From: Pseudarthrobacter psychrotolerans
GTDB taxonomy: Bacteria; Actinomycetota; Actinomycetes; Actinomycetales; Micrococcaceae
Assembly (NCBI RefSeq): GCF_009911795.1
Contig: NZ_CP047898.1
Location: 682,001 to 746,000 of the forward strand
DNA length: 64,000 bases
Direction: 5' to 3'
Under the pieces are notes generated by a model. That model was not told the origin of the DNA. It did no database searches and worked only from the letters and a program-made list of their open reading frames with translations. The position numbers were made by a program, and so were the translations under genes. This document shows positions 1 through 64,000 of this stretch, piece after piece. Position 1 is the stretch's first letter, and each line of letters starts with the position of its first letter.

Positions 1-1100
1 GCCCGCTCGTCCGCGCGGCGGACGAAGAGTTCATCGACCTTGCCAGCAACGACTACCTGGGACTCGCCGCGGACCCTCGGGTCACCGGGGCCGCGGCGGC
101 GGCCGTGCTGCAGTGGGGTGCGGGTGCAACGTCCTCGAGGCTGGTCGCCGGAACCACCCGGCTGCACCTGGACCTCGAGCGGGAACTGGCCATGCTCACC
201 GGGATGGACTCGGCGCTGGTGTTCTCCTCCGGCTACCTGGCGAACATCGGTGTGATCACGGCGCTGGGCGGCCCCGGGACCCTGATCATCGCGGATGAAC
301 ATTGTCATGCCTCGATGATTGACGGGTTCCGGCTGAGCCGCTCCCGAACCGAATCTTTTACGCACAACAGAGTGGAGGACGCCGGCCGGCTGGTGGCCGA
401 CCGGCCGGAACCGCGCGCGCTGATCGCCGTCGAATCCGTCTACAGCGTCCTGGGTGACGAAGCCCCGCTCGCCGGCCTGCTGGCCCTGGCCGAGGAACAC
501 GACGCCGTGCTGCTCATCGACGAGGCCCACAGCCTCGGTGTCACCGGCACCGGCACCTTCCAGGGCCGCGGTTCGGTGGCCGGGACCATCCTTGCCGGGC
601 ATCCGAACGTGATCGTGACCGCGACGCTGTCCAAGGCCCTGGGCAGCCAGGGCGGAGCGGTCCTGGGATCCGCTCTGCTGCGGGAACACCTCGTCAACCG
701 GGCGCGAAGCTTCATCTTCGACACCGGCCTGGCGCCTGCCTCCGCCGCTGCAGCCCTCGCCGCCGTGCGGATCATCCGGGATGAGCCATGGCGGGCCGGA
801 TACGTCCGAAGGAACGCTGCGGCGCTGGCCGCCGGGCTCGCCCCGGCCCTTACAGCCCGCGGCGCCGCCGTCGAGCAGACAGCGGGGGCCGTCCAGTCCA
901 TCGCCATGCCCTCCGCCGAATCAGCTCTGGCGGCCACCCAGGCCGCGCATACCTCCGGCGTCCGGATCGGCTGTTTCCGACCGCCGTCCGTTCCGGACGG
1001 AATTTCACGGCTGCGGCTCACCGCCCGCGCCACCCTTACTCCCAAGGAAATCGAAGACAGCTGCGCAGTGCTGCGCGGCATTTTGGAGGAACTTTCATGA
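1..1100 (+). CDS. bioF: 8-amino-7-oxononanoate synthase, 5'-truncated by the window edge
   Basis: PLP-dependent alpha-oxoamine synthase that condenses pimeloyl-ACP or -CoA with L-alanine in biotin synthesis, in the cytoplasm. The reading frame is open from base 3. It carries the N-terminal signature LASNDYLGL (bases 39-65), the GATSSRLVAGT loop, the cofactor-site segment LLIDEAHSLGVTG (about 510-550) and the PLP-lysine segment TATLSKALGSQGG (about 618-656). About 365 codons are visible, so only a short N-terminus is missing. Its stop overlaps the bioD start (ATGA), indicating translational coupling. The family call is secure; the true start lies outside the window. Confidence 0.95.
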   Translation, partial: PLVRAADEEFIDLASNDYLGLAADPRVTGAAAAAVLQWGAGATSSRLVAGTTRLHLDLERELAMLTGMDSALVFSSGYLANIGVITALGGPGTLIIADEHCHASMIDGFRLSRSRTESFTHNRVEDAGRLVADRPEPRALIAVESVYSVLGDEAPLAGLLALAEEHDAVLLIDEAHSLGVTGTGTFQGRGSVAGTILAGHPNVIVTATLSKALGSQGGAVLGSALLREHLVNRARSFIFDTGLAPASAAAALAAVRIIRDEPWRAGYVRRNAAALAAGLAPALTARGAAVEQTAGAVQSIAMPSAESALAATQAAHTSGVRIGCFRPPSVPDGISRLRLTARATLTPKEIEDSCAVLRGILEELS

Positions 1101-1774
1101 AACTGCCCGGCATCATCCTGGTCACCGGTACGGACACCGGCGTCGGTAAAACCATCACGACGGCGGCACTCGCCACCGTCCTCCGCGGAACGGGGCGCAG
1201 CGTCGCGGTGTACAAACCGTGTCAGTCAGGCGCCGCCGACGGCGATTCCGACGCGGCCGAAATTGTCCGGCTCGCCGGCGCCGTGAGAGCAGAAACGGGA
1301 GTCGTCCTGCAACAGCCGCTGGCGCCCGTCGCGGCTGCCGCCGTCGACGGAACGCCCCTCCCCAGCGTGGCTGCCCACGCCGAGAAAATCGGCGAGCTCG
1401 CCGCGTCCCACGACCACGCACTGGTGGAGGGTGCAGGCGGCCTCCTGGTAGAGCTGGATTCCGACGGCGGCACGCTGGCGGACCTCGGATCACTCCTGGC
1501 GGCAGCCTTTGTGCTGGTCACCCGGCCGGCGCTCGGGACCCTGAACCACACCGCCCTGACCCTCGAAGCGCTGGACGCGCGGGACCTGCAGGTCATTGGC
1601 GTCGTACTCGGAAGCTGGCCACGCAACCCTGACTTCGTACATCACAGCAACAGGCAGGTGCTCGGAACGCTGCGGGTACCCTTCCTCGGCGCCCTCCCCG
1701 AGCAAGCCTCGGAGCTTTCCCCTGCGGATTTCCGTGCCGGAGCAACTGTCTGGCTGAATGGCCTGCCCGCATGA
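1097..1774 (+). CDS. bioD: dethiobiotin synthetase
   Basis: ATP-dependent carboxylase that closes the ureido ring of 7,8-diaminopelargonate to give dethiobiotin. The 225-aa product starts MKLPGIILVTGTDTGVGKT, and GTDTGVGKT is the P-loop. VEGAGGLLVEL (about residues 111-121) is the conserved GAGG region. The ATG is chosen because AGGAGG-like DNA (1085-1090) lies 6-7 nt upstream and the frame overlaps bioF by 4 nt. An open frame extends further upstream in the same phase, but only as a shadow of bioF. The 3' end overlaps the P450 start by 4 nt. Confidence 0.94.
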   Translation: MKLPGIILVTGTDTGVGKTITTAALATVLRGTGRSVAVYKPCQSGAADGDSDAAEIVRLAGAVRAETGVVLQQPLAPVAAAAVDGTPLPSVAAHAEKIGELAASHDHALVEGAGGLLVELDSDGGTLADLGSLLAAAFVLVTRPALGTLNHTALTLEALDARDLQVIGVVLGSWPRNPDFVHHSNRQVLGTLRVPFLGALPEQASELSPADFRAGATVWLNGLPA

Positions 1775-3027
1775 ACCCGGCGATGACGGCCGGACGAGCG
1801 GAGATGCTGATGCCACGTCCGAATGAGGCGGCGCCCACGGGACAGGCTGCCGACGGCGCCCGCTGCCCGTACCTCGTCGTGAGTGACCCGGACGCGGTCC
1901 GTGAAGTGCTGCACCGGCCAGCCGACTTCAGCCCCGCGAATGCCCTGATCGCGGTCACACCCCTGGCAGGACCGGCCCTGCGCGTGCTGCAACGCGTGAA
2001 CTTTGCGCTGCCTCCCGTTCTCGCCAGCAACGACACGGACACACACGCCGGGATCCGCAAGGTCGTTGCAGGATTCTTCACACCGGCCACCGTCGCCGCC
2101 ATGGAACCGCGGATCCGGGAACTGGCCAGGGAAGCGGCACGGAACGCCACGGACGAACTCGACTCCTCCGGTTCCGTGGATCTCGTGCAGATGGTCGCGG
2201 CGTTTCCCCCGGCAGTGGTCATGCTCGAACTCCTCGGGCTTCCTGTTCGGGATCTTGCGGCCCTCAAGCGGTGGGGCCTCGACTCCATGGAACTGTTCTG
2301 GGGCTGGCCAGATACGGACCGGCAACTCGAACTCGTCCACAGCGCCGCCGATTTCTACGTCTGGCTGCGGAAGCTCGTCGCGGAATCCAGGAAGGCCACC
2401 GGACGCAACCTGTTCAAATCCCTGGCCGAACACGGCCTGTCCACGCCTGAGATCTGCTCACTGGGCTACTTCCTGCTGATCGCCGGACAGGAAACCACCA
2501 CCCAGCTCATCAGCACCACCCTGTTCCGGCTCCTGGAAGGGTCCGCGACCGTGGGCTGGAACGACGCAACCTCCGAAGAAGGCTCCAAGTCGATGGTCAG
2601 ACACGTGCTGGCCACCGAATCATCCGTCCCGACCTGGCGCCGCGTGGCAGCGCACGACACGACCCTTGGTGGCGCCCGGATTAGGGCTGGGTCTGAAATC
2701 CTCCTCGAACTGAGCGGCAACCAGGTCACCTCGCCGTCCGGGCATGAACGCCAGTCCTGTGCTCCACAAACGGTCCGGCGCGGGTTACCAGTCTCCCCGG
2801 GCGTGGTGTTTGGGTCAGGCATCCACCGCTGCCTCGGTGCCAGGCTCGCCGAACTCGAGGCGGCTGTCATCGTCCAGGAGACCGCCGCTGCCCTTCCCGG
2901 GATACAACTGCATGGTCCCGAACCTGAATGGATCAGGTTCCTCTCTTTTCAGGCACCCCGGACGGTGGCCGTTATCCAACTCCAAGGACAAGCGTCGGCA
3001 GCCCCGCCGCCGAGACGTGAGCACTGA
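1771..3027 (+). CDS. cytochrome P450 in the biotin operon (BioI-like context), ExxR motif absent
   Basis: A 418-aa P450. The I-helix motif LLIAGQETTTQL (about residues 236-247) and the heme loop FGSGIHRCLGARLAELE with its thiolate Cys (about residues 347-363) are both present. Where the K-helix ExxR should stand, just before TESSVPTWRR, the sequence reads HVLA, so both invariant residues are missing. The gene overlaps bioD by 4 nt, so it is co-transcribed with bioF-bioD. In Bacillus a P450 (BioI) makes the pimeloyl precursor by cleaving acyl-ACP, and a similar role is inferred here from context only. Frame and heme site are intact. A biosynthetic P450 of another type, or a recently decayed one, is the alternative. 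Confidence 0.85.
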   Translation: MNPAMTAGRAEMLMPRPNEAAPTGQAADGARCPYLVVSDPDAVREVLHRPADFSPANALIAVTPLAGPALRVLQRVNFALPPVLASNDTDTHAGIRKVVAGFFTPATVAAMEPRIRELAREAARNATDELDSSGSVDLVQMVAAFPPAVVMLELLGLPVRDLAALKRWGLDSMELFWGWPDTDRQLELVHSAADFYVWLRKLVAESRKATGRNLFKSLAEHGLSTPEICSLGYFLLIAGQETTTQLISTTLFRLLEGSATVGWNDATSEEGSKSMVRHVLATESSVPTWRRVAAHDTTLGGARIRAGSEILLELSGNQVTSPSGHERQSCAPQTVRRGLPVSPGVVFGSGIHRCLGARLAELEAAVIVQETAAALPGIQLHGPEPEWIRFLSFQAPRTVAVIQLQGQASAAPPPRREH

Positions 3028-3539
3028 AAATGCCGTCAAAGGCCTGCGGACTCTGTCCTTTGACAGCTTTTATCGCACCGATAAGGGATAGTGTGTCAAC
3101 AGATTAGACCACAGTCCTTTCTGGACGTCGAAATGCTGAGTTCTTGAGAATACGCGAAGAAATGAATTTCTTTCCATGGTTTTCTCTGGAAAGCCTCTGG
3201 GAAGTGCTGAAAAGTATTGAGCAAGGAAAGATTTACCGCATCGGGACAACCGGCCGGGACTGCAGCGAGGCAGTACCGGCAGCGTGTGGCCTGGCTGTGG
3301 TTCGAGTGATGTCCCGTTCCATAGCGCCGTAGGCGGAGTCTCGGTGCTGAGAATTACTGCACTCAAGTCAGCGCCAGACATCGCAGGGCCGCGAGACAGG
3401 ACCTCTGGGACCGCGGCCCCGTAACCCCGAGATGCTCGACGGCCAACGTCTGCAGGCTCACTGGTGATTCAACATAAGTCGGTACGCCCGGGCGGCGGAT
3501 TCCCCGTCCGGGCATATTCATGATGAAAGAGAGCAACAA
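3028..3539 (+). other. 512-bp intergenic region before pntAB
   Basis: No convincing gene. It holds a TTGACA hexamer (3060-3065) next to a perfect dyad TTATCG-CAC-CGATAA (3070-3084), which could be a promoter with an operator. A G+C-rich hairpin with 8-bp arms GGGCCGCG/CGCGGCCC lies at 3386-3419 and has no U-tract. The pntA ribosome-binding site (GAAAGAG) is at the right end. Promoter placement is an inference. Confidence 0.4.
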
Positions 3540-5105
3540 ATGACGCGTATTGGGATCGTGGCCGAATTGGGTCGCGAGACGAGGGTGGCAGCGACGCCTG
3601 TCACCGTCAAGCAGTTGTTGGGATTGGGCTACGACGTTGTGGTCGAGAAGGGTGCGGGGGAGGCATCGTCCTTCCGCGATGACGCCTATGCCGCGGCGGG
3701 TGCCGTGATTGTGGGTGCGGACGAGGCGTGGGGAAGTGAGGTGGTGCTGCGGGTGAACCCGCCCACCGGGGAAGAGATCGGCCGCCTGGCCGAGGGTGCG
3801 ACGCTGATCGGGTCGTTGAGCCCTGGCCTGCGGCCGGATCTGGTGGAGGCGTTGGCCGCTCGGCCGATCACGGCTCTGGCGCTCGATGCCGTGCCGCGTA
3901 TCTCGCGGGCTCAGTCAATGGATGTCCTGAGCTCGATGGCGAACATTGCCGGATACCGTGCCGTGATCGAGGCGGCCCACGAATTCGGCCGGTTCTTTAC
4001 CGGTCAGGTGACCGCGGCGGGCAAGGTCCCGCCGGCGAAGGTCCTGGTCGCCGGCGCCGGTGTCGCTGGGTTGGCGGCGATCGGGGCCGCGAGCAGCCTG
4101 GGCGCGATCGTGCGGGCGACGGACCCGCGTCCGGAGGTGGCCGATCAGGTGAAGTCCATTGGCGGGACCTACCTCAAGGTCGAGGTCGCCGAGGAGATGA
4201 AGTCCTCCGACGGGTACGCCAAGGCTACGTCAGAGGCCTACAACGCACGCGCCGCGGAGATTTACTCCGAGCAGGCACGGGACGCGGACATCATCATCAC
4301 CACGGCCCTGATCCCGGGACGTCCTGCGCCGAAGCTGCTCACGGCCGAGGACGTGGCCGGCATGAAGTCCGGCAGCGTGATAGTTGACATGGCCGCCGGG
4401 CAGGGCGGGAACGTGGAAGGCTCCGTTGCCGGAGAACGCACAGTCACGGAGAACGGTGTGGTGATTCTGGGTTACACGGATCTTCCGGCGAGGTTGCCGG
4501 CCCAGGCCTCCCAGCTGTACGGCACGAACATGCTGAACCTCCTCAAGCTCCTGACCAAGGACAAGGACGGCCAGCTGAGGATCGACTTCGACGACGTCGT
4601 CCAGCGGTCGGTGACGGTGGTCCGGGACGGTGAGAAGACCTGGCCGCCGCCACCGGTGCAGGTCTCCGCAGCACCTGCTGTGAAGGCTGACGCCGCCGGC
4701 GCGGGGGAGTCCGCTGCCGGTACGGCTAAGAAGAAAACGGGACTGAGCCCTGCAGGTAAGGCCAGTCTCGTTGCCGCGGGCATCGCGGTGCTGTTCGGAA
4801 TCAACGCGGTTGCCCCGGCGCCGCTGCCCCAGCACTTCACGGTGCTGATGCTCTCCATCGTGGTCGGGTTTTATGTGATCGGGAAAGTCCACCATGCCCT
4901 GCACACCCCGCTGATGTCTGTCACCAACGCCATCTCAGGAATCATCGTCGTCGGTGCGCTGCTGCAGGTCACCTCGGACAACCCCGTCATGCAGGTCCTC
5001 GCCGCCGTCGCGGTCCTGCTGGCCAGCATCAACATCTTCGGCGGCTTCGCTGTGACCCGGCGCATGCTCGCCATGTTCTCCCGCGGAAACGGGGCACGTA
5101 AATGA
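3540..5105 (+). CDS. pntA: NAD(P) transhydrogenase subunit alpha
   Basis: Alpha subunit of the membrane proton-translocating transhydrogenase, which moves hydride from NADH to NADP+ at the expense of the proton gradient. The 521-aa protein has the NAD-binding domain I (alanine-dehydrogenase-like; start [20 protein letters not shown], Rossmann segment [20 protein letters not shown] at about 168-187). After a Pro/Ala-rich linker (about 370-400) come about four C-terminal membrane helices (about 410-515). This is the single-chain E. coli-type architecture, in contrast to the split PntAA/PntAB form of some bacteria. A GAAAGAG site precedes the ATG. The 3' end overlaps an in-frame ATG of pntB. Confidence 0.95.
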
Positions 5106-5152
5106 GCGCCGTCACCGAAACAGCAGCCGCAATACTTACGAGGAGCTTAACC

Positions 5153-6577
<1,425 letters not shown>

Positions 6578-6688
6578 GAGAAAACCCCTCCTGACGTGTC
6601 CCGCTAGCTAGGCCGCAATACTCAGCCCGGCTATCAGTGGTCTCGACACCTACACCCGCCCCTGACCACCTAATGAGAGGAAGACACG

Positions 6689-6775
6689 ATGCGCAGACGG
6701 CGAGTTCCCTTCAACATCCCCGCACGGAAGGGTTTCAGATCCAGCTTCCTGGACCGGACCTCCTGCCCAGAAGAA
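6689..6775 (+). pseudogene. 5' part of a small ORF interrupted by the giant transposon
   Basis: ATG 6689 follows a good site (GAGAGGAAG, 5-nt spacing) and encodes 29 codons beginning MRRRRVPFN and ending PEE at the target repeat. If the transposon and one AAGAA copy are removed, the frame continues at 44924 for 41 more codons to a stop at 45047-45049, giving a 70-aa protein. I do not recognise a family. The continuous frame supports a real interrupted gene, but the right half overlaps another plausible gene on the opposite strand. Confidence 0.5.
6771..6775. repeat. left 5-bp target-site duplication of the giant Tn3 element (AAGAA)
   Basis: AAGAA lies directly outside the left inverted repeat, and the same five bases lie directly outside the right one (44919-44923). 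Tn3-family transposition makes 5-bp, often A+T-rich duplications. Confidence 0.9.
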
Positions 6776-6813
6776 GGGGTCTGACCTGCAGCGGAACAGT
6801 GGTTGGCGCTAAG
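6776..6813 (+). repeat. left 38-bp terminal inverted repeat (IRL) of the giant Tn3 element
   Basis: Begins GGGGTCTGACCTGCAGCGGA and ends GGCGCTAAG. It matches the reverse complement of 44881-44918 at all 38 positions. The GGGG start and 38-bp length are hallmarks of the Tn3 family. The resolvase stop codon lies inside it. Confidence 0.95.
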
Positions 6814-7417
6814 GATTCTGTCCCGGTGGCACGGTTCGGGGGTTGCTGGTTGGGAGGTGGCGGTAGATGGACGCGCGGGAGACGCCGAGCGCTTTAGCGA
6901 TCTGGGTGGGACTTTCGCCTTTGGCCTGTCTGGCCCGGGCGGCTGAGAGGGTATCGGTATCCATGACTGTTGGGCGCCCGCCGGTGCGGCCTTGGGCCCG
7001 GGCGGCTGCGAGGCCGGCCATGGTTCGTTCGTGGATCATGTCGCGCTCGAGTTCGGCGAACGCGGCCATCATGACGAAGAAGAATTTCCCTTCTCCGGTC
7101 GGGTTGTAGGTCCCGGTGAGGGTGCCGGTGAGAATCCGCAGGCCGACTCCCTGGTCGTGGAGGCTATCGGCGATGGTGAGGACTTCTTTCACTGACCGGC
7201 CGAGGCGGTCCAATTTCCACACGCACAGGGTGTCTGTCGGACGGAGATGGTCGAGGGCTTCGGCGAGCCCTGGGCGGGCGGTGGCGCGGCTGGAGATTTT
7301 GTCTTCGAAGATCCGGCCGCAGCCGGCCGTTTTGAGGGCGTCTCGTTGGAGTCGGGCGTCTTGTCCGTTGGTGGAGACGCGGGTGTAGCCGATGAGATCG
7401 AAATGTTGGGTCGCCAT
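6809..7417 (-). CDS. tnpR: serine recombinase / resolvase of the Tn3 element
   Basis: A 202-aa small serine recombinase that would resolve Tn3 cointegrates at res. The nucleophile Ser is in IGYTRVSTNGQD. Other family features are VWKLDRLGRSVKEV, the E-helix segment FFFVMMAAFAELERDMI and a C-terminal Hin-type HTH (SPTQIAKALGVSRASIYRHL). The start ATG 7417 is used; a TTG nine codons earlier would run into the res dyad. No strong Shine-Dalgarno sequence is visible. The stop lies within IRL, as in many compact transposons. Identical residues recur in the second recombinase at 7858-8826, but the two are clearly different genes. Confidence 0.9.
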   Translation of the reverse strand: MATQHFDLIGYTRVSTNGQDARLQRDALKTAGCGRIFEDKISSRATARPGLAEALDHLRPTDTLCVWKLDRLGRSVKEVLTIADSLHDQGVGLRILTGTLTGTYNPTGEGKFFFVMMAAFAELERDMIHERTMAGLAAARAQGRTGGRPTVMDTDTLSAARARQAKGESPTQIAKALGVSRASIYRHLPTSNPRTVPPGQNP

Positions 7418-7430
7418 TTGTCTACTGTCG

Positions 7431-7483
7431 CACAACCGTCTCACAACACCGGTATCCGCCGAGCTGTTGTGAGATGGGTTGTG
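7431..7483. promoter_or_regulatory. res-like inverted repeat upstream of the resolvase
   Basis: An 18-19-bp imperfect inverted repeat: left arm 7431-7448 (starts CACAACC), right arm 7465-7483 (ends GGGTTGTG). It sits just upstream of the resolvase start, where Tn3 resolvases bind res and repress their own promoter. The junction of the nested element (7487-7494) is only 4 bp further on, so the rest of a three-subsite res may have been displaced. Confidence 0.6.
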
Positions 7484-7486
7484 GAC

Positions 7487-7494
7487 GGTTTGGT
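7487..7494. repeat. left copy of an 8-bp direct repeat (GGTTTGGT) flanking the nested element
   Basis: The same octamer sits at 38548-38555, immediately outside the inverted copy of the IS end. The arrangement (repeat, TGTGACTGTT..., ...AACAGTCACA, repeat) is that of a target-site duplication. Confidence 0.6.
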
Positions 7495-7557
7495 TGTGAC
7501 TGTTCGTTCGGAATGGCGGTTTTTTCGCAGTCCGGTTTGGCGGTTTTTTAGCTGATT
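7495..7557 (+). repeat. IS/transposon end, copy 1 (left)
   Basis: Starts TGTGACTGTTCG and contains two roughly 23-bp tandem sub-repeats centred on GGCGGTTTTTT, the arrangement expected for transposase-binding sites. It ends in the 3' codons of an ATPase gene remnant. The reverse complement of 38487-38547 matches over almost the whole length (one substitution and a 2-nt length difference). A more diverged version lies at 40524-40580. Confidence 0.75.
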
Positions 7558-7822
7558 CCGATGACGAGGGTTGAGCGTGCTGCCTCGATGACGTCGTCGG
7601 TGATGGTGCTGAGTTCGTTGATTTTCATGACCGTTCGATTTGGGTGAAGAGCCGGTCGATGAGGCGGAAGTTGCCTCGGGTGATCCGCGCGCCTGCGGCG
7701 ATGGCCTGGGCATCGGTGAAGTCTTCCGGGTCCAGGGTCTGACCGAGTTTGTGCCATCGGCGCTCCAGGACGAAATTCAGTTCTTCCTGGGCGAGTGGGG
7801 GTCGCCGTAGTATCGAGGACAA
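7548..7822 (-). pseudogene. C-terminal remnant of a TniB/TnsC-type transposition ATPase, frameshifted
   Basis: The reading frame from 7822 gives ARITRGNFRLIDRLFTQIER, the typical end of the AAA+ domain of TniB-like transposition ATPases, then hits a stop at 7625-7627. Shifting by one base continues as MKINELSTITDDVIEAARST and ends LVIGIS at 7548. The N-terminal two-thirds, including Walker A and B, is missing. One deleted base near 7628 explains the shift. The gene end runs directly into the IS end at 7495-7557, so it belonged to that element. Its transposase is not in the window. Confidence 0.75.
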
Positions 7823-7857
7823 ATCGGGCGGATATGGCTGGGTGGTAACCCGGCAGT

Positions 7858-8826
7858 TCAGTCGTGTCGGGTGCTCGGGTTGAGCATGGCGAAGTCGGCG
7901 TGGGCTTGGTCAATGGCTTCGGGGTAGGCCTGACGTTTGTCGTGTTCGGTGAGCGCCCGGTAGATGCTGGCCAGGCTGGGGTTGCGACCCTTGCGTTTGC
8001 CGGTGGGGATGATCAGGTCAGGGCGGATGTCATTGAGGGACTCGCCGTTCTTGCGGCGGCGCAGCACGGTGTGCAGCATGTCGTGGGTGATGACCGGTGG
8101 GCGTCCGCCGTGGTTTCCTTTGCGGGCGGCGGCGTTGAGGCCCTCGAGGGTGGCTTCGCGGATGTTCTCGCGTTCGGTTTCGGCCATCGCGGCGAAGAAC
8201 GCGAACAGCACCCGCCCGGTGCCGGTCGGGTCGTGGATCCCGGTGAGCGGCCCGGCGAGCATTTCCAGTGCGATGCCGTGTGCGGTGAGGTGATCGGCCA
8301 GTGCGGTGAGCTCGGCGGAATCTCGCCCGAGGCGTTTCATCTCGTAGACGGTGAAGATGACCCGGCAGTGCGGGGCGTGGGCCTTGATCTGCCGGGCTGC
8401 TTCCAGCGCGGCCTCGAACTTTGGGCGGACCCGCACGCGGGTGGAGATTTTCTCGGCGAAGATCTTTTCGCGCGGGATGCCGTGCGCGGCCAGCGCATCC
8501 AGCTGGGACTGGAGTTCCTGGGTCAGGTGGGAGCAGCGGGCATAGCCGACGCGGATATCCGCACTCGGCGTGTCTGCGGGGATTGGTGTCGGCGGCGGCG
8601 TGCCCGGCCGCCACGGCTGGCCGGGACCGCGGTCGCCCGGGGTCGGCACGCGCAGTTCCTTCGCAAGTCGGGGGACTTTGGTGAACCGGCCCGTGTGGTA
8701 GGTGGAGGCGACCGCTCCGGAGCGGGACCGGCACGGCGAGCCGGGCTGGACTTCGCAGCGGGGGCACCGGTGTTGTTCGACCTCATCGGCGTCGGAGGGG
8801 GCGCTGGCTCCGGGTTCGCTCCTCAT
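7858..8826 (-). CDS. serine recombinase with N-terminal zinc-finger-like domain
   Basis: A 322-aa protein. Residues about 20-46 carry C-P-R-C, then C and a downstream H (pattern CPRCEVQPGSPC...YHTGR), which resembles the small DNA-binding zinc finger found in actinobacterial phage and mobile-element proteins. A Pro-rich linker follows. The resolvase catalytic domain starts at about residue 90 (IRVGYARCSHLTQELQSQLD, with Ser in ARCS; KRLGRDSAELTAL; AFFAAMAETERENIREAT). The C-terminus has GNHGGRPPV and an HTH-like tail. It lies beside the ATPase remnant and may have belonged to the same element. A site-specific recombinase is certain; its target is unknown. Confidence 0.85.
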   Translation of the reverse strand: MRSEPGASAPSDADEVEQHRCPRCEVQPGSPCRSRSGAVASTYHTGRFTKVPRLAKELRVPTPGDRGPGQPWRPGTPPPTPIPADTPSADIRVGYARCSHLTQELQSQLDALAAHGIPREKIFAEKISTRVRVRPKFEAALEAARQIKAHAPHCRVIFTVYEMKRLGRDSAELTALADHLTAHGIALEMLAGPLTGIHDPTGTGRVLFAFFAAMAETERENIREATLEGLNAAARKGNHGGRPPVITHDMLHTVLRRRKNGESLNDIRPDLIIPTGKRKGRNPSLASIYRALTEHDKRQAYPEAIDQAHADFAMLNPSTRHD

Positions 8827-9180
8827 CCCGAAATTCTCTCACAAACATTTCTTAGAAGTCGGCCCGCGCCTTCTTGAGTGAGAACGGGTTCTGAGAAGAA
8901 CTCCGGCCTTCGCCGCTCAGCCGGGGCGCATCGTCGATCGCTTTCTCAAAATCGGGCGTTTGCGCGAAGAGGTACTCGTCGCGCTCATTAAGACATCACC
9001 CTTCGAGTCAGCCGCACACCACGAGAAGTCTGCCGAGTCACTGGAGACATTGGGTGGAACGAAAACCAAGTCCGTGGCCGACTAGCCGCTGCCAGCAGCG
9101 AGGGTACCCGCCCCAGCACGGACGTCACCCTGGGCAAGGGCGGGAGCCGCGGGTTACTGGGCCACAAGTGCATGTGCCGC
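8827..9180 (+). other. intergenic stretch with a possible gene 3' remnant
   Basis: A + strand frame from about 8909 to the stop at 9084 reads FAAQPGRIVDRFLKIGRL and ends KSVAD. It looks protein-like but has no start and no family I can name. It may be the tail of a gene lost at the recombinase boundary. Nothing else is evident. Confidence 0.3.
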
Positions 9181-9534
9181 CTAGAAACCGACCGTGGGTG
9201 TGGCCCTCAAGGCGTTAACAGCCCTATCTGCGATAACTTGGGTGTCACTTCCGGAATCAAGGATCGTATTCCGGGCTGATTCGGAATCGACCATGACGGC
9301 CGTAACGGCGAGGCCGTTCGAAGCCTCGGTCGTCAACAGGGCGTCCACCTGGGCCGAGAAGCAGTCGTCACTTGACTTGGAGTGAACGTCCATCGCCACC
9401 ACGTGGTTGTTAGAGACGAAGTTGCCAACCCCCGCCATCAACCGGATGATGACGGGCGTCGCACCTGTCGGCCGGATGCTCTGTTTGTCGATGATCTGGG
9501 AGAAGTGGTTGCCGATCCAGTACATGCTCAACAA
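9181..9534 (-). CDS. hypothetical protein, 117 aa
   Basis: An open frame starting MLSMYWIGNHFSQIIDKQSI and rich in V, S, D and N, with no membrane helix or signal peptide. I do not recognise a family. An opposite-strand frame overlaps much of it, so coding is uncertain, but the amino-acid composition is better on this strand. It lies between the recombinase region and an acetyltransferase and could be a truncated gene. Confidence 0.4.
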   Translation of the reverse strand: MLSMYWIGNHFSQIIDKQSIRPTGATPVIIRLMAGVGNFVSNNHVVAMDVHSKSSDDCFSAQVDALLTTEASNGLAVTAVMVDSESARNTILDSGSDTQVIADRAVNALRATPTVGF

Positions 9535-9582
9535 AATCGTGTGGCCAGCGGTAGATCGCCTTGAACGTGAGTCAAACTAATC

Positions 9583-9612
9583 TAGTACCAAGTTCGTACT
9601 AATTTGGTACTA
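9583..9612. promoter_or_regulatory. operator-like inverted repeat TAGTACCAA-N12-TTGGTACTA
   Basis: Perfect 9-bp arms at 9583-9591 and 9604-9612, in a gene-free stretch. It shares the TTTGGTAC core with the promoter region of the RHH-Doc pair at 51780-51798. It may be a leftover operator of a lost toxin-antitoxin locus. Confidence 0.4.
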
Positions 9613-9681
9613 CCTTGCTTCCTTCCCTTCGTTTCAGGAGTGTTCCGGTGACGGGATGGTTTACGAGACCGTCGGTGTGCT

Positions 9682-10188
9682 TTACGGCGCCACATCTCCT
9701 GGGCGTTGAATAGACCAGTAGCTCACCGTGGCATCAGAGGTCGGCGTTTCAGTCATTCCAAGTTTGGTTGCTACCTGTTTTGACCGCTCGTTGTCGGGAT
9801 CGATCGTTGCGGAGATTGAGTCGAGGGGAGAGATGCTGAACACGTACGTGAGCATCGCTTGGCCGATCTCGGTAGCGTAACCGTTCCCCCAAGATTCTCG
9901 GCGGAAGACGTATATCAGTTCATCGAAGGACCGATCGGGGGCTCTAACGACACCGCAGTAACCGATGAAGCTGCCGCTGATCCTTTCGAAAATCGCCGAC
10001 GTACCGTAGCCGCGGTTCGCATATTTGTCCTGGCACACCTCGATCCAGTGAGCAACTTCTGCCCGCGTCAGCGTCGGGCCGTCTCCAACGAACCGCATGA
10101 CTTCCGGATCTGCGCAGAGCATGGCAAATTCTTCGAGGTCGTCCTCTCTGAAATGTCGCGCATAGAGCCTGCTGGTTTCGAACATCAT
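9682..10188 (-). CDS. GNAT N-acetyltransferase, RimJ/RimL type
   Basis: A 168-aa protein starting MMFETSRLYARHFREDDLEEF, the usual N-terminus of RimL-like GNATs (TxRLxLRxFxxxD). The acetyl-CoA-binding segment is RRESWGNGYATEIGQAML (about 94-111), followed by DPDNERSKQVATKLGM, the conserved beta5-alpha4 turn. Such enzymes acetylate protein N-termini or small amines; the substrate cannot be told. Either of the first two Met codons could be the start. It is monocistronic, facing the next - strand gene with about 70 bp between. Confidence 0.85.
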   Translation of the reverse strand: MMFETSRLYARHFREDDLEEFAMLCADPEVMRFVGDGPTLTRAEVAHWIEVCQDKYANRGYGTSAIFERISGSFIGYCGVVRAPDRSFDELIYVFRRESWGNGYATEIGQAMLTYVFSISPLDSISATIDPDNERSKQVATKLGMTETPTSDATVSYWSIQRPGDVAP

Positions 10189-10257
10189 GGTGAAACCATA
10201 ACGTGGTCATTGTGCCCGTCCGGAGACGATCCCCTTGCGGGCTGCGGTCGCAGCGAC

Positions 10258-10608
10258 TCACCGGGCAATGAATCGACCTTGCCGCTGACGCGTTGTGGGA
10301 TCAATCGGGTAGCCAAGCTCCTCAAGGCAATCCAGCACCTCGTTGGGATGGTAGGTCCAGAATGTCCACCAGGTACCGTCCCGGCGCAGGAATCCCAGAC
10401 CGTGAAAAGTATCTAGGCCCCTCATCGTCCGGTAAACCAGCCTGACGTCATCCCGTTCCAGCCTCCATGGGCCGAAGAACCTGCCCAGCCCATGCCGCGT
10501 CCTGAACTCCAGCCGCTCCCTTGTCGGGACGAGAAGGATCCACGGCGTGCCCGCCCTGAACTTTCCCGGGACAGCGAGCCCTCCCTTGAATTCCTGCTGC
10601 ATCCCCAT
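10258..10608 (-). CDS. hypothetical protein, possible PH-like fold
   Basis: About 116 aa from ATG 10608 (MGMQQEFKGG). The core (GTPWILLVPTRERLEFRTRH, then GRFFGPWRLERDDV and a Trp-rich segment WWTFWTYHP) looks like a short beta-rich PH-like domain as found in small actinobacterial proteins. That fold is an impression from the pattern, not a confirmed match. The frame is open upstream to 10755, but those residues look non-coding. No partner is evident. Confidence 0.5.
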   Translation of the reverse strand: MGMQQEFKGGLAVPGKFRAGTPWILLVPTRERLEFRTRHGLGRFFGPWRLERDDVRLVYRTMRGLDTFHGLGFLRRDGTWWTFWTYHPNEVLDCLEELGYPIDPTTRQRQGRFIAR

Positions 10609-10788
10609 GTCTTTCCCATCCAACTCAAGGGACTCTCTCACACCACCGTACTGGCTTGACAGCTGGCTTCCACTCCGCCTCAATGAACCAGCCAGCAACT
10701 GGAAGTGCATCAGCGACGAAAGACAACCCGGACTGTTTCTGAGCTCTGGCGGCATTCTGTGGGCGGTTTTGTTTATGGCGGACGTCGC

Positions 10789-10815
10789 ATCCGGTAAGGG
10801 ATCCCTCAGTGGGAA
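10789..10815. repeat. GGATCC-centred palindromic repeat, copy 1
   Basis: CCGGTAAGGGATCCC followed by a weaker right arm (TCAGTGGG), centre 10799-10804. One of six related copies in the cargo; the others are at 21.68, 22.18, 28.82, 28.94 and 34.62 kb. Confidence 0.6.
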
Positions 10816-11035
10816 TGGTATTTGCTGGTTCGGGCGTTGGATTGGCTAGTCCGTTGGCACGCCCGTGTGGCAGCGGCTGCAAGATCTGCCGCTCTACACT
10901 CCCCGGCTGAGCGCCTGCTCGACATTGCTGTGTTCCTTAGTCTTGGCCAATCTTCGTCTGTAGACGCCCGCAACGTACTACAGGCACTTAGAGTAAATTC
11001 ATCCCATCCATCGACACAAACGTCAGGAGCCCTCG

Positions 11036-11818
11036 ATGCCAAAGCCCGATATCGCCCCAGGTGATCCCTGCTGGATTGATCTCATGACCTCCGATCCCGG
11101 GAAGTCGCGTGAGTTCTATACCCGCCTTTTCGGCTGGACCTACGAAACCGGTGATGAGGAAATATACGGCGGTTACATCACGGCCTTCGCCGGGGGCGCT
11201 CCGGTGGCCGGCATGATGAAGAACGACGGCCAGTCCGGTTATCCGGACGTGTGGACCACCTATCTGCGTGTAGAAGACATTAGCGCGGCGGCCGAAGCAG
11301 TCGTCGCGGCCGGTGGGCAGGTATTGATGCTGCCCATGGAAGTTCCGGACCAGGGCCACATGGCGATGTTCAGCGACGCAGGAGGTGCAGCCTTCGGTGC
11401 CTGGCAGTTCGGCGGCCACACCGGGTTCCAGCTCAAAGGCGAGCCCGGCGCCCCGTTTTGGCATGAACTTCACACCCGGAAGTACGCACCCTCGGTGAAG
11501 TTTTACCAGGACGTTTTCGCCTGGGACACCGCAGTCGTGAGCGACAGTGACGACTTCCGGTACATGACGCTCGGATCCGGAGAACACTCACGCGCCGGCA
11601 TTATGGACGCTTCGTTCTACCTCCCCGACGAAGTTCCGTCGAACTGGCAAATCTACTTCGGGGTGGAGAGCGCCGACGCCACGGTGGAAGCCGCCAGGGC
11701 TCTTGGCGCCCAGGTGATACATCCCGCCGAGGATTCGGCGTTCGGCCGCATGGCTACGCTGACAGATCCCACGGGTGCGGTTTTCAAGATCGCCCAACGA
11801 CCTGACCCGGCTGCCTGA
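11036..11818 (+). CDS. VOC family protein with two glyoxalase domains
   Basis: A 260-aa protein with two vicinal-oxygen-chelate modules. The first (about residues 7-125) starts GDPCWIDLMTSDPGKSREFY and continues LFGWTYETGDEE. The second (about 135-255) starts GAPFWHELHTRKYAPSVKFY and continues DVFAWDTAVVSD. Both end in a DPxGAxF-like strand (DAGGAAFGAW, DPTGAVFKIA). The paired arrangement is common in actinobacterial VOC proteins such as the hydroxylase-like 27 kDa antigen type. The substrate is unknown. A site CAGGAG lies about 6 nt before the ATG. Monocistronic. Confidence 0.9.
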   Translation: MPKPDIAPGDPCWIDLMTSDPGKSREFYTRLFGWTYETGDEEIYGGYITAFAGGAPVAGMMKNDGQSGYPDVWTTYLRVEDISAAAEAVVAAGGQVLMLPMEVPDQGHMAMFSDAGGAAFGAWQFGGHTGFQLKGEPGAPFWHELHTRKYAPSVKFYQDVFAWDTAVVSDSDDFRYMTLGSGEHSRAGIMDASFYLPDEVPSNWQIYFGVESADATVEAARALGAQVIHPAEDSAFGRMATLTDPTGAVFKIAQRPDPAA

Positions 11819-11959
11819 CCACCGCCAGCCCTCGGCAGACACCACGTCCCCCGGTCCCGGCGTGTCATGCAGCCAAACGGGCCGGCAGCATCTGGACCGG
11901 GGTATGTAGGGGCGGCTTGTGAAAAAGTGAAATATCCAACGCTGAGGTTTTGCTGTGGG

Positions 11960-12245
11960 GCGCAATGGCCCGTACTGGCTGGCCCGGGCCAGGGGTAGTC
12001 GCCGGTGAGGTTGATGTGTTCCCAGCCCAGGGGCGAGAGGAACCGCAGGAGGTCATGACCCGTCGTACCGCCGTTGCTGTTCAGGTGGTGATGGTGCGGT
12101 CGAGGTAGACGGTGTTCCAGAGCATGGTGGCGGCGGTCAGGTTGAGTCCAGTTCATGCATCCAGGGCAAGACGGTTCTGACGCGGGTAAGCGCTGAGCTT
12201 GCGCATCATCAGCGACGCGGTCCGGTCCCAAGGGCAGGGCAGTCA
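11960..12245 (-). pseudogene. relic of a second Tn3-family transposase (C-terminal end)
   Basis: Three decayed segments of a TnpA C-terminus appear in order on the - strand. RKLSAYPRQNRLALD (about 12165-12215) is followed by an internal deletion. Then comes GLNLTAATMLWNTVYLDRTI (about 12085-12150), ended by a stop. After a frameshift, LLRFLSPLGWEHINLTGDY follows (about 11995-12052). These are diagnostic Tn3-transposase motifs. The relic is distinct from the near-complete TnpA at 41.8-44.9 kb and shows an older Tn3 insertion in the same cargo. No inverted repeat was found for it. Confidence 0.8.
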
Positions 12246-12289
12246 TTGGTGTTGACCGTGGCGGCGGGCAACTGCTCCAGTCTTGAGTT

Positions 12290-12318
12290 GCCCCCCAACT
12301 TGAGACTGGGGGGCTTTC
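12290..12318 (+). terminator. possible terminator hairpin
   Basis: Stem GCCCCCCA/TGGGGGGC (12290-12297, 12307-12314) with a 9-nt loop, followed by TTTCC. It lies 54 bp beyond the 3' end of the large surface-protein gene, but the short T-run is on the + strand, so its direction of action is unclear. Confidence 0.35.
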
Positions 12319-12371
12319 CGTTGCGTGAGCACCGACGGCCGGCTCAACGTCGGAGATGCGCGGCGCCGGTG

Positions 12372-15300
12372 TCAGGGAACCGCGATTGGACCGGCGACAG
12401 GGCTGTTGCCGATGTTGCCGGTGAGGTCGGTCTGGGTTGCCTTCGCGTACAGGGTCGGGATCGTGCCGAGCGTCACCGACGTTGTTGACCATCCGCCGGT
12501 TGTGGCGTTGATGGTCGGTGTCAGCGTTGCCCTGGTGTTTCCCGCCGCGCAGGGGAACACGTTGACGGTGCAGAAGACCACGGTCACTGTCGTGGAATCT
12601 CCCGGTCCGAATCCGGCGGTGCCGGTGGCCGTCGCGGTCTGTGATGCGTCCGGCGCGAAGCTGGTGATGACTACGGTCGGGGCGGTGTTGTCGGTGTAGG
12701 TGACGGTGCGGTCGGTGTAGGTGGCGGCGGCGCTGAGGTTGCCGGCGATGTCCTGCGCTGCGCTTGCGGCGAGAGATGGGATGACGGTCCCGGTTTTTGT
12801 CATGCCGCTGGCGGCGACGTTGTAGGTTGCGCCGGCGCCGCTGATGGCCGAGGTGCTGGCGAGGGCGGTGCCGGTGTAGGTGATACCGGTACTGAAGCCG
12901 GTCACTGGCTCGCTGAACGTGGCGGTGAAGTTGATCGGTGACGTCGTGGTCGGGTCGGCCTGGCCGGCGGCCTGGTTTAGCGTCACCGTGGGAGCGATCG
13001 TGTCGATCGTCACGGTGGTACCGGTTGAGGCCGGGCCGGCGTTGCCGGTGGGGTCGGTAGCGGTCGCCGTGATGGTGTGCGTGCCGTTGGTCAGGGTGCT
13101 GCTGGCAATCGAGTAGCTGCCGGTCGCCGCCACCACGCTGCCGACCTGGGTGACCCCGTCGAACAGCCTGACGGTGGACCCGGTTTCGGCGGTTCCGGTG
13201 AACGTCGGCGTGGTGACCTTTGTGATGCCGTCGGTCGATGAGGAGCCGGTGTCGCTCGCCGCTGCCAGGAAGGGCGCCGTGGGCGCGAGGGGTGCTGTGG
13301 TGTCACTGTAGGTGACGGTGTTGTCAGTGAAGGTGGCGGCGGCGCTGAAGTTGCCGGCGATGTCCGTGACCTTGGCGGCGGCGATCGCGGGGATAACGGT
13401 ACCGGTTTTTGTCATGCCGGTGGCCGCGACGTTGTAGGAAGGTCCTGTGCCGCTGATGGTCGAGGTGGTGGCGAGGGCGGTGCCGGTGTAGGTGACGCTC
13501 GCGCTGGTGAAGCCCGCCACCGGCTCGCTGAAGGCCGCCGTGAAGTTGATCGGTGACGTTGGGGTCGGGTCGGCCTGACCGGTGGCCTGGTTGATCGTCA
13601 CGGTCGGGACAACGGTATCGATCGTCACGGTCGTGGCCGGTGCGGTGGGCGCGGCATTACCGGCGACGTCGGTAGCTATTGCGGTGATGGTGTGGCTGCC
13701 GTTGGTCAGCGTCGCGGTCGTGGCGGTGTAGGCGCCGCCGGAGGCGGTGACCGGAGTCCCGGTGATGGTGGCCCCGTCAAACAACGTGACGGTGTCGCCC
13801 GGGCCGGCCGTGCCGGTGAATACCGGGGTGGTGGTCTTGGTGATGCGGTCGGTGGACGAGACGCCGCTGTCGCTCGCCGCGGTCAGCGTCGGCGTTGACG
13901 CGGATGTGGTCGGCGCGATCGTGTCGATGGTGAGGGTGCCTGCGGCCGATGCCGGTCCGAGGTTGCCGGCGATGTCCGTGGAGGTGGCCGTCAGGGTGTG
14001 GTTGCCCTCCGCCAGGGTGGACGAGGTGATTGATGACGTCGTCGTTGTCGTGGTGACGGCGCCGATCTGGGTGGCCCCGTCAAAGAGGGTCACGATGGCC
14101 TTCGACTCGTTCGTGCCGGTGATGACTGGTTTGGTGATCTTCGTGATGCCGTCGGTACTGGACTTACCGGTGTCGCTCGCTGCATTGGCTTTGGGAACGG
14201 AAGGGGCGGCGGGAGCCACCGTGTCGACGGTGACGGAGATGGCCGTGGACAGGGGGCCGAGGTTGCCGGCGACATCGGTGTTCCTGGTGGTGATGCTGTG
14301 CACCGCGCTGGTCAACGTGGTGGAGGTGATCGAGTACGCTGTCGTCACCGCCGTGGTGCTGCCGAGCTGCACGAGCGCGGTGGAGGGTCCTTCGTACAGC
14401 GTCACGAGGTATCCGGCGGTGGTTGAGCCGGTGACCGTGGGGGTGGTGACCTTCGTGATCTTGTCGGTGGCTGACCTGCCGCTGTCGCTGGCTGCGGTCA
14501 GCACCGGAGTTCCAGGCTTGGCCGGGGCCGTGATGTCGATCGTGATGCTGGTGCTGGCCGATGCCGGCCCGGTGTTGCCGGCGGCATCGGTTGCCTTGAC
14601 CGTCATCGGCTTTACACCGGTATTCAGCGCCGTGGACGTCACGGAATAGGCGCCGCCGGCGGCAACCGCGGTGCCGACCACGGTCGTGCCGTTATATAGG
14701 GTGACGGTGGCGCCGGACTCGGCCGTCCCGGTGAACGTCGGCGTGGTGACGTTCGTGATCCGGTCGGTCGGGGAGGACCCGCTGTCGCTGGCAGCAGTCA
14801 GGACCGGCGCCGGTGGCGAGGCGGGCGCTGCCGTGTCGATCGTGACGGCGGTGCCTGCCGACGCCGCTCCGACGTTACCGGCGGGATCGGTGGCCTTCGC
14901 AGTCATCGTATGGGCGGCACCGGTGAGCGTGCTGGAGACGATGGTGTAGGCGCCGCCGGCGGAGGTACCGCTTCCGACCGGGGTTGCCCCGTCGTACAAG
15001 GTGACGGTGGCACCGTCCTCAGCCGTCCCGCTGAACGTGGGGGTCGTGACGTTCGTGATCCGGTCGGAGGAGGAGGATCCGCTGTCGCTTGCAGCGGCCA
15101 GCACCGGCGCGGACGGCGCGGCAGGCGCGACCCTGTCGATCCGCACGAACACCGATCCGGTCTGGCTGACGCGCTGCAGGAGATCCTTGGCGTAGTAGGT
15201 GACCGTGTGGATCGCGTCCCCGGACACGGACACCGCGGCCGTTGCGCCCAGGACCGTGACGGGGGATCCGGAGTCGATGGTGTAGGTGATGGAAAGGATT

Positions 15301-15893
15301 CCGGCGCCGCCGGAGGCCGACAGGTTCACCGTGACGGGGCTTGTGTTGTTGTAGCCGTTGCCGTTCGGGGCGGGGGAAATCGAGGTCACGTTGATGCTCG
15401 GCAGGCTGGAGTCGTTCACGACCGTCACGCTGTTGCCTGGCGGGCTGACCGCGGTCCAGCTCCCGAAGAGGGCAGTGACAGTGTAGTGGTAGATGCCGTC
15501 CGTGACGCCCAGGTCGTTGCAGCTCAGGGACGGGGTCGGCACCGACGGTGAGGTGCCGCACGCGGGGAAGGGTGCACCGTCGCTGTTACGTATCCGGGTG
15601 ACGTAGTAGCCGGAGGCTGTCTGTCCGGTGGCCAGTGTGGCGCCGGACCAGTTCACCGCCACCGTGCTGCTGTTGATCGGAGCAGACGCGAGAACAGTGG
15701 AGGGAGCATTCAAGGTTCCCGTGGCGGCCGCGGAGCCGCCGCCGCCGGTGTTCCCCCAGTACCCCCACGCCGCAGCGCCGAGCGACAGGGCCGCGGCGAC
15801 ACACACCAGCACCAAGCACATCCGGCGCACGCCAAGGACCGCCCGGGACGTCCGGGCGCTCATCGTGGCTAAGGGAATCGCGGTGACTGGCAC
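12372..15893 (-). CDS. large secreted surface protein with bacterial Ig-like repeats
   Basis: A 1173-aa protein with an N-terminal signal/anchor helix (MCLVLVCVAAALSLGAAAWG, about 25-44) followed by YW and a Gly-rich patch, as in SipW-processed envelope proteins. After an Fn3-like region (about 60-250) come six roughly 95-aa Big-type repeats. Each opens with a variant of AASDSGSSSTDRIT and closes with DxAGNxGPAS...TIDTxAP. Two different modules, opening with SPINFTAAFSEPVAGF-like sequence, follow repeats 5 and 6. The C-terminus lacks an LPXTG motif or membrane helix. It is probably an adhesin or surface-layer component; its substrate is unknown. The start could be GTG 15893 or ATG 15863. The next - strand gene upstream (15981-16472) is a likely operon partner. 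Confidence 0.85.
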   Translation of the reverse strand: MPVTAIPLATMSARTSRAVLGVRRMCLVLVCVAAALSLGAAAWGYWGNTGGGGSAAATGTLNAPSTVLASAPINSSTVAVNWSGATLATGQTASGYYVTRIRNSDGAPFPACGTSPSVPTPSLSCNDLGVTDGIYHYTVTALFGSWTAVSPPGNSVTVVNDSSLPSINVTSISPAPNGNGYNNTSPVTVNLSASGGAGILSITYTIDSGSPVTVLGATAAVSVSGDAIHTVTYYAKDLLQRVSQTGSVFVRIDRVAPAAPSAPVLAAASDSGSSSSDRITNVTTPTFSGTAEDGATVTLYDGATPVGSGTSAGGAYTIVSSTLTGAAHTMTAKATDPAGNVGAASAGTAVTIDTAAPASPPAPVLTAASDSGSSPTDRITNVTTPTFTGTAESGATVTLYNGTTVVGTAVAAGGAYSVTSTALNTGVKPMTVKATDAAGNTGPASASTSITIDITAPAKPGTPVLTAASDSGRSATDKITKVTTPTVTGSTTAGYLVTLYEGPSTALVQLGSTTAVTTAYSITSTTLTSAVHSITTRNTDVAGNLGPLSTAISVTVDTVAPAAPSVPKANAASDTGKSSTDGITKITKPVITGTNESKAIVTLFDGATQIGAVTTTTTTSSITSSTLAEGNHTLTATSTDIAGNLGPASAAGTLTIDTIAPTTSASTPTLTAASDSGVSSTDRITKTTTPVFTGTAGPGDTVTLFDGATITGTPVTASGGAYTATTATLTNGSHTITAIATDVAGNAAPTAPATTVTIDTVVPTVTINQATGQADPTPTSPINFTAAFSEPVAGFTSASVTYTGTALATTSTISGTGPSYNVAATGMTKTGTVIPAIAAAKVTDIAGNFSAAATFTDNTVTYSDTTAPLAPTAPFLAAASDTGSSSTDGITKVTTPTFTGTAETGSTVRLFDGVTQVGSVVAATGSYSIASSTLTNGTHTITATATDPTGNAGPASTGTTVTIDTIAPTVTLNQAAGQADPTTTSPINFTATFSEPVTGFSTGITYTGTALASTSAISGAGATYNVAASGMTKTGTVIPSLAASAAQDIAGNLSAAATYTDRTVTYTDNTAPTVVITSFAPDASQTATATGTAGFGPGDSTTVTVVFCTVNVFPCAAGNTRATLTPTINATTGGWSTTSVTLGTIPTLYAKATQTDLTGNIGNSPVAGPIAVP

Positions 15894-15980
15894 TGGCCTT
15901 GTTTTCCTTGGTGCGGAACCGTTTCGCTGCCGGGCCGCCGGGACGCCTCAAGCGCGGGCGCCCCGCCAACTGGCCCGGAC

Positions 15981-16472
15981 TTAGCTGCTGGTGAAGCTGA
16001 TGGCCACCACGGCACCCTTGCACGCGTCCTGGTTGGTGGCCGGCTTGTTGTTGAACTGGATCGTCAGGCCGGTCCAGGCGCCCACCCCGCTGCCGGCGGG
16101 GACCTCGGCGTTGACCGGGGCCGCGCCGGCGATCGTGTAGTCGGTCGGACCACAGCCGGCTTTGTCGGTGCCGGTGACCGTCGCGGTCACGGCCGCCACG
16201 AAGGTCGGTCCGGAATTGGGGTTGTCGAAGTTGCCGCTGAGCGACTGGGCGGCCAGACCCGGGGCCAGACCGCTGACGGTGCTGGTCTGGTTAACAACGA
16301 CGGCGGCGTTCGTGCCGGTCGAGGCGGTCCCCGCCCCGGAGCCCGTCATGGTCCAGTAAGCGAAGGCGGCGCCGGCACCGGTGAGGAGGAAAGCCGCCGT
16401 CGAGGCAGCAATTTTCGTTTTCCTGCTGAACTTCTTCTTGGCCACGGGAGGGCGTGCGGAAATATTAGACAT
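15981..16472 (-). CDS. SipW-dependent-type (camelysin-like) secreted protein
   Basis: A 163-aa protein: a Lys/Arg-rich N-terminus (KKKFSRKTKIAAS), one hydrophobic helix, then GAAFAYWTMTGSGAGTASTG, which resembles the signal-peptide end of TasA/camelysin-type proteins. The rest is a small Ala/Gly/Thr-rich beta domain with two Cys (AGCGPTDY, QDACKGAV) that could form a disulfide. It is encoded 87 bp upstream of the Ig-repeat protein on the same strand, and both share the YW-G-rich-ATGT junction, so both may be handled by the same signal peptidase. No sipW gene is in the window. Confidence 0.75.
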   Translation of the reverse strand: MSNISARPPVAKKKFSRKTKIAASTAAFLLTGAGAAFAYWTMTGSGAGTASTGTNAAVVVNQTSTVSGLAPGLAAQSLSGNFDNPNSGPTFVAAVTATVTGTDKAGCGPTDYTIAGAAPVNAEVPAGSGVGAWTGLTIQFNNKPATNQDACKGAVVAISFTSS

Positions 16473-17070
16473 GGTGAGACCTTTCGGGAATGAAACATGA
16501 AGTCAGATCAATGGAATCCACTGCCGGGCGGATCCTTGCGCGCGCGCATAGGCGCGGCCACCAGACCCGGCTTTGTCGCGGTGCCCCAGGCACCCGTACA
16601 CCGACCCCCTCTTTAGTGCTAGCCCCATACTATGTGACAACTCATGTCAAGTCAGGTTCCCAAAAGCATAAAATAGGCAGGAAATGAACAAGGTTCGCGC
16701 GGGCCCTCGCACCAGGACCGCCCAACAGGGCTGCGGAACATCCGCCATTCATCCCTGTCATTCACACCGGAACGAGGAATCCGGCAGGAAGTGGCCCAGC
16801 GGCAGGCCGTCCCCATTTCCAAGGTTGGCGGGCACTCTCACAGGGAGCGCCAAAAAGGGTCTTGAACCTGACATATGTCGGCACCCGCGAAGCGACAACG
16901 GGCGGCCCCTGACCTAGCGCCGCCCGGGCACTCAAACGCCACGGCCTTGGGGAGCATCGGTACAGCCGTTGGCGCTAACGTGGGATCGCGATCAGGAATA
17001 GCCGTCATCCGGGGCGAAAAGAGTTGACATAGTCAGTTAGGGCCCGGATCGGGCTGTTAAGGTTGGTCCG
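16473..17070. other. 598-bp divergent intergenic region
   Basis: Lies between the SipW-type gene (leftward) and the GH26 gene (rightward) and must hold both promoters. It is more A+T-rich around 16600-16690. No ORF, tRNA or clear repeat was found. I could not assign a promoter with confidence. Confidence 0.4.
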
Positions 17071-18249
17071 ATGCCTTCGAAACAGCCCTTTGCCGCGTGG
17101 GCGGTGCTTGCCCTGACCCTGAGTCTGGTTTCGTGCGCCCCCGTGGCAGACCGCCAGGATTCAGCCTCCCCATCGGTCTGTGTCCTCCCGGAGCACACCA
17201 AGCTCGTCCCGGACCAGGGCGCTCTCTTCGGGGTCAATCTGGACTGGGGCCACGAGCAGTTGAGCGACTACGCGCAAAGCCTCGGGCACAGCCCTGCCGT
17301 CGCGGTTTCCTTCACGGACTTCCCCTTCACGGAAACGGGCCGGGCGAACCTGGACGGCGCCGCCGGCCAGGTCCGGGAACAGGGAGGCATACTGCTGCTC
17401 ACCCTGGAGCTTCCGGCCGGCCCGGCGTCGGCAACGGAAAGCGCGGCGGATGATCTGGCGCGGACGCTGCAGGAAATCAACAGCTCGGGCGTCCCCGTGA
17501 TCGTTAGGTTCGCCCATGAAATGAACGGCACCTGGTATCCCTGGGGGCAACAGCCGGCGGCTTACGTCGCCGCGTTCCGCCGGGTCGCGGACGCGATACA
17601 CCGGACTGCGCCGGCCAGTGCCACCATGTGGGCGCCCAACTATGGCGGCGGATATCCCTTCCGCGGGGGCCCGTATGAAGCTGCACCCGGCAGTGAGGAC
17701 CGGAAACTGCTGGACACGAACGCCGACGGAGTCCTGGACGGCAACGATGACCCGTACGCGCCCTACTATCCCGGCGACGACGCCGTTGACTGGGTGGGTA
17801 TCTCCCTGTACCACTGGGGAAACACCTATCCGTGGGGTGCGAACGTCATTCCCGAACCCGGCAAGTTCGAACAGCAGCTCACCGGTACTTACAACGGGGC
17901 CGGAGGAAATGATCTGGCCGTGCCGGACTTTTATGCCGTCTACGGCGAGGGCCACAACAAACCGGTGGCGATCCCCGAAACCGCTGCCCTGTTCAACACC
18001 TCGCTCCCCTCGACCGAGGAACTTGCCATCAAGCAGGCCTGGTGGGGGCAGGTCTTCAGCCCCGACCTGCACGCACGCTTTCCGAAACTGAAGATGGTCA
18101 ACTGGTTTGAGTGGAAGAAACAGGAAAACGAGGTCGGATCACGCGTTGACTGGACGGCAACCGGGACTCCCGCCATCAGGACAGCCTTCACCAACGCACT
18201 TCCCGACTGGCTGGTCTTCGGCCAGAAGGCCAATTGCAAGACCGGCTAA
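17071..18249 (+). CDS. glycoside hydrolase family 26-like lipoprotein (endo-beta-mannanase-type)
   Basis: A 392-aa protein with a lipoprotein signal: ALTLSLVSC, lipobox Cys about residue 22. The catalytic acid/base region is VIVRFAHEMNGTWYPWG (about 146-162), with the Glu of HEMNG, and IPETAALFN (about 305) is a plausible nucleophile segment. VNWFEWKK follows near the C-terminus. An insert DTNADGVLDGNDD (about 212-224) has the spacing of a calcium-binding dockerin/EF-hand-like loop. It would act on the outer membrane-leaflet face against mannan or mixed glucan. GH26-like fold is fairly secure; substrate is inferred. It has its own promoter region, divergent from the surface-protein pair. Confidence 0.8.
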   Translation: MPSKQPFAAWAVLALTLSLVSCAPVADRQDSASPSVCVLPEHTKLVPDQGALFGVNLDWGHEQLSDYAQSLGHSPAVAVSFTDFPFTETGRANLDGAAGQVREQGGILLLTLELPAGPASATESAADDLARTLQEINSSGVPVIVRFAHEMNGTWYPWGQQPAAYVAAFRRVADAIHRTAPASATMWAPNYGGGYPFRGGPYEAAPGSEDRKLLDTNADGVLDGNDDPYAPYYPGDDAVDWVGISLYHWGNTYPWGANVIPEPGKFEQQLTGTYNGAGGNDLAVPDFYAVYGEGHNKPVAIPETAALFNTSLPSTEELAIKQAWWGQVFSPDLHARFPKLKMVNWFEWKKQENEVGSRVDWTATGTPAIRTAFTNALPDWLVFGQKANCKTG

Positions 18250-18478
18250 CCAACTACCGGTCCTACGAGAATCGACCAAGGCCGGAATGACCGCCTGAAT
18301 CCGCCGACCCCTCATTGCCATAGCGGCCATTCGATTTGCGGAGCCACTATCGCTAAGGGGCTTCCGGTTTTCGTTCCGGGCCATTGCTGGCATGCTGGCC
18401 TGCTTTCGGCGATGGGCCCTTCGTTCCAAATTTCAGCGACCGACAATGTCGGTGGTCTATGGCGCGACCGGTCAATGA
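18250..18478. other. convergent intergenic region
   Basis: Lies between the GH26 gene and the end of the ABC permease on the other strand. No gene or clear terminator is seen. Confidence 0.35.
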
Positions 18479-19288
18479 TTATCGGAAGCGCCGGCCCTGA
18501 TCCCTGCGGTTTGCCCAGAGTGCCAGGACCACCAGCAGCACTGTCCAGCCGGCCAGGACAGGGATGGATTGGGCGGTTAGCCCGTGCCCGGTGAGGATCT
18601 GAACGGCTATGTCCCGGGCGGAGCGGGAGGGAGTGAGGAGGGAGAGCGAATTCAGCCAGGCAGGGAACAAGAAGGGAGGGAGCATCATGCCGCCGGCGAA
18701 GGCCAGCGGGAAGAATAAGACCTGGGTGAGTGCAATGGCTACTTTGGATGTGCAGAGGTAGCCGATAGTCAATCCCATGGCCAGGAACGGGATCCCGCAG
18801 ATCAGGACCGCCAAAATGGCTGCAGGGAGGCGCCACCAGTGGAGCGTTCCGCTCGTGAAAGCGTCCGGTGCCGTGGTTAGCACCGCACCCAAAATGAGCA
18901 GCGGCAGCAGTGAGAGGCATGAAAACAGCATGGCCGTCAGCGCCCGTCCAATGCTGCCGGGGACCGGGCCCACGGGTAGCGTCCGTAGGTAGGAGGACCA
19001 TGGATTGGCTCGCTCCTCTGCCACGCCGATTCCGTATCCGAAAAGGAATGCGCTCATGACGCCGAACATGGCAAGTTGTGCGATCGATTCCAGGGACATC
19101 AGGGGATCTTGGGTGACCGAGGATTGTGGCACAACGAAGAAGAGGAATACGAGGGAGGGGAAAACGACCGAGGAAATGACGGCCACCGGGATGCGTAGCT
19201 GCTCCAAGATCTGTGCCTTTGAATATGCCCTGATCAGAGAAAACCGCGACGGCGTGACGTGAATCGGGGGAGCTGTGGGGGCGGACAT
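18479..19288 (-). CDS. ABC-2 type transport permease
   Basis: A 269-aa membrane protein with six predicted helices, for example VAVISSVVFPSLVFLFFVV, FLFGYGIGVA and LTQVLFFPLAFAGGMMLPPF; the last is the typical ABC2 membrane signature region. Its ATG shares a base with the stop of the ATPase gene, so the two form an exporter of drug, lipid or polysaccharide type. The substrate cannot be told. It is the last gene of a four-gene - strand operon. Confidence 0.88.
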   Translation of the reverse strand: MSAPTAPPIHVTPSRFSLIRAYSKAQILEQLRIPVAVISSVVFPSLVFLFFVVPQSSVTQDPLMSLESIAQLAMFGVMSAFLFGYGIGVAEERANPWSSYLRTLPVGPVPGSIGRALTAMLFSCLSLLPLLILGAVLTTAPDAFTSGTLHWWRLPAAILAVLICGIPFLAMGLTIGYLCTSKVAIALTQVLFFPLAFAGGMMLPPFLFPAWLNSLSLLTPSRSARDIAVQILTGHGLTAQSIPVLAGWTVLLVVLALWANRRDQGRRFR

Positions 19289-20298
19289 CAGAACTCCTGG
19301 GTGACGGGTCGGTTGCTATTCGTTCCGCTGGCATCGTGGGCAGGGCGCCCGGGGTCGTTTTTGGCAGTGAGTGCGAGGAAGGCCGCCTCCAGGGTGGCGC
19401 CGTTTACTTGCAAGTCGCTAAAGGGCATCTTGGCGAGTACTAGACGACGGACTAGGTTGTCCGCATCATCAGAGACCAGAGTGGTGATGCCGTGCTCACT
19501 GAGCTCACCGCTCACCACCGATTCCAAGGATGTGAGCGAGTCCAGCGGGACGGTCGTGCGCAATCGGACATGGCTTAGTGAGATGTGGCTTTTGATTTCG
19601 TCGACGGTTCCATCGGCAATGATCCGGCCTTGGTCAATCACCACAATCCGGTCTGCCAGCGCTTCAATTTCGGCAAGGTAGTGGCTGGTAATGAGCAGGG
19701 TTCCTCCGCTGGCCCGGTAATCACGCAGTTGCTGCCAGAGAAGATCGCGGGCTTCGACGTCCAGACCGGTGGTGGGTTCGTCCAGAACCACCAGTGCCGG
19801 TCGGCCCACCAGGGCCAGGGCCACCATAAGTCGGCGTTGCTGCCCACCTGATAACGCTCCGCACTGCTTTCCGGCCACTGCCGCCAGTCCGAATTGTTCC
19901 AGCAGTTCTGCGGTGGGCACCGGGTCTGGATAGTGCGCCGCGACCAGGCTGATAGTTTCGTTGACCCTCAGTGTCGGTGGCACAGCGGTTGCCTGCGGAG
20001 TGGTGCCCAGTGCGGATCGCGCTGCCGGGGTGAGTGGATCGCGGCCAAAGAGTTCCACGACGCCGGCATCCGGGCGGCGGAGTCCGGTCAGTAGGCTGAT
20101 CATGGAGGATTTTCCCGCACCATTGGGGCCCAGCAGACCTACCGTCTGGCCTGCAAATATTTCCAGTGTCACCCGATCCAAGGCGAACTGAGGACCAAAC
20201 TTCTTGGTGACATTGCGGGCGGAGACAAGAGGCGTGTTGCGATTTAGGGAAGGCGGCGCGCTGCGGGTGTCCGCTTGTTCCTGAATGATCTCAGTCAT
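19288..20298 (-). CDS. ABC transporter ATP-binding protein (exporter type)
   Basis: A 336-aa protein with Walker A GPNGAGKSS, signature LSGGQQRR, Walker B ALVVLDEPTTGLD and the switch His in LLITSHYLAEIE. The C-terminal roughly 90 residues are the accessory domain of CcmA/DrrA-type exporters. It follows the winged-helix regulator by 9 bp and ends on the permease start, so it is one transcription unit with them. Function: energises the exporter with 18479-19288. Confidence 0.93.
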   Translation of the reverse strand: MTEIIQEQADTRSAPPSLNRNTPLVSARNVTKKFGPQFALDRVTLEIFAGQTVGLLGPNGAGKSSMISLLTGLRRPDAGVVELFGRDPLTPAARSALGTTPQATAVPPTLRVNETISLVAAHYPDPVPTAELLEQFGLAAVAGKQCGALSGGQQRRLMVALALVGRPALVVLDEPTTGLDVEARDLLWQQLRDYRASGGTLLITSHYLAEIEALADRIVVIDQGRIIADGTVDEIKSHISLSHVRLRTTVPLDSLTSLESVVSGELSEHGITTLVSDDADNLVRRLVLAKMPFSDLQVNGATLEAAFLALTAKNDPGRPAHDASGTNSNRPVTQEF

Positions 20299-20307
20299 CA
20301 GCTGTCC

Positions 20308-20631
20308 TTAGGTTCGGGTTGGAAGATTTGGCGTTGGTTGGGCGCCGTCGAGCAGGCTCTGCAGGCTCCGCCGGTAGTCAAGGAAGGCCGAACGGCCTTT
20401 GGCGGTTATTTCGACGTAGGTGGCGGGCATTCGTCCCTCGATGACCTTGGTCTGTTGCACGTATTCCGCGTCCTCCAGTTTGCGCAGGTGCGTGGACAGG
20501 TTTCCGGCGGTCATATCCAGTAGTTTGCGGAGCCTCGGAAACGAAATCTGATTCCCCTCTCCGAGTGTGGTCAGGGCGGCCACTACGCGCAGCCGTGCTT
20601 CGGCATGGATCACCGGGTCAAGTTCTGCCAT
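20308..20631 (-). CDS. winged-helix transcriptional regulator of the ABC operon
   Basis: About 107 aa from ATG 20631 (MAELDPVIHAEARLRVVAAL). The HTH segment ISFPRLRKLLDMTAGNLSTHLRKLEDAEYV (about 32-61) and the wing PATYVEITAKGR match small regulators that usually precede DrrA-type ABC operons. It overlaps the upstream membrane-protein gene by 14 bp, so it is translationally coupled. It probably represses its own operon in response to the transported compound; this is inferred. Confidence 0.85.
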   Translation of the reverse strand: MAELDPVIHAEARLRVVAALTTLGEGNQISFPRLRKLLDMTAGNLSTHLRKLEDAEYVQQTKVIEGRMPATYVEITAKGRSAFLDYRRSLQSLLDGAQPTPNLPTRT

Positions 20632-21334
20632 CTCGACCCACTTTCGGCGTCGGGGAACGGCGGCCTCGACCGCGGTTGCGCGTGATTTCGACGACGGCGG
20701 CAGCATATAGACCGGCCACGCCAAGAGTCATGAAGACCAGCAGGTAGTTTTCGGGTCCAGTGGCTATTGCAAGTACATCAACTGCTAGGAACCAAACTCC
20801 CAGGACCACCATGGGGACAGCTCGCCATAGCGCGCCCCCGGCGAGGTAGAGCAGGCCGACCATCAGAATCGCTACACCGTTGATGAGCATGCCCCGCTGG
20901 TTCCAATCCGGAACGGCGTTTGCTATGGCGCTGCTGAGCGCCCCAATGACCATGCCGCCCAGAGGCCATGCCCAGCCGTATGTTTTCCCTTGGAAGGCGT
21001 TGGTTCCACGCAAACCGACATTCGCACGGATGCTGACAAACGTGGAGCAGATGATGGCGATGACCATCAAGACGAAGAAGGCCAGCAGCCCGGATTCTTT
21101 GCTGACCGGAAGCCAGCCGCGAGTTGAACAGTAAAGGACACCGTAGCCCAGCAGATATGTGGTGCCCCAGAGAAGATATAGAAAGGATGCGTAGGGGAAG
21201 AGCGCACGTTGAACATCGAGCTGCGTGGCGTCGGCCAGGTCCAGAGCCTCGCGAAGGTCAAAGGCCGGTTTGGCTCCATCTTTGGCCGTTCCGGATGCTT
21301 TACCCTCGGATTCTGGGCTTGAAGGCTGTGTCAT
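20618..21334 (-). CDS. multi-pass membrane protein, first gene of the ABC operon
   Basis: A 238-aa protein: a polar N-terminus (to about 50) with FDLREALDLADATQLDVQRA, then six hydrophobic helices (for example LLAFFVLMVIAIICSTFVSI, MVGLLYLAGGALWRAV), and a basic tail. No named family recognised. Genes of this kind often accompany the PadR/ArsR-like regulator and ABC exporter, which suggests a sensor or accessory role. It overlaps the regulator gene by 14 bp. Confidence 0.75.
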   Translation of the reverse strand: MTQPSSPESEGKASGTAKDGAKPAFDLREALDLADATQLDVQRALFPYASFLYLLWGTTYLLGYGVLYCSTRGWLPVSKESGLLAFFVLMVIAIICSTFVSIRANVGLRGTNAFQGKTYGWAWPLGGMVIGALSSAIANAVPDWNQRGMLINGVAILMVGLLYLAGGALWRAVPMVVLGVWFLAVDVLAIATGPENYLLVFMTLGVAGLYAAAVVEITRNRGRGRRSPTPKVGRDGRT

Positions 21335-21570
21335 CTACTATCCCAACGTGGCTACTCGTGAAGCAGGATCTTCCCTACACACTAGTTTGTACCACAAACC
21401 ACTTTGTATGCCAACGGCCTTTCACGTGTCTGTGGTTCAATCGCTATTTCTGGCGATTAGTCGCAGGCTGCGGCGTCCGCAAGGGGCGTCCCATTTAGGC
21501 GCCATCGAATTGGCGCGTAAGCCGGTCCTCCACCGGCCGCCCCACCGCCTTTCTCGGCACTCGTCGAAAT

Positions 21571-21620
21571 TGTCAGTTTCCGAAGTCGACTGCACAGAAT
21601 GTCCAAAGCCGTCTGCACAG
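21571..21620 (+). repeat. Tn402/Tn5053-like transposon end, copy 1
   Basis: Starts TGTCAGTTTCCGAAGTCGAC followed by TGCAC. Against the 25-bp terminal repeat of Tn402 and class 1 integrons as I remember it, 22 of 25 positions agree. A second 23-bp sub-repeat (GTCC...GTCTGCACAG) follows, as in TniA-binding sites. The copy at 33338 is identical over the first 34 bases and lies in the same orientation. Confidence 0.65.
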
Positions 21621-21664
21621 GCCGTCCGAACAGTCCTGAGCATGCAGCTGTAGACGTCCCAGGC

Positions 21665-21692
21665 CGCCCGCTGGAGGATCCATTACCGGGCA
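21665..21692. repeat. GGATCC-centred palindromic repeat, copy 2
   Basis: Left arm GCCCGCTGGA, centre GGATCC (21676-21681), right arm ATTACCGGGC. Same family as the copy at 10.8 kb. Confidence 0.6.
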
Positions 21693-21799
21693 CCTTTCGA
21701 GTCCGATGGGCCCGGGCCACATAGAAAAGGGGGAAATTGGTAACGGTTTGGCTAGCCACCGTCCGGCGCGTGCCTTCAGACACCAATTTGTGTGGTTAC

Positions 21800-22063
21800 T
21801 CAGGCTTTCCTCTCTTTCCAATATTCAGCTCGTTGCCATAAGGAAAATCTGATGGCCCACACGAGCAGAATGGCGGTCCCGATAGCGAGAATCGCTAGTT
21901 TGATCCAGATCCAGGGTTCCGAGTCAATCGGCAAGAAATTCAGGATCAGCATGATCGGTGCGAAGACCAGCATGTAGCGACTGAGGCGGGCAAACTTCCG
22001 CTTCACTTCTTCGGACGCAGGGGTAACAGATTGGCCCCACACACGCCTGGGTCGTGCTGACAT
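21800..22063 (-). CDS. small two-helix membrane protein
   Basis: About 87 aa from ATG 22063 (MSARPRRVWGQSVTPASEEV). Two hydrophobic helices (YMLVFAPIMLILNFLPI and LAILAIGTAILLVWAI) follow an amphipathic N-terminal segment KRKFARLSRY. The positively charged tail ends KERKA. No family recognised. It stands alone between repeat-rich stretches. Confidence 0.55.
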   Translation of the reverse strand: MSARPRRVWGQSVTPASEEVKRKFARLSRYMLVFAPIMLILNFLPIDSEPWIWIKLAILAIGTAILLVWAIRFSLWQRAEYWKERKA

Positions 22064-22165
22064 GCTTGAACTGAACCACAATCCGTACAGAGTCGGTAGC
22101 CCCAAGACCTATAGGGCCGGAACACGCAGCTCGCCCTGCAAGCCGGTGTAACCGGACTCGAAAGG

Positions 22166-22194
22166 CGCCCGCTAAAGGATCCCCTACCGGACAC
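22166..22194. repeat. GGATCC-centred palindromic repeat, copy 3
   Basis: GCGCCCGCTAAA then GGATCC (22177-22182), then CCTACCGGAC. Lies just upstream of the small membrane-protein gene and the histidine-kinase gene. Confidence 0.6.
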
Positions 22195-22357
22195 ATTGAG
22201 AATTTTTCTCGGGTGAAGGCGATTATCGGTCCCGGATCGTTCAGGAGGGGGAGCGGTGATACGGACTCGGCAAGCGTCGCAGCGTGCCTAAAAGTTGGCT
22301 CAAAGAATGAATCATCTGGCTTTTAGGTTGAGATTGCAGCGATATGGAGAGAAGGGT

Positions 22358-23761
22358 GTGATTGCCGTGGATAAGGTGACTGGCATGGAACCAGTTCTGA
22401 AATTTGCGCGGCGTTGGGGCGCCCCCGTAGCGGCCGTTATTTTCTTCTTCCTGTGGTGTGTGGCCGAGGCAGGCAGGATGGGAGGGTCCTGGTTGTCATG
22501 GTCAGGGAACTGGCCGCTGGCCCTGATGACACTGGCCGTTGCGACGGCCTCCTGGAAACCCGTAGTGTCCCTTGGTTTCACGGTTGCACTCCTTGCCGGA
22601 CAGTTAAGTCACGCCCTGCCCGCGATGTATTCGAATCACTGGGCCATCTACCTGGGCTCTTTTGTCGCGCTTGGCTTTATTCTGTGGACCGCCCCGCCGC
22701 GGCTGCGGTACATCGCTGCGGGCGCGAACGTGGTCGCGGCTGCCATCATGGCGTTCTTGATGCTCTCGTGGAGATACGGCAACGGTGTCGGCTGGTACCC
22801 CCCTGCGTATGCCGGCGACCGGTGGATGCTGCAGGACTATGGCTGGCAGCTGTTTGCGCTCCTCCTGCTAATCGCCGGGGCCTGCGCTGCCGTCGGTCTT
22901 CTGCTGGCGCTGTATCAGGAACGGGGCAGTCTGTTCCGGGCCCGGGAGCTGGCGCAGAGCAGCCTGAAGGAAACTGAGATCGACCTGATCGTGGAGCAGG
23001 AACGGACACGCATCGCCCGGGATCTGCACGACGTCCTCGCCCATTCCCTCGCGGTCATCGCCGCTCAGGCCGACGGAACCCGCTACCTGAGCAAGGACCA
23101 GCCCAAGGCCGTTCTCAACGCCCTGGATACCATAGCCCGGTCAGCCCGCAGGGCCCTGGTGGATGCCCAACGCGTGATCGAAGGAGTCCGTGATGACGGC
23201 ATGGTGACGCCCCAGCCGCGGCTGAGCGATATCCCGGCACTCATCGAAGGGATGCAGCGCGGCAGTTTGAAGATCCACCCCAGCGAGTCCGGGTCGCCCG
23301 TGGAGCTCTCCACCGGGCAGGAGATGGCTGTCTTCCGGATCGTTCAGGAGTGCCTGACCAATGCCCTCAAACATGGCGGACGCGGCACGGACGTGCGGCT
23401 CCGCTTTGATTGGAGCGGGCCCGGCCTGACCCTGCACGTGGCCTCGGGAGTTGCCCCAGCCGGTCAAGAAGACGCTGCGAATCCTGCCGCCCCGCGGGTT
23501 GGGAGGGGACTTCCCGGCATGCGCGAACGCGCCCATCTGGCCGGCGGCTGGCTGACGGCCGGACCGGACGGCGAACAGTTCCGGGTGACGGTCTTCATCC
23601 CCTACGGAACCCGCGATAGGAGGGCAGCGGACGATGCAGACGGCGCCGAGGCCGGGGGTACTTTCGGTGAAAATTCGGGTGCGGAAGCCCGGCCGGCACT
23701 TGCGGCAACGGGTCTTCCTGTGTCGGCAGGGGCGGCCCAGGAAGCGGCCGGCCGTGGCTGA
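22358..23761 (+). CDS. two-component sensor histidine kinase, NarL/DesK class
   Basis: About 467 aa. Five to six membrane helices fill the first 190 residues. Then come the HisKA_3 box ERTRIARDLHDVLAHSLAVI with the phospho-His, and a HATPase with NALKHGGRG and GRGLPGMRERA. This class pairs with LuxR-type regulators. GTG 22358 is preferred because GGAG lies 8 nt before it; a TTG at 22295 and an ATG at 22307 are in frame upstream and cannot be excluded. The last 8 bp overlap the response-regulator gene, so both are one operon. Confidence 0.9.
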   Translation: MIAVDKVTGMEPVLKFARRWGAPVAAVIFFFLWCVAEAGRMGGSWLSWSGNWPLALMTLAVATASWKPVVSLGFTVALLAGQLSHALPAMYSNHWAIYLGSFVALGFILWTAPPRLRYIAAGANVVAAAIMAFLMLSWRYGNGVGWYPPAYAGDRWMLQDYGWQLFALLLLIAGACAAVGLLLALYQERGSLFRARELAQSSLKETEIDLIVEQERTRIARDLHDVLAHSLAVIAAQADGTRYLSKDQPKAVLNALDTIARSARRALVDAQRVIEGVRDDGMVTPQPRLSDIPALIEGMQRGSLKIHPSESGSPVELSTGQEMAVFRIVQECLTNALKHGGRGTDVRLRFDWSGPGLTLHVASGVAPAGQEDAANPAAPRVGRGLPGMRERAHLAGGWLTAGPDGEQFRVTVFIPYGTRDRRAADDADGAEAGGTFGENSGAEARPALAATGLPVSAGAAQEAAGRG

Positions 23762-24437
23762 TGCAGGGGCGCGTATCACCGTGGCCCTGGTGGACGATCA
23801 GCCCCTGTTCCGTGCCGGGATCCGCATGCTCATCGAGAGCCAGGAGGACATGGAAATCTCAGGAGAGGCCGGGGACGGGGAACAGGCGGTAGCCCTGGCC
23901 GTCGGACGGCGTCCGGACGTCATGCTGATGGACCTGCGCATGCCGGTCATGGACGGAGTAGAAGCCACCCAGAAGATCGTGCAGCACGCGGACGCGGCCG
24001 GAACCGAAAAGCCAAAGATCATCGCGCTGACCACGTTCAACCGAGATCAGGCAGTGGTCCAGGCGGTGCAGGCCGGGGCCAGCGGATATCTGCTCAAAAG
24101 CGCGGAACCGGAATTCCTGCTGGCAGCCATTCGCACCGTCCACTCCGGCTACTCCGTCATCGCGCCGGGCTCCATCCACTCGCTCTTCGAACACGCCGCC
24201 CGCAACGTTCCCGCCACCGGTCCGGACTTGTCCGTCCTCAACGTCCTGTCCGTGCGGGAGCGGGACGTCTTTCTGCTCGCGGCCAAAGGCCTCAGCAACG
24301 GCGAAATGGCAGAGAGTCTGTTCGTCTCCGAAGCCACCGTGAAGACCCACCTGCGCAGCGTGTTGGACAAACTGGAACTCCGCACCCGGCTCCAACTGGT
24401 CGCATACGCCCACGAACGCCGTCTACTGGGCGCCTGA
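23754..24437 (+). CDS. LuxR/NarL-family response regulator
   Basis: A 227-aa protein: receiver domain with VALVDDQPLFRAGIRMLIES, phospho-acceptor Asp in VMLMDLRMPVMDGVEA, and the Lys in GYLLKS. A C-terminal LuxR HTH follows (LSVRERDVFLLAAKGLSNGE and SEATVKTHLRSVLDKL). GTG 23754 overlaps the kinase stop and gives a normal-length N-terminus; an open frame extends 40 codons further upstream but only over kinase-coding DNA. Phosphorylated by the adjacent kinase; target genes unknown. Confidence 0.92.
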   Translation: MADAGARITVALVDDQPLFRAGIRMLIESQEDMEISGEAGDGEQAVALAVGRRPDVMLMDLRMPVMDGVEATQKIVQHADAAGTEKPKIIALTTFNRDQAVVQAVQAGASGYLLKSAEPEFLLAAIRTVHSGYSVIAPGSIHSLFEHAARNVPATGPDLSVLNVLSVRERDVFLLAAKGLSNGEMAESLFVSEATVKTHLRSVLDKLELRTRLQLVAYAHERRLLGA

Positions 24438-24529
24438 ACAGGCAACAGACAAACGCTTGGCAACTGCACCGGGCGCTGCTCCCCGGACCCTGGTCCGCAC
24501 ATATCGCAGGAAGGATAATTCAAGGACAA

Positions 24530-24769
24530 ATGATGGACGTTTCAACGCTCGCCCTCAACATGACCTTTCTCCTGACCCTCGGCATCGGTTTCCTGATGTT
24601 CCTTGCCCACGTTCTCATTTTCACCACCATGCTGATGCTGGCCGGCGCCGCACACTCGGCCGCCGTCACTTTCACAGCACTTTGGACCTGGCTCCGACCC
24701 GCAGAAGTGACAAACAACCGATCCAGACCTGCTCCTGACCAGGAAATGCAGCCTGCCAAGGCCCTCTGA
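24530..24769 (+). CDS. small membrane protein, 79 aa
   Basis: MMDVSTLALNMTFLLTLGIG then a second hydrophobic stretch LIFTTMLMLAGAAHSAAVTF, so one long or two short helices with a polar tail (NNRSRPAPDQ). AAGGA precedes the ATG by about 6 nt. It follows the two-component pair by 92 bp on the same strand and could be a regulated target. Not recognised. Confidence 0.55.
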   Translation: MMDVSTLALNMTFLLTLGIGFLMFLAHVLIFTTMLMLAGAAHSAAVTFTALWTWLRPAEVTNNRSRPAPDQEMQPAKAL

Positions 24770-24976
24770 ACCTGGGTCACGATGCCAACCTGTCGGCAGT
24801 GGCTGCACACCCAATGTGTGCCCAATTGACGATCCCCTTGCGGACGGTCCTCGACGAACGGTCGTCACTGTGTCTGCCGATGTGTGGTGGGGTCGTCTGC
24901 TGACGTGCAACCGTCTGTGGAAATAGGCAGGAGAGGTCCTGACTGCGCCCTGGCAGAACGGTGAACATTGCTGCTG

Positions 24977-25783
24977 CTATTGCCCTTGGGCGGCGGCAGC
25001 AGCAACGGCCAGTGGGTTCCGCGGAGGGCGCCCGAGAAGCTGGGTGATGTCTTCGGTGGTTTCGTCAAGGAAGCCGTGGGCCACTGAGGTGTGTATGGAT
25101 AGCAGCATGGCCGGTTGGAACGGCAGTAGCCCTGCGGTGTTCAGAGCACTGCGGAGGTCCGCGAGTGTGCCTGGCTTGTAGGTTGCCCCCAGTTCGTAGG
25201 CGACGTCCAACGCGGAGATCGCCTCAGTGCCGACGAGGTTGTACGTTCGTCCGGCGTGTGGCTGTGGATCCTGTGCGACGACTGCTGCCGCCTCAGCCAG
25301 ATCCTGACGGGCGATCGCCGCCACACTGCCAGGGCCGAACGGCGCCTTGATCGTGCCGGCTTCAGGTGTGAGGAGTTGTCCGATCAGCTCGGCGTAGAGG
25401 CCGTTCCGGAGGATCGTCCAGGGAACGGTGCCCTGCTGAAGGCGTCGTTCGGTCCAGCGGTGGGCCAGGGCAAATCCCAGGTGGTCGCCGCCGTCGGTCA
25501 CGCTCGTGTAGATGATGTGCTGAACGTTGCTGCGTTCGGCGGCGGTGATGACGCTTTCGTGCCGGGCAATTACGACGTCGTCCTCGGCCGTGCCGGCGGA
25601 GACAATGACAAGGGTGCCGACACCACCAAAGTCGAGGGTTTCGGGATCGTCGAAGTTGAGCAGGCGCTGGCGCGGGTCGTCGCCCGGCGTGCGGGTACCG
25701 CCGACCGCATCGACTCCGGCTTCTTTGAGATGGTGGAGGATTGCCTGGGCGAGCTGGCCCGAGGCCCCGGTAACGAGAATCAT
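24977..25783 (-). CDS. NmrA/QorB-type NAD(P)-binding oxidoreductase
   Basis: A 268-aa atypical SDR: N-terminal MILVTGASGQLAQAILHHLK (GxxGxxG dinucleotide motif), then GVGTLVIVSAG, HIIYTSVTDGGD and WTILRNGLYAE (the family's NGxY region). These proteins are related to QorB (YtfG), NADPH-quinone oxidoreductase 2. It is divergent from an HxlR regulator 82 bp away, a classic arrangement for electrophile or quinone responses. The C-terminus is Ala-rich. Substrate unknown. Confidence 0.9.
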   Translation of the reverse strand: MILVTGASGQLAQAILHHLKEAGVDAVGGTRTPGDDPRQRLLNFDDPETLDFGGVGTLVIVSAGTAEDDVVIARHESVITAAERSNVQHIIYTSVTDGGDHLGFALAHRWTERRLQQGTVPWTILRNGLYAELIGQLLTPEAGTIKAPFGPGSVAAIARQDLAEAAAVVAQDPQPHAGRTYNLVGTEAISALDVAYELGATYKPGTLADLRSALNTAGLLPFQPAMLLSIHTSVAHGFLDETTEDITQLLGRPPRNPLAVAAAAAQGQ

Positions 25784-25865
25784 AGACTGGCTTCTTCCGC
25801 TGGTTCTTTTCAGTAACTAGACCCATCTTCAGTAGCGTTGGGCAATGCCACAAGGAGGCACTTTC

Positions 25866-26279
25866 GTGTTAGGCAGTCACACCGGGGTAACCGCTGCCCT
25901 GGAACCGTGCGGTAGCACCGACCACCCGGACTGCGGCATCCGCGACGTCCTCGACCGGATCGGGGACAAGTGGTCAGTCCTGGTCATCGTCGAACTGGCC
26001 TCCGGGGTGCGGCGTTTCCGGGAGCTGCAGCGAGCCATCGACGGGATTTCCCAGCGGATGTTGACGCTGACCGTTAGGCGCCTTGAACGTGACGGCTTGC
26101 TCACGCGGACCGTTTACCCCACGGTCCCGGCGCAAGTCACCTACGAACTCACCGCCCGCGGCAGCGGCCTCACTCATTTGGTTAAGCAGCTCGCGGACTG
26201 GTCGCTGGAGCACAAGGGGGCCATTGGACGATCGCGGGACCTCTACGACGAGCAGAACCCGGACCACGCGATCCGGTAG
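25866..26279 (+). CDS. HxlR-family transcriptional regulator
   Basis: A 137-aa protein. The conserved Cys is in [11 protein letters not shown], followed by [14 protein letters not shown], the recognition segment [19 protein letters not shown] and [12 protein letters not shown] 25866 is chosen because AAGGAGG (25852-25858) lies 7 nt upstream. An in-frame ATG at 25845 would place the site inside the coding region. It probably controls the divergent oxidoreductase gene and itself, with the Cys sensing quinones or aldehydes as known for YodB/HxlR-type proteins. Confidence 0.92.
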
Positions 26280-26476
26280 CTAACAAATGGAACGACCGCT
26301 CAGGGTTGCCCTAATCGGGCAGCCCCGATCAGAGTTCGCGGTAGCTTCGAGTTGAGAAGATGCGGGTACGTGAGTGTTCTGAAGCGCTGTTGCCGTTCCA
26401 CGCTGTTTGTCCTTGGAGCGGCGCAAATTGTTTGTCGGTTCGGGAACCTTTTCGGATCCTGCGGACACTACAAGGC

Positions 26477-27097
26477 ATGAGGCTAATGGGGGAAACCGAC
26501 GAAGACCTGTGGCATAAGTGCATCGCAGGCGACGCTGATGCGTTCGGGGTCCTGTTCGACAGGCACGCCGATGCCGTGTTCCGGTATTGCCTGTCCCGTT
26601 GTGGTTCCTGGCACGACGCGGAGGAACTCGTCTCGATCACTTTCTTGGAGGCGTGGCGACAACGGAACAGGCTCAGACCGGAGAAGGACACTCTGCTGCC
26701 GTGGCTGCTGGGCGCGGCAACGAACGCGAACCGCAACCGGGCCAGGGGAACGCGCAGGCATGCCGCCTTCCTGGCCAGGCTGCCGCACTCCGACCCCCGT
26801 CACGGCCAAAATGAAGCAGACCATGCAGAATCGGTCGCCTCAAGACTTGACGCAGAACGGTCCGTCCGCGAACTACTCGATACCACCGCCGGTCTGAATG
26901 ACGGTGAACGGGATGTCGTTGTCCTGTGCCTGATGAACGGGATTGGCCAGGAAGAAGCCGCAAAGACGCTCGGTGTCCGAATCGGAACGGTGAAATCGAG
27001 ACTGCATCGGGCACGGGCCAAACTTGCAGCCATGAACCGGGCACAAGAGCCCGCCGAACAACTCGACACGACGATCGTTGAAGCGAGGATCTCATGA
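26477..27097 (+). CDS. ECF-type RNA polymerase sigma factor
   Basis: About 206 aa. Region 2 is FGVLFDRHADAVFRYCLSRC followed by AEELVSITFLEAWRQRNRL. Region 4 is LNDGERDVVVLCLMNGIGQEEAAKTL followed by GVRIGTVKSRLHRARAKL. ATG 26477 or 26486 may be the start. The stop overlaps the next gene's ATG by 4 nt, so the downstream membrane protein is a likely anti-sigma or signalling partner. It has the same layout as the second module at 38.8-40.4 kb. Confidence 0.92.
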   Translation: MRLMGETDEDLWHKCIAGDADAFGVLFDRHADAVFRYCLSRCGSWHDAEELVSITFLEAWRQRNRLRPEKDTLLPWLLGAATNANRNRARGTRRHAAFLARLPHSDPRHGQNEADHAESVASRLDAERSVRELLDTTAGLNDGERDVVVLCLMNGIGQEEAAKTLGVRIGTVKSRLHRARAKLAAMNRAQEPAEQLDTTIVEARIS

Positions 27098-27793
27098 ACC
27101 TGTCTGAAATGACCTACCCGAAGGATACGAAAAATCGTGTCCAGAACCTCCTCGTCCAAGAATCCCGCCGCAAGCCGAAGACCGCCCCACGCTGGCGCAA
27201 ACCGGCAGCGCTGACCTTCGCCGGACTGGCATTGGCCGGCACCACGGCCGCCGGCGTCTACGTGGCAATGGCACCGGTGGAGGACAAACGGGACATCCGC
27301 TGCTACTACCACGCCGACCTCACCACCAGACCCCGGTGGAAGGGTCGCCGGGGGAGACAAAGCCCCCTACATCACCACCGGGATTTTCATCACTGGATTC
27401 GACGCCAAGAACAACCCCAACCCGGACGATAAAAACGCCGGAATGCAACAGGTCAACGACCCTATTAACCAGTGCAGCAGGGTGTGGGACATAGGCAACA
27501 TGAATCCAGGCGGACTCACCGACGACCTCATCCCTGAGGGATTTGTGTCTCCTCCCTACGGCCCTCGAGGTGATCGTCCCCTCCGTGAGGGCGCCGATAA
27601 GGACCAGAACGGCAACCCTCTCTGGCCGGGGCCAGAAAGCATGGCCCTCGGCAACTACGTTCCGTTCCTGACCGCGTGCGTCGTCGACAACACCGTCGCG
27701 GTCTTCCCCGGCCCCGCCGAGGTCTGCGCCCAGCTCGGCATTCCAGCGCTCGACGAAAGCACACCTGCCAGGCGGGCCAACGGCGCCCGGTAA
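27094..27793 (+). pseudogene. ECF-associated membrane-anchored protein, frameshifted
   Basis: The first frame (MNLSEMTYPKDTKNRVQNLL) includes one membrane helix (ALTFAGLALAGTTAAGVYVA, about 49-68). Around 27325-27335 the frame shifts by one base. It then continues DPGGRVAGGDKAPYITTGIF and FDAKNNPNPDDK into an extracytoplasmic domain that ends at 27793. A single-base indel restores one protein of about 233 aa. Coupled by ATGA overlap to the ECF sigma gene. No zinc anti-sigma motif is visible, so the role as sigma partner is inferred from position. Confidence 0.75.
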
Positions 27794-27796
27794 GCC

Positions 27797-27834
27797 GGTG
27801 GCTCAGCGGAAGCCGCTGCGTCCGCTTGGGGATC
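27797..27834 (+). repeat. 38-bp dispersed repeat, copy A
   Basis: Starts GGTGGCTCAGCGGAAGCCGC and matches 30677-30714 at 35 of 38 positions in the same orientation. Both copies lie in intergenic DNA just upstream of a gene. Confidence 0.6.
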
Positions 27835-27901
27835 CTCAAACGAACCAACGGAACTTCCGGGTTGAGCGTATGCTCTGGTCAGGCTGCGGAAGGGACAGAA
27901 A

Positions 27902-28318
27902 GTGAAGCGTCAGAAGCGTCATTGGCTGGGCCTGTGCCTTTTGCCTTTTGCCTTGGGAAGCTGCGGAACGCTCCCCGGGGTAAGCCGGGCATGTCCAGCA
28001 ATGGGCTGGTCGTACGTGGGTGATGTGGAACTGGCCTTCTCGGTCCCGCCGGTGTCCGTAGCAGCTTGTTTTGGGGATGGATGCACTCCCGTGCAGGTAG
28101 TCACCAACGCTGATGGAAATTGGCTGGTGCCGCAGTCCTCGCCGTATCTGAACCCACCAGTCAGTGTCACCTCTATTTATGTCGAAGCCGTCGCCACTTC
28201 GGGGGCCCGCATAGCCCGTGACCTCCAAATAGAATCGGAATCAACCGGCGAGCATCCCTTCGGACCCGAGTGCGGCGGGCCTTTCAGGTTCAAGCCCGTG
28301 CACGTGACCTTTGGCTAA
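27902..28318 (+). CDS. small secreted lipoprotein, 138 aa
   Basis: GTG 27902 after AAGGGA. The N-terminus RQKRHWLGLCLLPFALGSCG is a lipoprotein signal with lipobox ALGSC. The mature part has several Cys (SRACPAM, AACFGDGC, PECGG) and a CFGDGCTPVQVVT segment that could be a small disulfide-stabilised beta domain. Family not recognised. It sits 584 nt beyond the start of the frameshifted ECF partner's second half and is probably separately transcribed. Confidence 0.65.
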   Translation: MKRQKRHWLGLCLLPFALGSCGTLPGVSRACPAMGWSYVGDVELAFSVPPVSVAACFGDGCTPVQVVTNADGNWLVPQSSPYLNPPVSVTSIYVEAVATSGARIARDLQIESESTGEHPFGPECGGPFRFKPVHVTFG

Positions 28319-28382
28319 AAGCATTCGAACAGTCTGGGTGGAGGGATGTTCAACGGTTGGACCTGGGTCTATCGTTCAACGC

Positions 28383-28787
28383 ATGAATGAACATGTGGTT
28401 GGGGCCGGCGGCTCTTTGTTTGAGTTCCGAGGCAAGCGGCCCCTCCGTGAGACAGCACAGTGGGTGACCGGTGTCGGGTTGGCCTGTGTCGGAGTCACAA
28501 TCGCGGTCCTTGGGACCGCGTCCGGATCCTACGTGTCCATGCCCCTGGGCATTGCGGTGGCGGTCCTGGGCGCCATCGTGCTCTCTCTGTATGCCGTCAC
28601 GAGGAACAAGACGCGCAAAGCGTCCGCTTCCGCCCGTGCAGGAAGGCTTTGGACCAAGAGCGTAAGCAAGGAAAACGCGAACGAATCGATAGCATCTGAG
28701 CTTGCTCTCCTGGCAGACCTCTATTCGCGGGGCGCGCTCACCGCGGAAGAATTTGTTGCCGCCAAGCGCCGCGTCCTCGATAGTTAG
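28383..28787 (+). CDS. SHOCT-domain membrane protein
   Basis: About 134 aa from ATG 28383 (MNEHVVGAGG). Two hydrophobic helices (WVTGVGLACVGVTIAVLGTA, LGIAVAVLGAIVLSLYAV) are followed by a C-terminal SHOCT motif ELALLADLYSRGALTAEEF and AAKRRVL. SHOCT domains are thought to aid oligomerisation. A TTG start at 28311, overlapping the lipoprotein stop, is possible but adds residues without a membrane or SHOCT feature. Confidence 0.75.
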   Translation: MNEHVVGAGGSLFEFRGKRPLRETAQWVTGVGLACVGVTIAVLGTASGSYVSMPLGIAVAVLGAIVLSLYAVTRNKTRKASASARAGRLWTKSVSKENANESIASELALLADLYSRGALTAEEFVAAKRRVLDS

Positions 28788-28810
28788 GCCTCAGCAAGGA
28801 GGCGTGACTG

Positions 28811-28840
28811 GCTCCGGTAAGGGATCCTTTACCGAACGCG
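28811..28840. repeat. GGATCC-centred palindromic repeat, copy 4
   Basis: CTCCGGTAAG, GGATCC (28822-28827), TTTACCGAAC. One of the most symmetric copies. Confidence 0.65.
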
Positions 28841-28921
28841 ACGAGGATGATTAGTAGCGGGGAGCCTGCCCAAGTCCGAGCAGAGCAACGGCAGGTAACA
28901 CCACTTTTCCATCTCTGATCA

Positions 28922-28951
28922 TGGGCGACAAAGGATCCTTCGCCGGACGCC
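28922..28951. repeat. GGATCC-centred palindromic repeat, copy 5
   Basis: GGGCGACAAA, GGATCC (28933-28938), TTCGCCGGAC. It lies only 111 bp from copy 4, between the SHOCT and DUF6228 genes. Confidence 0.6.
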
Positions 28952-29010
28952 TTTGAAACGTTGCCGCAAACGGGCAACAGAACGAAACCCTTCGCCGAGC
29001 TTTACCTGAA

Positions 29011-29439
29011 TCACCGAATCGGCTCCTGCAGAGGGCTGAACAGGTTCTGGAGGTCCTCGCTGACGCGTGTGAGTTCTTCGCCTGCATCGAGCGTCAGCTT
29101 GCCCCGCGCAGACCACGAGTTGTGGAACTCGGGATCTTGAAGGGTGAAGTGCAGCTCGACGTGACTCCCCGTATGGTCCGCCTGCAGCAGGAGGTCGCCT
29201 TCAATCGACCTGTAAGCCCTGGTCCCGCTCCAGCCTCGCCAGTGCTCAGCAAGATCGGTGAAAAACAGCGCTAGATCATCGAACCCATTCTTGTAATGGG
29301 AGACCACATCACGCCGGGCCGTGAGGCCATTTAGTTCCGCAGCCACAACCATGCTGAGCACCACCCCGTCCGGGCCGCGTTGCACGTCGCCGAAGGTGAG
29401 CCGCTCCGGCCGTCCTACCTCGACTCTCACCGTCTCCAT
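29011..29439 (-). CDS. DUF6228-like protein, 142 aa
   Basis: Starts METVRVEVGRPERLTFGDVQ and has a C-terminal WSARGKLTLDAGEELTRVSE. Conserved LALFFTDLAEHWRGWSGTRA and EGDLLLQADHTGSHVELHFT suggest the DUF6228 family, which is of unknown function. It starts 4 bp after a 53-aa membrane protein gene on the same strand, so the two are probably co-translated. Confidence 0.7.
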   Translation of the reverse strand: METVRVEVGRPERLTFGDVQRGPDGVVLSMVVAAELNGLTARRDVVSHYKNGFDDLALFFTDLAEHWRGWSGTRAYRSIEGDLLLQADHTGSHVELHFTLQDPEFHNSWSARGKLTLDAGEELTRVSEDLQNLFSPLQEPIR

Positions 29440-29443
29440 CAGT

Positions 29444-29605
29444 TCAGGGGCTGTTCTTTGACGGCGCGGATCTCTTCAGTTCCGCGATCCGCAGCCGCAG
29501 GAACACGATGGTCAGCACCAGGGCGTAAACCGCCAAGCCTGCCAGGACGATCGTGAAGACCGCGTACAGCACGCCGATGATGCCGAAGGCCGGACTCAGA
29601 TTCAT
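29444..29605 (-). CDS. 53-aa small membrane protein upstream of the DUF6228 gene
   Basis: Reads MNLSPAFGIIGVLYAVFTIV then a long hydrophobic run to LRLRIAELKRSAPSKNSP, i.e. one helix and a basic tail. ATG 29605 is preceded by GGGGGT. It ends 4 bp before the DUF6228 start. Short length means moderate confidence, but codon use and the clean helix support coding. Confidence 0.55.
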   Translation of the reverse strand: MNLSPAFGIIGVLYAVFTIVLAGLAVYALVLTIVFLRLRIAELKRSAPSKNSP

Positions 29606-29634
29606 CGCTACCCCCAATAGTCGTTGGACCTAGG

Positions 29635-30510
29635 CTATGCGAAGGCTGCTCGTGGACGCTCAGCCCCTGTTGAGTCTTGCCCTGCAGCCTCCTGCTTCAG
29701 AGCTTTTGCTGCTTCCTGCTCGGCCAGGAGCTCTTGGAAGCGCAGTTCCATGCGGCTTGGGGGCCGCGGCGGTGAAGGCGGGCGGAGCCGGACGCGGCGC
29801 CAGTCCAACGTCTCGATGTCGGGGGACCCCCGCAGGGCATCGATCAGGTCCTTACTGCCGAAAACCCTTGTGCCCATCAGGTCATAGTCAGTCCACAGCA
29901 CCCAGGCCCGATCCTCAGGCCACCACAGCTCCGGAGTGAACTCCTGCCGTCCGGTGGCCAGCATGGAGGACAGCATGGTCGTGAGATCGAAGGTGCAAAC
30001 TCGCATGGACTCGACATCGAAGAGGCTGGTGACGGTCGAGAACCTGCCGAGCATGCGGGTCGAGCCGGTGTGCGCGGCGAGGATCGGAACGAGCGCTTCC
30101 AAATCAGCCTTACCGAGGGAACCTTCCGTTGGCCAGAGCGAATCGCCAGGGTGAATGCCAGGATGCATGACCACGTACTCGGCATCGCTCTCGTTCAGCA
30201 GGGCCGACCAGCAGTAGGCCGGCGGAATCTCAAGGCCGCTATCGCCGGCGGGGCCCTGCAAGGGGACGCCCTTGCGCGAGGCGACCTCAGCCCAGGTGAT
30301 CCTCTGCCACCCCTCAGGGGCATGCGCTCCGAACCCGAAGCCGGGCACTTCGTCGACGTCATCGGGTTCAGGCGCCGGGGGCACGTCAGACGGGCGATAG
30401 AACTGGGCGTGAAGGATCCAAGTGCTGCGTGTGAAGCCATTGGGGAGCGGAGCGTCGACAGGATCCTCTAGGAGCCCGTCATCCAGCCATGCCAGCTCCG
30501 GGCCGGCCAA
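29635..30510 (-). CDS. hypothetical protein, about 291 aa
   Basis: A soluble, acidic protein with Trp/Pro-rich segments (ITWAEVASRKGVPLQGPAGD, ELWWPEDRAWVLWTDYDLMG) and a C-terminal coiled-coil-like tail rich in Glu, Ala and Lys (MELRFQELLAEQEAAKALKQ). No family recognised. TTG 30510 is the only start codon found; the frame is open upstream for about 30 codons, so the true N-terminus is uncertain. Confidence 0.6.
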   Translation of the reverse strand: MAGPELAWLDDGLLEDPVDAPLPNGFTRSTWILHAQFYRPSDVPPAPEPDDVDEVPGFGFGAHAPEGWQRITWAEVASRKGVPLQGPAGDSGLEIPPAYCWSALLNESDAEYVVMHPGIHPGDSLWPTEGSLGKADLEALVPILAAHTGSTRMLGRFSTVTSLFDVESMRVCTFDLTTMLSSMLATGRQEFTPELWWPEDRAWVLWTDYDLMGTRVFGSKDLIDALRGSPDIETLDWRRVRLRPPSPPRPPSRMELRFQELLAEQEAAKALKQEAAGQDSTGAERPRAAFA

Positions 30511-30676
30511 ACCTTCCCAGCGCCATCCTTCAGGAAGTACCGGCAGTTCTTCTGATCCCCCATGGGACGAGCTTACCGGCGGGGGTGGCCTGCCGAGGAG
30601 CGGCTAAAAAGTGAGCCACCTTGGCGGGCGACTGCGATGACGTGGCTGACTAGGCATCGGAGTGCGTCCGAATGGG

Positions 30677-30714
30677 GGTGGCTCAGCAGACGCCGCTGCG
30701 TCCGATTGGGGATC
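30677..30714 (+). repeat. 38-bp dispersed repeat, copy B
   Basis: Starts GGTGGCTCAGCAGACGCCGC; partner of 27797-27834. Confidence 0.6.
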
Positions 30715-31340
30715 GGCTTGCGGGCACCGACGGGCCATTGCTGCACTCGGTGTCGTAGGTCTGCAGTACCATCAGCGCATGGCTCAATGCACAGCTCCAA
30801 GAGATGGCCACCGCACTGCAAGCGGTCGGGCGAACTGCCCTGCATGCTCGTCCGGCTATGGGCGTTCTTCATACTCGCCGCCTCGGTCGTACCCGTCCTA
30901 CCCCACACCGGCCGCGCCTGTGCGTAGGAGCGGGAGCCTGTCGGGCACTAGCGGGGGCGGGGACGTGGTGTCGCCCGCCCGGCTTGGCAGCCCAGCGGGT
31001 CGACTGCCTCGTACACGGAACAGCAGGTGCGCGACCTAGAGTCTGTCCGCGCGGCGACTGTCTTACGGACTCAGGTGAATGACGTGTTCCTCTGTCACGC
31101 CTGGCCCGACCGTCAGGCGGCCGCGAATGACGTCTACGAGTTGTTCCTCGGAAAAAACGTGTCGGTGTGGTTCAGTGAGGTGAGCCTGAGACCTGGCACG
31201 GACATGCGAGTAGCCATCGACCGTGGATTGGTGAGTTCGCGCATGGGGATTGTGCTGGTGACGCCCGCCATGCTCGACAAGCTGCGTACCGACCGCAGCA
31301 TTGCGAGCAACGAGCTCAGCGCTCTGCTGCGCCGGAGCCT

Positions 31341-31345
31341 CTTAG
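31341..31345. repeat. left CTTAG target duplication of the IS1380 element
   Basis: Directly outside the left inverted repeat; the matching copy is at 32999-33003. Confidence 0.85.
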
Positions 31346-32998
31346 CCTCGATCCACCGGTCGGGGTTTGATTGGGTGGGGTCGTTCTGATCTTGGTCCGG
31401 TTTGGTCGATGGGCATGAGGGGGTTGCCGGCCTTGCTGCCGGTGGTGTTCCGTGGTCCTGGTTGCGCCGGATCGGCTGGGTGGTCAGATGGTGGCAGTAC
31501 GTGGTGGCCCGCAGGCCGCTTCGAAGAGGCGTGACCAGCTGGTTTCCCAGGGCCAGTGAGCGGGCAGGTGCAGGACGATTTTCCGTGCCGAGGTCGCGAT
31601 CCTGGCGGGGACGGTGATGAGTTTTCGGCGGATGGTTCCGCTGCGTGCTTTGCCCAGGTCAGGGCCGGCAAGAGTGCCGATGGCGCGCGAGAGGTTGAAT
31701 GCGATGCTCGCCAGGACCAGCCAGGCTGCGTTGGCGGTGAACTTTCCCGAGGGCAGGTGCGCCAGGGCACTGTCTTTGAGGTCCGCGTTAATCTGCTCGA
31801 TGATGGCGTGCTGGCGGTGGGTTTTGTCTGCGGTGACGGTGTCCAGGGCGCTGGTGGTGAAGAAGGCGTGGAAGCGGTGGGTGTCGAACAGGGTCTGTTG
31901 CCCTGCGCCTGCTTTGGCGTTCAGTTCCGGGATCCGCCGCACGACCAGGCGCCCGTGGATGCGTTCGGCTTTCTTCCGGCCCACGAAGGCGGTGAAGGCG
32001 GTTTCGGCGACTTCCGCCGAGGAAATCCAGGCCCCGGTGGTTTCATCGCGGACCGCGTCGGTGTACTCGATGGTGGTCCAGGCGTGCTCGTTGATGGTGG
32101 CGATGGCGCGTTTGACGGCCGGGTCCATCCGGGCGGTAATGGACACTTTCGCGCCTGCGCGGTGGGCAGCGGCGACGACCGGGTGGCCGTAGAAGGCACT
32201 GTCGGCACGCAGCAGCACCAGCCCGGTGGCATCCTTGCCGCGCAGCCGTTTGACGGTGGCAAGGATGTCAGCGATGAACTTCCCCGCCCCGCGCGGGGAG
32301 CCGGAGCTTCCCTTGCGCAGCCTCGCGCCGATGATGACCGGCGCCGCGGTCGCGGTCGAGAGGATCCCGATCAGCGCGTTCAATCCCCGGACCCCGGAGT
32401 AACCGTAGCCGGAACCCTGTTTCCGGTAGCCGTGGACTTCCTTGATGGTGTCGTCGATATCGACCAGAGCGTAATCATCGATACCGGAGGTGATCGGGGC
32501 CACGGCGGCCACGTTCACCAGCCACCGTGCGGCGAGGGCGTCGAGCTGGCGGACATGGCCGAAGGTGAACGAGCGCAGGAACGATCCCAAAGTCGACGGG
32601 GCATATGCACCGGCGAAAAGTTTCTTCATCCCGCCGTGACGCAACAAGGCCATGTCATCGATGGAATCGGCCCCAGCGACCATGCCCGCGACCAGCGCGG
32701 TGACCTTCAACCCCGCATTCGCGCCGAAGTATCCGGGCAGCGTCAGCCACTGATCAGCGAGTTCGCCAAGGCAGGTTTTCACCGCCAGCGCCATCGCCGG
32801 GACCAGACCTGCGGCCGACACGAGGTTGGAATCATCGAACGCGGCTGACACGCGCGTGGATCTATGGAAAAGTTGCACTTACGAGATGCCTCTCGGATTG
32901 GCCAAACGGAGTTCTAGACAAACCCCATTTTTCCCGATCCGACAGGCATTCTCCGTTTAAACCGCCGCTACAACCTCAACCCGACCGGTGGATCGAGG
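31346..32998 (-). mobile_element. IS1380-family insertion sequence, 1653 bp
   Basis: Inverted repeats start CCTCGATCCACCGGTCGGG at both ends (31346 onward; reverse complement of 32980-32998). CTTAG duplications flank it, and one intact transposase gene fills it. Size and structure fit IS1380. The intact gene and perfect duplication indicate a recent insertion. Confidence 0.92.
31484..32878 (-). CDS. IS1380-family transposase
   Basis: A 464-aa DDE transposase. Candidate catalytic residues: Asp in YALVDIDDTIKEVHG, Asp in LVLLRADSAFYGHPVV and Glu in HAIIEQINADLKDSALAHL, the typical IS1380 triad layout. It has a complete length for the family and no stops. Large opposite-strand open frames across it are shadows. 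Confidence 0.93.
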   Translation of the reverse strand: MQLFHRSTRVSAAFDDSNLVSAAGLVPAMALAVKTCLGELADQWLTLPGYFGANAGLKVTALVAGMVAGADSIDDMALLRHGGMKKLFAGAYAPSTLGSFLRSFTFGHVRQLDALAARWLVNVAAVAPITSGIDDYALVDIDDTIKEVHGYRKQGSGYGYSGVRGLNALIGILSTATAAPVIIGARLRKGSSGSPRGAGKFIADILATVKRLRGKDATGLVLLRADSAFYGHPVVAAAHRAGAKVSITARMDPAVKRAIATINEHAWTTIEYTDAVRDETTGAWISSAEVAETAFTAFVGRKKAERIHGRLVVRRIPELNAKAGAGQQTLFDTHRFHAFFTTSALDTVTADKTHRQHAIIEQINADLKDSALAHLPSGKFTANAAWLVLASIAFNLSRAIGTLAGPDLGKARSGTIRRKLITVPARIATSARKIVLHLPAHWPWETSWSRLFEAACGPPRTATI

Positions 32999-33255
32999 CT
33001 TAGTACCAGTCATGCACGGGGTAACGTTCGAGGAGCTCGACCAGGTCACCCCGACACTCGCGTCGCGTGGTGGATTCAGCACGGCCGAAGAGCCCATGGA
33101 AGACATCGTCGTGAAGATTGCCGAGCTCGTCGGAATCGTTACGGAGGAAGAGGCTGACGAACTCAGCATGAAGTCGGCCGCCAAGTAGCGCTGAGTAGCA
33201 AGCCTCCACGACGCCTCGATGTCCCAACCAGCAACAACCCGATGAACCAGCGCCA

Positions 33256-33337
33256 ATGCTTACGGGCCGGCTAACGACATCAGCGTCGTGCCCGTAAGCC
33301 GGTCGATCAACGTGCTGCCAAGCCTGTCGCCAAGTTC
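33256..33337 (+). other. intergenic DNA with a long-loop dyad
   Basis: Arms CTTACGGGC (33259-33267) and GCCCGTAAG (33290-33298) with a 22-nt loop, just before a Tn402-like end. GTAAGCCGGTC, part of the right arm, also precedes the other Tn402-like end at 21.5 kb. Confidence 0.35.
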
Positions 33338-33387
33338 TGTCAGTTTCCGAAGTCGACTGCACAGAATGTCCGAAGTCATCTGCACAG
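33338..33387 (+). repeat. Tn402/Tn5053-like transposon end, copy 2
   Basis: Same orientation as copy 1 at 21571 and identical for its first 34 bases. Contains two 23-bp sub-repeats each with GAAGTC...CTGCACAG. No tni genes lie beside it. Confidence 0.65.
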
Positions 33388-33553
33388 CCCGTCAAAGGAA
33401 TGAAAGGTCTATTGGGTATATAAGAAACAGCCCCGCCTACGGCTGGCAGCAGGGACGGCCGCTACTGCGGGCTCACGGTTCATCCGCTAAGCTCGCTTTT
33501 GGTCCGTTGCGGGCCTTGACTCGGCTACGCCGGACTTATTGGGGGGCATATCC

Positions 33554-34600
33554 ATGGTGGGAACTGGCAGTACATCAAAGACGGCGATGGGCCTGCCCCT
33601 GGTTCGGCCAGCGCTGGTTGTTGTGCTGTCGCTGGGACTGGCAGGGTGCACTTACGCGGGTGCTCCAAACCAGGCGGAACCGGTCGCCGTCCAGACCACC
33701 CCCGCTGCAGTTGTGTCTTCCGCCGCGAAGCCTGCCCTGAGTGGAGAAACCGTGCGGGACTCGTTTGGCAACGCGGACTTCTACACCACGGTTCCAGGCG
33801 ACACCCTCCCGGCCGTGGCGGCGGCGCACAAGCTATCCGAGGCGAAGGTCGCCGGGTTCAACGGACTCCAGCCCGGAGTTCCCCTCACTCCGGGCACACG
33901 GCTCCGGCTGATTCCGGCCGGTCCCATGCCGGGCGCCAAGGGCGCTGCCACGGTTGACGCAAACGGCATTCCAACGGGTTACACAATAGAGCCCGAAGAC
34001 AGCCTGGCCGGCATCACCTACCGGTTTAACTTGACCTCTGAGCAGTTGGCGGAAGCGAACAAGGTCCCGTTCACCTACGAAAAGGGGAACGTCTTCTTCA
34101 TCAAGGCCGGCAACGTCATCCAGCTGCAGAAGAAGCCGGTAGATAGCAGGTCCGGCTCGGGTGCCTCGGTCAACAACTCTTTCGGCCAGACGGTCTTCTA
34201 CACAACGGTGGATGGCGATTCGTTCGACAGCCTGGGCTACAAGTTCCGGTCAACCACGGCACAGATCCTGCTGTACAACCCCTCGCTGCCGGCGGATCAG
34301 CCCATCCCTGCCGGTACGAAGGTTCGACTGATACCCGGCGAGCTGAAGATCGAGGGCGCGCAGGGAACGTTCACCACCGACGCCCAAGGGGTTCCGCTGA
34401 CCTATACCACCGCCCCAGGGGACATCGAGCGGCAAGTTTTTTTCCGCTTCGGCGTGACTGACCTGCGCTCGGCCAATCGTCCGAGCACGGGCACGGCCGG
34501 GTCTTGGTATGACTTCACAGACCTGCCCAACGGCGAACTTGCGCCGGGCCAGACCATCAGCGTGGCGCTGGACAAGCCCATCAACAAACCCGGGCCCTGA
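33554..34600 (+). CDS. LysM-type lipoprotein
   Basis: About 348 aa from ATG 33554, which follows GGGGGG at 7 nt. The signal VVVLSLGLAGC is a lipobox (Cys about residue 32). The mature protein has three LysM-like stretches: DFYTTVPGDTLPAVAAAHKL, GYTIEPEDSLAGITYRFNLT, and FYTTVDGDSFDSLGYKFRST. Each is followed by a loop ending in TPGTRLRLIPAG or similar. It probably binds peptidoglycan at the cell surface. No catalytic domain is seen. It ends just before a GGATCC palindrome. Confidence 0.85.
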   Translation: MVGTGSTSKTAMGLPLVRPALVVVLSLGLAGCTYAGAPNQAEPVAVQTTPAAVVSSAAKPALSGETVRDSFGNADFYTTVPGDTLPAVAAAHKLSEAKVAGFNGLQPGVPLTPGTRLRLIPAGPMPGAKGAATVDANGIPTGYTIEPEDSLAGITYRFNLTSEQLAEANKVPFTYEKGNVFFIKAGNVIQLQKKPVDSRSGSGASVNNSFGQTVFYTTVDGDSFDSLGYKFRSTTAQILLYNPSLPADQPIPAGTKVRLIPGELKIEGAQGTFTTDAQGVPLTYTTAPGDIERQVFFRFGVTDLRSANRPSTGTAGSWYDFTDLPNGELAPGQTISVALDKPINKPGP

Positions 34601-34607
34601 CCTCCGC

Positions 34608-34634
34608 CCGCTCGCAAGGGATCCTTTACCGGGC
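34608..34634. repeat. GGATCC-centred palindromic repeat, copy 6
   Basis: CGCTCGCAAG, GGATCC (34619-34624), TTTACCGGGCGG. Lies between the convergent LysM and acetyltransferase genes. Confidence 0.65.
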
Positions 34635-35072
34635 GGTGAAGGTAAAGAATGTCACAGGGGACGCTGTGGCTCCCTGTGCTCGGTAGAAGTCGAGAGCGTG
34701 TTTGTCTTCGTTGTCGGCTGGCACAAATACCTCGCCGAAGCCTGCTGCCGCTGCGGCGTCGCGTAGTTCGAGAATCAGCCTGCTTCCAACGCCTTGTCTC
34801 TGGTGATCCTGGCGCACTGCAAGGTCATAGATGAATACCTCTGACGATGGGGATCGCGTCATTGGCAGGGTGTGGGCGGTGATGCCGCCAACAATGTCGT
34901 CACCGGTGAATGCGGCGATGGCCCAAAACGAATCTCGATCGAGAAGCCAAAGAAGATAGTCGTCGGTGAGCGGCTCGGCATCCTCTGCGAATACAGCGGC
35001 CATCATCGCGAACATGTCACGCGCTGCTGTCAGATCGCCTCGGCCGAGCCGCTTTGTCCGGAGTGTAGTCAC
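34626..35072 (-). CDS. GNAT acetyltransferase, AAC(3)-I-like
   Basis: A 148-aa protein with the AAC(3)-I pattern: FWAIAAFTGDDIVGGITAHT, SSEVFIYDLAVRQDHQRQGV (acetyl-CoA-binding) and EVFVPADNEDKHALDFYRAQ. The start MTTLRTKRLGRGDL is also typical. In the family these acetylate the 3-amino group of gentamicin or fortimicin, but many homologues are intrinsic with unknown substrates. Resistance is therefore only a possibility. Its 3' end lies inside the GGATCC repeat. Confidence 0.75.
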   Translation of the reverse strand: MTTLRTKRLGRGDLTAARDMFAMMAAVFAEDAEPLTDDYLLWLLDRDSFWAIAAFTGDDIVGGITAHTLPMTRSPSSEVFIYDLAVRQDHQRQGVGSRLILELRDAAAAAGFGEVFVPADNEDKHALDFYRAQGATASPVTFFTFTAR

Positions 35073-35286
35073 TTTGAAATCGTGTCATGCCCGATCCGCA
35101 CGAACAATGCCGTCTGCAACATCAACTTGGGCTCGAATCGCCACTCTGGATTAGGTACGTCAGGGGAACCTTCACCGAAACACTCGCCATCCGAAGTCGA
35201 TCCCGTCCCCGGTCAGAGTGAAACGGTCTCCACTCTTCAGGATGGAGGCCGTAGTCTCGAACCGAGCGGGCTTCGTAGGTCGGTTC

Positions 35287-36126
35287 TCAGCCCAGCTCGG
35301 CTCGGCGGCGAGGCTCGGCTCCGTACTCGGACCACCCGCCTGGGTAGAGACGGCCGCGACCGAGTCCTGCATGCTCGAGGGCGAGAAGGTTGTGGCAGGC
35401 CGTGACGCCTGAGCCGCAGTAGGAGATGACGGCAGTAGCGTCCTCGATCCCAAGCTTCGCGAACGCTCGTCGGACCTCGGCGATCGGGCGCAGGCGTCCG
35501 TCGGGGGCGAGGTTCCCACGGCACGGGACGTTCACGGCGCCGGGGATGTGTCCGGCTTGGGGATCGGTGGGCAGCTGGAGGCTTCCGTCGAAGCGGTCGG
35601 CATTGCGGGCGTCGACGATGATCCCGGCAGCGCCTGCCGTGATGTCCTCCAACTGGGCGAGACGGGCCTCGGGCCACGGAGAGGGCGTGAAGATTGCGGG
35701 CGTCGGCTCGACGAGCCTCGTCTCGAGCGGTCCCGTCCATGCAGTAATCCCGCCGTCGAGCAGCGCCGCCCGATGCCCGAGCGCACGCAGCATCCACACG
35801 AGCCGCGCGGCGATGACTCCTCCCGCGTCGTCGTAGGCGATGACGGTCGTGTCGTCGCCGATTCCCAGGGAGGACATTCCATGTGCGAACACTTCAGAGT
35901 CGGGAAACGGGTTCAGTCCGTGTGCTCCGGAACTGCCCGACAGCCATGCGTCGAGGTCCACGAACACCGCACCTGGAAGATGCCCGCCGTCGTACGCTGT
36001 CCGCCCCGACGCGCCGTCGAGATACCAGCGAACATCAGCGGTGACAACGTTGCTTCGGTGTGCCTCGAGCCACGCGGCATCAACGAAGGGTGGGAGGTCT
36101 TCTTGGGTTATCTGGCTGTCGTTCAT
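35287..36126 (-). CDS. thiosulfate/3-mercaptopyruvate sulfurtransferase (two rhodanese domains)
   Basis: A 279-aa protein with an N-terminal inactive rhodanese domain (VVTADVRWYLDGASGRTAYD) and a C-terminal catalytic one with the active-site loop YCGSGVTACHNLLAL, where the first Cys is the sulfur carrier. IPGAVNVPCRGNLAPDG is another conserved block. The CGSGVTA loop is characteristic of SseA-type enzymes that move sulfur from 3-mercaptopyruvate to thiols or cyanide. ATG 36126 is chosen over an upstream ATG at 36153. Stand-alone gene. Confidence 0.93.
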   Translation of the reverse strand: MNDSQITQEDLPPFVDAAWLEAHRSNVVTADVRWYLDGASGRTAYDGGHLPGAVFVDLDAWLSGSSGAHGLNPFPDSEVFAHGMSSLGIGDDTTVIAYDDAGGVIAARLVWMLRALGHRAALLDGGITAWTGPLETRLVEPTPAIFTPSPWPEARLAQLEDITAGAAGIIVDARNADRFDGSLQLPTDPQAGHIPGAVNVPCRGNLAPDGRLRPIAEVRRAFAKLGIEDATAVISYCGSGVTACHNLLALEHAGLGRGRLYPGGWSEYGAEPRRRAELG

Positions 36127-36363
36127 ACAGTGCAGGCTAGAGGAGGTGTCCATAATTCGAGCAAAGATGTCTCACATCGTGGTTAGCCTGCCGACGATTC
36201 CGACGCACCGTTGCAGGTGCCCGTTAGCCGGTCGTCCACCGGACGCCCCGGTGCTGCCCCTGGGCCTTCTATACATCCGCGCCTTTCCGCCCTTGCCGGA
36301 TTCCCATATACCCTGCCCGAATTAATGCCCGGTCAAGGTGCCTTATGCGCTACAGTCCGAAAC

Positions 36364-36402
36364 ATGCTCATCGGCTACGCCCGCTGCTCCACCAGCAAGC
36401 GT
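36364..36402 (+). pseudogene. N-terminal relic of a serine resolvase
   Basis: Reads MLIGYARCSTSKR, the classical first residues of small serine recombinases including the nucleophile Ser, then loses similarity. No resolvase domain follows, so it is a truncated fragment. Evidence is short, hence low confidence. Confidence 0.5.
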
Positions 36403-36459
36403 TCGAAGGTCGGGCTACGTGTGGATGCTGGCAACAACCAGGGAGCCCACACCGGTGCC

Positions 36460-37356
36460 TTAGGATTTCTTCGCGACGTACCGCCTGGCGTGAACGACCA
36501 GTCGGGTAGTCAACGGCGAGGCGCTGTTGAGGAGCCAGACCAGTACCGTCGGCATGGGAAGGGATACCCCGGCAAACGGGCGCCACACAACTCCGGGCGG
36601 ATCACCTGGTACCACCTGATGCGGCGTTTTGAATGACACGCCAAGGCCGGCAGCCACCAGGCTCATGGTCGTCGCAATGCTCGGGGACCAGCGGTGTGGC
36701 CCGGGAATCAATCCGCCGTCCATTAGTAGGCCCAATACGCGTTCACGAACGTCCGGATCGCCGTCGCGCTGTAACCAGATCAGAGCCTGGCCATTCAGAT
36801 CGGCGGGGGTGATCGCTGCCAGCTTTGAAAGCGGGCTGCCGGACGGAAGAGCAACCCCCATCGGCTCGGTGTCCAGGGTCAGCACGCCGAGCCGTTCGTC
36901 GGAGGGTGGCACGGCGTGAATGAAGACAGCGTCGAACTCGCCCTCAAGAAGCTTCTGGACCCCTTCTCTTGCTGCCGCAGGTTTAACGTCTACCTCCGGT
37001 GCATTCTCGCCTGAACCCAGGCCGCTGAGCAGCTCGGCCAGCAGCGGGTACGCGACGCCCACGGCCACGCCCAGTTTGAGGGTGCCGAGCGGAGGACTGC
37101 GTAACTCTTCCATTGCTGCCGCCGCAGCATCGTGAGCCTCAATGATGTGCACAGCCTCCTCCCGGAGGCGTCGGCCTGCGTCCGTGAGCGCAACGTGATT
37201 GTGGGTCCGGTCCAAGAGCCGGAGCCCCAAGGCTTTTTCCAAGGCTTTGAGCTCCTGGCTCAGTGCAGGCTGGGCGATGTGGAGCCGGGCGGCGGCTTTA
37301 CCGAAGTGCAGTTCCTCGGCCAGTACAAGGAATCGCCGGAGTTGGCGGAGTTCCAT
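36460..37356 (-). CDS. LysR-family transcriptional regulator
   Basis: A 298-aa protein. The N-terminal HTH is MELRQLRRFLVLAEELHFGK followed by AAARLHIAQPALSQELKALE. The C-terminal effector-binding domain has GTLKLGVAVGVAYPLLAELL. It is divergent from an alpha/beta hydrolase gene with 111 bp between starts, so it probably controls that gene, the usual LysR arrangement. Inducer unknown. Confidence 0.92.
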   Translation of the reverse strand: MELRQLRRFLVLAEELHFGKAAARLHIAQPALSQELKALEKALGLRLLDRTHNHVALTDAGRRLREEAVHIIEAHDAAAAAMEELRSPPLGTLKLGVAVGVAYPLLAELLSGLGSGENAPEVDVKPAAAREGVQKLLEGEFDAVFIHAVPPSDERLGVLTLDTEPMGVALPSGSPLSKLAAITPADLNGQALIWLQRDGDPDVRERVLGLLMDGGLIPGPHRWSPSIATTMSLVAAGLGVSFKTPHQVVPGDPPGVVWRPFAGVSLPMPTVLVWLLNSASPLTTRLVVHARRYVAKKS

Positions 37357-37467
37357 GGCTCATCATAAGAATTTGTGATCGTCCTAGTCCATAGCGGTCT
37401 TGGACGGCAGGGTCCGTCCGGGCGTCCAATGAAGGGGAAAGGTAAACCGCTCGGAAAGGTGAAGACA

Positions 37468-38268
37468 ATGAGCACAATTGATGGCGCCGCCCTGGTAAAG
37501 GCCGGCGGCGCTACGTTCCACGTTGACATGGCAGGAGATGGCACGCCGGTTCTCCTGGTCCCCGGCGCTGGAGGCGACGCCAGGCAATACGCCGAACTGG
37601 CCCAAGTATTGGCGCAAAACCACACAGTCATCGCCTATGACCGCAGGAACAACGGACGCAGTCCGCAGCAGCCGGACTGGTCGGAGACCTCAGTGGAACA
37701 GCACGCGGGCGACGTTATTGCCTTGTTGGAAACGCTCGGGACGCCACCATGCGTCGTATTCGGCAACAGCACCGGGGCACTGATAGCGCTGGCCGCTGCC
37801 CTGAAGGCCACCGGGCGTTTTACCGGCGTCGTGCTGCACGAGCCGGCGCTGCTGGGCGTTTTGGCCAGTCCTGATGACGCCATGGCCACGGTGCAGCCGG
37901 TGATTGCGGCAGGCGTGGAGGCCGGTGGACTTGCCGGCGGCGCCGAGGCCTTCGTCCGGTTCGCGGCAGGCGATGCCGTCGCTCTGCTGCCGCCGGACTT
38001 TCTCGAAGGCCTGCGGACAAACGCCAGGGTGCTGCTGGAAGCGGAGTTTGGAGCATTCGCGTCATGGCGGCCCGAGCCGAAGGCACTGGCCGAAATGAGC
38101 ATGCCGCTGACCATACTCAGTGCCGAGCAGACAGCGCCATTCTTCCTAGAGGCTGCCCAGTGGATAGCCTCCCATGCCGGAGTCAGCCGCCGGGCGGTAC
38201 CTGGCGGACACATGGGCTTCCTTAACCACCCGAGGGAAATCGCTGAGGAAATCGACGCGATGTTGTAG
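37468..38268 (+). CDS. alpha/beta-fold hydrolase
   Basis: A 266-aa protein. GTPVLLVPGAGGDARQY holds the oxyanion-hole region and VVFGNSTGALIAL the nucleophile elbow with Ser in GNSTG. The catalytic His is in PGGHMGFLNHP. ATG 37468 is chosen because GGAAAGGTGAAG lies just before it; the frame is open further upstream. Likely an esterase or lactonase; substrate unknown. Divergent LysR gene is the probable regulator. Confidence 0.9.
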   Translation: MSTIDGAALVKAGGATFHVDMAGDGTPVLLVPGAGGDARQYAELAQVLAQNHTVIAYDRRNNGRSPQQPDWSETSVEQHAGDVIALLETLGTPPCVVFGNSTGALIALAAALKATGRFTGVVLHEPALLGVLASPDDAMATVQPVIAAGVEAGGLAGGAEAFVRFAAGDAVALLPPDFLEGLRTNARVLLEAEFGAFASWRPEPKALAEMSMPLTILSAEQTAPFFLEAAQWIASHAGVSRRAVPGGHMGFLNHPREIAEEIDAML

Positions 38269-38486
38269 TCGATCCGTAGACTCGATCGGGCAAAGGGGCT
38301 GTTTTACATGCACACGCCAAGGCCCGCCTTCATGCGCGATTCCGAGCAATTCGCAGCCACTACTACAGTCACGTTTGATATGGGGCTGTTGTATCGGCGT
38401 CCTAACCGTACTTTCCGCTCGTAGCGTGCTGCTAGACCTACCCACCGAGAGTGTCCCGCAAACGAACGCGTACCCTCGTCAACGGA

Positions 38487-38547
38487 AATCAGCTAAAACC
38501 GCCAAACCGGACTGCGAAAAAACCGCCATTCCGAACTAACAGTCACA
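38487..38547 (-). repeat. IS/transposon end, copy 2 (right, inverted)
   Basis: Reverse complement starts TGTGACTGTTAGTTCGGAAT and matches 7495-7557 nearly throughout, including the last codons of the ATPase gene. Facing orientation makes the pair a candidate composite-element boundary. Confidence 0.75.
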
Positions 38548-38555
38548 GGTTTGGT
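38548..38555. repeat. right copy of 8-bp direct repeat GGTTTGGT
   Basis: Directly outside the right inverted end; matches 7487-7494. Confidence 0.6.
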
Positions 38556-38755
38556 GTCGGCGCGTTGCTTGGGCGCGGGGTCGTCTCAGAACTGGCCGTT
38601 TTCGACACGAAGTCTGGACAGACAGTTGGCCATTGTCGGATCTGCATCATCAGTGATGCGGCGATCGGTCACCGGTACGCTTCGATGAAGATCCATTGAG
38701 CGCGAAGAAGGGCAAGCTCCGTGAACCCTTTTGCGGCCAACGGGCAATACATAGT

Positions 38756-39352
38756 GTGAGCACAGACAACGACATCATCAGGCGGTCCCGGGACAGCCCC
38801 GCAGTTTTCAGGGAGTTGTACGACAGACACGCTGCAGTCATCTACCGATACGCCGCCAGAAGGGCCGGCGACTTCGCCGCCGACGACGTCACGTCCGAAA
38901 CCTTTCTGGTCGCCTGGGAGCAACTGGAGGCCTACGACCTTGACCGGGAGGATGCCCGGCCCTGGCTTTTCGGCATCGCCACCAATCTGCTCAGGCGCCA
39001 TCATCGGGCCGAAGCCAAGATGCTGAAAACCGCGGCGAAAGCGGCTTCACGGGAAGCCATGGCCGACGATTCGGATCGGATAGCGGCCCAGGTGGACGCC
39101 ACTGCGGCAACCGGGCGAATCGCCCGCACACTCAAGAGCATGGCGGCCATCGACCGGGAAACGCTGCTGCTTTACGCCTGGGCGGACCTGACCTACGAGG
39201 GCATCGCCCTGGCCATGGACGTTCCTGTGGGAACCGTGCGGTCCCGCTTGAACCGTGCCCGCCGGGCCCTGCGAACCCAGCTCAACCTCGAAATACTTGA
39301 TGAAACGGAGAACGACCATGGACGACTTGCAGCTGCTCCGCGAAATGCGTAG
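38756..39352 (+). CDS. ECF-type RNA polymerase sigma factor (second module)
   Basis: About 198 aa from GTG 38756. Region 2: FRELYDRHAAVIYRYAARRA, TSETFLVAWEQLEAYDLDRE, WLFGIATNLLRRHHRAEAK. Region 4: LLLYAWADLTYEGIALAMDV, PVGTVRSRLNRARRALRTQL. An upstream TTG at 38696 is possible. The 3' end overlaps the next gene by 34 bp, so the CU044_5270-like membrane protein is its likely partner. This sigma and partner type is common in Arthrobacter and Streptomyces. Confidence 0.92.
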   Translation: MSTDNDIIRRSRDSPAVFRELYDRHAAVIYRYAARRAGDFAADDVTSETFLVAWEQLEAYDLDREDARPWLFGIATNLLRRHHRAEAKMLKTAAKAASREAMADDSDRIAAQVDATAATGRIARTLKSMAAIDRETLLLYAWADLTYEGIALAMDVPVGTVRSRLNRARRALRTQLNLEILDETENDHGRLAAAPRNA

Positions 39353-40379
39353 CGACATCGGCTCCGCACCGCCGGCCACGTTGGCCCGCGGCCGCAACAA
39401 ACTCATGTCAAAGATCAGTTCCAACTCCCGTCCCGAGGCAACGATCATCACGCACACCCCAGCCAACGTGAGCCCGATCCGTTTCCGACGCCGTGTCCTG
39501 TTCGCTTCGGCAGCTGCAGCTCTGCTCGTGGCGGGAATCGTAGTGGCAGATGTCGTCAGGCCCAGCGGTCCGGGAGCAACCGCCGAAGCGGCCGAGATCC
39601 TGAACAACGCCGCAGCAGCAACCATCCAGACCGCCGACCCGGTGGTGGGACCCGGCCAGTACCTGAAGATTGATACCACTGCCGTCTACACCACGGGCGT
39701 CGCATTGGGGACCCTGGAAAGGGCGGCCGTTCCGTGGAGTGGCTGGACAAGTCCTCCGACCAGCTCTACATCCCCGCAGACCACGCAGCCGAATGGATCT
39801 GGAACCGCGAAGCCCGCATCCCGACGACGTTCTTCAGCGAGGAAGCCAAGGCAGAAGCGACCAAATACCAGCAGTCCCAGTCTGACAACCCCTCAGGACG
39901 GGAGAACTCCTGCGGGCATCGGGGGGAACTTCTACGGAGAACAGCGGCTGCTGCTCGCCGGCTTGCCCCTGGAGGAAGGCGTGAAGAACCTGCCCCGCGA
40001 CCCACAAGCCCTCCTTGACGCGATTCGACAGCGAGGCAAGCAAGGCAGGCCGGAAGCCGAAACGCTGGAAACCATCGCGGCGGCACTGCGGACGGGAGTC
40101 GTCCCGGCAGATCTGCGCGCTGCACTGTACAAAGCGGCCGCGCTCATTCCCGGAGTCACCGTCGTAGACAGGGAAGCGAACCTTGACGGCAAGGTAGGCA
40201 CCGCGATCGGGATCGAGCATCCGAACAGAGGAACCCGGACGGACATCATCATTGACCACGCCACCGGGCTGCTGATCGGAGAACGAGTGGTTACGCTGAC
40301 ACCCGGCGAGACCTTCCCAGCAGGAACAGCGACCGCTTGGACCTCCGTACGGACGTCCGTGGTGAACACCGCACCCTAA
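39319..40379 (+). CDS. CU044_5270-like ECF-associated membrane protein, with two compensating frameshifts
   Basis: ATG 39319 (MDDLQLLREMRSDIGSAPPA), one membrane helix (VLFASAAAALLVAGIVVADV, about 60-79), then an extracytoplasmic domain. The annotated frame is open to 40379. Between about 39722 and 39912, however, it reads low-complexity RRRSSARKPRQKRP, whereas the +1 frame reads VEWLDKSSDQLYIPADHAAE and AKAEATKYQQSQSDNP, which is clearly the original protein. So an insertion near 39720 and a deletion near 39910 cancel out. It may be real or a sequencing artefact. Function: sigma-factor partner of unknown mechanism. Confidence 0.75.
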
Positions 40380-40394
40380 GCTACTGACGACCAG

Positions 40395-40422
40395 GGTGGC
40401 CGCGCTACGCGGCCACCTCTTT
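40395..40422 (+). terminator. rho-independent terminator after the ECF operon
   Basis: 10-bp stem GGTGGCCGCG/CGCGGCCACC with a CTA loop, followed by TCTTT. 15 bp beyond the stop at 40379. Confidence 0.75.
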
Positions 40423-40468
40423 GTCAACACTCACAGGGTCATCGTTCAACCAGAGTTGCAACAGGGCA

Positions 40469-40506
40469 GAGACGGCCGGTCACCATTGGGGGTGACCGGC
40501 CGTCTC
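40469..40506. terminator. strong hairpin, possible terminator
   Basis: 16-bp perfect stem: GAGACGGCCGGTCACC, loop ATTGGG, then the complementary arm to 40506. No U-run follows, so it may be a bidirectional stop or a structured repeat. Confidence 0.5.
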
Positions 40507-40523
40507 CTGACTGCTTTAACTCC

Positions 40524-40580
40524 ACGGCAAACCGCCACTCTGAACTGCCAGTTAACCGCCATTCTCGGCTAACAGTCACA
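40524..40580 (-). repeat. diverged third copy of the IS end
   Basis: Ends CGGCTAACAGTCACA and holds two AACCGCCA sub-repeats, as in copy 2, in the same orientation. Inner sequence differs, so it may be the other (transposase-side) end of the same IS type or a relative. Confidence 0.55.
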
Positions 40581-40893
40581 CCAGCCTGAGGACTTGGACC
40601 ATGATGTTCTTAGCGCACCCTTCCGTGCATTCTCACCGTGCGGGGTCTGAGCGCTGCTGCGCTGTCTGCACTCGACAGCGGTCCCTACGCGGTCAATCCG
40701 GAGACAGGCCTGTTCGGGGGCACTAGCGGTCTAACGCGGCTGTTGGGAGCAACGATTTAGCCCAAATACCCGGCAGGAATCCAGAACTCCGGCCTGTTTT
40801 AGGTTGTTGCGGCACGGTCAATAGACTGACTAAGCCTTCGGCAGACACCACCATGCCCGGACTAGATCCGAAACCGAATTGGGGACCCACGTT
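40581..40893. other. gene-free stretch before the mannosyltransferase
   Basis: About 310 bp. No ORF or clear signal apart from a GGGGA site (40881-40885) before the TTG start at 40894. Confidence 0.3.
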
Positions 40894-41625
40894 TTGACTG
40901 CAGCAGATCCGAAAATCACCATCGTTGTACCGACCTACAATGAGCGGGAAAACCTACCTCTGCTCATCGCCCAGCTGAACTCACTCGGGATCCCGGACCT
41001 CAATGTACTCGTTGTGGATGACAATTCTCCCGACGGCACCGGAACGGTCGCTGACCTGTTGGCACGAGAATCCGGTGGGACGGTATCCGTCCTGCATCGG
41101 AAAGTGAAGGATGGGCTCGGCAGAGCCTACGTGGCCGGCATGACCCGCGCTTTGGCTGGCAACGCAGATATCATCATCCAAATGGATGCGGACCTGTCCC
41201 ACCCTGTTTCGGCGATCCCCACCATGATTGACCGGATTCGCACATCTGGCGCTGCGCTGGTCATCGGCTCGCGCTACGTTCCAGGCGGATCCACTGCTTC
41301 AGCATGGCCCTGGCACCGCAAAGCGCTCTCCGCTTGGGCGAACTTCTATGTAGGTGTGATCCTCGGTTTAAAAGTGAAGGACTCCACGGCGGGATTCAAG
41401 GCCTGGACCGCCTCTTCCCTCCACCAGATTGACGTGGCATCGATCAGAAGCGACGGCTACTCCTTTCAAGTTGAGATGAACTACCGGGCAGCCCAGCGAG
41501 GCCTGGAAATTGCCGAGGTACCCATTCACTTTGAAGAGCGCGTGGAAGGGACCTCCAAAATGAATCTCGGTGAGCAGCTCGAGTCTGCTCGCACACCATG
41601 GAAACTACGCCTCCAGAAATGGTAG
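40894..41625 (+). CDS. polyprenol monophosphomannose synthase (Dpm1/Ppm1-like GT2)
   Basis: About 243 aa, GT-A fold. ITIVVPTYNERENLPLLI is the GDP-mannose site. VLVVDDNSPDGTGTVADLLA and IIIQMDADLSHPVSAIPTMI carry the DxD motif. GYSFQVEMNYRAAQRGLEIA and PIHFEERVEGTSKMN are typical of Dpm1. It makes polyprenyl-phosphate mannose, the donor for lipoglycan and protein mannosylation at the membrane. TTG 40894 has GGGGA 8 nt upstream; TTG 40879 is the alternative. Lacks the C-terminal Lnt domain of Ppm1. Confidence 0.9.
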   Translation: MTAADPKITIVVPTYNERENLPLLIAQLNSLGIPDLNVLVVDDNSPDGTGTVADLLARESGGTVSVLHRKVKDGLGRAYVAGMTRALAGNADIIIQMDADLSHPVSAIPTMIDRIRTSGAALVIGSRYVPGGSTASAWPWHRKALSAWANFYVGVILGLKVKDSTAGFKAWTASSLHQIDVASIRSDGYSFQVEMNYRAAQRGLEIAEVPIHFEERVEGTSKMNLGEQLESARTPWKLRLQKW

Positions 41626-41760
41626 TTTCGATTTCCCTTCCCCAAACGGGACGCTGGGCCATGGTCTTGCGTGCGCTGGGCTCCTAGATCGGCTGGGAAG
41701 TAGCTACGTGACAGCAGCACGCTACAAGCGTCAGGAACCGGTTGATTGTGGACATCGCGT

Positions 41761-44700
41761 CTATTCGTCGTCGGTGGGTGTCGTTGGATCACGCAGCGGC
41801 CGGAGGGTGTCATCTGAGAGCGTGGTGAAGGCGTATCGGCCGTGGACATTGATGTGTGAGTCTCCCAGGGGAGAGAGTCTTGCAATATCGGCGTCGTGGA
41901 TGGGATGCCCCTGCTCCCGCAGGGCGGTCAGGGCGGCGTCGATGTAGCGGGTGTTCCACAGGATGACCGCGTTCAGGACGAGGCCGAGTGCGCCGAGCTG
42001 GTCTTCCTGGCCGTCGCGGTATCGCTGACGTAGTTCCCCGCGCTGGCCGTAGAAGATTTTTCGGGCCATGCGGTGGCGGGATTCCTGGACGGTGAGTTGA
42101 ACGTGGATCGAGCGGCGGTAGCTCTCGTCATCCGGGTCATACATGGCAAGGAGATGCAGCGTCTTCGCGGCGCGGCCATATTCGGCGAACGCTGCTCCGA
42201 GCGGGGTGGGGTTGCCGTCGCGGCCGAGCATCCGCAACAGGTCGTAGCCGGCGACCAAACCGCTGTGCAGGGACCCCACGACGCGCAGCATGTCGTCCCA
42301 TTGGACCCGGATGCGCTCGGCGGAGAGTTTGTTCGTCGCGACGGTGTTCAGGGCGCCGTAGTCAGCGGCCCGCCCGCCGGGCACGGTGAGGCGCCAGAGC
42401 CGCTGGTCGGGCATGTCAGCCAGACGCGGGCTGAACTGGTAGCCGAGCAGGCGGAAGAGCCCGAACACGATGTCGGAGTAGGAGGCGGTGTCCGTCGCGA
42501 TCATCTGCGGTGCGGGTCCGCCGTCACGGTTGAGGATCACATCCAGGACATGAAGAGAGTCGCGCATCGTGCCGGTCACCACGACGGCCCCGATGCCGGA
42601 GACCTGATCGTTGATGGCATTGAGCCAGGTCACGCCGCGGCCCTGACCGAAATAGTGCGGATTCGGGCCGGCGTCCAGGGTGCGGACCGGGACAACGAAC
42701 CGTAACCCGTCGACGGAGGCCACCAGCCCGCCGCCCCACGCCTGAGCCGTCGGAACGCCGGCCTGGGCGTCAATGAGACGGGCGTTGGCGGCGGCCAGGG
42801 TATCGCTGCGCAGGTAGTTCTGCGCCACGTGCGAGAGCCGGCGCCGGCTCAAGGCCGGATGCCCGGGTTTGATCACAGGGGCGAATCCGAGGTTGCAGCC
42901 TTCAGCGACCAGCACCGCGGCCATCGACGTGGCCAGATCAGCGAGCCGGGAACCGGACGCCTGCCCCGTCATGCCCATGTGCGTGAAATCGTTTAGATAA
43001 CCGGTCCAGGCGTTCACCTCGAGCAGCACATCCGGCAGATCCACCCGGGGCAGCATCCGCTCAACGGTGTCCCGCAACACGGTCAGCGTGTCCGGTTCCG
43101 GCACCGGTTCCAACCGCGCCTGATGCACCCGTGTGCGCCCATCCGCGCCTGTTTCCAAACGAATCGGGGCGGCGACTGAGGCCCCTTCAGCCGGGCGGAT
43201 CCGGGCGGCGAGACCCGTGTAGGCTGTATCGAGCCGTGCCGCAAGGTCGCTGAGATGGGTTTCAACGGGCTCGTGCAACCGCAGCGCGGTGAGAACATCG
43301 GGTCGGGCCTGTTCCCACGCCTCACCATCAAGGAGGCGGGCCCGCGGGTCACCCCACCGGGCAGAACCCACCGCATACACATCCCGGCGACGCAGCGCCC
43401 GGTGCAACGATTCGAGCACGCACAGCGTGTAAGCCCGGTGATTCACGATCTCATCCGGCGATTCCGGGCAGGGAAACACCAGCCGCCGCCACGACCCGGT
43501 CACCACCTCGTCCACGATCTCTGACCGGGTAACCCGTTTGCGTCCAACCAGGCACCCCAGGCCTCGCACGGCGGTCAACAGCGGAGTACCCGCCGGCGTT
43601 GCAGATAATGGCAGGACGTCAGCGATCACCGTCAAAAAAGGTCGAACGGTGGCGTATCGCTTCACCAGTTCCGACTGCCCCTGGTCCGCGTCCTCCCCGG
43701 CGTCGGGGGCCAGCTCCTCGACCGTCGCCACCGCGGCCATGAGCCGCTCCCGCGGGATGGCCGCCTGCAACCGAGTCCACGCCTCAGCCGGGCCCAGCCC
43801 AGCGCTCTCGACCTCGGCACATTCCAGCATCACCTTTGCAGCCGCAGCCAACGTCACTGACGCCCGCCTCAGCTGTGGCAAGGACCGTATCCGGTCCTTG
43901 GCCGACGCTCGCACAGCCGGCCCGATGAGCTTGGTCGCCATCAGAACCGAGAACAAATCAAGTGCATCATCGATCGCGGATACCCGCAAAGCCCCGGCGG
44001 TGGCAACCAACGTCGCCCAACGGCGATGCTCCGGCATGCGCCGCAGCATCGCCGCGTCCGATGACAGACCCTGGCGAGCCAGCACGTCAACGCGCCCTGC
44101 CGGAATCTCGCTCAGATCAACGCCGCCAGCGCCCAACCCGGCGATCTCCGCAGCGCGCTCCAGTGCCCGGACCATCTCCGGCCCGACGCCCGGGTCGGGG
44201 CACGACGCAATCTCTCCAACCCTGACGACCGAGAATCTGCTGGCACCGTGAGCAAACCATCAAGACCACGACCAAGCTCCGCCGGCACCCGTCCCGCCAA
44301 CACCGAATACAGCCGGTCACCGGCTTCGCCCCTGACCTCAGCGACGAGCCTGGCCAACACGCTCACACCCGGCAACAGAACGCGCTCCGCGCGAAGCCAT
44401 GCCACGCCCTGATCGAAGAGTTGGGTCGGTCGCTCCGCCCGCGTCCACGCGCGGGCGGCCAGGAAGCTCCTGAATTCGGCGGCAGTCTCGGGCGCTGACA
44501 GCCGCCGGTACCCATAGGCCTGTGCAATCTCCCAACTGTGCTCGTACGGCGTCTTCGACCGCTCTGCGTAACTCCCCAAGACGGAACCGCCGACGATCCC
44601 GAGTTGCGTTGCCACGAAATCGGCCACCGACCCCGGTACCGCCACCGGATCGTCAAGGAACGTCCCCAGGAACCGCAGAGTCCCCAGCTGCACCCCAAAT

Positions 44701-44852
44701 CCCAGACGGTTACCCGCGCCACGACGGCGACCAACCAACTCCAGATCCCGGTCATCGAGGAAGAAGAACCGTTCCAGCTCAGCCCGCGAAACCGGACCCG
44801 CAAACTGCCCATACACGGCTACCTGATCATCACTGAGAAACTCAACTGGCAT
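41761..44852 (-). pseudogene. tnpA: Tn3-family transposase TnpA, one frameshift
   Basis: About 1030 aa in two frames. The N-terminal frame from ATG 44852 (MPVEFLSDDQVAVYGQFAGP) shows the DUF4158-type domain (EIAQAYGYRRLSAPETAAEF). Near 44200 (GCCCCGACCC) one C seems missing. The second frame runs DPGVGPEMVRALERAAEIAG to the end at 41761, with the DDE domain (LVASVDGLRFVVPVRTLDAG, QMIATDTASYSDIVFGLFRL, and Glu in TVQESRHRMARKIFYGQRGE). The ending RLSPLGDSHINVHGRYAF is diagnostic for Tn3. It lies 29 bp inside the right inverted repeat. If the shift is real the element may be unable to move on its own. Confidence 0.9.
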
Positions 44853-44880
44853 GACACCAACGTAAAGCCAACCCCGAAGG

Positions 44881-44918
44881 CTTAGCGCCAACCACTGTTC
44901 CGCTGCAGGTCAGACCCC
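44881..44918 (-). repeat. right 38-bp terminal inverted repeat (IRR)
   Basis: Reverse complement begins GGGGTCTGACCTGCAGCGGA; identical to IRL at all 38 positions. Confidence 0.95.
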
Positions 44919-44923
44919 AAGAA
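44919..44923. repeat. right AAGAA target-site duplication
   Basis: Matches 6771-6775 directly outside IRL. Confidence 0.9.
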
Positions 44924-45049
44924 GCGCCCTCACCCCGGCACGCTTTCGACATCGACGAACTGGCTGCATCACCGTGGATCGGTCTTCACCATAGTTATGA
45001 GTTCTTGCTCCACCATAGGCACGAATTGCTTGAAGAATCCGTGGAGTAG
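44924..45049 (+). pseudogene. 3' part of the small ORF split by the transposon
   Basis: 41 codons in phase with the left half (AFDIDELAASPWIGLHHSYE, ending EESVE), then TAG. It overlaps 44969-45307 on the other strand, so one of the two readings may be fortuitous. Confidence 0.4.
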
Positions 45050-45307
45050 AAAACCGGAGGACGCCGTAAACAATTGATTGCCATCTGAAAGCGGACCGCG
45101 AACCATGGTGATCCGCCCGTTCGGTGCACTGCAGGCTGAAACCTGGTCAATAACGAGGAGCCGACCCCCAGCCTGCAGCGCAGGGGATTCATCGTCGTGC
45201 CTCAGGCGCGAGTTGACATCAGCGTGCCGCACCGGCTGTCTGCGCTTTCCGTCAAGCGGCACGCACGACATAACCGCGGCTATCGGTCGGGGACCGAAAC
45301 TGCTCAT
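44969..45307 (-). CDS. hypothetical protein, 112 aa
   Basis: ATG 45307 is preceded by AGGAGG at about 5 nt, a very strong site. Sequence MSSFGPRPIAAVMSCVPLDG; later LLVIDQVSACSAPNGRITMV and FKQFVPMVEQELITMVKT. No membrane helix or family recognised. It lies 66 bp downstream of the amylo-1,6-glucosidase gene on the same strand and may be in its operon. Its 3' end is next to the transposon insertion point. Confidence 0.6.
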   Translation of the reverse strand: MSSFGPRPIAAVMSCVPLDGKRRQPVRHADVNSRLRHDDESPALQAGGRLLVIDQVSACSAPNGRITMVRGPLSDGNQLFTASSGFLLHGFFKQFVPMVEQELITMVKTDPR

Positions 45308-45373
45308 GCGTTCCTCCTGGCCGCCTCTTTTACAAATCGCTTTTGGGGCGGTCCGCGTGCTCCACGAGTTCGG

Positions 45374-47471
45374 TCATCCATGGCCGGTGCCCGTGGAGGA
45401 AGACCATTCCTTCGGAAGCCCATGCACGGTGGGGACGGAATTGGTGATGTCGATGGTGATCCGGCCGCCCGCCATGGGAGCGTTGGTGATGTGCAGGTCG
45501 CCGAAGGACTCCGGGAGCACGGGATCCATCCACAAGCCGCCTCGGGACACATGCGCGTCGTACCGCATCAGGCTGGTCACCAGCCGGATCGGTGCAGTCG
45601 CCGCCCAGGCCTGGGGTGAGCAGGCCGTTGGATAGGGGACGGGCGCGGTGAGCTGCTCTCGGCTGAAGCCGCAAAATAATTCCGGTAGCCTGCCTTCGGA
45701 GTAATTGGCCGCCTCCAGCAGGGCAGTGGCGATCCGTTGTGCCTCCACTACGAAGCCGTAGCGCAGCAGACCAGCCGCAATGATCGCATTGTCGTGGGGC
45801 CAGACTGAGCCGTTGTGGTAGCTGGCGGGGTTGTAGGCGCCCATATTGCTGGCCAGGGTGCGCACTCCCCATCCGCTGAACATCTCCGGTGACATGAGCC
45901 GTTCGGCCACCTGCGGCGCCTTGTCCTCGTCGACGATGCCGAGGAATAAACAGTGGCCCATGTTTGAAGCGCAGGCATCGACTTGCCGCTTTTTGCCGTC
46001 GAGAGCGATGGCGTAGTACCCGCGGTCGGGAATCCAGAACTGCTCATTGAACCGTTTTTTCAGCTCCGACGCCCGGTCCGTGAGCTCATCCGCTAAAGCC
46101 GTATCGCCGGCGTCGTACGCCATCCAGGCGCGCGATACATACGCGCTGTAGACGTAGGCCTGCGCCTCGCACAGTGCGATCGGCGCCTCGGCCAGGGTCC
46201 CGTCGGCGAAGTTGACGCCGTCCCAGGAGTCCTTCCAGCCCTGGTTGATCAGCCCCTGAGGATTGAGGCGCTCATACTCGACGTACCCATCGCCGTCCTT
46301 GTCGCCGTAGTCCCGGATCCAGTCCAGCGCACGGTCCGCGTGAGGCAGCAGCGCCGCGATGGTTTCCTTGGCGAAACCCCAACGGCTCACCGATCCTAGT
46401 ACCGTCACGAACAGCGGGGTGGCATCGACGCTGCCGTAGTAGGCGGACTTGCCGCCCAGGGAAAGCCCGCTGGAGACATCGAGCCTGATCTCGTGCAGGA
46501 TCTTGCCCGGCTCCTCCTCGCTCATGGGATCCACGACGCTGCCCTGGCGGTCCGACAGCGTCTGTAGAGTGCCCAGGGCCAGTGACGGGTCCACCGGCAT
46601 CGCCATTACAGACGCCCACAACGAGTCTCGGCCAAACAGGGTCATGAACCAGGGCGCCCCGGCGGCGACCACCACCCGGTCCGGATGGTCCGGTCCTCGA
46701 TGCGGAGGGCGCCCAGATCGTCGTAACTGCGGCGCAGGGTCCGTTCGATCGAGGGGTTTCCCATGTGCAGCACCGGGATCTTGGCCACCCATTCTTGTCG
46801 GCGCCGGTCCCGGGGGACAACCCGTCGGCGTCAGAATGGACGAATGCCGCCGCCGGACGGGTTCCCTCTGCGCTGGACACCACGGTCATGACGGTGCTCC
46901 AGTGGCCGTGCGGCGGGACGGACACGTGGTAGGTGAGGGCCTCCGGCGTAATGTCCGCTCCGGGGGCCTCGATCGTGACGCCCTTCCCGACGTCCTGCCA
47001 GGAAGCCCGGATGGCCAGCGTCTCGCCGTCGGCCTGACGGGTTTCGTCCCAGCGCCGCTGGATCCGTGCCTCTTTCACCTCGAAGACGTCCGCGAAGTCC
47101 GCCTCAATGCTCAGGGTCATCACGCATTCGGCCAGCGCCGGGGAATAGTTACTGACGGTAATCTGCTCCTGGATTCCGGCTCCTAGTTCGCGCAGCCGCT
47201 CGACGATCAGAGCGCTGTCCGCATACCCGTCGGAGCGGGGAACGCGGCCGACGAACAGTGCCCGGTACGGCGCCTTCGTCTCCGCCGCCAGCGGCTCAAG
47301 TGGCTGGCCATCAACGGTGAGCCTCCAGCCAGACAGGATGCGCGTGTCTTGGACAAAGAGACCGTGAGGATGTTCGGAGTGCATATCCCCGTTCGGCAAG
47401 GAGATGCAGAACGATGATCCCTCCACCAAAGTGACCGCCCCGGCCGCCGTATCAGCATTCCACCCAGCCAT
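45374..47471 (-). pseudogene. amylo-alpha-1,6-glucosidase-like protein (glycogen debranching type), two frameshifts
   Basis: The start MAGWNADTAAGAVTLVEGSS continues with DMHSEHPHGLFVQDTRILSG, typical of the N-terminal domain of bacterial GDE-type enzymes. Near 46800 one base is lost, and the middle piece reads WVAKIPVLHMGNPSIERTLR. Near 46690 a second is lost, after which DRVVVAAGAPWFMTLFGRDS begins the (alpha/alpha)6 catalytic domain (YVEYERLNPQGLINQGWKDS, WPHDNAIIAAGLLRYGF). Total about 700 aa, which is normal. Two single-base corrections restore one protein. It would act on alpha-1,6 branches or related glucosides. Confidence 0.85.
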
Positions 47472-47521
47472 CCCGGCCCCCTAAACAAACCGACGCCGCC
47501 TAGCCTGACCCTGTGGGGCGC

Positions 47522-47644
47522 TGACGTCGCTGCCAATTCTTCAATCGACGCTACTCTTGCTTTCTCCCCTGAGCCAGAGGTTGGACACTTGAGGCCAGCG
47601 CCCAATGGAAGCACATTCGAGCAAAAAGAGCCTGGACTTCGCCC
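47522..47644. other. short non-coding stretch upstream of the glucosidase
   Basis: No gene seen. Runs into an MFS transporter fragment. Confidence 0.3.
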
Positions 47645-47905
47645 TGCACTACCCCCAGCGTCGCGATCATCGCAATGGCGCTCTGCGGCGTTCAGGTCAC
47701 AGCCGGTACGCAGGCCGCCTTCTTCGCAGAATTGCTCCCCACGAGCATGCGCTACACCGTGTCAGCTCTCGGCATGACGCGGGCGGGCCTGTTCTTCGGC
47801 GTCCCCATCGCGTTCATCGCCGCATGGATCTTCCAGAACACTGCAAACGGCACCGAGGCACTGACGGCAATCGCCAGTCTTGCACTTCCACCAGCCCGGG
47901 TCCTT
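47645..47905 (+). pseudogene. fragment of an MFS transporter
   Basis: About 85 residues: SVAIIAMALCGVQVTAGTQA, AFFAELLPTSMRYTVSALGM, GLFFGVPIAFIAAWIFQNTA. This corresponds to the penultimate helices of metabolite:H+ symporters (the FxxELxPTxxRYT motif). Both ends are lost. Related to, but not contiguous with, the MFS fragment at 57.06 kb. Confidence 0.65.
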
Positions 47906-48134
47906 ACTAGTGGGAGGAGGCGAAGCCTCCCGAGCCTGCCACCAACAGCTCGTGTGGCTTGGAGGCTTAACCAACGGCTATCGGAGGACGAAACACTATG
48001 TTCGCTCGCGTCAGCACGTACCGGCCTGCTCCTGACAGCACGGGAGCCCCTTCAGAAGAAACCGTCAGTCAGGTGCTTGGGCTGCCAGGATGCCGGGGGA
48101 TCTATTACCTGCTGGGAAAAGAAAACACGTCGCT

Positions 48135-48140
48135 CTCGAT
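48135..48140. repeat. left CTCGAT target duplication of the IS21 element
   Basis: Matches 50713-50718 on the other side. Confidence 0.8.
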
Positions 48141-48253
48141 TGAGTATTTGAGGCCCTGAGCGCCACCCATTCGTGCGGTTGAGCGCCGGGGATCGTGCCA
48201 GAGAGCGCCAGCAGTCGCGTGGCTTGGCGCCGCTGACGCTCTCTGGCGCAGGA

Positions 48254-49003
48254 TTAGGCGCTCACGAGTGCTGCGTGTTCGCGCATGTTGTAGTTGCCGG
48301 TCTCGACCCAGATCGTGTTGTGGATGATCCGGTCCATGATCGCGTCCGCATGGACGCCGGAGCCGAGCCGCTGGTGCCAGTCCTTCTGCAAATACTGGGT
48401 GCAGAACACTGTTGAGGTCTCGCCGTAGCGGCGCTCCATCAGTTCCAGCAGCATGCCTCGCATCGGTTCCGTGGGTCGGTCCAGGAGCCACTCGTCGATG
48501 ACCAGCAGCGTGAATGCCGCATACTTTCGCAGGAATTTACCGGAACCGCCGGGCCTGTCTTGCGCGGCGACCCATTCTTCCTCGAGGTCTGGCATACGGA
48601 CGTAATGTGCGCGGATTCGGTGCTCGCAGGCGCGTTTGGCGACCGCGCATCCCAGATACGACTTCCCCGACCCGGTGAACCCCTGCAAGACGACGTTCTG
48701 CTGCCTGCCCACGAACGAGCAGGTGCCCAGCTGGGTCAGCAGCTGCCGGTCAAGACCGCGCTCGTCGAGAAGATCGATGCGGCGCAAATCCGCGTTCGGA
48801 TAACGCAGTCCTGCCCGCCGGATCAAGCCGGTCACCTTGGAATGCGTAAACGACGAATAGGCGTCATCGACGACCAGCCGGACACGATCCTCGAACGGCA
48901 AGCTGATACTCAGCCTCTCGTCTTGGGTATCGATGGCCTCCAGCAACTCGCCCGCGTTCATCTCGCGCAGCTTGCGTTTGGTCTCCGCATCCAGGCGGCT
49001 CAT
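48254..49003 (-). CDS. istB: IS21 helper ATPase
   Basis: A 249-aa IstB/DnaC-like AAA+ protein. Walker A is GFTGSGKSYLGCAVAKRA and Walker B is FTLLVIDEWLLDRP. VFCTQYLQKDWHQRLGSG is the sensor region. Its start overlaps the istA stop by 4 nt. It stimulates and targets IstA. Confidence 0.93.
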   Translation of the reverse strand: MSRLDAETKRKLREMNAGELLEAIDTQDERLSISLPFEDRVRLVVDDAYSSFTHSKVTGLIRRAGLRYPNADLRRIDLLDERGLDRQLLTQLGTCSFVGRQQNVVLQGFTGSGKSYLGCAVAKRACEHRIRAHYVRMPDLEEEWVAAQDRPGGSGKFLRKYAAFTLLVIDEWLLDRPTEPMRGMLLELMERRYGETSTVFCTQYLQKDWHQRLGSGVHADAIMDRIIHNTIWVETGNYNMREHAALVSA

Positions 49004-50577
49004 CGAGCCCCTCCGGCGTAGTAGGCGCCGCCCCGCACGTATCCGCCATCGTCTCCCTCCGGCTCATCAGGGACGATCCCGGTTTTGTCCTGCCCGGTAT
49101 CCAGGATCGGCCGCAGGTGGGCGTAGCGGGGCGATCGTATCGGCCCCCGCAGCGCGAGCTGGCTGGCCGCTTCCACCCGGGCCGGGGAGAACCGGCGGGA
49201 CAGGCGCAGCACCGCCAGCGCGGGGTCGTAGCCGGCCTCCTCGACGGGCACGGACTCGAAGATCTTGCTGATCACCGTCACGGTTGCCGGGCCCATCCGT
49301 AACGCCCATTCATCGATCCGGGCCCGGTCCCACGCCTGCCAGCTGCGACCCTCCGGAAGGTCCGCCTCGTTCGTCTGATGCTGGTTCGCCGTCGTCGCTG
49401 GCAGCAGCAGGTGGCTGGTGAGGCGCTCATCGCTGCGATATATCTCCAGCATGGTCTCCGTGACACGAAGATCAACATTCGAGCCGATGTGGGCGAACGG
49501 CACGGAGTAAAAGTTCTTCGCCCAGACCACGTGGCCGTTGCGCCCAACTTTGCGCCCATAGGTCCAGGTGCTGATCTCGAACGCCACCGCCGGCAGCGGT
49601 TGCAACACCGGCTTCTCCTCGGCGGTGAACACGCTCAGCCGGGAGCCCTCCCGCTTCTGGAACGGCTGCCTGTTATAGGCATCGATCTGCTCCCGAATCC
49701 GTCTCCGCAACTGCGCCAGGCTCGTGAACACCTCTTTCCTCAACCCGGCGATCACCCAGGTTGCGACGTGCGAGACAGTGTTTTCCACGCTCGCCTTGTC
49801 CTTCGGGTGCCTCACTCGGCCCGGTAGTACCGCCGCTGAATAATGCGCCGCCATCTCCCGATACGCGTCGTTGAGCACGACCTCGCCCTCGCGCGGATGA
49901 GAGATCACCCCGGTCTTGAGATTGTCGGGCACGAGCCGCGGGACCGTGCCGCCGAAGAACGCGAACATCTCCGCATGCGCGCGCAGCCACGAATCCTGCC
50001 GCATATCCAGGCACGCCTCCACGAACGCATACCTGCTGAACGGCAGACACGCGACGAACAAATACACCTTCGAGACCTCTCCCGTTGCCGGATCGACCAG
50101 CTGCATCGTCGGCCCAGACCAGTCGACCTCGATGCTGCGGCCGGCCTTGTGGCCGACCCGGGACGAGGCGCCAGTGACCATCGCGTGATCGCCATAAAGC
50201 CTGCAGAACCGGTCATAACTCATCGCCGCTTGCCCCGCCCGACCGGATCCGTCGACATACTCCTGGTGCAGCAGCTTCAACGTCACCCCAACCCTGGCCA
50301 GCTCCCCGTGCACCTGGCCCCAGTCCGGCTGCATAAACACGCTCTCGCGCACCCCGCGGCCGGGAAATAGCGCCAGATAAACCTCACCATCAGACAAATC
50401 AGCAACGTCATCCCAGCCGAGCCCTGCCCGATCAGCAGCCGCGATCACCGCCTGAACGCTGTGCCGAGACATGCCCTGAGCAGACGAGATAGCCCTGCCC
50501 GATAGGCCTTGATTGCGAAACTGCAAAACCAGTTTCGCCTTGATCTTCCGTACCATTGCCGGTAATCCTTCCACCAC
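49000..50577 (-). CDS. istA: IS21 transposase
   Basis: A 525-aa DDE transposase. N-terminal HTH (QGLSGRAISSAQGMSRHSVQ), catalytic core starting SIEVDWSGPTMQLVDPATGE (first Asp), then VPDNLKTGVISHPREGEVVL (second Asp) and Glu in HPKDKASVENTVSHVATWVI. Intact. Together with IstB it is complete, so the element is likely functional. Confidence 0.94.
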   Translation of the reverse strand: MVEGLPAMVRKIKAKLVLQFRNQGLSGRAISSAQGMSRHSVQAVIAAADRAGLGWDDVADLSDGEVYLALFPGRGVRESVFMQPDWGQVHGELARVGVTLKLLHQEYVDGSGRAGQAAMSYDRFCRLYGDHAMVTGASSRVGHKAGRSIEVDWSGPTMQLVDPATGEVSKVYLFVACLPFSRYAFVEACLDMRQDSWLRAHAEMFAFFGGTVPRLVPDNLKTGVISHPREGEVVLNDAYREMAAHYSAAVLPGRVRHPKDKASVENTVSHVATWVIAGLRKEVFTSLAQLRRRIREQIDAYNRQPFQKREGSRLSVFTAEEKPVLQPLPAVAFEISTWTYGRKVGRNGHVVWAKNFYSVPFAHIGSNVDLRVTETMLEIYRSDERLTSHLLLPATTANQHQTNEADLPEGRSWQAWDRARIDEWALRMGPATVTVISKIFESVPVEEAGYDPALAVLRLSRRFSPARVEAASQLALRGPIRSPRYAHLRPILDTGQDKTGIVPDEPEGDDGGYVRGGAYYAGGAR

Positions 50578-50898
50578 GTGGCCCTCACGTGGTGGAAGGA
50601 GCCTTACAGATGGCGCTCACCCACACCGACACTGGCGCTCACCCACGCCAATCGGGATTCCGACCACGGCGCTCACCCGCACTACCTCTGGACCCCTGAA
50701 GGCCAATATTCACTCGATAACTCTTTGGGATGACGAGGACGCGCTTGCAGGCAGCCGCCAGGTTGCGGATCGTATCCGTTCCGAGACCAGCGCCGAGCAA
50801 CACATGGAGGTCCTTGGGGTGGACGAATTTGATGTGCTCACCCAGCACCTGACGGATTGAGCGTCCAGAACCTGTTCTGAGGGGCGCTTCGCTCCGCC

Positions 50899-51279
50899 GT
50901 GGGGACGGAAAATTCTCATGTCAGGGCCCATGGGAAGCGCCTGTCTGCAAACTGGAGCAAAATCGGGATCCTTGTTCTTGCCCTTCAGACAGCCATTGGA
51001 CTGTTTGTCGCGGACGGCAGCTTCCGAGATGAGATTCGGAGCATTATTGAGAAGGATACCGTGGACCCGCAGAGGTCTCGCTGGCTCGATTTGATCCCAA
51101 GCCATGGCCAGCCTGTGGACCGCTCGAAGTATTCCGTTTCCCATGTCGTAATAGCCAACTCCCAACGTTCGGGGACGGACTGGCTGCCGTTTTTCAGCAA
51201 ACTGAACCTCATGCAGAACGGGCAGCAGCTGCTAAACCTCGGATTCAGCGTGTCGGTTTCCAGGGTCGATGTAGCGTAA
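50899..51279 (+). pseudogene. C-terminal fragment of a DUF6119/TIGR04141 sporadically distributed protein
   Basis: ILVLALQTAIGLFVADGSFR is followed by a tail typical of that family: SHVVIANSQRSGTDWLPFFS and KLNLMQNGQQLLNLGFSVSV. The full protein is about 500-600 aa, so more than 400 residues are missing. The GTG start is only the first codon available. This family often occurs in defence-island-like settings of unknown role. Confidence 0.6.
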
Positions 51280-51454
51280 GCAAAAGCGCCGTGGGTTAGC
51301 TACGGGGGGCTGGCTGCCAGGCGGCGAGCTCCTGCAGTTCCTGGCAGGCCTTTGACCCGACCCGATTATGCCGACCCGACCGGCCCCCACACCCCTCAAC
51401 TCCGGGCAGGAACCCAGCTGCGTCGGCATAATCCGGAAGTCACCATAAAACTAT
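51280..51454. other. non-coding stretch
   Basis: No gene or signal recognised. Confidence 0.3.
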
Positions 51455-51748
51455 GCGACCCATAAGCACCAGAATGTGAAAGACTGGCTGGCCGAAAACC
51501 CGCGCGTGAGCCTGCATTTCACCCCGACCAGCTGTTCCTGGCTGAACATGGTGGAGATCTTCTTCGGGGTCATCACCCGCCAGTGCCTCAAACGCGGGGC
51601 ATTCAGCTCGGCGAAGGAGCTGGAGGAAATCATGGAACGCTACATCGAGAACTACAACCAGGACGCCAAACCATTCACCTGGACCAAGTCAGCGGAGTAT
51701 CTCCTGGGCAAGATGAAACGCAAACAAACCATTTACACGGAACACTAG
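51455..51748 (+). pseudogene. IS630-family transposase C-terminal fragment
   Basis: YATHKHQNVKDWLAENPRVS, then FTPTSCSWLNMVEIFFGVIT holding the third catalytic Glu, then MERYIENYNQDAKPFTWTKS. About 95 C-terminal residues; the first catalytic Asp is missing. Confidence 0.85.
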
Positions 51749-51779
51749 CAAATGGAATCTAAGATCGGCCGCTCGATCC

Positions 51780-51798
51780 TTTGGTACTGATTTGGTAC
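51780..51798. promoter_or_regulatory. operator-like direct repeat upstream of the RHH-Doc pair
   Basis: TTTGGTAC at 51780-51787 and again at 51791-51798, directly before ATG 51808. A likely binding site for the RHH antitoxin; similar sequence at 9583-9612. Confidence 0.5.
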
Positions 51799-51807
51799 CA
51801 TGTAGTC

Positions 51808-52014
51808 ATGGCTATGAATTTGCGTGTCCCCGAAGATCTGGATCGTCGTTTGGACCAGCTCGCGGCCGAGGAACACACCTCGAAATCGGCGTTGCTGCTT
51901 CAGGGTGCGGAGCTGGTGCTGCAGCGTCACCGGCGCAGTCGCGAGATCGGCGAGGGTCTGGATTTCGTGATGAGCCATGACGCTGCACTCTTAACGCGCC
52001 TTGAGGATGCGTGA
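51808..52014 (+). CDS. ribbon-helix-helix antitoxin
   Basis: A 68-aa protein. MAMNLRVPEDLDRRLDQLAA is followed by EEHTSKSALLLQGAELVLQR, the RHH fold. It pairs with the downstream Doc-like toxin, with which its stop overlaps by 4 nt (GTGA). Autoregulation via the TTTGGTAC repeats is inferred. Confidence 0.85.
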   Translation: MAMNLRVPEDLDRRLDQLAAEEHTSKSALLLQGAELVLQRHRRSREIGEGLDFVMSHDAALLTRLEDA

Positions 52015-52379
52015 CCGCGTACCTCAAGATTGAGGACGCGTTGCAGGTCGTTGACCGGTACGGGTTCCATATCCGCGATATCGGACTCCTGGCCTCGGCT
52101 TTGGCCCGGCCGGCAACGACGGTGGTAGGTGTGGAAGCCTATCCACAGTTACCGAGGAAGGCGGGGGCCTTGATGGAGTCGGTGGCGCGTTTCCATCCGT
52201 TGATCGACGGCAACAAGCGTTCCGCGTGGACGCTCATGGTTTTGATGCTCTGGATCAACGGCTGCCGGCATGACTTCAGCACTGATGAGGCGTTCGATCT
52301 CGTCGTGGGAGTGGCAGCCGGCGACGTCTCGTTGGAGGACAGCGCGGGGATGATTGCCTCGCACCTCATAAAACGATAA
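52011..52379 (+). CDS. doc: Doc/Fic-family toxin
   Basis: A 122-aa protein from GTG 52011. Fic core SVARFHPLIDGNKRSAWTL (HPLIDGNKR) matches the Doc motif HxFx(D/N)GNKR. Doc phosphorylates EF-Tu and halts translation. Complete and next to its antitoxin. Confidence 0.88.
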   Translation: MTAYLKIEDALQVVDRYGFHIRDIGLLASALARPATTVVGVEAYPQLPRKAGALMESVARFHPLIDGNKRSAWTLMVLMLWINGCRHDFSTDEAFDLVVGVAAGDVSLEDSAGMIASHLIKR

Positions 52380-52742
52380 CCACGTAATTCTGTGGCCGAG
52401 TTAATGATGCTGGGATCACGTACCGGACTGCCGCGCGCCTTCGCTATAGTAGCGACCGGTCCTGGTGCGGAACCGCTTGGCCGTAAGCCGCCTTGGCCTG
52501 GTCATATGCGTGTCTGCCGAGCACCTCTTGAGGTGGGTGAAGGAGGCGTCGCCGCCATGAGGTTCTTCTTTGTTGGGTGGGCCTCCCGGCGAGTGCATGT
52601 TCCATCCCTGCAGGCGGCGTCACCCACAACCTAGGACGAGGCGAACCCGTCCGTAGTCCCACTCTTGCCAGCGCAAAGAAAACCGCGTTCCCTCAGGGGG
52701 AGCGTGGTTGGCGTTCGACGTGATCAGAAGGGCGTATTCGGG

Positions 52743-52761
52743 GTGTGGACAGTGTCCACAC
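52743..52761. repeat. palindrome GTGTGGACA-G-TGTCCACAC
   Basis: 9-bp arms around a single central base. Same layout as the palindrome at 53085 but with G/C swapped at one position of each arm. Confidence 0.6.
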
Positions 52762-52852
52762 TTTGGGTCTCGAACTGCGTGGTACTGGGGTCGGATCGGG
52801 CCGGATTCCGCATATTTCCGCGGGTGCCCAGTGTTTGCAAGGGCTGGAGTCC

Positions 52853-52876
52853 GGTTCGAGTCCCACCTCGGGCACA
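52853..52876 (+). other. attachment-site remnant: 3' end of a tRNA gene
   Basis: GGTTCGAGTCCCAC followed by CTCGGGCACA reads as a T-loop (TTCGAGT), 3' T-stem strand (CCCAC), 3' acceptor strand (CTCGGGC) and discriminator A. The 5' partner of the T-stem and the rest of the tRNA are absent, so this is not a tRNA gene. Such copies are left by integrases that use tRNA 3' ends. A tRNA-Leu-like origin is plausible (5' acceptor GCCCGAG). Confidence 0.6.
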
Positions 52877-53084
52877 GCTGGTGGGCGCTCCGCCTGCTGG
52901 GATGTGGGGTTATTCTGGCCTCCTTCTTGGCTTCTCTGGGCGGGGTGGTTGGATTGTCACCTATTCACGTCCCGGGCCGTGGTGACGACATGACCTGAAC
53001 GAGATTTCCTGAGGTTCTTTCGTTGTGCTTCGCTCCTTTTTGTCGCTTGGTGGACCGGGAATGTGGCCGTTAGTCCGGCCAAAG

Positions 53085-53107
53085 GGGTGTGCACATTGTG
53101 CACACCC
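53085..53107. repeat. palindrome with 11-bp arms GGGTGTGCACA around a central T
   Basis: Perfect inverted repeat, 340 bp from a similar one (52743). Likely operator or recombination site. Confidence 0.6.
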
Positions 53108-53260
53108 TCTCGACGGACGGCTGTTCGGCATGCATCATGCTCCCTTCCTGCATCACCAAGTGGGCCCCAAGAAGTTACGTCGTACACCCAACCCCACAAA
53201 AACCGTCTCTGACCTGAACGAATACAAGTCTCACCCCAGCTAACTAGGAAAGTCCCGCTA

Positions 53261-53533
53261 GGAGGCTGCGAGCGGTGCATCACCTGGTTCACCCGCGGCA
53301 ACCGCCGCGTTTCCCGCCGCGGCATCAGCCGGAAGAACGCCTGGCTGCAGCTACGGATCGCGGGACTAAACCTGCGACGCCTGCTCGCCCGCGGACGGAC
53401 CGTGAACGAGGATCACGGGCGCTGCGATAACCCACCACTCGAGTTCGGCCAATCAATCCCACCACTGGATGCCGCCCCGGATCTGATGCAGAATGACTGC
53501 AAGCGCGCGGAACGACCTCGTTGTCGCACCTGA
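53261..53533 (+). pseudogene. C-terminal transposase fragment (IS5/IS1182-like)
   Basis: The reading frame gives WFTRGNRRVSRRGISRKNAW and LQLRIAGLNLRRLLARG, a basic tail resembling the end of IS5/IS1182-type transposases. No catalytic core. Family assignment is tentative. Confidence 0.45.
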
Positions 53534-53664
53534 AAGGTGCTGACCAGTACAAGCCGCTTGACGGCCATTGGTGGCGTTCCGCCCGCCCCACTACCGCGTT
53601 GTTCAGCTGTCGCCTGTGCGGTTCGTCCCTTTGCGCGTCGATGCGCCCCCTTACAGTAAGCAGG

Positions 53665-54279
53665 GTGAGCAGCAGAATCAGCACCTACGAGGCGTGGCAT
53701 CGCCTGCTTGACGGCAACGAGCGATTCGTGTCGGGAGATTCGCTGCACCCGAACCAGAACGCCTCCCGGTGCAGCGAGCTGGTGAACACTCAAAGTCCGT
53801 TCGCAGTCATCTTTGGTTGCGCGGACTCCCGTCTCGCCGCGGAGATCATCTTCGACGTCGGCCTGGGCGACGTCTTCGTGGTGCGCACAGCCGGGCACGT
53901 GATCGACGACGCCGTTCTCGGTTCGCTCGAGTACGCGCTCTCGGTGCTGCACGTCCCGTTGATCGTTATCCTCGGACACGACAATTGCGGCGCCGTCACG
54001 GCCGCGAAAGACGCCGTGGAAGGCGGGGAGTTGCCCCAGGGCCACATCCGCGATCTGGTTGAACGGATCACGCCGTCGGTGCTGAGATCGCTGCGTGAGG
54101 GAAAGACGGACGTCAACGACATGGTTGTCGAACACGTCAAGGAGACCGTTCGCCGGCTGCTGGACAGTTCACGGGTGATTTTCGACGCGGTGGACGGTTA
54201 CTCCGCCGCGGTGGTCGGCGTTGGTTACCGGCTCGAAGAGGGCCGGGCCCAGCTCGTCTCCACGGCTGGCGTCCTGTAG
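53665..54279 (+). CDS. beta-class carbonic anhydrase
   Basis: A 204-aa protein converting CO2 and bicarbonate. Zinc ligands lie in FGCADSRLAAE (Cys, Asp-Arg dyad) and VILGHDNCGAVTAA (His, Cys). VVRTAGHVIDDAVLGSLEYA is also conserved. GTG 53665 gives the usual length; ATG 53641 would add 8 residues. Intact gene surrounded by transposon debris. Confidence 0.93.
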   Translation: MSSRISTYEAWHRLLDGNERFVSGDSLHPNQNASRCSELVNTQSPFAVIFGCADSRLAAEIIFDVGLGDVFVVRTAGHVIDDAVLGSLEYALSVLHVPLIVILGHDNCGAVTAAKDAVEGGELPQGHIRDLVERITPSVLRSLREGKTDVNDMVVEHVKETVRRLLDSSRVIFDAVDGYSAAVVGVGYRLEEGRAQLVSTAGVL

Positions 54280-55349
54280 AGGCGAGACGTGCACCCGTGC
54301 AGCCGGATTTGCCAGCCAGCGGGAACCAGCAGGATGGACTCTGAGGTCTTCAGCCCATGGGGCCGACAACGGCGCCCGCGCAATGGCAAGCACTGTCTCT
54401 CACGGACTTCTGTGTACCCTCGTTGGAGAGCACGGCAATTTGGGGAATTGATGAAACGCAGCTACTTGCCTAATAGGCCCATGGTCCGTCGTATAGTGCC
54501 AGACGAGATTCTCGGGGAAGCCGCTTTGCTTCATTTTCTGCCTTAGCCGACTTTCAAGTCGAGAGCAGCTCGGAGCTGAGCCTCTGAATAGTCCGACTGC
54601 TAAAGCCTCCGCGAGGGCATGACTAGTTGATGTCGTAGCTAATGGGGGCTGACCGTGATAGAGCCGCCAGAAACATGCGCCGGGTTTGCGCATTCGCCGG
54701 ATGATGCTCAGGATGTGCCGACGGTAGATGTATGCGCGAGCCTCCCTGGTCCCATCATGCTTGGCTATGCAGAAGATTTGGCTGCCGTGGGCCTCTACGG
54801 CCTCACGCTCGTGGTTGACGGGAGGATTCGAGGGTTGACGGTGAAACGGCATAGCCGCGGCGGGCCGCGTCAGCCATCCATTGGGTGTCCGGGGCCTGCT
54901 GGGCGCCCTCCCGACCGTATGCAGCTTCAAGAGTGAGGCAGCGGATGAGGGCCAATCGGAGGACCGGGGCCAACCCTCCGTACGGAAACTGCGGAAGCCC
55001 AGGCTGGTCAAGGATGAGGACCGCATGTCCCGTACGGACGGACCCGATTCGGTCGAGGGCTAATTCTTTCCGTTTCAGCGGATGTCAGCGAGTCGGCACG
55101 ACGCGCCGCACCGTTCACCAGTGGGTGGAGTCCGCTCGGATCGAATCCACGACGAATGAGCTCGGTAAGACGCGCTTTATCAGCGATCCTGCCTCCTTAA
55201 CCACTCCGCGCAGGTGAACTGCGGTTCGTGCCTCAGGAATCATTGGTTGGGACAGTGAAATCCGCCCCAGCGCTGGCTGAGAGAGCCATCCAACCGCCTA
55301 ATGTAGTCATTTTCGCACGATAGCGGACATAATGTGCAAAACTAGCTAC
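54280..55349. other. 1.07-kb stretch without a confident gene
   Basis: Several short open frames, none convincing. On the - strand, 54806-55025 gives PDTQWMADAARRGYAV-like residues. On the + strand, 55085-55217 gives VGTTRRTVHQWVESARI, which resembles an HTH/excisionase-type segment. Both may be decayed genes. The right end is the hipB promoter region (A+T-rich, GATAGCGGACATAATGTGC). Confidence 0.35.
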
Positions 55350-55637
55350 ATGAAGACCGTCATGCTACAGACGAAACAGCTGGGCGCCAACCTGAAAGCC
55401 CGGCGGATCATCCTCGGCCTTTCCCAGGAGCTTGTTGCCGAACGGGCCAACATCTCACGGGCGACCCTGATGCGCCTGGAGGCCGGCGACGGCGGCAAGG
55501 TCGAGCACCTCATGATAGTCGCCTCCGTCTTGGGCGTCGCTGGGAACCTTATCGAGTCCATCGACCCGCTCAATAGCGACCTGGGAAGGGCCCGCGCCCA
55601 TCTCCTCAACCGCCATCGCGCCCCGAGGGGAAATTAG
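55350..55637 (+). CDS. hipB: HipB-like XRE-family antitoxin
   Basis: A 95-aa protein: LGANLKARRIILGLSQELVA and ERANISRATLMRLEAGDGGK form the HTH; GKVEHLMIVASVLGV is its last helix. Its stop overlaps the GTG of hipA. Would bind HipA and repress the operon. Confidence 0.85.
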   Translation: MKTVMLQTKQLGANLKARRIILGLSQELVAERANISRATLMRLEAGDGGKVEHLMIVASVLGVAGNLIESIDPLNSDLGRARAHLLNRHRAPRGN

Positions 55638-57019
55638 TGGCTCGCCGCAGCGTCCGAAAAGTTGAAGTCCTGGTCAACGAGACCCTCGCTGGCCAGATGG
55701 AGATTGAGACGGATGACCTCTCGCCCTTAGAGCACGTGTCGTTTTCGTATGCAGATACGTGGTTGTCTGACGCGGGGGCGTTCGAACTCTCTCCGGAGCT
55801 GCCTCTTGGCCGCGGCCCGCAGCGCCCCACTCTGGGAAGGAACCTGTTCGGATCCTTCCAGGATGCCGCACCTGATGCCTGGGGAAAGAGGCTTCTCTTT
55901 GAGGAAGTCCGCCAGCAGGTCAGGCCGAAGGGAACGAGCCTGCCCACACTGGGGGAGGCCGGCTACATGCTGCTGGTCAACGACGAGACTCGCCAGGGAG
56001 CCCTGCGTTTTCGGGAACAAGGGGGGTTCCTGTCGACGTGGGGAAAGAGAGCCGGCATCCGCGACCTTCAGGCTCTCGCCGAGGAGGCGAGGATATTCGC
56101 CGAGACTGGCTACGTGGACGAAGAGAATTCCCTGCTTATGGGAGCCGGTTCGTCCCCCGGTGGGGCGCAGCCGAAGGCGTGGGTGCGCGACGACGGCGGC
56201 TCGATGCTGCTCGCGAAGTTCCCGAAGAGTTCCGATATCGGGAACCCACAGCTATGGGAAATGGTGGCCATCAAGCTCCAGCAGCGTGCAGGTATCCGTG
56301 TGCAGGAATCCAGGCTTATGCCTTTGACGGAGTACACGCATATTTTCTTGACCCGCAGATTCGATCGTGCCGGTGAAACCCGTATCCCCTACATTAGCGT
56401 CCGGACCGCCCTGCAGTTGGACACTTACGCGCACCCAGACTACGTGAAGATCGCGACGGAAATCGCTGCCATCTCCGGTGCGCCAAACCAGGACGCAAAC
56501 GAACTGTTTAGTCGTGCCGCATTCATCGCGATGGTCAACAACACCGATGACCACATGCGGAATCACGGCTTGCTGCGGACGGGGAAGGGCTGGAGGCTGT
56601 CGCCTTCGTTCGACGTGAACCCGATGCCTTCCGGGGTTTCTGAGACACCGCTGACCCCAGGTGGGAACCTGTGGGACCGGGACGTCAGGGATCTGCTCCA
56701 CTACGCCCCGGAGTTTCGGCTGACGCGGGAGCAGGCAATCCAACGGCTGCAGTTTGTTGCCGACGCCATCTCCCACTGGCGGGAGGACGCGCTAGGCCTG
56801 GGCGCGGGGGCTGACTCCCTGGGGTACATGGACCGTGCGTTCGAGGGCGAAAACGCCAAGCGGGTCGGATCTCTGGAACCGGCACCGCTTGTGATCGATC
56901 TGGCCGGCGCCGGCGGCCCAGCGCGTCCAGCCACTAATCCCCAGGGGGAAGTTTGGGTCACCGAACACTCTCGGCGGGGCAAGATCGTGCCCGGGCACTT
57001 TCGGAAACGCCGAGGCTGA
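55637..57019 (+). CDS. hipA: HipA-family serine/threonine kinase toxin
   Basis: A 460-aa protein. N-terminal HipA subdomain (FELSPELPLGRGPQRPTLGR and FGSFQDAAPDAWGKRLL). ATP/Mg site: SPGGAQPKAWVRDDGGSMLL with LLAKFPKS. Catalytic AFIAMVNNTDDHMRNHGLLR with the Asp of NNTDDH. WRLSPSFDVNPMPS is the DFN-like motif. In E. coli HipA phosphorylates glutamyl-tRNA synthetase and causes persistence. Complete. Confidence 0.92.
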   Translation: MARRSVRKVEVLVNETLAGQMEIETDDLSPLEHVSFSYADTWLSDAGAFELSPELPLGRGPQRPTLGRNLFGSFQDAAPDAWGKRLLFEEVRQQVRPKGTSLPTLGEAGYMLLVNDETRQGALRFREQGGFLSTWGKRAGIRDLQALAEEARIFAETGYVDEENSLLMGAGSSPGGAQPKAWVRDDGGSMLLAKFPKSSDIGNPQLWEMVAIKLQQRAGIRVQESRLMPLTEYTHIFLTRRFDRAGETRIPYISVRTALQLDTYAHPDYVKIATEIAAISGAPNQDANELFSRAAFIAMVNNTDDHMRNHGLLRTGKGWRLSPSFDVNPMPSGVSETPLTPGGNLWDRDVRDLLHYAPEFRLTREQAIQRLQFVADAISHWREDALGLGAGADSLGYMDRAFEGENAKRVGSLEPAPLVIDLAGAGGPARPATNPQGEVWVTEHSRRGKIVPGHFRKRRG

Positions 57020-57062
57020 CCGGCACGGCTGTTCGTCTGCCGCCGAGTCGGCTGGAGCGTCG

Positions 57063-58019
57063 ACCTTGACCGTGGAACACTCCCCGGTCGGGAAGCGGGG
57101 CTTCTTCACGAGCTTTGTCATGGTTGGCTACGCCGTCGGCTGCTCGCTGGCCACCATCGTCTTCCTTCCGGTGGCGCTGCTGCCCGCCGAACACCTCTAC
57201 GGCTGGGGCTGGCGGGTGCCCTTCTGGCTCAGCGCCGTCGTCGTTGTCATTACTTACTACGTAGGCAGCCACCTGGAGGAAACCCCGGTGTTCGCCGAAG
57301 CCAAAGAAGAAAGCGCCGTCCGGAAGCTGCCGCTGAGCGACGTCTTCAAGTACCACCGGCGCTCCGTCATCTGTGTGGCCGGAGCCTCGCTGATGGCGGC
57401 CATGCAAACGCTGTTCGCCGTGTTCAGCCTGTCCTACGCCACTTCGGTGGGCGTTGACCGCAGCGTAATGCTTGGCATTATCTCCGGGGCAATTGCGTTG
57501 TCGATCGTCGGCATTCCCGCGGCCGGCTACGTCTCCGACGTCATTGGCCGCAAGCCGACCATGCTGATTTCCGCCGGCGGTTGCGCACTCACGCTGTTCG
57601 GGTACCTCTGGGCGATTTCGACGACGGACATCCTGATGATCGCGCTCTTCGCCTTCGTAAATATGACGCTCTTCTTCAGCTGCTACAACGGCGTGTGGAC
57701 ATCGTCGTTCGCCGAGCAGTTCCCGGCGCCTGTGCGGTTTACGGGTATGGCCGTCAGTAACCAGCTGGGCAACCTCCTGGCCGGCTTCGCTCCCATGGTC
57801 GCAGCGATGCTGCTCCTCCCTGGCCCGTCAGGCTGGCTGCCTGTGGCCATCTTTGGCGCGGTTGCCTCCACGATCGCGGCCGTCGCGGTGCTGGGACTCC
57901 GCGAGACCTCAAAAACCCCCACGGAACTGCTTGGCGGTCCGCGGATTCAGGCCTCGGCGAGCCAGCTGCTCGCGGCCCTATCTTCCGGCCCTATCTTCCG
58001 GCTCCAAACGATCTGCTGA
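57063..58019 (+). pseudogene. MFS transporter of the metabolite:H+ symporter type, both ends truncated
   Basis: Starts inside the fold with LTVEHSPVGKRGFFTSFVMV, which normally lies after helix 4, so about 120 N-terminal residues are missing. Continues with helices FLPVALLPAEHLYGWGWRVP through FAEQFPAPVRFTGMAVSNQL. The C-terminus after SKTPTELLG is replaced by unrelated residues. Not functional. Confidence 0.8.
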
Positions 58020-58392
58020 ATCGATCACACAAACCTGAGATCGCGGCCAGCCGACGGTTGATCATCGTCGCGGCGTACTGATCCAACCGACGCCCCGACA
58101 GTCTGATCACATTCGGTCCCGCCCTGCCCGGGACCTGGGCTTCGCGGCAGGCCCGAAGGAAGCGAAGCAGCACCTCGGTGCTCACCTCCGTCAGCGGATG
58201 CCCGGCAAGCAGAAGCCACCGGCAGAACGCCAGCAGGTCATACCCGTAGGAACGCACCGTCTTTGGCGAGTAGTTCCTGTCCGTCAGATACGCAAGATAC
58301 TCATCCACGAGCTCGAACTGCGGCGCCGCCTGCCCTGCCAGCGCCCAGCCACCCTCACGCTCCTCAAGCGAAAGACCACAATCGCTGTTCAT
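57991..58392 (-). pseudogene. N-terminal fragment of a tyrosine recombinase
   Basis: LVDEYLAYLTDRNYSPKTVR, then SYGYDLLAFCRWLLLAGHPL: the SAM-like core-binding domain of phage/XerC-type integrases. The catalytic domain (R, HxxR, Y) is missing; only about 130 residues remain. Overlaps the MFS fragment's 3' end. Confidence 0.75.
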
Positions 58393-58411
58393 GAAGAACA
58401 GGTGTACCAGC

Positions 58412-58425
58412 AGTGACCCAGATCA
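58412..58425. promoter_or_regulatory. CRP-like dyad GTGACCCAGATCAC
   Basis: Imperfect GTGA-N6-TCAC palindrome upstream of the recombinase fragment. Weak evidence. Confidence 0.3.
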
Positions 58426-58494
58426 CGAGAAATGTCACCGAACATGGCGTGTCGCTGACCTGCAACGATGACTGCATTAGCCGGTTAAGAGGGA

Positions 58495-59175
58495 CACCCC
58501 CGTGCGCCCCATCGACGATCGCATCCCCAGACCGGTCACCAAGGCCCTGAAACCGGTTGAGGTGTAGACGCTGCCCTGATCGGAGTGCCAGATCGCGTCA
58601 GGCTCGATCAGGGTCGTGGCGGCGGCGTTCTTGAGCGCATCGGCGACGAGCTCGGTGCGCATGTGATCGGCGATGGACCAGCCGACGACTTTCTTCGAGT
58701 AACAGTCGATGACGGTGGCGAGGTAGACGAACCCTTGCCAGGTGTGGATGTAAGTGATGTCGCCAACGAACTTCACCCCGGGGCGGTCGGCGGTGAAGTC
58801 GCGCTTGACGAGGTCGGGCATGCCCGCCGCTGCCTCAGCATCAGCCTCGGTGGTGATGCGGAACGGGCGTGGCTGACAGGCCACAAGACCCTGGTAACGC
58901 ATGATCTGCCGCACCAACTCTGGAGAGCACTCGGTCTTTTCCGCTTCGAGATCAGCATGGATGCGCCGGTACCCGTAGGTGCCCTCGGACTCCTCGAAGT
59001 AGTGTTGGATCCGCGCCGTCAGGGCCTGACGACGGACCGCCGTGGCCGATTGCGGACGCGTGGACCAGTGATAGAAACCGGACGTCGAGACGGCCAACCA
59101 CAGGCACATTTTCACCACCGAATTCAGATTGGTGGGCTCGGCTTTTTGGGAATCGATGAATTCATACTTGCTCAC
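58495..59175 (-). pseudogene. IS3-family transposase OrfB, C-terminally truncated
   Basis: An integrase core: GTYGYRRIHADLEAEKTECS, DRPGVKFVGDITYIHTWQGF (first Asp), LIEPDAIWHSDQGSVYTSTG (second Asp). It ends MGRTGV, just before the usual CWDNAMAESFF segment with the catalytic Glu, then reads an unrelated SLLTG to a stop at 58477. Inactive. Confidence 0.88.
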
Positions 59176-59465
59176 TACCGCTGCTCCCGCGCGAAGTAAG
59201 CGCTGGCTTTTTTCAAGAAGGCAGTCTCTGCCCGCAGCTCCTGAACTTCACGCTCGAGCTCCTTCAGCCGGGCCCGTTCCGTCACCGTCAGATCCGTCTC
59301 CGTGCCGCCGTTGGCCTCGCGGTACTTGATGAGCCAATTGCGGAGCGTCTCGGGGCCGACACCGTACGCGGTGGCAACGTCCTTGATCGGCCTGGACGTG
59401 TTGATCACCTCGCGGCACAGCTCGTCCTTGAACTTCTGGGTGAATCGTCTCCGTGATGCTGTCAT
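59175..59465 (-). CDS. IS3-family transposase OrfA
   Basis: A 96-aa HTH protein: RRRFTQKFKDELCREVINTS, DVATAYGVGPETLRNWLIKY, then a leucine-zipper-like RARLKELEREVQELRAETAF. A slippery AAAAAAG (59213-59207, reverse strand) precedes its end, the usual -1 frameshift site to make OrfAB. ATGA overlap with orfB. Confidence 0.9.
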   Translation of the reverse strand: MTASRRRFTQKFKDELCREVINTSRPIKDVATAYGVGPETLRNWLIKYREANGGTETDLTVTERARLKELEREVQELRAETAFLKKASAYFAREQR

Positions 59466-59664
59466 GCTGATTTCTACTTTCGGTAGACCCCCATTTTAAG
59501 AGGGCCCACTGTCCGAGATCTCCACGGCAGCTCACCCCATCATTGACGGGCAGAACCCGGCTCCGGGTAGCGGGGTGTTTTCTGAGCCACGGCGGCGCTT
59601 CCGGTCCGCAGATTCACTTGCTTGGGTTGGGAGCTGTGAGATCTTCACCCTGGGTTCCCGCCGT

Positions 59665-60339
59665 TCAGGGCTGCGACACAGTGTAGGTGTTCAGCGGCCG
59701 GCCGGTGCCGCCGTAGGTGAGGTCCAGGATGAGGAGGCCCTTGCGTTCGAGTGCGCTGAGGTAACGCTGGGCGGTCGGGCGGCTGATCCCGAGTCGTTCG
59801 GAGATCTCCGCGGCGCTGACGGGACCGGCGGCGGCTCGGACGGCGTCGAGCGCTTTTTGCATGGTGGGCTGCAGGCGCGGGGCCGGGGCGGCGGCCCTGA
59901 TCCCGGCCGAGCGCGCGTTGTAGAGGCTGTCGACGGTTGCCTGGTTGGCGGTTGATGCGGATTCCAGCTCTTGCCGCCATCTTTGGTAGGCCTCCAGTTG
60001 TGTGCGGAGCCGGTCAGAGCTGAAGGGCTTGACGAGGTAATAGACCGCGCCGCTGCTCATGGCTGACTTGACGGTTGCCAGGTCCTGGGCGGCGGTGATG
60101 ATGATGCAATCGACCTGGGTTCCTGCCGCCTGCAGGGACCGCAGCAGGGAGAGCCCGTCCTCGTCGGGAAGGTGCACGTCCAGCAGGAGCAGGTCCGGGT
60201 GTAGACGGGCGATTGCTTCGCGCGCCGCTGCGGCGCTGTACACCTGGCCCACGCATTCGAAGCCGTCAACCTTGGCCACGCGTGCCGCGTGGATTCCGGC
60301 GACCCTGAAATCGTCGTCAACCACCAATGTTTTAATCAA
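59665..60339 (-). CDS. CitB/DcuR-like response regulator
   Basis: A 224-aa protein. Receiver (KTLVVDDDFRVAGIHAARVA; Asp in LLLLDVHLPDEDGLSLLRSL; Lys in YYLVKPFS) and a C-terminal HTH (SAAEISERLGISRPTAQRYL). TTG 60339 overlaps the kinase stop (TTGA) with AGGAGG upstream. Typical regulator of di- or tricarboxylate uptake. Confidence 0.92.
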   Translation of the reverse strand: MIKTLVVDDDFRVAGIHAARVAKVDGFECVGQVYSAAAAREAIARLHPDLLLLDVHLPDEDGLSLLRSLQAAGTQVDCIIITAAQDLATVKSAMSSGAVYYLVKPFSSDRLRTQLEAYQRWRQELESASTANQATVDSLYNARSAGIRAAAPAPRLQPTMQKALDAVRAAAGPVSAAEISERLGISRPTAQRYLSALERKGLLILDLTYGGTGRPLNTYTVSQP

Positions 60340-62051
60340 TGCCCGCCCCTCCTGTCCTTGTCCGGTGGTGCGGGGTTTGCCGGCAGCCACACCTCAAAAT
60401 TACCGCCGGGTCCCGGGAACACGTCCAGGGTTCCCCCGGCCCGGTGCACGATCCTGGCCACCAGAGCCAGCCCGATTCCACGCCGCATTCCCGGCCGCGG
60501 GTCCTTGGTGGAGTAGCCGTCAACCACCACCTGGTCGATCTTGTCTGCCGGGATGCCGGGGCCGTTGTCGCGCACGGCGATGAAAACGCCGTCGGCGTCG
60601 TCAAACTGTACCGTGACCGTGCGCGGCCGGGGCGTGTAGGCCAGCGCGTCCACGGCGTTGTCCAGGAGGTTGCCCACGATGGTCAGCAGTTCCGTCTGGT
60701 CCATCGGCGGGTGTTCCAGCCGGGACTCAGGGCTCACCTCGATTTGTACGTCCTGTTCGGCGGCAACGGTGATCTTGGCCAGCAGCAGGGCTGCCAGCTC
60801 CGGCGGCGCGATCCTTGCGCGCAGCCCTTCGCCGAGCGACCTGGACATGGCGGATACCTGCGAGACGTAGCTTTTGGCCTGGTCCACGTCCCCCATCTCC
60901 AGCAGGCCGTCGACGATGTGCATCCGGTTGGCGTATTCGTGCTCCAGGGCGCGCATTGCCTCCATCAGGCCCCGGACGGAGTGCAGGTCCCGGACCAGGC
61001 TCTCGATTTCTGTGCGGTCCCGCAGGGTGACGACGGAACCGATGCTCCGCCCGGCGCTCGAGACGGGCATGCGGTTGACCACCAGCAGGGCGTCCTGTGT
61101 CAGCGCCACCTGGTCGGTGCCGGGGATCTTGCCGGTGAGCAGGTCCCGAAGCCGCCCTTCGGGAATCAGTTCGGCGACGGGTTTTCCCAGCGCCACCCCC
61201 TCGATCTGGAGCAGCCGCCGGGCCTCCCCGTTGATCACCGTGACCCTCCCGTCGTCGTCAAGGCCGACGACGGCCTCCCGGATCCCGTGCAGCAGCGCCT
61301 CACGCTCTTGCAACAGGGAGGCGATCTCGGCCGGTTCCAGGTTGAAGGTGACACGCTTGATCCGGCGGGCGAGCAACAGCGAAACGCCGACGCCCAGGGC
61401 CAGGACCAGCGCCGAGAACCCGGTTATCAGCCAGATGTTCTGGACCTCGTTCTCGAACACCTGGGTCTCCTCGATGCCCACCGACACCTGGCCTATCACC
61501 GAGCCGTCCGCCCCGAAGATCGGGGCCTTGGCGTTGGCCGACCTGCCCAGGCTGCCCTGGTTGAAGCCCACGTGGGTTTGGCCGTCCAGTGCGGCGACGG
61601 GTTCCTCCAGCTTGTGCCCGATCAGTGCCGGGTCCGGGTGGGAGAACCGGATGCCGTTGCGGTCGGTAACCACGACGTAGGCGGACTGCGCGGCGCCCGT
61701 GATCTCCCGGGCGAGCCCGTCGATGATGTGTGTGGGATCCTCTGCCGCCAGGGCGGAGCGGATTTCCGGCATCTGCGCGGTGGTCGTCGCGATGCCGAGG
61801 GCACGCAGCTGGTACTGCCGCTCCAGCGTTTGGTTGCTGATCAGCGTGAATAGAAGCCCGCCCAGGACGACGGTGAGCAGCAGCAGCGAGAGCGAACCCA
61901 GGAGGATCTGGGTGGTCAGGGTCAAGGAAAGACCGCCGGCCCCCAGGCGCGGTGCCACTGACGCGCGGCTCACCGGGATCCGCACCCCGCCCGGGCATTT
62001 ACCCTTCTGCAGAAAACGCACAAAACGTGCACTTTTGCTGTTAAGGCGCAC
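60336..62051 (-). CDS. CitA/DcuS-like sensor histidine kinase
   Basis: A 571-aa protein. Helix (LLGSLSLLLLTVVLGGLLFT, about 50-69), extracellular PDC/Cache-like domain (to about 205), second helix (LITGFSALVLALGVGVSLLL), PAS (EAVVGLDDDGRVTVINGEAR), phospho-His box MRALEHEYANRMHIVDGLLE, and HATPase (NLLDNAVDAL, DNGPGIP, RRGIGLALVARIV). Start ATG 62051. Senses an organic acid, probably citrate-like; target genes may include the divergent ABC operon. Confidence 0.92.
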   Translation of the reverse strand: MRLNSKSARFVRFLQKGKCPGGVRIPVSRASVAPRLGAGGLSLTLTTQILLGSLSLLLLTVVLGGLLFTLISNQTLERQYQLRALGIATTTAQMPEIRSALAAEDPTHIIDGLAREITGAAQSAYVVVTDRNGIRFSHPDPALIGHKLEEPVAALDGQTHVGFNQGSLGRSANAKAPIFGADGSVIGQVSVGIEETQVFENEVQNIWLITGFSALVLALGVGVSLLLARRIKRVTFNLEPAEIASLLQEREALLHGIREAVVGLDDDGRVTVINGEARRLLQIEGVALGKPVAELIPEGRLRDLLTGKIPGTDQVALTQDALLVVNRMPVSSAGRSIGSVVTLRDRTEIESLVRDLHSVRGLMEAMRALEHEYANRMHIVDGLLEMGDVDQAKSYVSQVSAMSRSLGEGLRARIAPPELAALLLAKITVAAEQDVQIEVSPESRLEHPPMDQTELLTIVGNLLDNAVDALAYTPRPRTVTVQFDDADGVFIAVRDNGPGIPADKIDQVVVDGYSTKDPRPGMRRGIGLALVARIVHRAGGTLDVFPGPGGNFEVWLPANPAPPDKDRRGGH

Positions 62052-62107
62052 ATCTTACTGAAGACTTCTGGCACGAACAATCACTTTCTAAGCTTTACAT
62101 AGTTTCC

Positions 62108-62121
62108 GTGATCCACATCAC
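62108..62121. promoter_or_regulatory. CRP/GlxR-like operator GTGATCCACATCAC
   Basis: Perfect GTGAT/ATCAC dyad, 57 bp upstream of the kinase start. Fits the TGTGA-N6-TCACA consensus core of CRP and GlxR. Suggests catabolite control. Confidence 0.55.
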
Positions 62122-62175
62122 GCAAGGAAGCGACTCCCAAGGAAGGGATCCGAGTGACGACGGTGTCAGAACGAG

Positions 62176-62217
62176 AAAAAAGCAGCCCGCAGGCCGGCGG
62201 TCCGGCCCCGGGCTGCT
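62176..62217 (-). terminator. rho-independent terminator on the - strand
   Basis: Stem AGCAGCCCG/CGGGCTGCT (arms 62181-62189 and 62209-62217) followed on the - strand by six T residues (62181-62176). It lies between the divergent kinase and ABC genes. It could insulate the kinase or act as a leader attenuator if the kinase promoter lies to its right. Confidence 0.7.
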
Positions 62218-62419
62218 GCAAGCCACCCCCGACTCCGGAGGGCCGGCATCGAGCGGGCCTTCCGTTGGCAACGTGCGGCAACTTCACCACCAAAACCGTA
62301 GTTTCACGATGCCATTGAACCGGAAGAAACACCGGATCGTCTCGATTCCCTGACGCACCTGCGCGGCGCGTCCGGTAGCGAGTGCTCACATGAACCGAAA
62401 GACAGAGAGGTCTTAGCAC

Positions 62420-63273
<854 letters not shown>

Positions 63274-63277
<4 letters not shown>

Positions 63278-64000
63278 CAACGACAACCCACCGCGGCGCA
63301 CTCACACGCGAGGAGCCGACAGAGCAACAGGACTCCGCCCGGCGCGCCATGAGACGGCGCACGATGTGGATCTGGATCGGGCGGATCGTCGTGGCGGTGA
63401 TCGTGATCGGGGGATGGCAGTGGTTCACGGCCGTCGGCTGGGTCGACAAGTTCTTCTTCGGCCAGCCGTCCGGAATCTGGACCAGCCTGGTCCAACTCTT
63501 CACTGAGGGCACGGCATTTGGCACCATCTGGGAGAACCTCTGGATTACGGTGCAGGAGGCCTTCATGGGCTTCCTGCTCGGCACATTCGTCGGGGTCGTG
63601 CTCGGAATCCTCCTGGGCTCGAACAAGTACCTCTCAGCCGTCGTCGGCCCGTACATCCGGATCGTGAATTCAATCCCCAGGATCGTGCTCGGATCGATCT
63701 TCATCGTGGCGTTCGGGCTCGGAACCTTCCCGAAGGTGCTCCTCGCGGCGGTGCTGGTCTTCTTCGTCGTCTTCTTCAACGCCTTCCAGGGCGTCCGTGA
63801 GGTGGACCAGAACCTGGTCGGGAACGTGCGCGTGCTGGGTGCATCGCCGTTTCAGGTCGCGGTCCACGTGACCATCCCGTCGGCGATGACGTGGATCATC
63901 GCGAGCCTGCACAGCGCGTTCGGCTTCGCGATCATCGGCGCGCTCGTCGCCGAAGTGCTCGGCGCCCAGCACGGAATCGGGCTGATCATCAGTCAGGCGC
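63274..64000 (+). CDS. ABC importer permease, 3' end outside the window
   Basis: From ATG 63274 (4-nt overlap with the ATPase gene). Helices at IGRIVVAVIVIGGWQWFTAV and FMGFLLGTFVGVVLGILLGS; the EAA-loop region is VRVLGASPFQVAVHVTIPSA. At least five helices are visible. SsuC/TauC family. Open to the window end. Confidence 0.92.

Follow-up and report, generated by a model that had tools for sequence, protein, structure and literature searches.

Features of the locus

The window, defined here as the whole 64-kb stretch of DNA that was analysed, contains a 38-kb element between pntB and a glycogen-debranching-enzyme region. The element has an outer part (A) and an inner part (B), each with its own pair of inverted ends and its own target duplication. 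Their features are listed in Table 1.

Table 1. Features of the 38-kb element in order of their position in the window.
Feature	Position	Strand	Remarks
AAGAA target duplication of A, left copy	6771-6775		5 bp
Terminal inverted repeat of A, left	6776-6813	+	38 bp
tnpR of A, serine resolvase	6809-7444	-	Resolvase and HTH_7 domains
Inverted arms of the proposed res, upstream of tnpR	7439-7448 and 7465-7474		10 bp each
GGTTTGGT target duplication of B, left copy	7487-7494		8 bp
Inner transposon B	7495-38547		31,053 bp; Tn552-type ends
Left inverted end of B, TGTGACTG...	7495-7572	+	
tniB-like AAA ATPase gene remnant	7551-7798	-	Residues 188-270 of 270 only; frame change at 7631
Block with second serine recombinase gene	7798-8972	-	ORF 7858-8826; 88% identity to a stretch of an Arthrobacter Hiyo8 plasmid
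C-terminal scrap of another Tn3-family TnpA	11986-12090	-	Inside ORF 11653-12492
1173-aa surface-type protein of bacterial Ig-like repeats	12372-15893	-	
GH26-like protein module	17029-18254	+	ORF 17071-18249
ABC transporter ATPase	19288-20298	-	
Sensor kinase and LuxR-type response regulator module	22194-24746	+	90% in G097
NAD(P)-binding (NmrA-like) protein and HxlR regulator module	24830-26301		94% in G109
Sigma-70-type (ECF-like) factor	26360-27097	+	
Insertion sequence, DDE_Tnp_1_4 transposase	31341-33003	-	Transposase 31484-32878; 33-bp inverted repeats
LysM protein, rhodanese, LysR regulator, alpha/beta hydrolase	33539-38268		
Right inverted end of B, ...CAGTCACA	38472-38547	-	
GGTTTGGT target duplication of B, right copy	38548-38555		8 bp
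Rest of the conserved stretch proposed as res	38548-38604		Far side of B
Passenger region of A	39255-41625	+	ORF 39255-40379 without Pfam match; family-2 glycosyltransferase 40879-41625
tnpA of A, broken	41761-44891	-	ORFs 44112-44891 and 41761-44175, in different frames
Terminal inverted repeat of A, right	44881-44918	-	38 bp
AAGAA target duplication of A, right copy	44919-44923		5 bp

The outer element

An earlier note on this DNA had described identical 38-bp inverted repeats flanked by AAGAA duplications, a serine resolvase at one end and a Tn3 transposase at the other, and a resolvase stop codon lying inside the left repeat. All of this is borne out. The repeats match at 38 of 38 positions, with the first mismatch at offset 38, both AAGAA copies are present, and the tnpR stop is the TAG at 6809-6811. 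No further copy of the repeat was found in the window with up to 12 substitutions allowed. An exact third copy is present at another place in this genome (C1:3675654), where it adjoins a truncated tnpR. The search of relatives that the note had proposed found the repeat in four of 121 genomes of the genus, this one included (at most three mismatches). The proposed empty-site check was also positive: the sister genome G022 has the exact empty site of A, its alignment running gap-free through the junction with only one AAGAA.

Element A consists of 6776-7494 and 38556-44918, and is 7,082 bp in length after removal of the 31,053-bp B and its 8-bp duplication. It has a Tn3-type DDE transposase (approximately 1,000 residues, the gene being frameshifted here), related terminal inverted repeats of approximately 38 bp, and a 5-bp target duplication, all of which are Tn3-family characters. 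On the best explanation, A is a relative of Tn6517 within the Tn3 family, some 7.1 kb long, that inserted between pntB and the debranching-enzyme region and duplicated AAGAA.

The TnpR of A is 92% identical to that of Tn6517 over 192 residues (7417-6842). The region upstream of tnpR, a putative res, is split by B here and is unbroken in both Tn6517 and another genome, G032. The tnpR side joins 38548-38600 directly in G032 (91%) and 38557-38604 directly in Tn6517 (81%). Among 300 random 120-bp pieces drawn from the window, 3 had inverted arms as long as the two 10-bp arms of this region.

The two tnpA ORFs correspond to positions 2-203 (44112-44891) and 204-954 (41761-44175) of profile NF033527, and the gene differs from that of Tn6517 by one nucleotide in length. 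The frameshift may be an assembly error, as short homopolymers surround it and the adjacent gene for the debranching enzyme also lacks a long single frame (503 codons in the window and 344 codons in G022). In a sample of 40 rows, spaced evenly over the 5000 best plasmid records, the named matches to this TnpA were ISXc4 (43.5%) and Tn3 (approximately 41%). The only PDB match was the TnpA of Tn4430.

The inner element

Element B lies 51 bp from the tnpR ORF, in the stretch of sequence that is also conserved in Tn6517 and G032. Its inverted ends are approximately 77 bp long. Over its left 305 bp, B shares 94% identity with the tniB end of an element on plasmid 1 of Arthrobacter FB24, which carries a Mu-C transposase, an AAA ATPase, and a resolvase. 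Because this match identifies the left end as the tniB end of such an element, an IS21-like identity for B, considered for its TG...CA ends and 8-bp duplication, was dropped.

B has the characteristic inverted ends and target duplication of Tn552-type elements. Of their Mu-C/rve transposase and AAA ATPase genes, the final third of the ATPase gene is all that was found, and no resolvase gene belonging to B itself was found either. A search of the window with the FB24 TniA gave no match, and the FB24 resolvase matched only the TnpR of A and the recombinase of the 7798-8972 block. Since B holds no TniA, its Tn552-type assignment rests on the ends and the tniB scrap; on this assignment, it is a decayed, non-autonomous Tn552-type relative. 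Additional sequences resembling the ends of B are present at 16715-16766 and 40529-40580.

Nearly all cargo genes of the 38-kb element lie within B. The scanned part of the cargo is a patchwork in which transposon scraps stand beside short modules of chromosome-like character. These pieces were probably acquired separately, and the order of their acquisition is inferred. That the cargo is chromosome-like, as the earlier note had said, agrees with the matches of pieces of it to chromosomes of relatives. The GH26-like module has a second copy (95%) in the organism's own chromosome, near C1:1790420, and the insertion-sequence stretch 31614-33003 is 95% identical to plasmid pASPHE301. The second recombinase block was considered as a unit with terminal inverted repeats of its own, and none that were convincing were found.

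Resolvase genes beside B-type ends

Ends of the B type were collected in two sets. A resolvase gene lies within 200 bp outside the end in 7 of 40 ends of the first set (33 have none) and in 10 of 36 of the second (26 have none); these ten include two fragments (L132 and L138) and four loci (L122, L125, L131, and Hiyo8) in which no clear terminal TCACA separates tniB from the resolvase gene. At three ends of the 40-end set (L064, L065, and L067), a resolvase gene is instead 160-282 bp inside the end. The comparator for these counts is the genome average of 22 resolvase-domain matches in the 5.17-Mb genome. Nine loci of the second set have at least 2 kb of sequence outside the end. In five of them a resolvase gene lies within the first 200 bp (1.8 kb in total), while the other 45 kb contain four. 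With FB24, the source of the hunting idea, left out, the count is four of eight loci.

Two further arrangements were found. A single 68-bp palindromic site has received two elements, one on each side and in opposite orientation, and genome G003 contains one element with two inverted B-type ends and a 6-bp duplication, which differs in length from the 8 bp of B. B-type ends have a resolvase gene next to them much more frequently than expected from the genome average, though the majority have none, and this fits res-site hunting. In the open-licence literature, Tn6517 is named in a single paper, no title among the matches listed dealt with res hunting in Actinobacteria, and no paper was found that pairs "Tn552-like" with Arthrobacter.

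Interpretation

The 38-kb element is very probably a nested pair, in which the res region of the Tn6517-like A was invaded by the Tn552-type B, probably through res-site hunting. Both pairs of ends, both duplications, the empty site of A, and the unbroken state of the proposed res in two relatives are observed directly. B would have entered the res region of A some 50 bp upstream of tnpR, duplicating 8 bp. By position, it lies where a res-site hunter is expected, in the proposed res next to a resolvase gene. The likeliest mechanism is that TniA/TniB-type proteins picked a res site bound by its resolvase, by analogy with the targeting of Tn552 and the Tn5053/Tn402 family, with TniA presumably supplied to B in cis or in trans. 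In its present form, the element can probably move only with functions supplied in trans.

The earlier note had read the whole as a single 38-kb Tn3-family transposon that had taken up chromosome-like cargo and recently moved as a unit. The Tn3-family insertion with perfect ends stands, and the outer ends, the AAGAA duplication, and the empty site in G022 would suit that reading. The oversized unit is not supported: only about 7.1 kb belongs to A, the ordinary size of Tn6517, and the remaining 31 kb form a block with ends and a duplication of its own, absent from two relatives that run unbroken across its position. Nor does recent movement as a unit follow, as the empty site dates the insertion of A only, the transposase gene of A carries a frameshift, and the genus sample showed no other copy of the 38-kb element. 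A and B may have moved jointly, the ends and duplication of B being intact inside A, and the decay of B (no TniA found, TniB broken) suggests that it has resided in A for some time. Taken as a whole, a single transposon is an unlikely account.

Less likely again is that B is a genuine transposon whose place next to tnpR reflects chance or the resolvase-rich nature of plasmid regions. Mobile regions are indeed rich in resolvase genes, and most B-type ends have none adjoining. Against this are the clustering of resolvase genes at the ends in the nine loci with long flanks, the two elements at one palindromic site, and the res hotspots documented for Tn552 in the account of PMC3276174. That the B interval is merely DNA trapped between two separate inverted Tn552-type end copies, as the resemblance of its right end to the tniB side of the left and the additional end-like sequences might suggest, is very improbable, since the exact 8-bp duplication at precisely these two ends and the continuity of two relatives indicate that they acted as a pair in one insertion, and the G003 element is likewise built.

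On the nested reading, an apparent giant Tn3 transposon resolves into two precisely bounded insertions, and for one of the two there is an empty site. This reading suggests that res hunting, as described from staphylococci and Pseudomonas (PMC3276174, PMC7765201), operates in soil actinobacteria too, and that it could load mobile carriers with ordinary chromosomal genes. A broader proposal, which we hold tentatively and at somewhat short of even chances, is that a Tn552-type lineage of res hunters, widespread and so far undescribed, exists in Micrococcaceae, where it would land in the res sites of plasmids and of Tn3-family transposons and build up large islands of ordinary chromosomal genes. 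If so, the islands of this lineage would hold regulators, surface proteins, and transporters rather than resistance genes, and those sitting in the res of a carrier could travel by the carrier's transposase.

Comparison with known systems

Tn6517 is described as a 7,080-bp Tn3-family transposon of the Antarctic Arthrobacter plasmid pA40H2 (PMC6305408). A resembles it in size (7,082 bp), in its 38-bp ends, which have one mismatch to each Tn6517 end, in the order tnpR, passenger region, tnpA, in 86% identity over both tnpA and the tnpR end, and in the 5-bp duplication given in that description. The passenger genes are unrelated beyond 48 bp next to res; the only other similarity was a 23-residue match (E 8e-4), so the near-equal size is not due to shared passengers. 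In Tn6517, unlike in A, TnpA is intact and there is no inner transposon.

B shares its end and tniB scrap with Tn552-type elements of FB24 plasmid 1 (94%) and a Paenarthrobacter AT5 plasmid (85%), both of which carry the Mu-C transposase, AAA ATPase, and resolvase set, and like Tn552-type elements it is inserted next to a resolvase gene. Tn552 is presented in PMC3276174 as the staphylococcal prototype, with res sites as its hotspots and a duplication of 6 bp, or 10 bp in some plasmids. By the figures given there, B differs in length (31 kb against approximately 6.5 kb), duplication (8 bp against 6 bp), and ends (approximately 77 bp against approximately 120 bp), and further in that no TniA was found and in its chromosome-like cargo.

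The Tn5053/Tn402 family, as described from Pseudomonas in PMC7765201, has tniABQ and 25-bp ends, whereas the FB24 and AT5 sets have no annotated TniQ alongside. According to the same source, these res-site hunters nest in Tn3-family carriers, for example Tn6603, and tni-defective members are presumably mobilised in trans.

Two nested transposons

The earlier note described a single 38-kb Tn3 transposon. Its observation stands and its interpretation is right in part. A real Tn3-family insertion with an empty site (element A) is present, but a single transposon is not supported, since 31,053 bp within it are a separate insertion (element B). This is indicated by the continuity of a genus genome (G032) and Tn6517 at that point, and by inverted ends with an 8-bp duplication at the tips. 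In G032, position 7494 continues straight into 38548 (53 bp, 91% identity). Tn6517, a transposon of Antarctic Arthrobacter plasmid pA40H2 (PMC6305408), is uninterrupted across the insertion point in a two-sequence search (38557-38604, 81%, E 2e-8). The tips of B belong to inverted repeats of about 77 bp starting TGTGACTG, and GGTTTGGT forms the 8 bp outside each tip.

Without B and one 8-bp copy, A is 7,082 bp long. Tn6517 is 7,080 bp, has its parts in the same order, and matches A at 86% identity both in tnpA and at the tnpR end. The near-equal size is partly coincidence because the passengers are unrelated outside the res-side block.

Features of the nested element and related loci (window positions unless prefixed; C1 and C3, contigs of the same genome)
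Feature	Position	Remarks
Element A	6776-7494, 38556-44918	tnpR left, tnpA right
Element B	7495-38547	Tn552-type
Recombinase block	from 7798	after ATPase remnant; 88% to stretch of Hiyo8 plasmid
B-end-like sequence	40529-40580	77%; in passenger region of A; possibly older solo end
B-end-like sequence	16715-16766	71%; possibly older solo end
Cargo piece	17029-18257	95% elsewhere in own chromosome
Cargo piece	22194-24760	90% in G097
Cargo piece	24830-26308	94% in G109
56-bp direct repeat	21571-21626, 33338-33393	93%; matches both ends (insertion-sequence ends) of ~2.3-kb stretch in G109 (L016 841-3119)
Inverted-repeat stretch	21668-22190	~520 bp between 38-bp repeats (84%); looks like small non-autonomous element; similar arm at 28813-28839
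Resolvase-like sequence	36299-36400	resembles gene start and upstream DNA; cut off by LysR gene
Glycogen-debranching-enzyme gene	45374-47471	beside A; two overlapping frames; G022 copy also lacks long single frame
IS21-type pair	48254-50577	IstB-like ATPase, Mu-C/rve transposase; shortly past A
Scrap of A-like element	C1:3675654-3676070	L007, L009; also 30-bp match to tnpA
Distant Tn552-type set	C1:763783-767269	L161; resolvase, TniA, TniB; ~18 kb past window; second resolvase gene ~150 bp outside tniB
Broken Tn552-type element	C3	L046, L162; end ~140 bp from resolvase gene; second resolvase gene adjoining

Outer element

As the earlier note observed, the 38-bp repeats of A are identical and AAGAA forms the five outer bases on each side. 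No further match to the repeat was found in the window, with up to 12 substitutions allowed. One additional exact copy occurs elsewhere in the genome (5.17 Mb in 3 contigs), at C1:3675654. It adjoins a truncated tnpR that is 98% identical to window 6776-7191, and this locus is a scrap of another A-like element on the same chromosome.

The 38-bp repeat is present at three or fewer mismatches in 4 of 121 genus genomes, own genome counted. The sister genome (G022) has the empty site, with flanks 93% (left) and 95% (right) identical joined gap-free at a single AAGAA. Given this junction, the insertion of A is real, and it postdates the divergence from G022 unless that genome has lost A by a precise excision. 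TnpA of A is spread over two frames, which is either genuine or an assembly error.

Inner element and cargo

Over its left 305 bp, B shares 94% identity with the end of an element carried by Arthrobacter FB24 plasmid 1, and the left end matches plasmids AT5 and YJN-5 at 85%. The FB24 element encodes an AAA ATPase, a Mu-C transposase, and a resolvase, and its proteins match PF09299/rve and AAA_22. The ATPase in the window is limited to residues 188-270, with a frame change, and no TniA (Mu-C transposase) was found in the window. B is thus a decayed Tn552-type relative, classed by its ends.

Pfam matches in the cargo include an acetyltransferase, an Ig-repeat protein, a GH26-like protein, an ABC ATPase, a sensor kinase and regulator, NmrA-like and HxlR proteins, a sigma factor, a LysM protein, a rhodanese, LysR, and a hydrolase. 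Positions 16500-31300 were compared with 150 genus genomes, scoring the best two candidates of each. Among the matches listed, none exceeds about 2.6 kb, own genome apart. Positions 14000-38600 matched two plasmid records. The cargo is read as a mosaic because the short pieces match different genomes and the plasmid records match one piece each.

Landing site and neighboring resolvase genes

B starts 51 bp from the tnpR ORF, within a region common to A, G032, and Tn6517 that is probably res, judged by position and conservation. Its 10-bp inverted arms are only suggestive as a mark of res; among 300 random 120-bp pieces of the window, 3 have equally long arms.

The FB24 element likewise abuts a resolvase gene, and the neighbors of B-type ends were therefore surveyed. 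The first set comprises 40 ends, drawn from 37 fetched loci together with FB24 and the two ends of B; L071 and L072 share identical outer bases. A resolvase gene lies within 200 bp outside seven ends (left end of B, FB24, G003, G047, G017, G120, and contig C3, where it has the opposite facing). In L064, L065, and L067 the gene is 160-282 bp inside.

The second set has 43 loci, collected mainly by TniA. Four without TniB and three with too little outside DNA were left out, and 36 were scored; L146 and L147 share one outside sequence. For ten, a resolvase gene lies no more than 200 bp away (L119, L122, L125, L131, L132, L138, L153, L156, FB24, and Hiyo8). Both sets include L119 (= G003) and FB24. 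L132 and L138 are fragments, and L122, L125, L131, and Hiyo8 have no clear terminal TCACA.

With 22 resolvase-domain matches in the own genome, the chance that one begins within 200 bp of a random site, on a given side, is about 0.1%. The nine second-set loci with at least 2 kb outside contain five resolvase genes within 200 bp (1.8 kb) versus four in the other 45 kb. P. enclensis (L119) and AT5 share a 68-bp palindromic site (3 differences); the element of one lies at one side of it and that of the other at the other side, in opposite orientation. The G003 element has a 6-bp duplication, CCGGCG.

Mobility and comparison with known elements

Lacking a detectable TniA, the composite is probably immobile alone. 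With both end pairs intact it could be served in trans, as is presumed for tni-defective elements (PMC7765201). The decay of B hints that it has long resided in A, and a long residence would favor movement of the composite as a unit. Published work describes res hunting both by Tn552 (PMC3276174) and by relatives of Tn5053 that sit inside Tn3-family carriers (PMC7765201). The composite belongs to a known kind of element and has an unusually clear anatomy.
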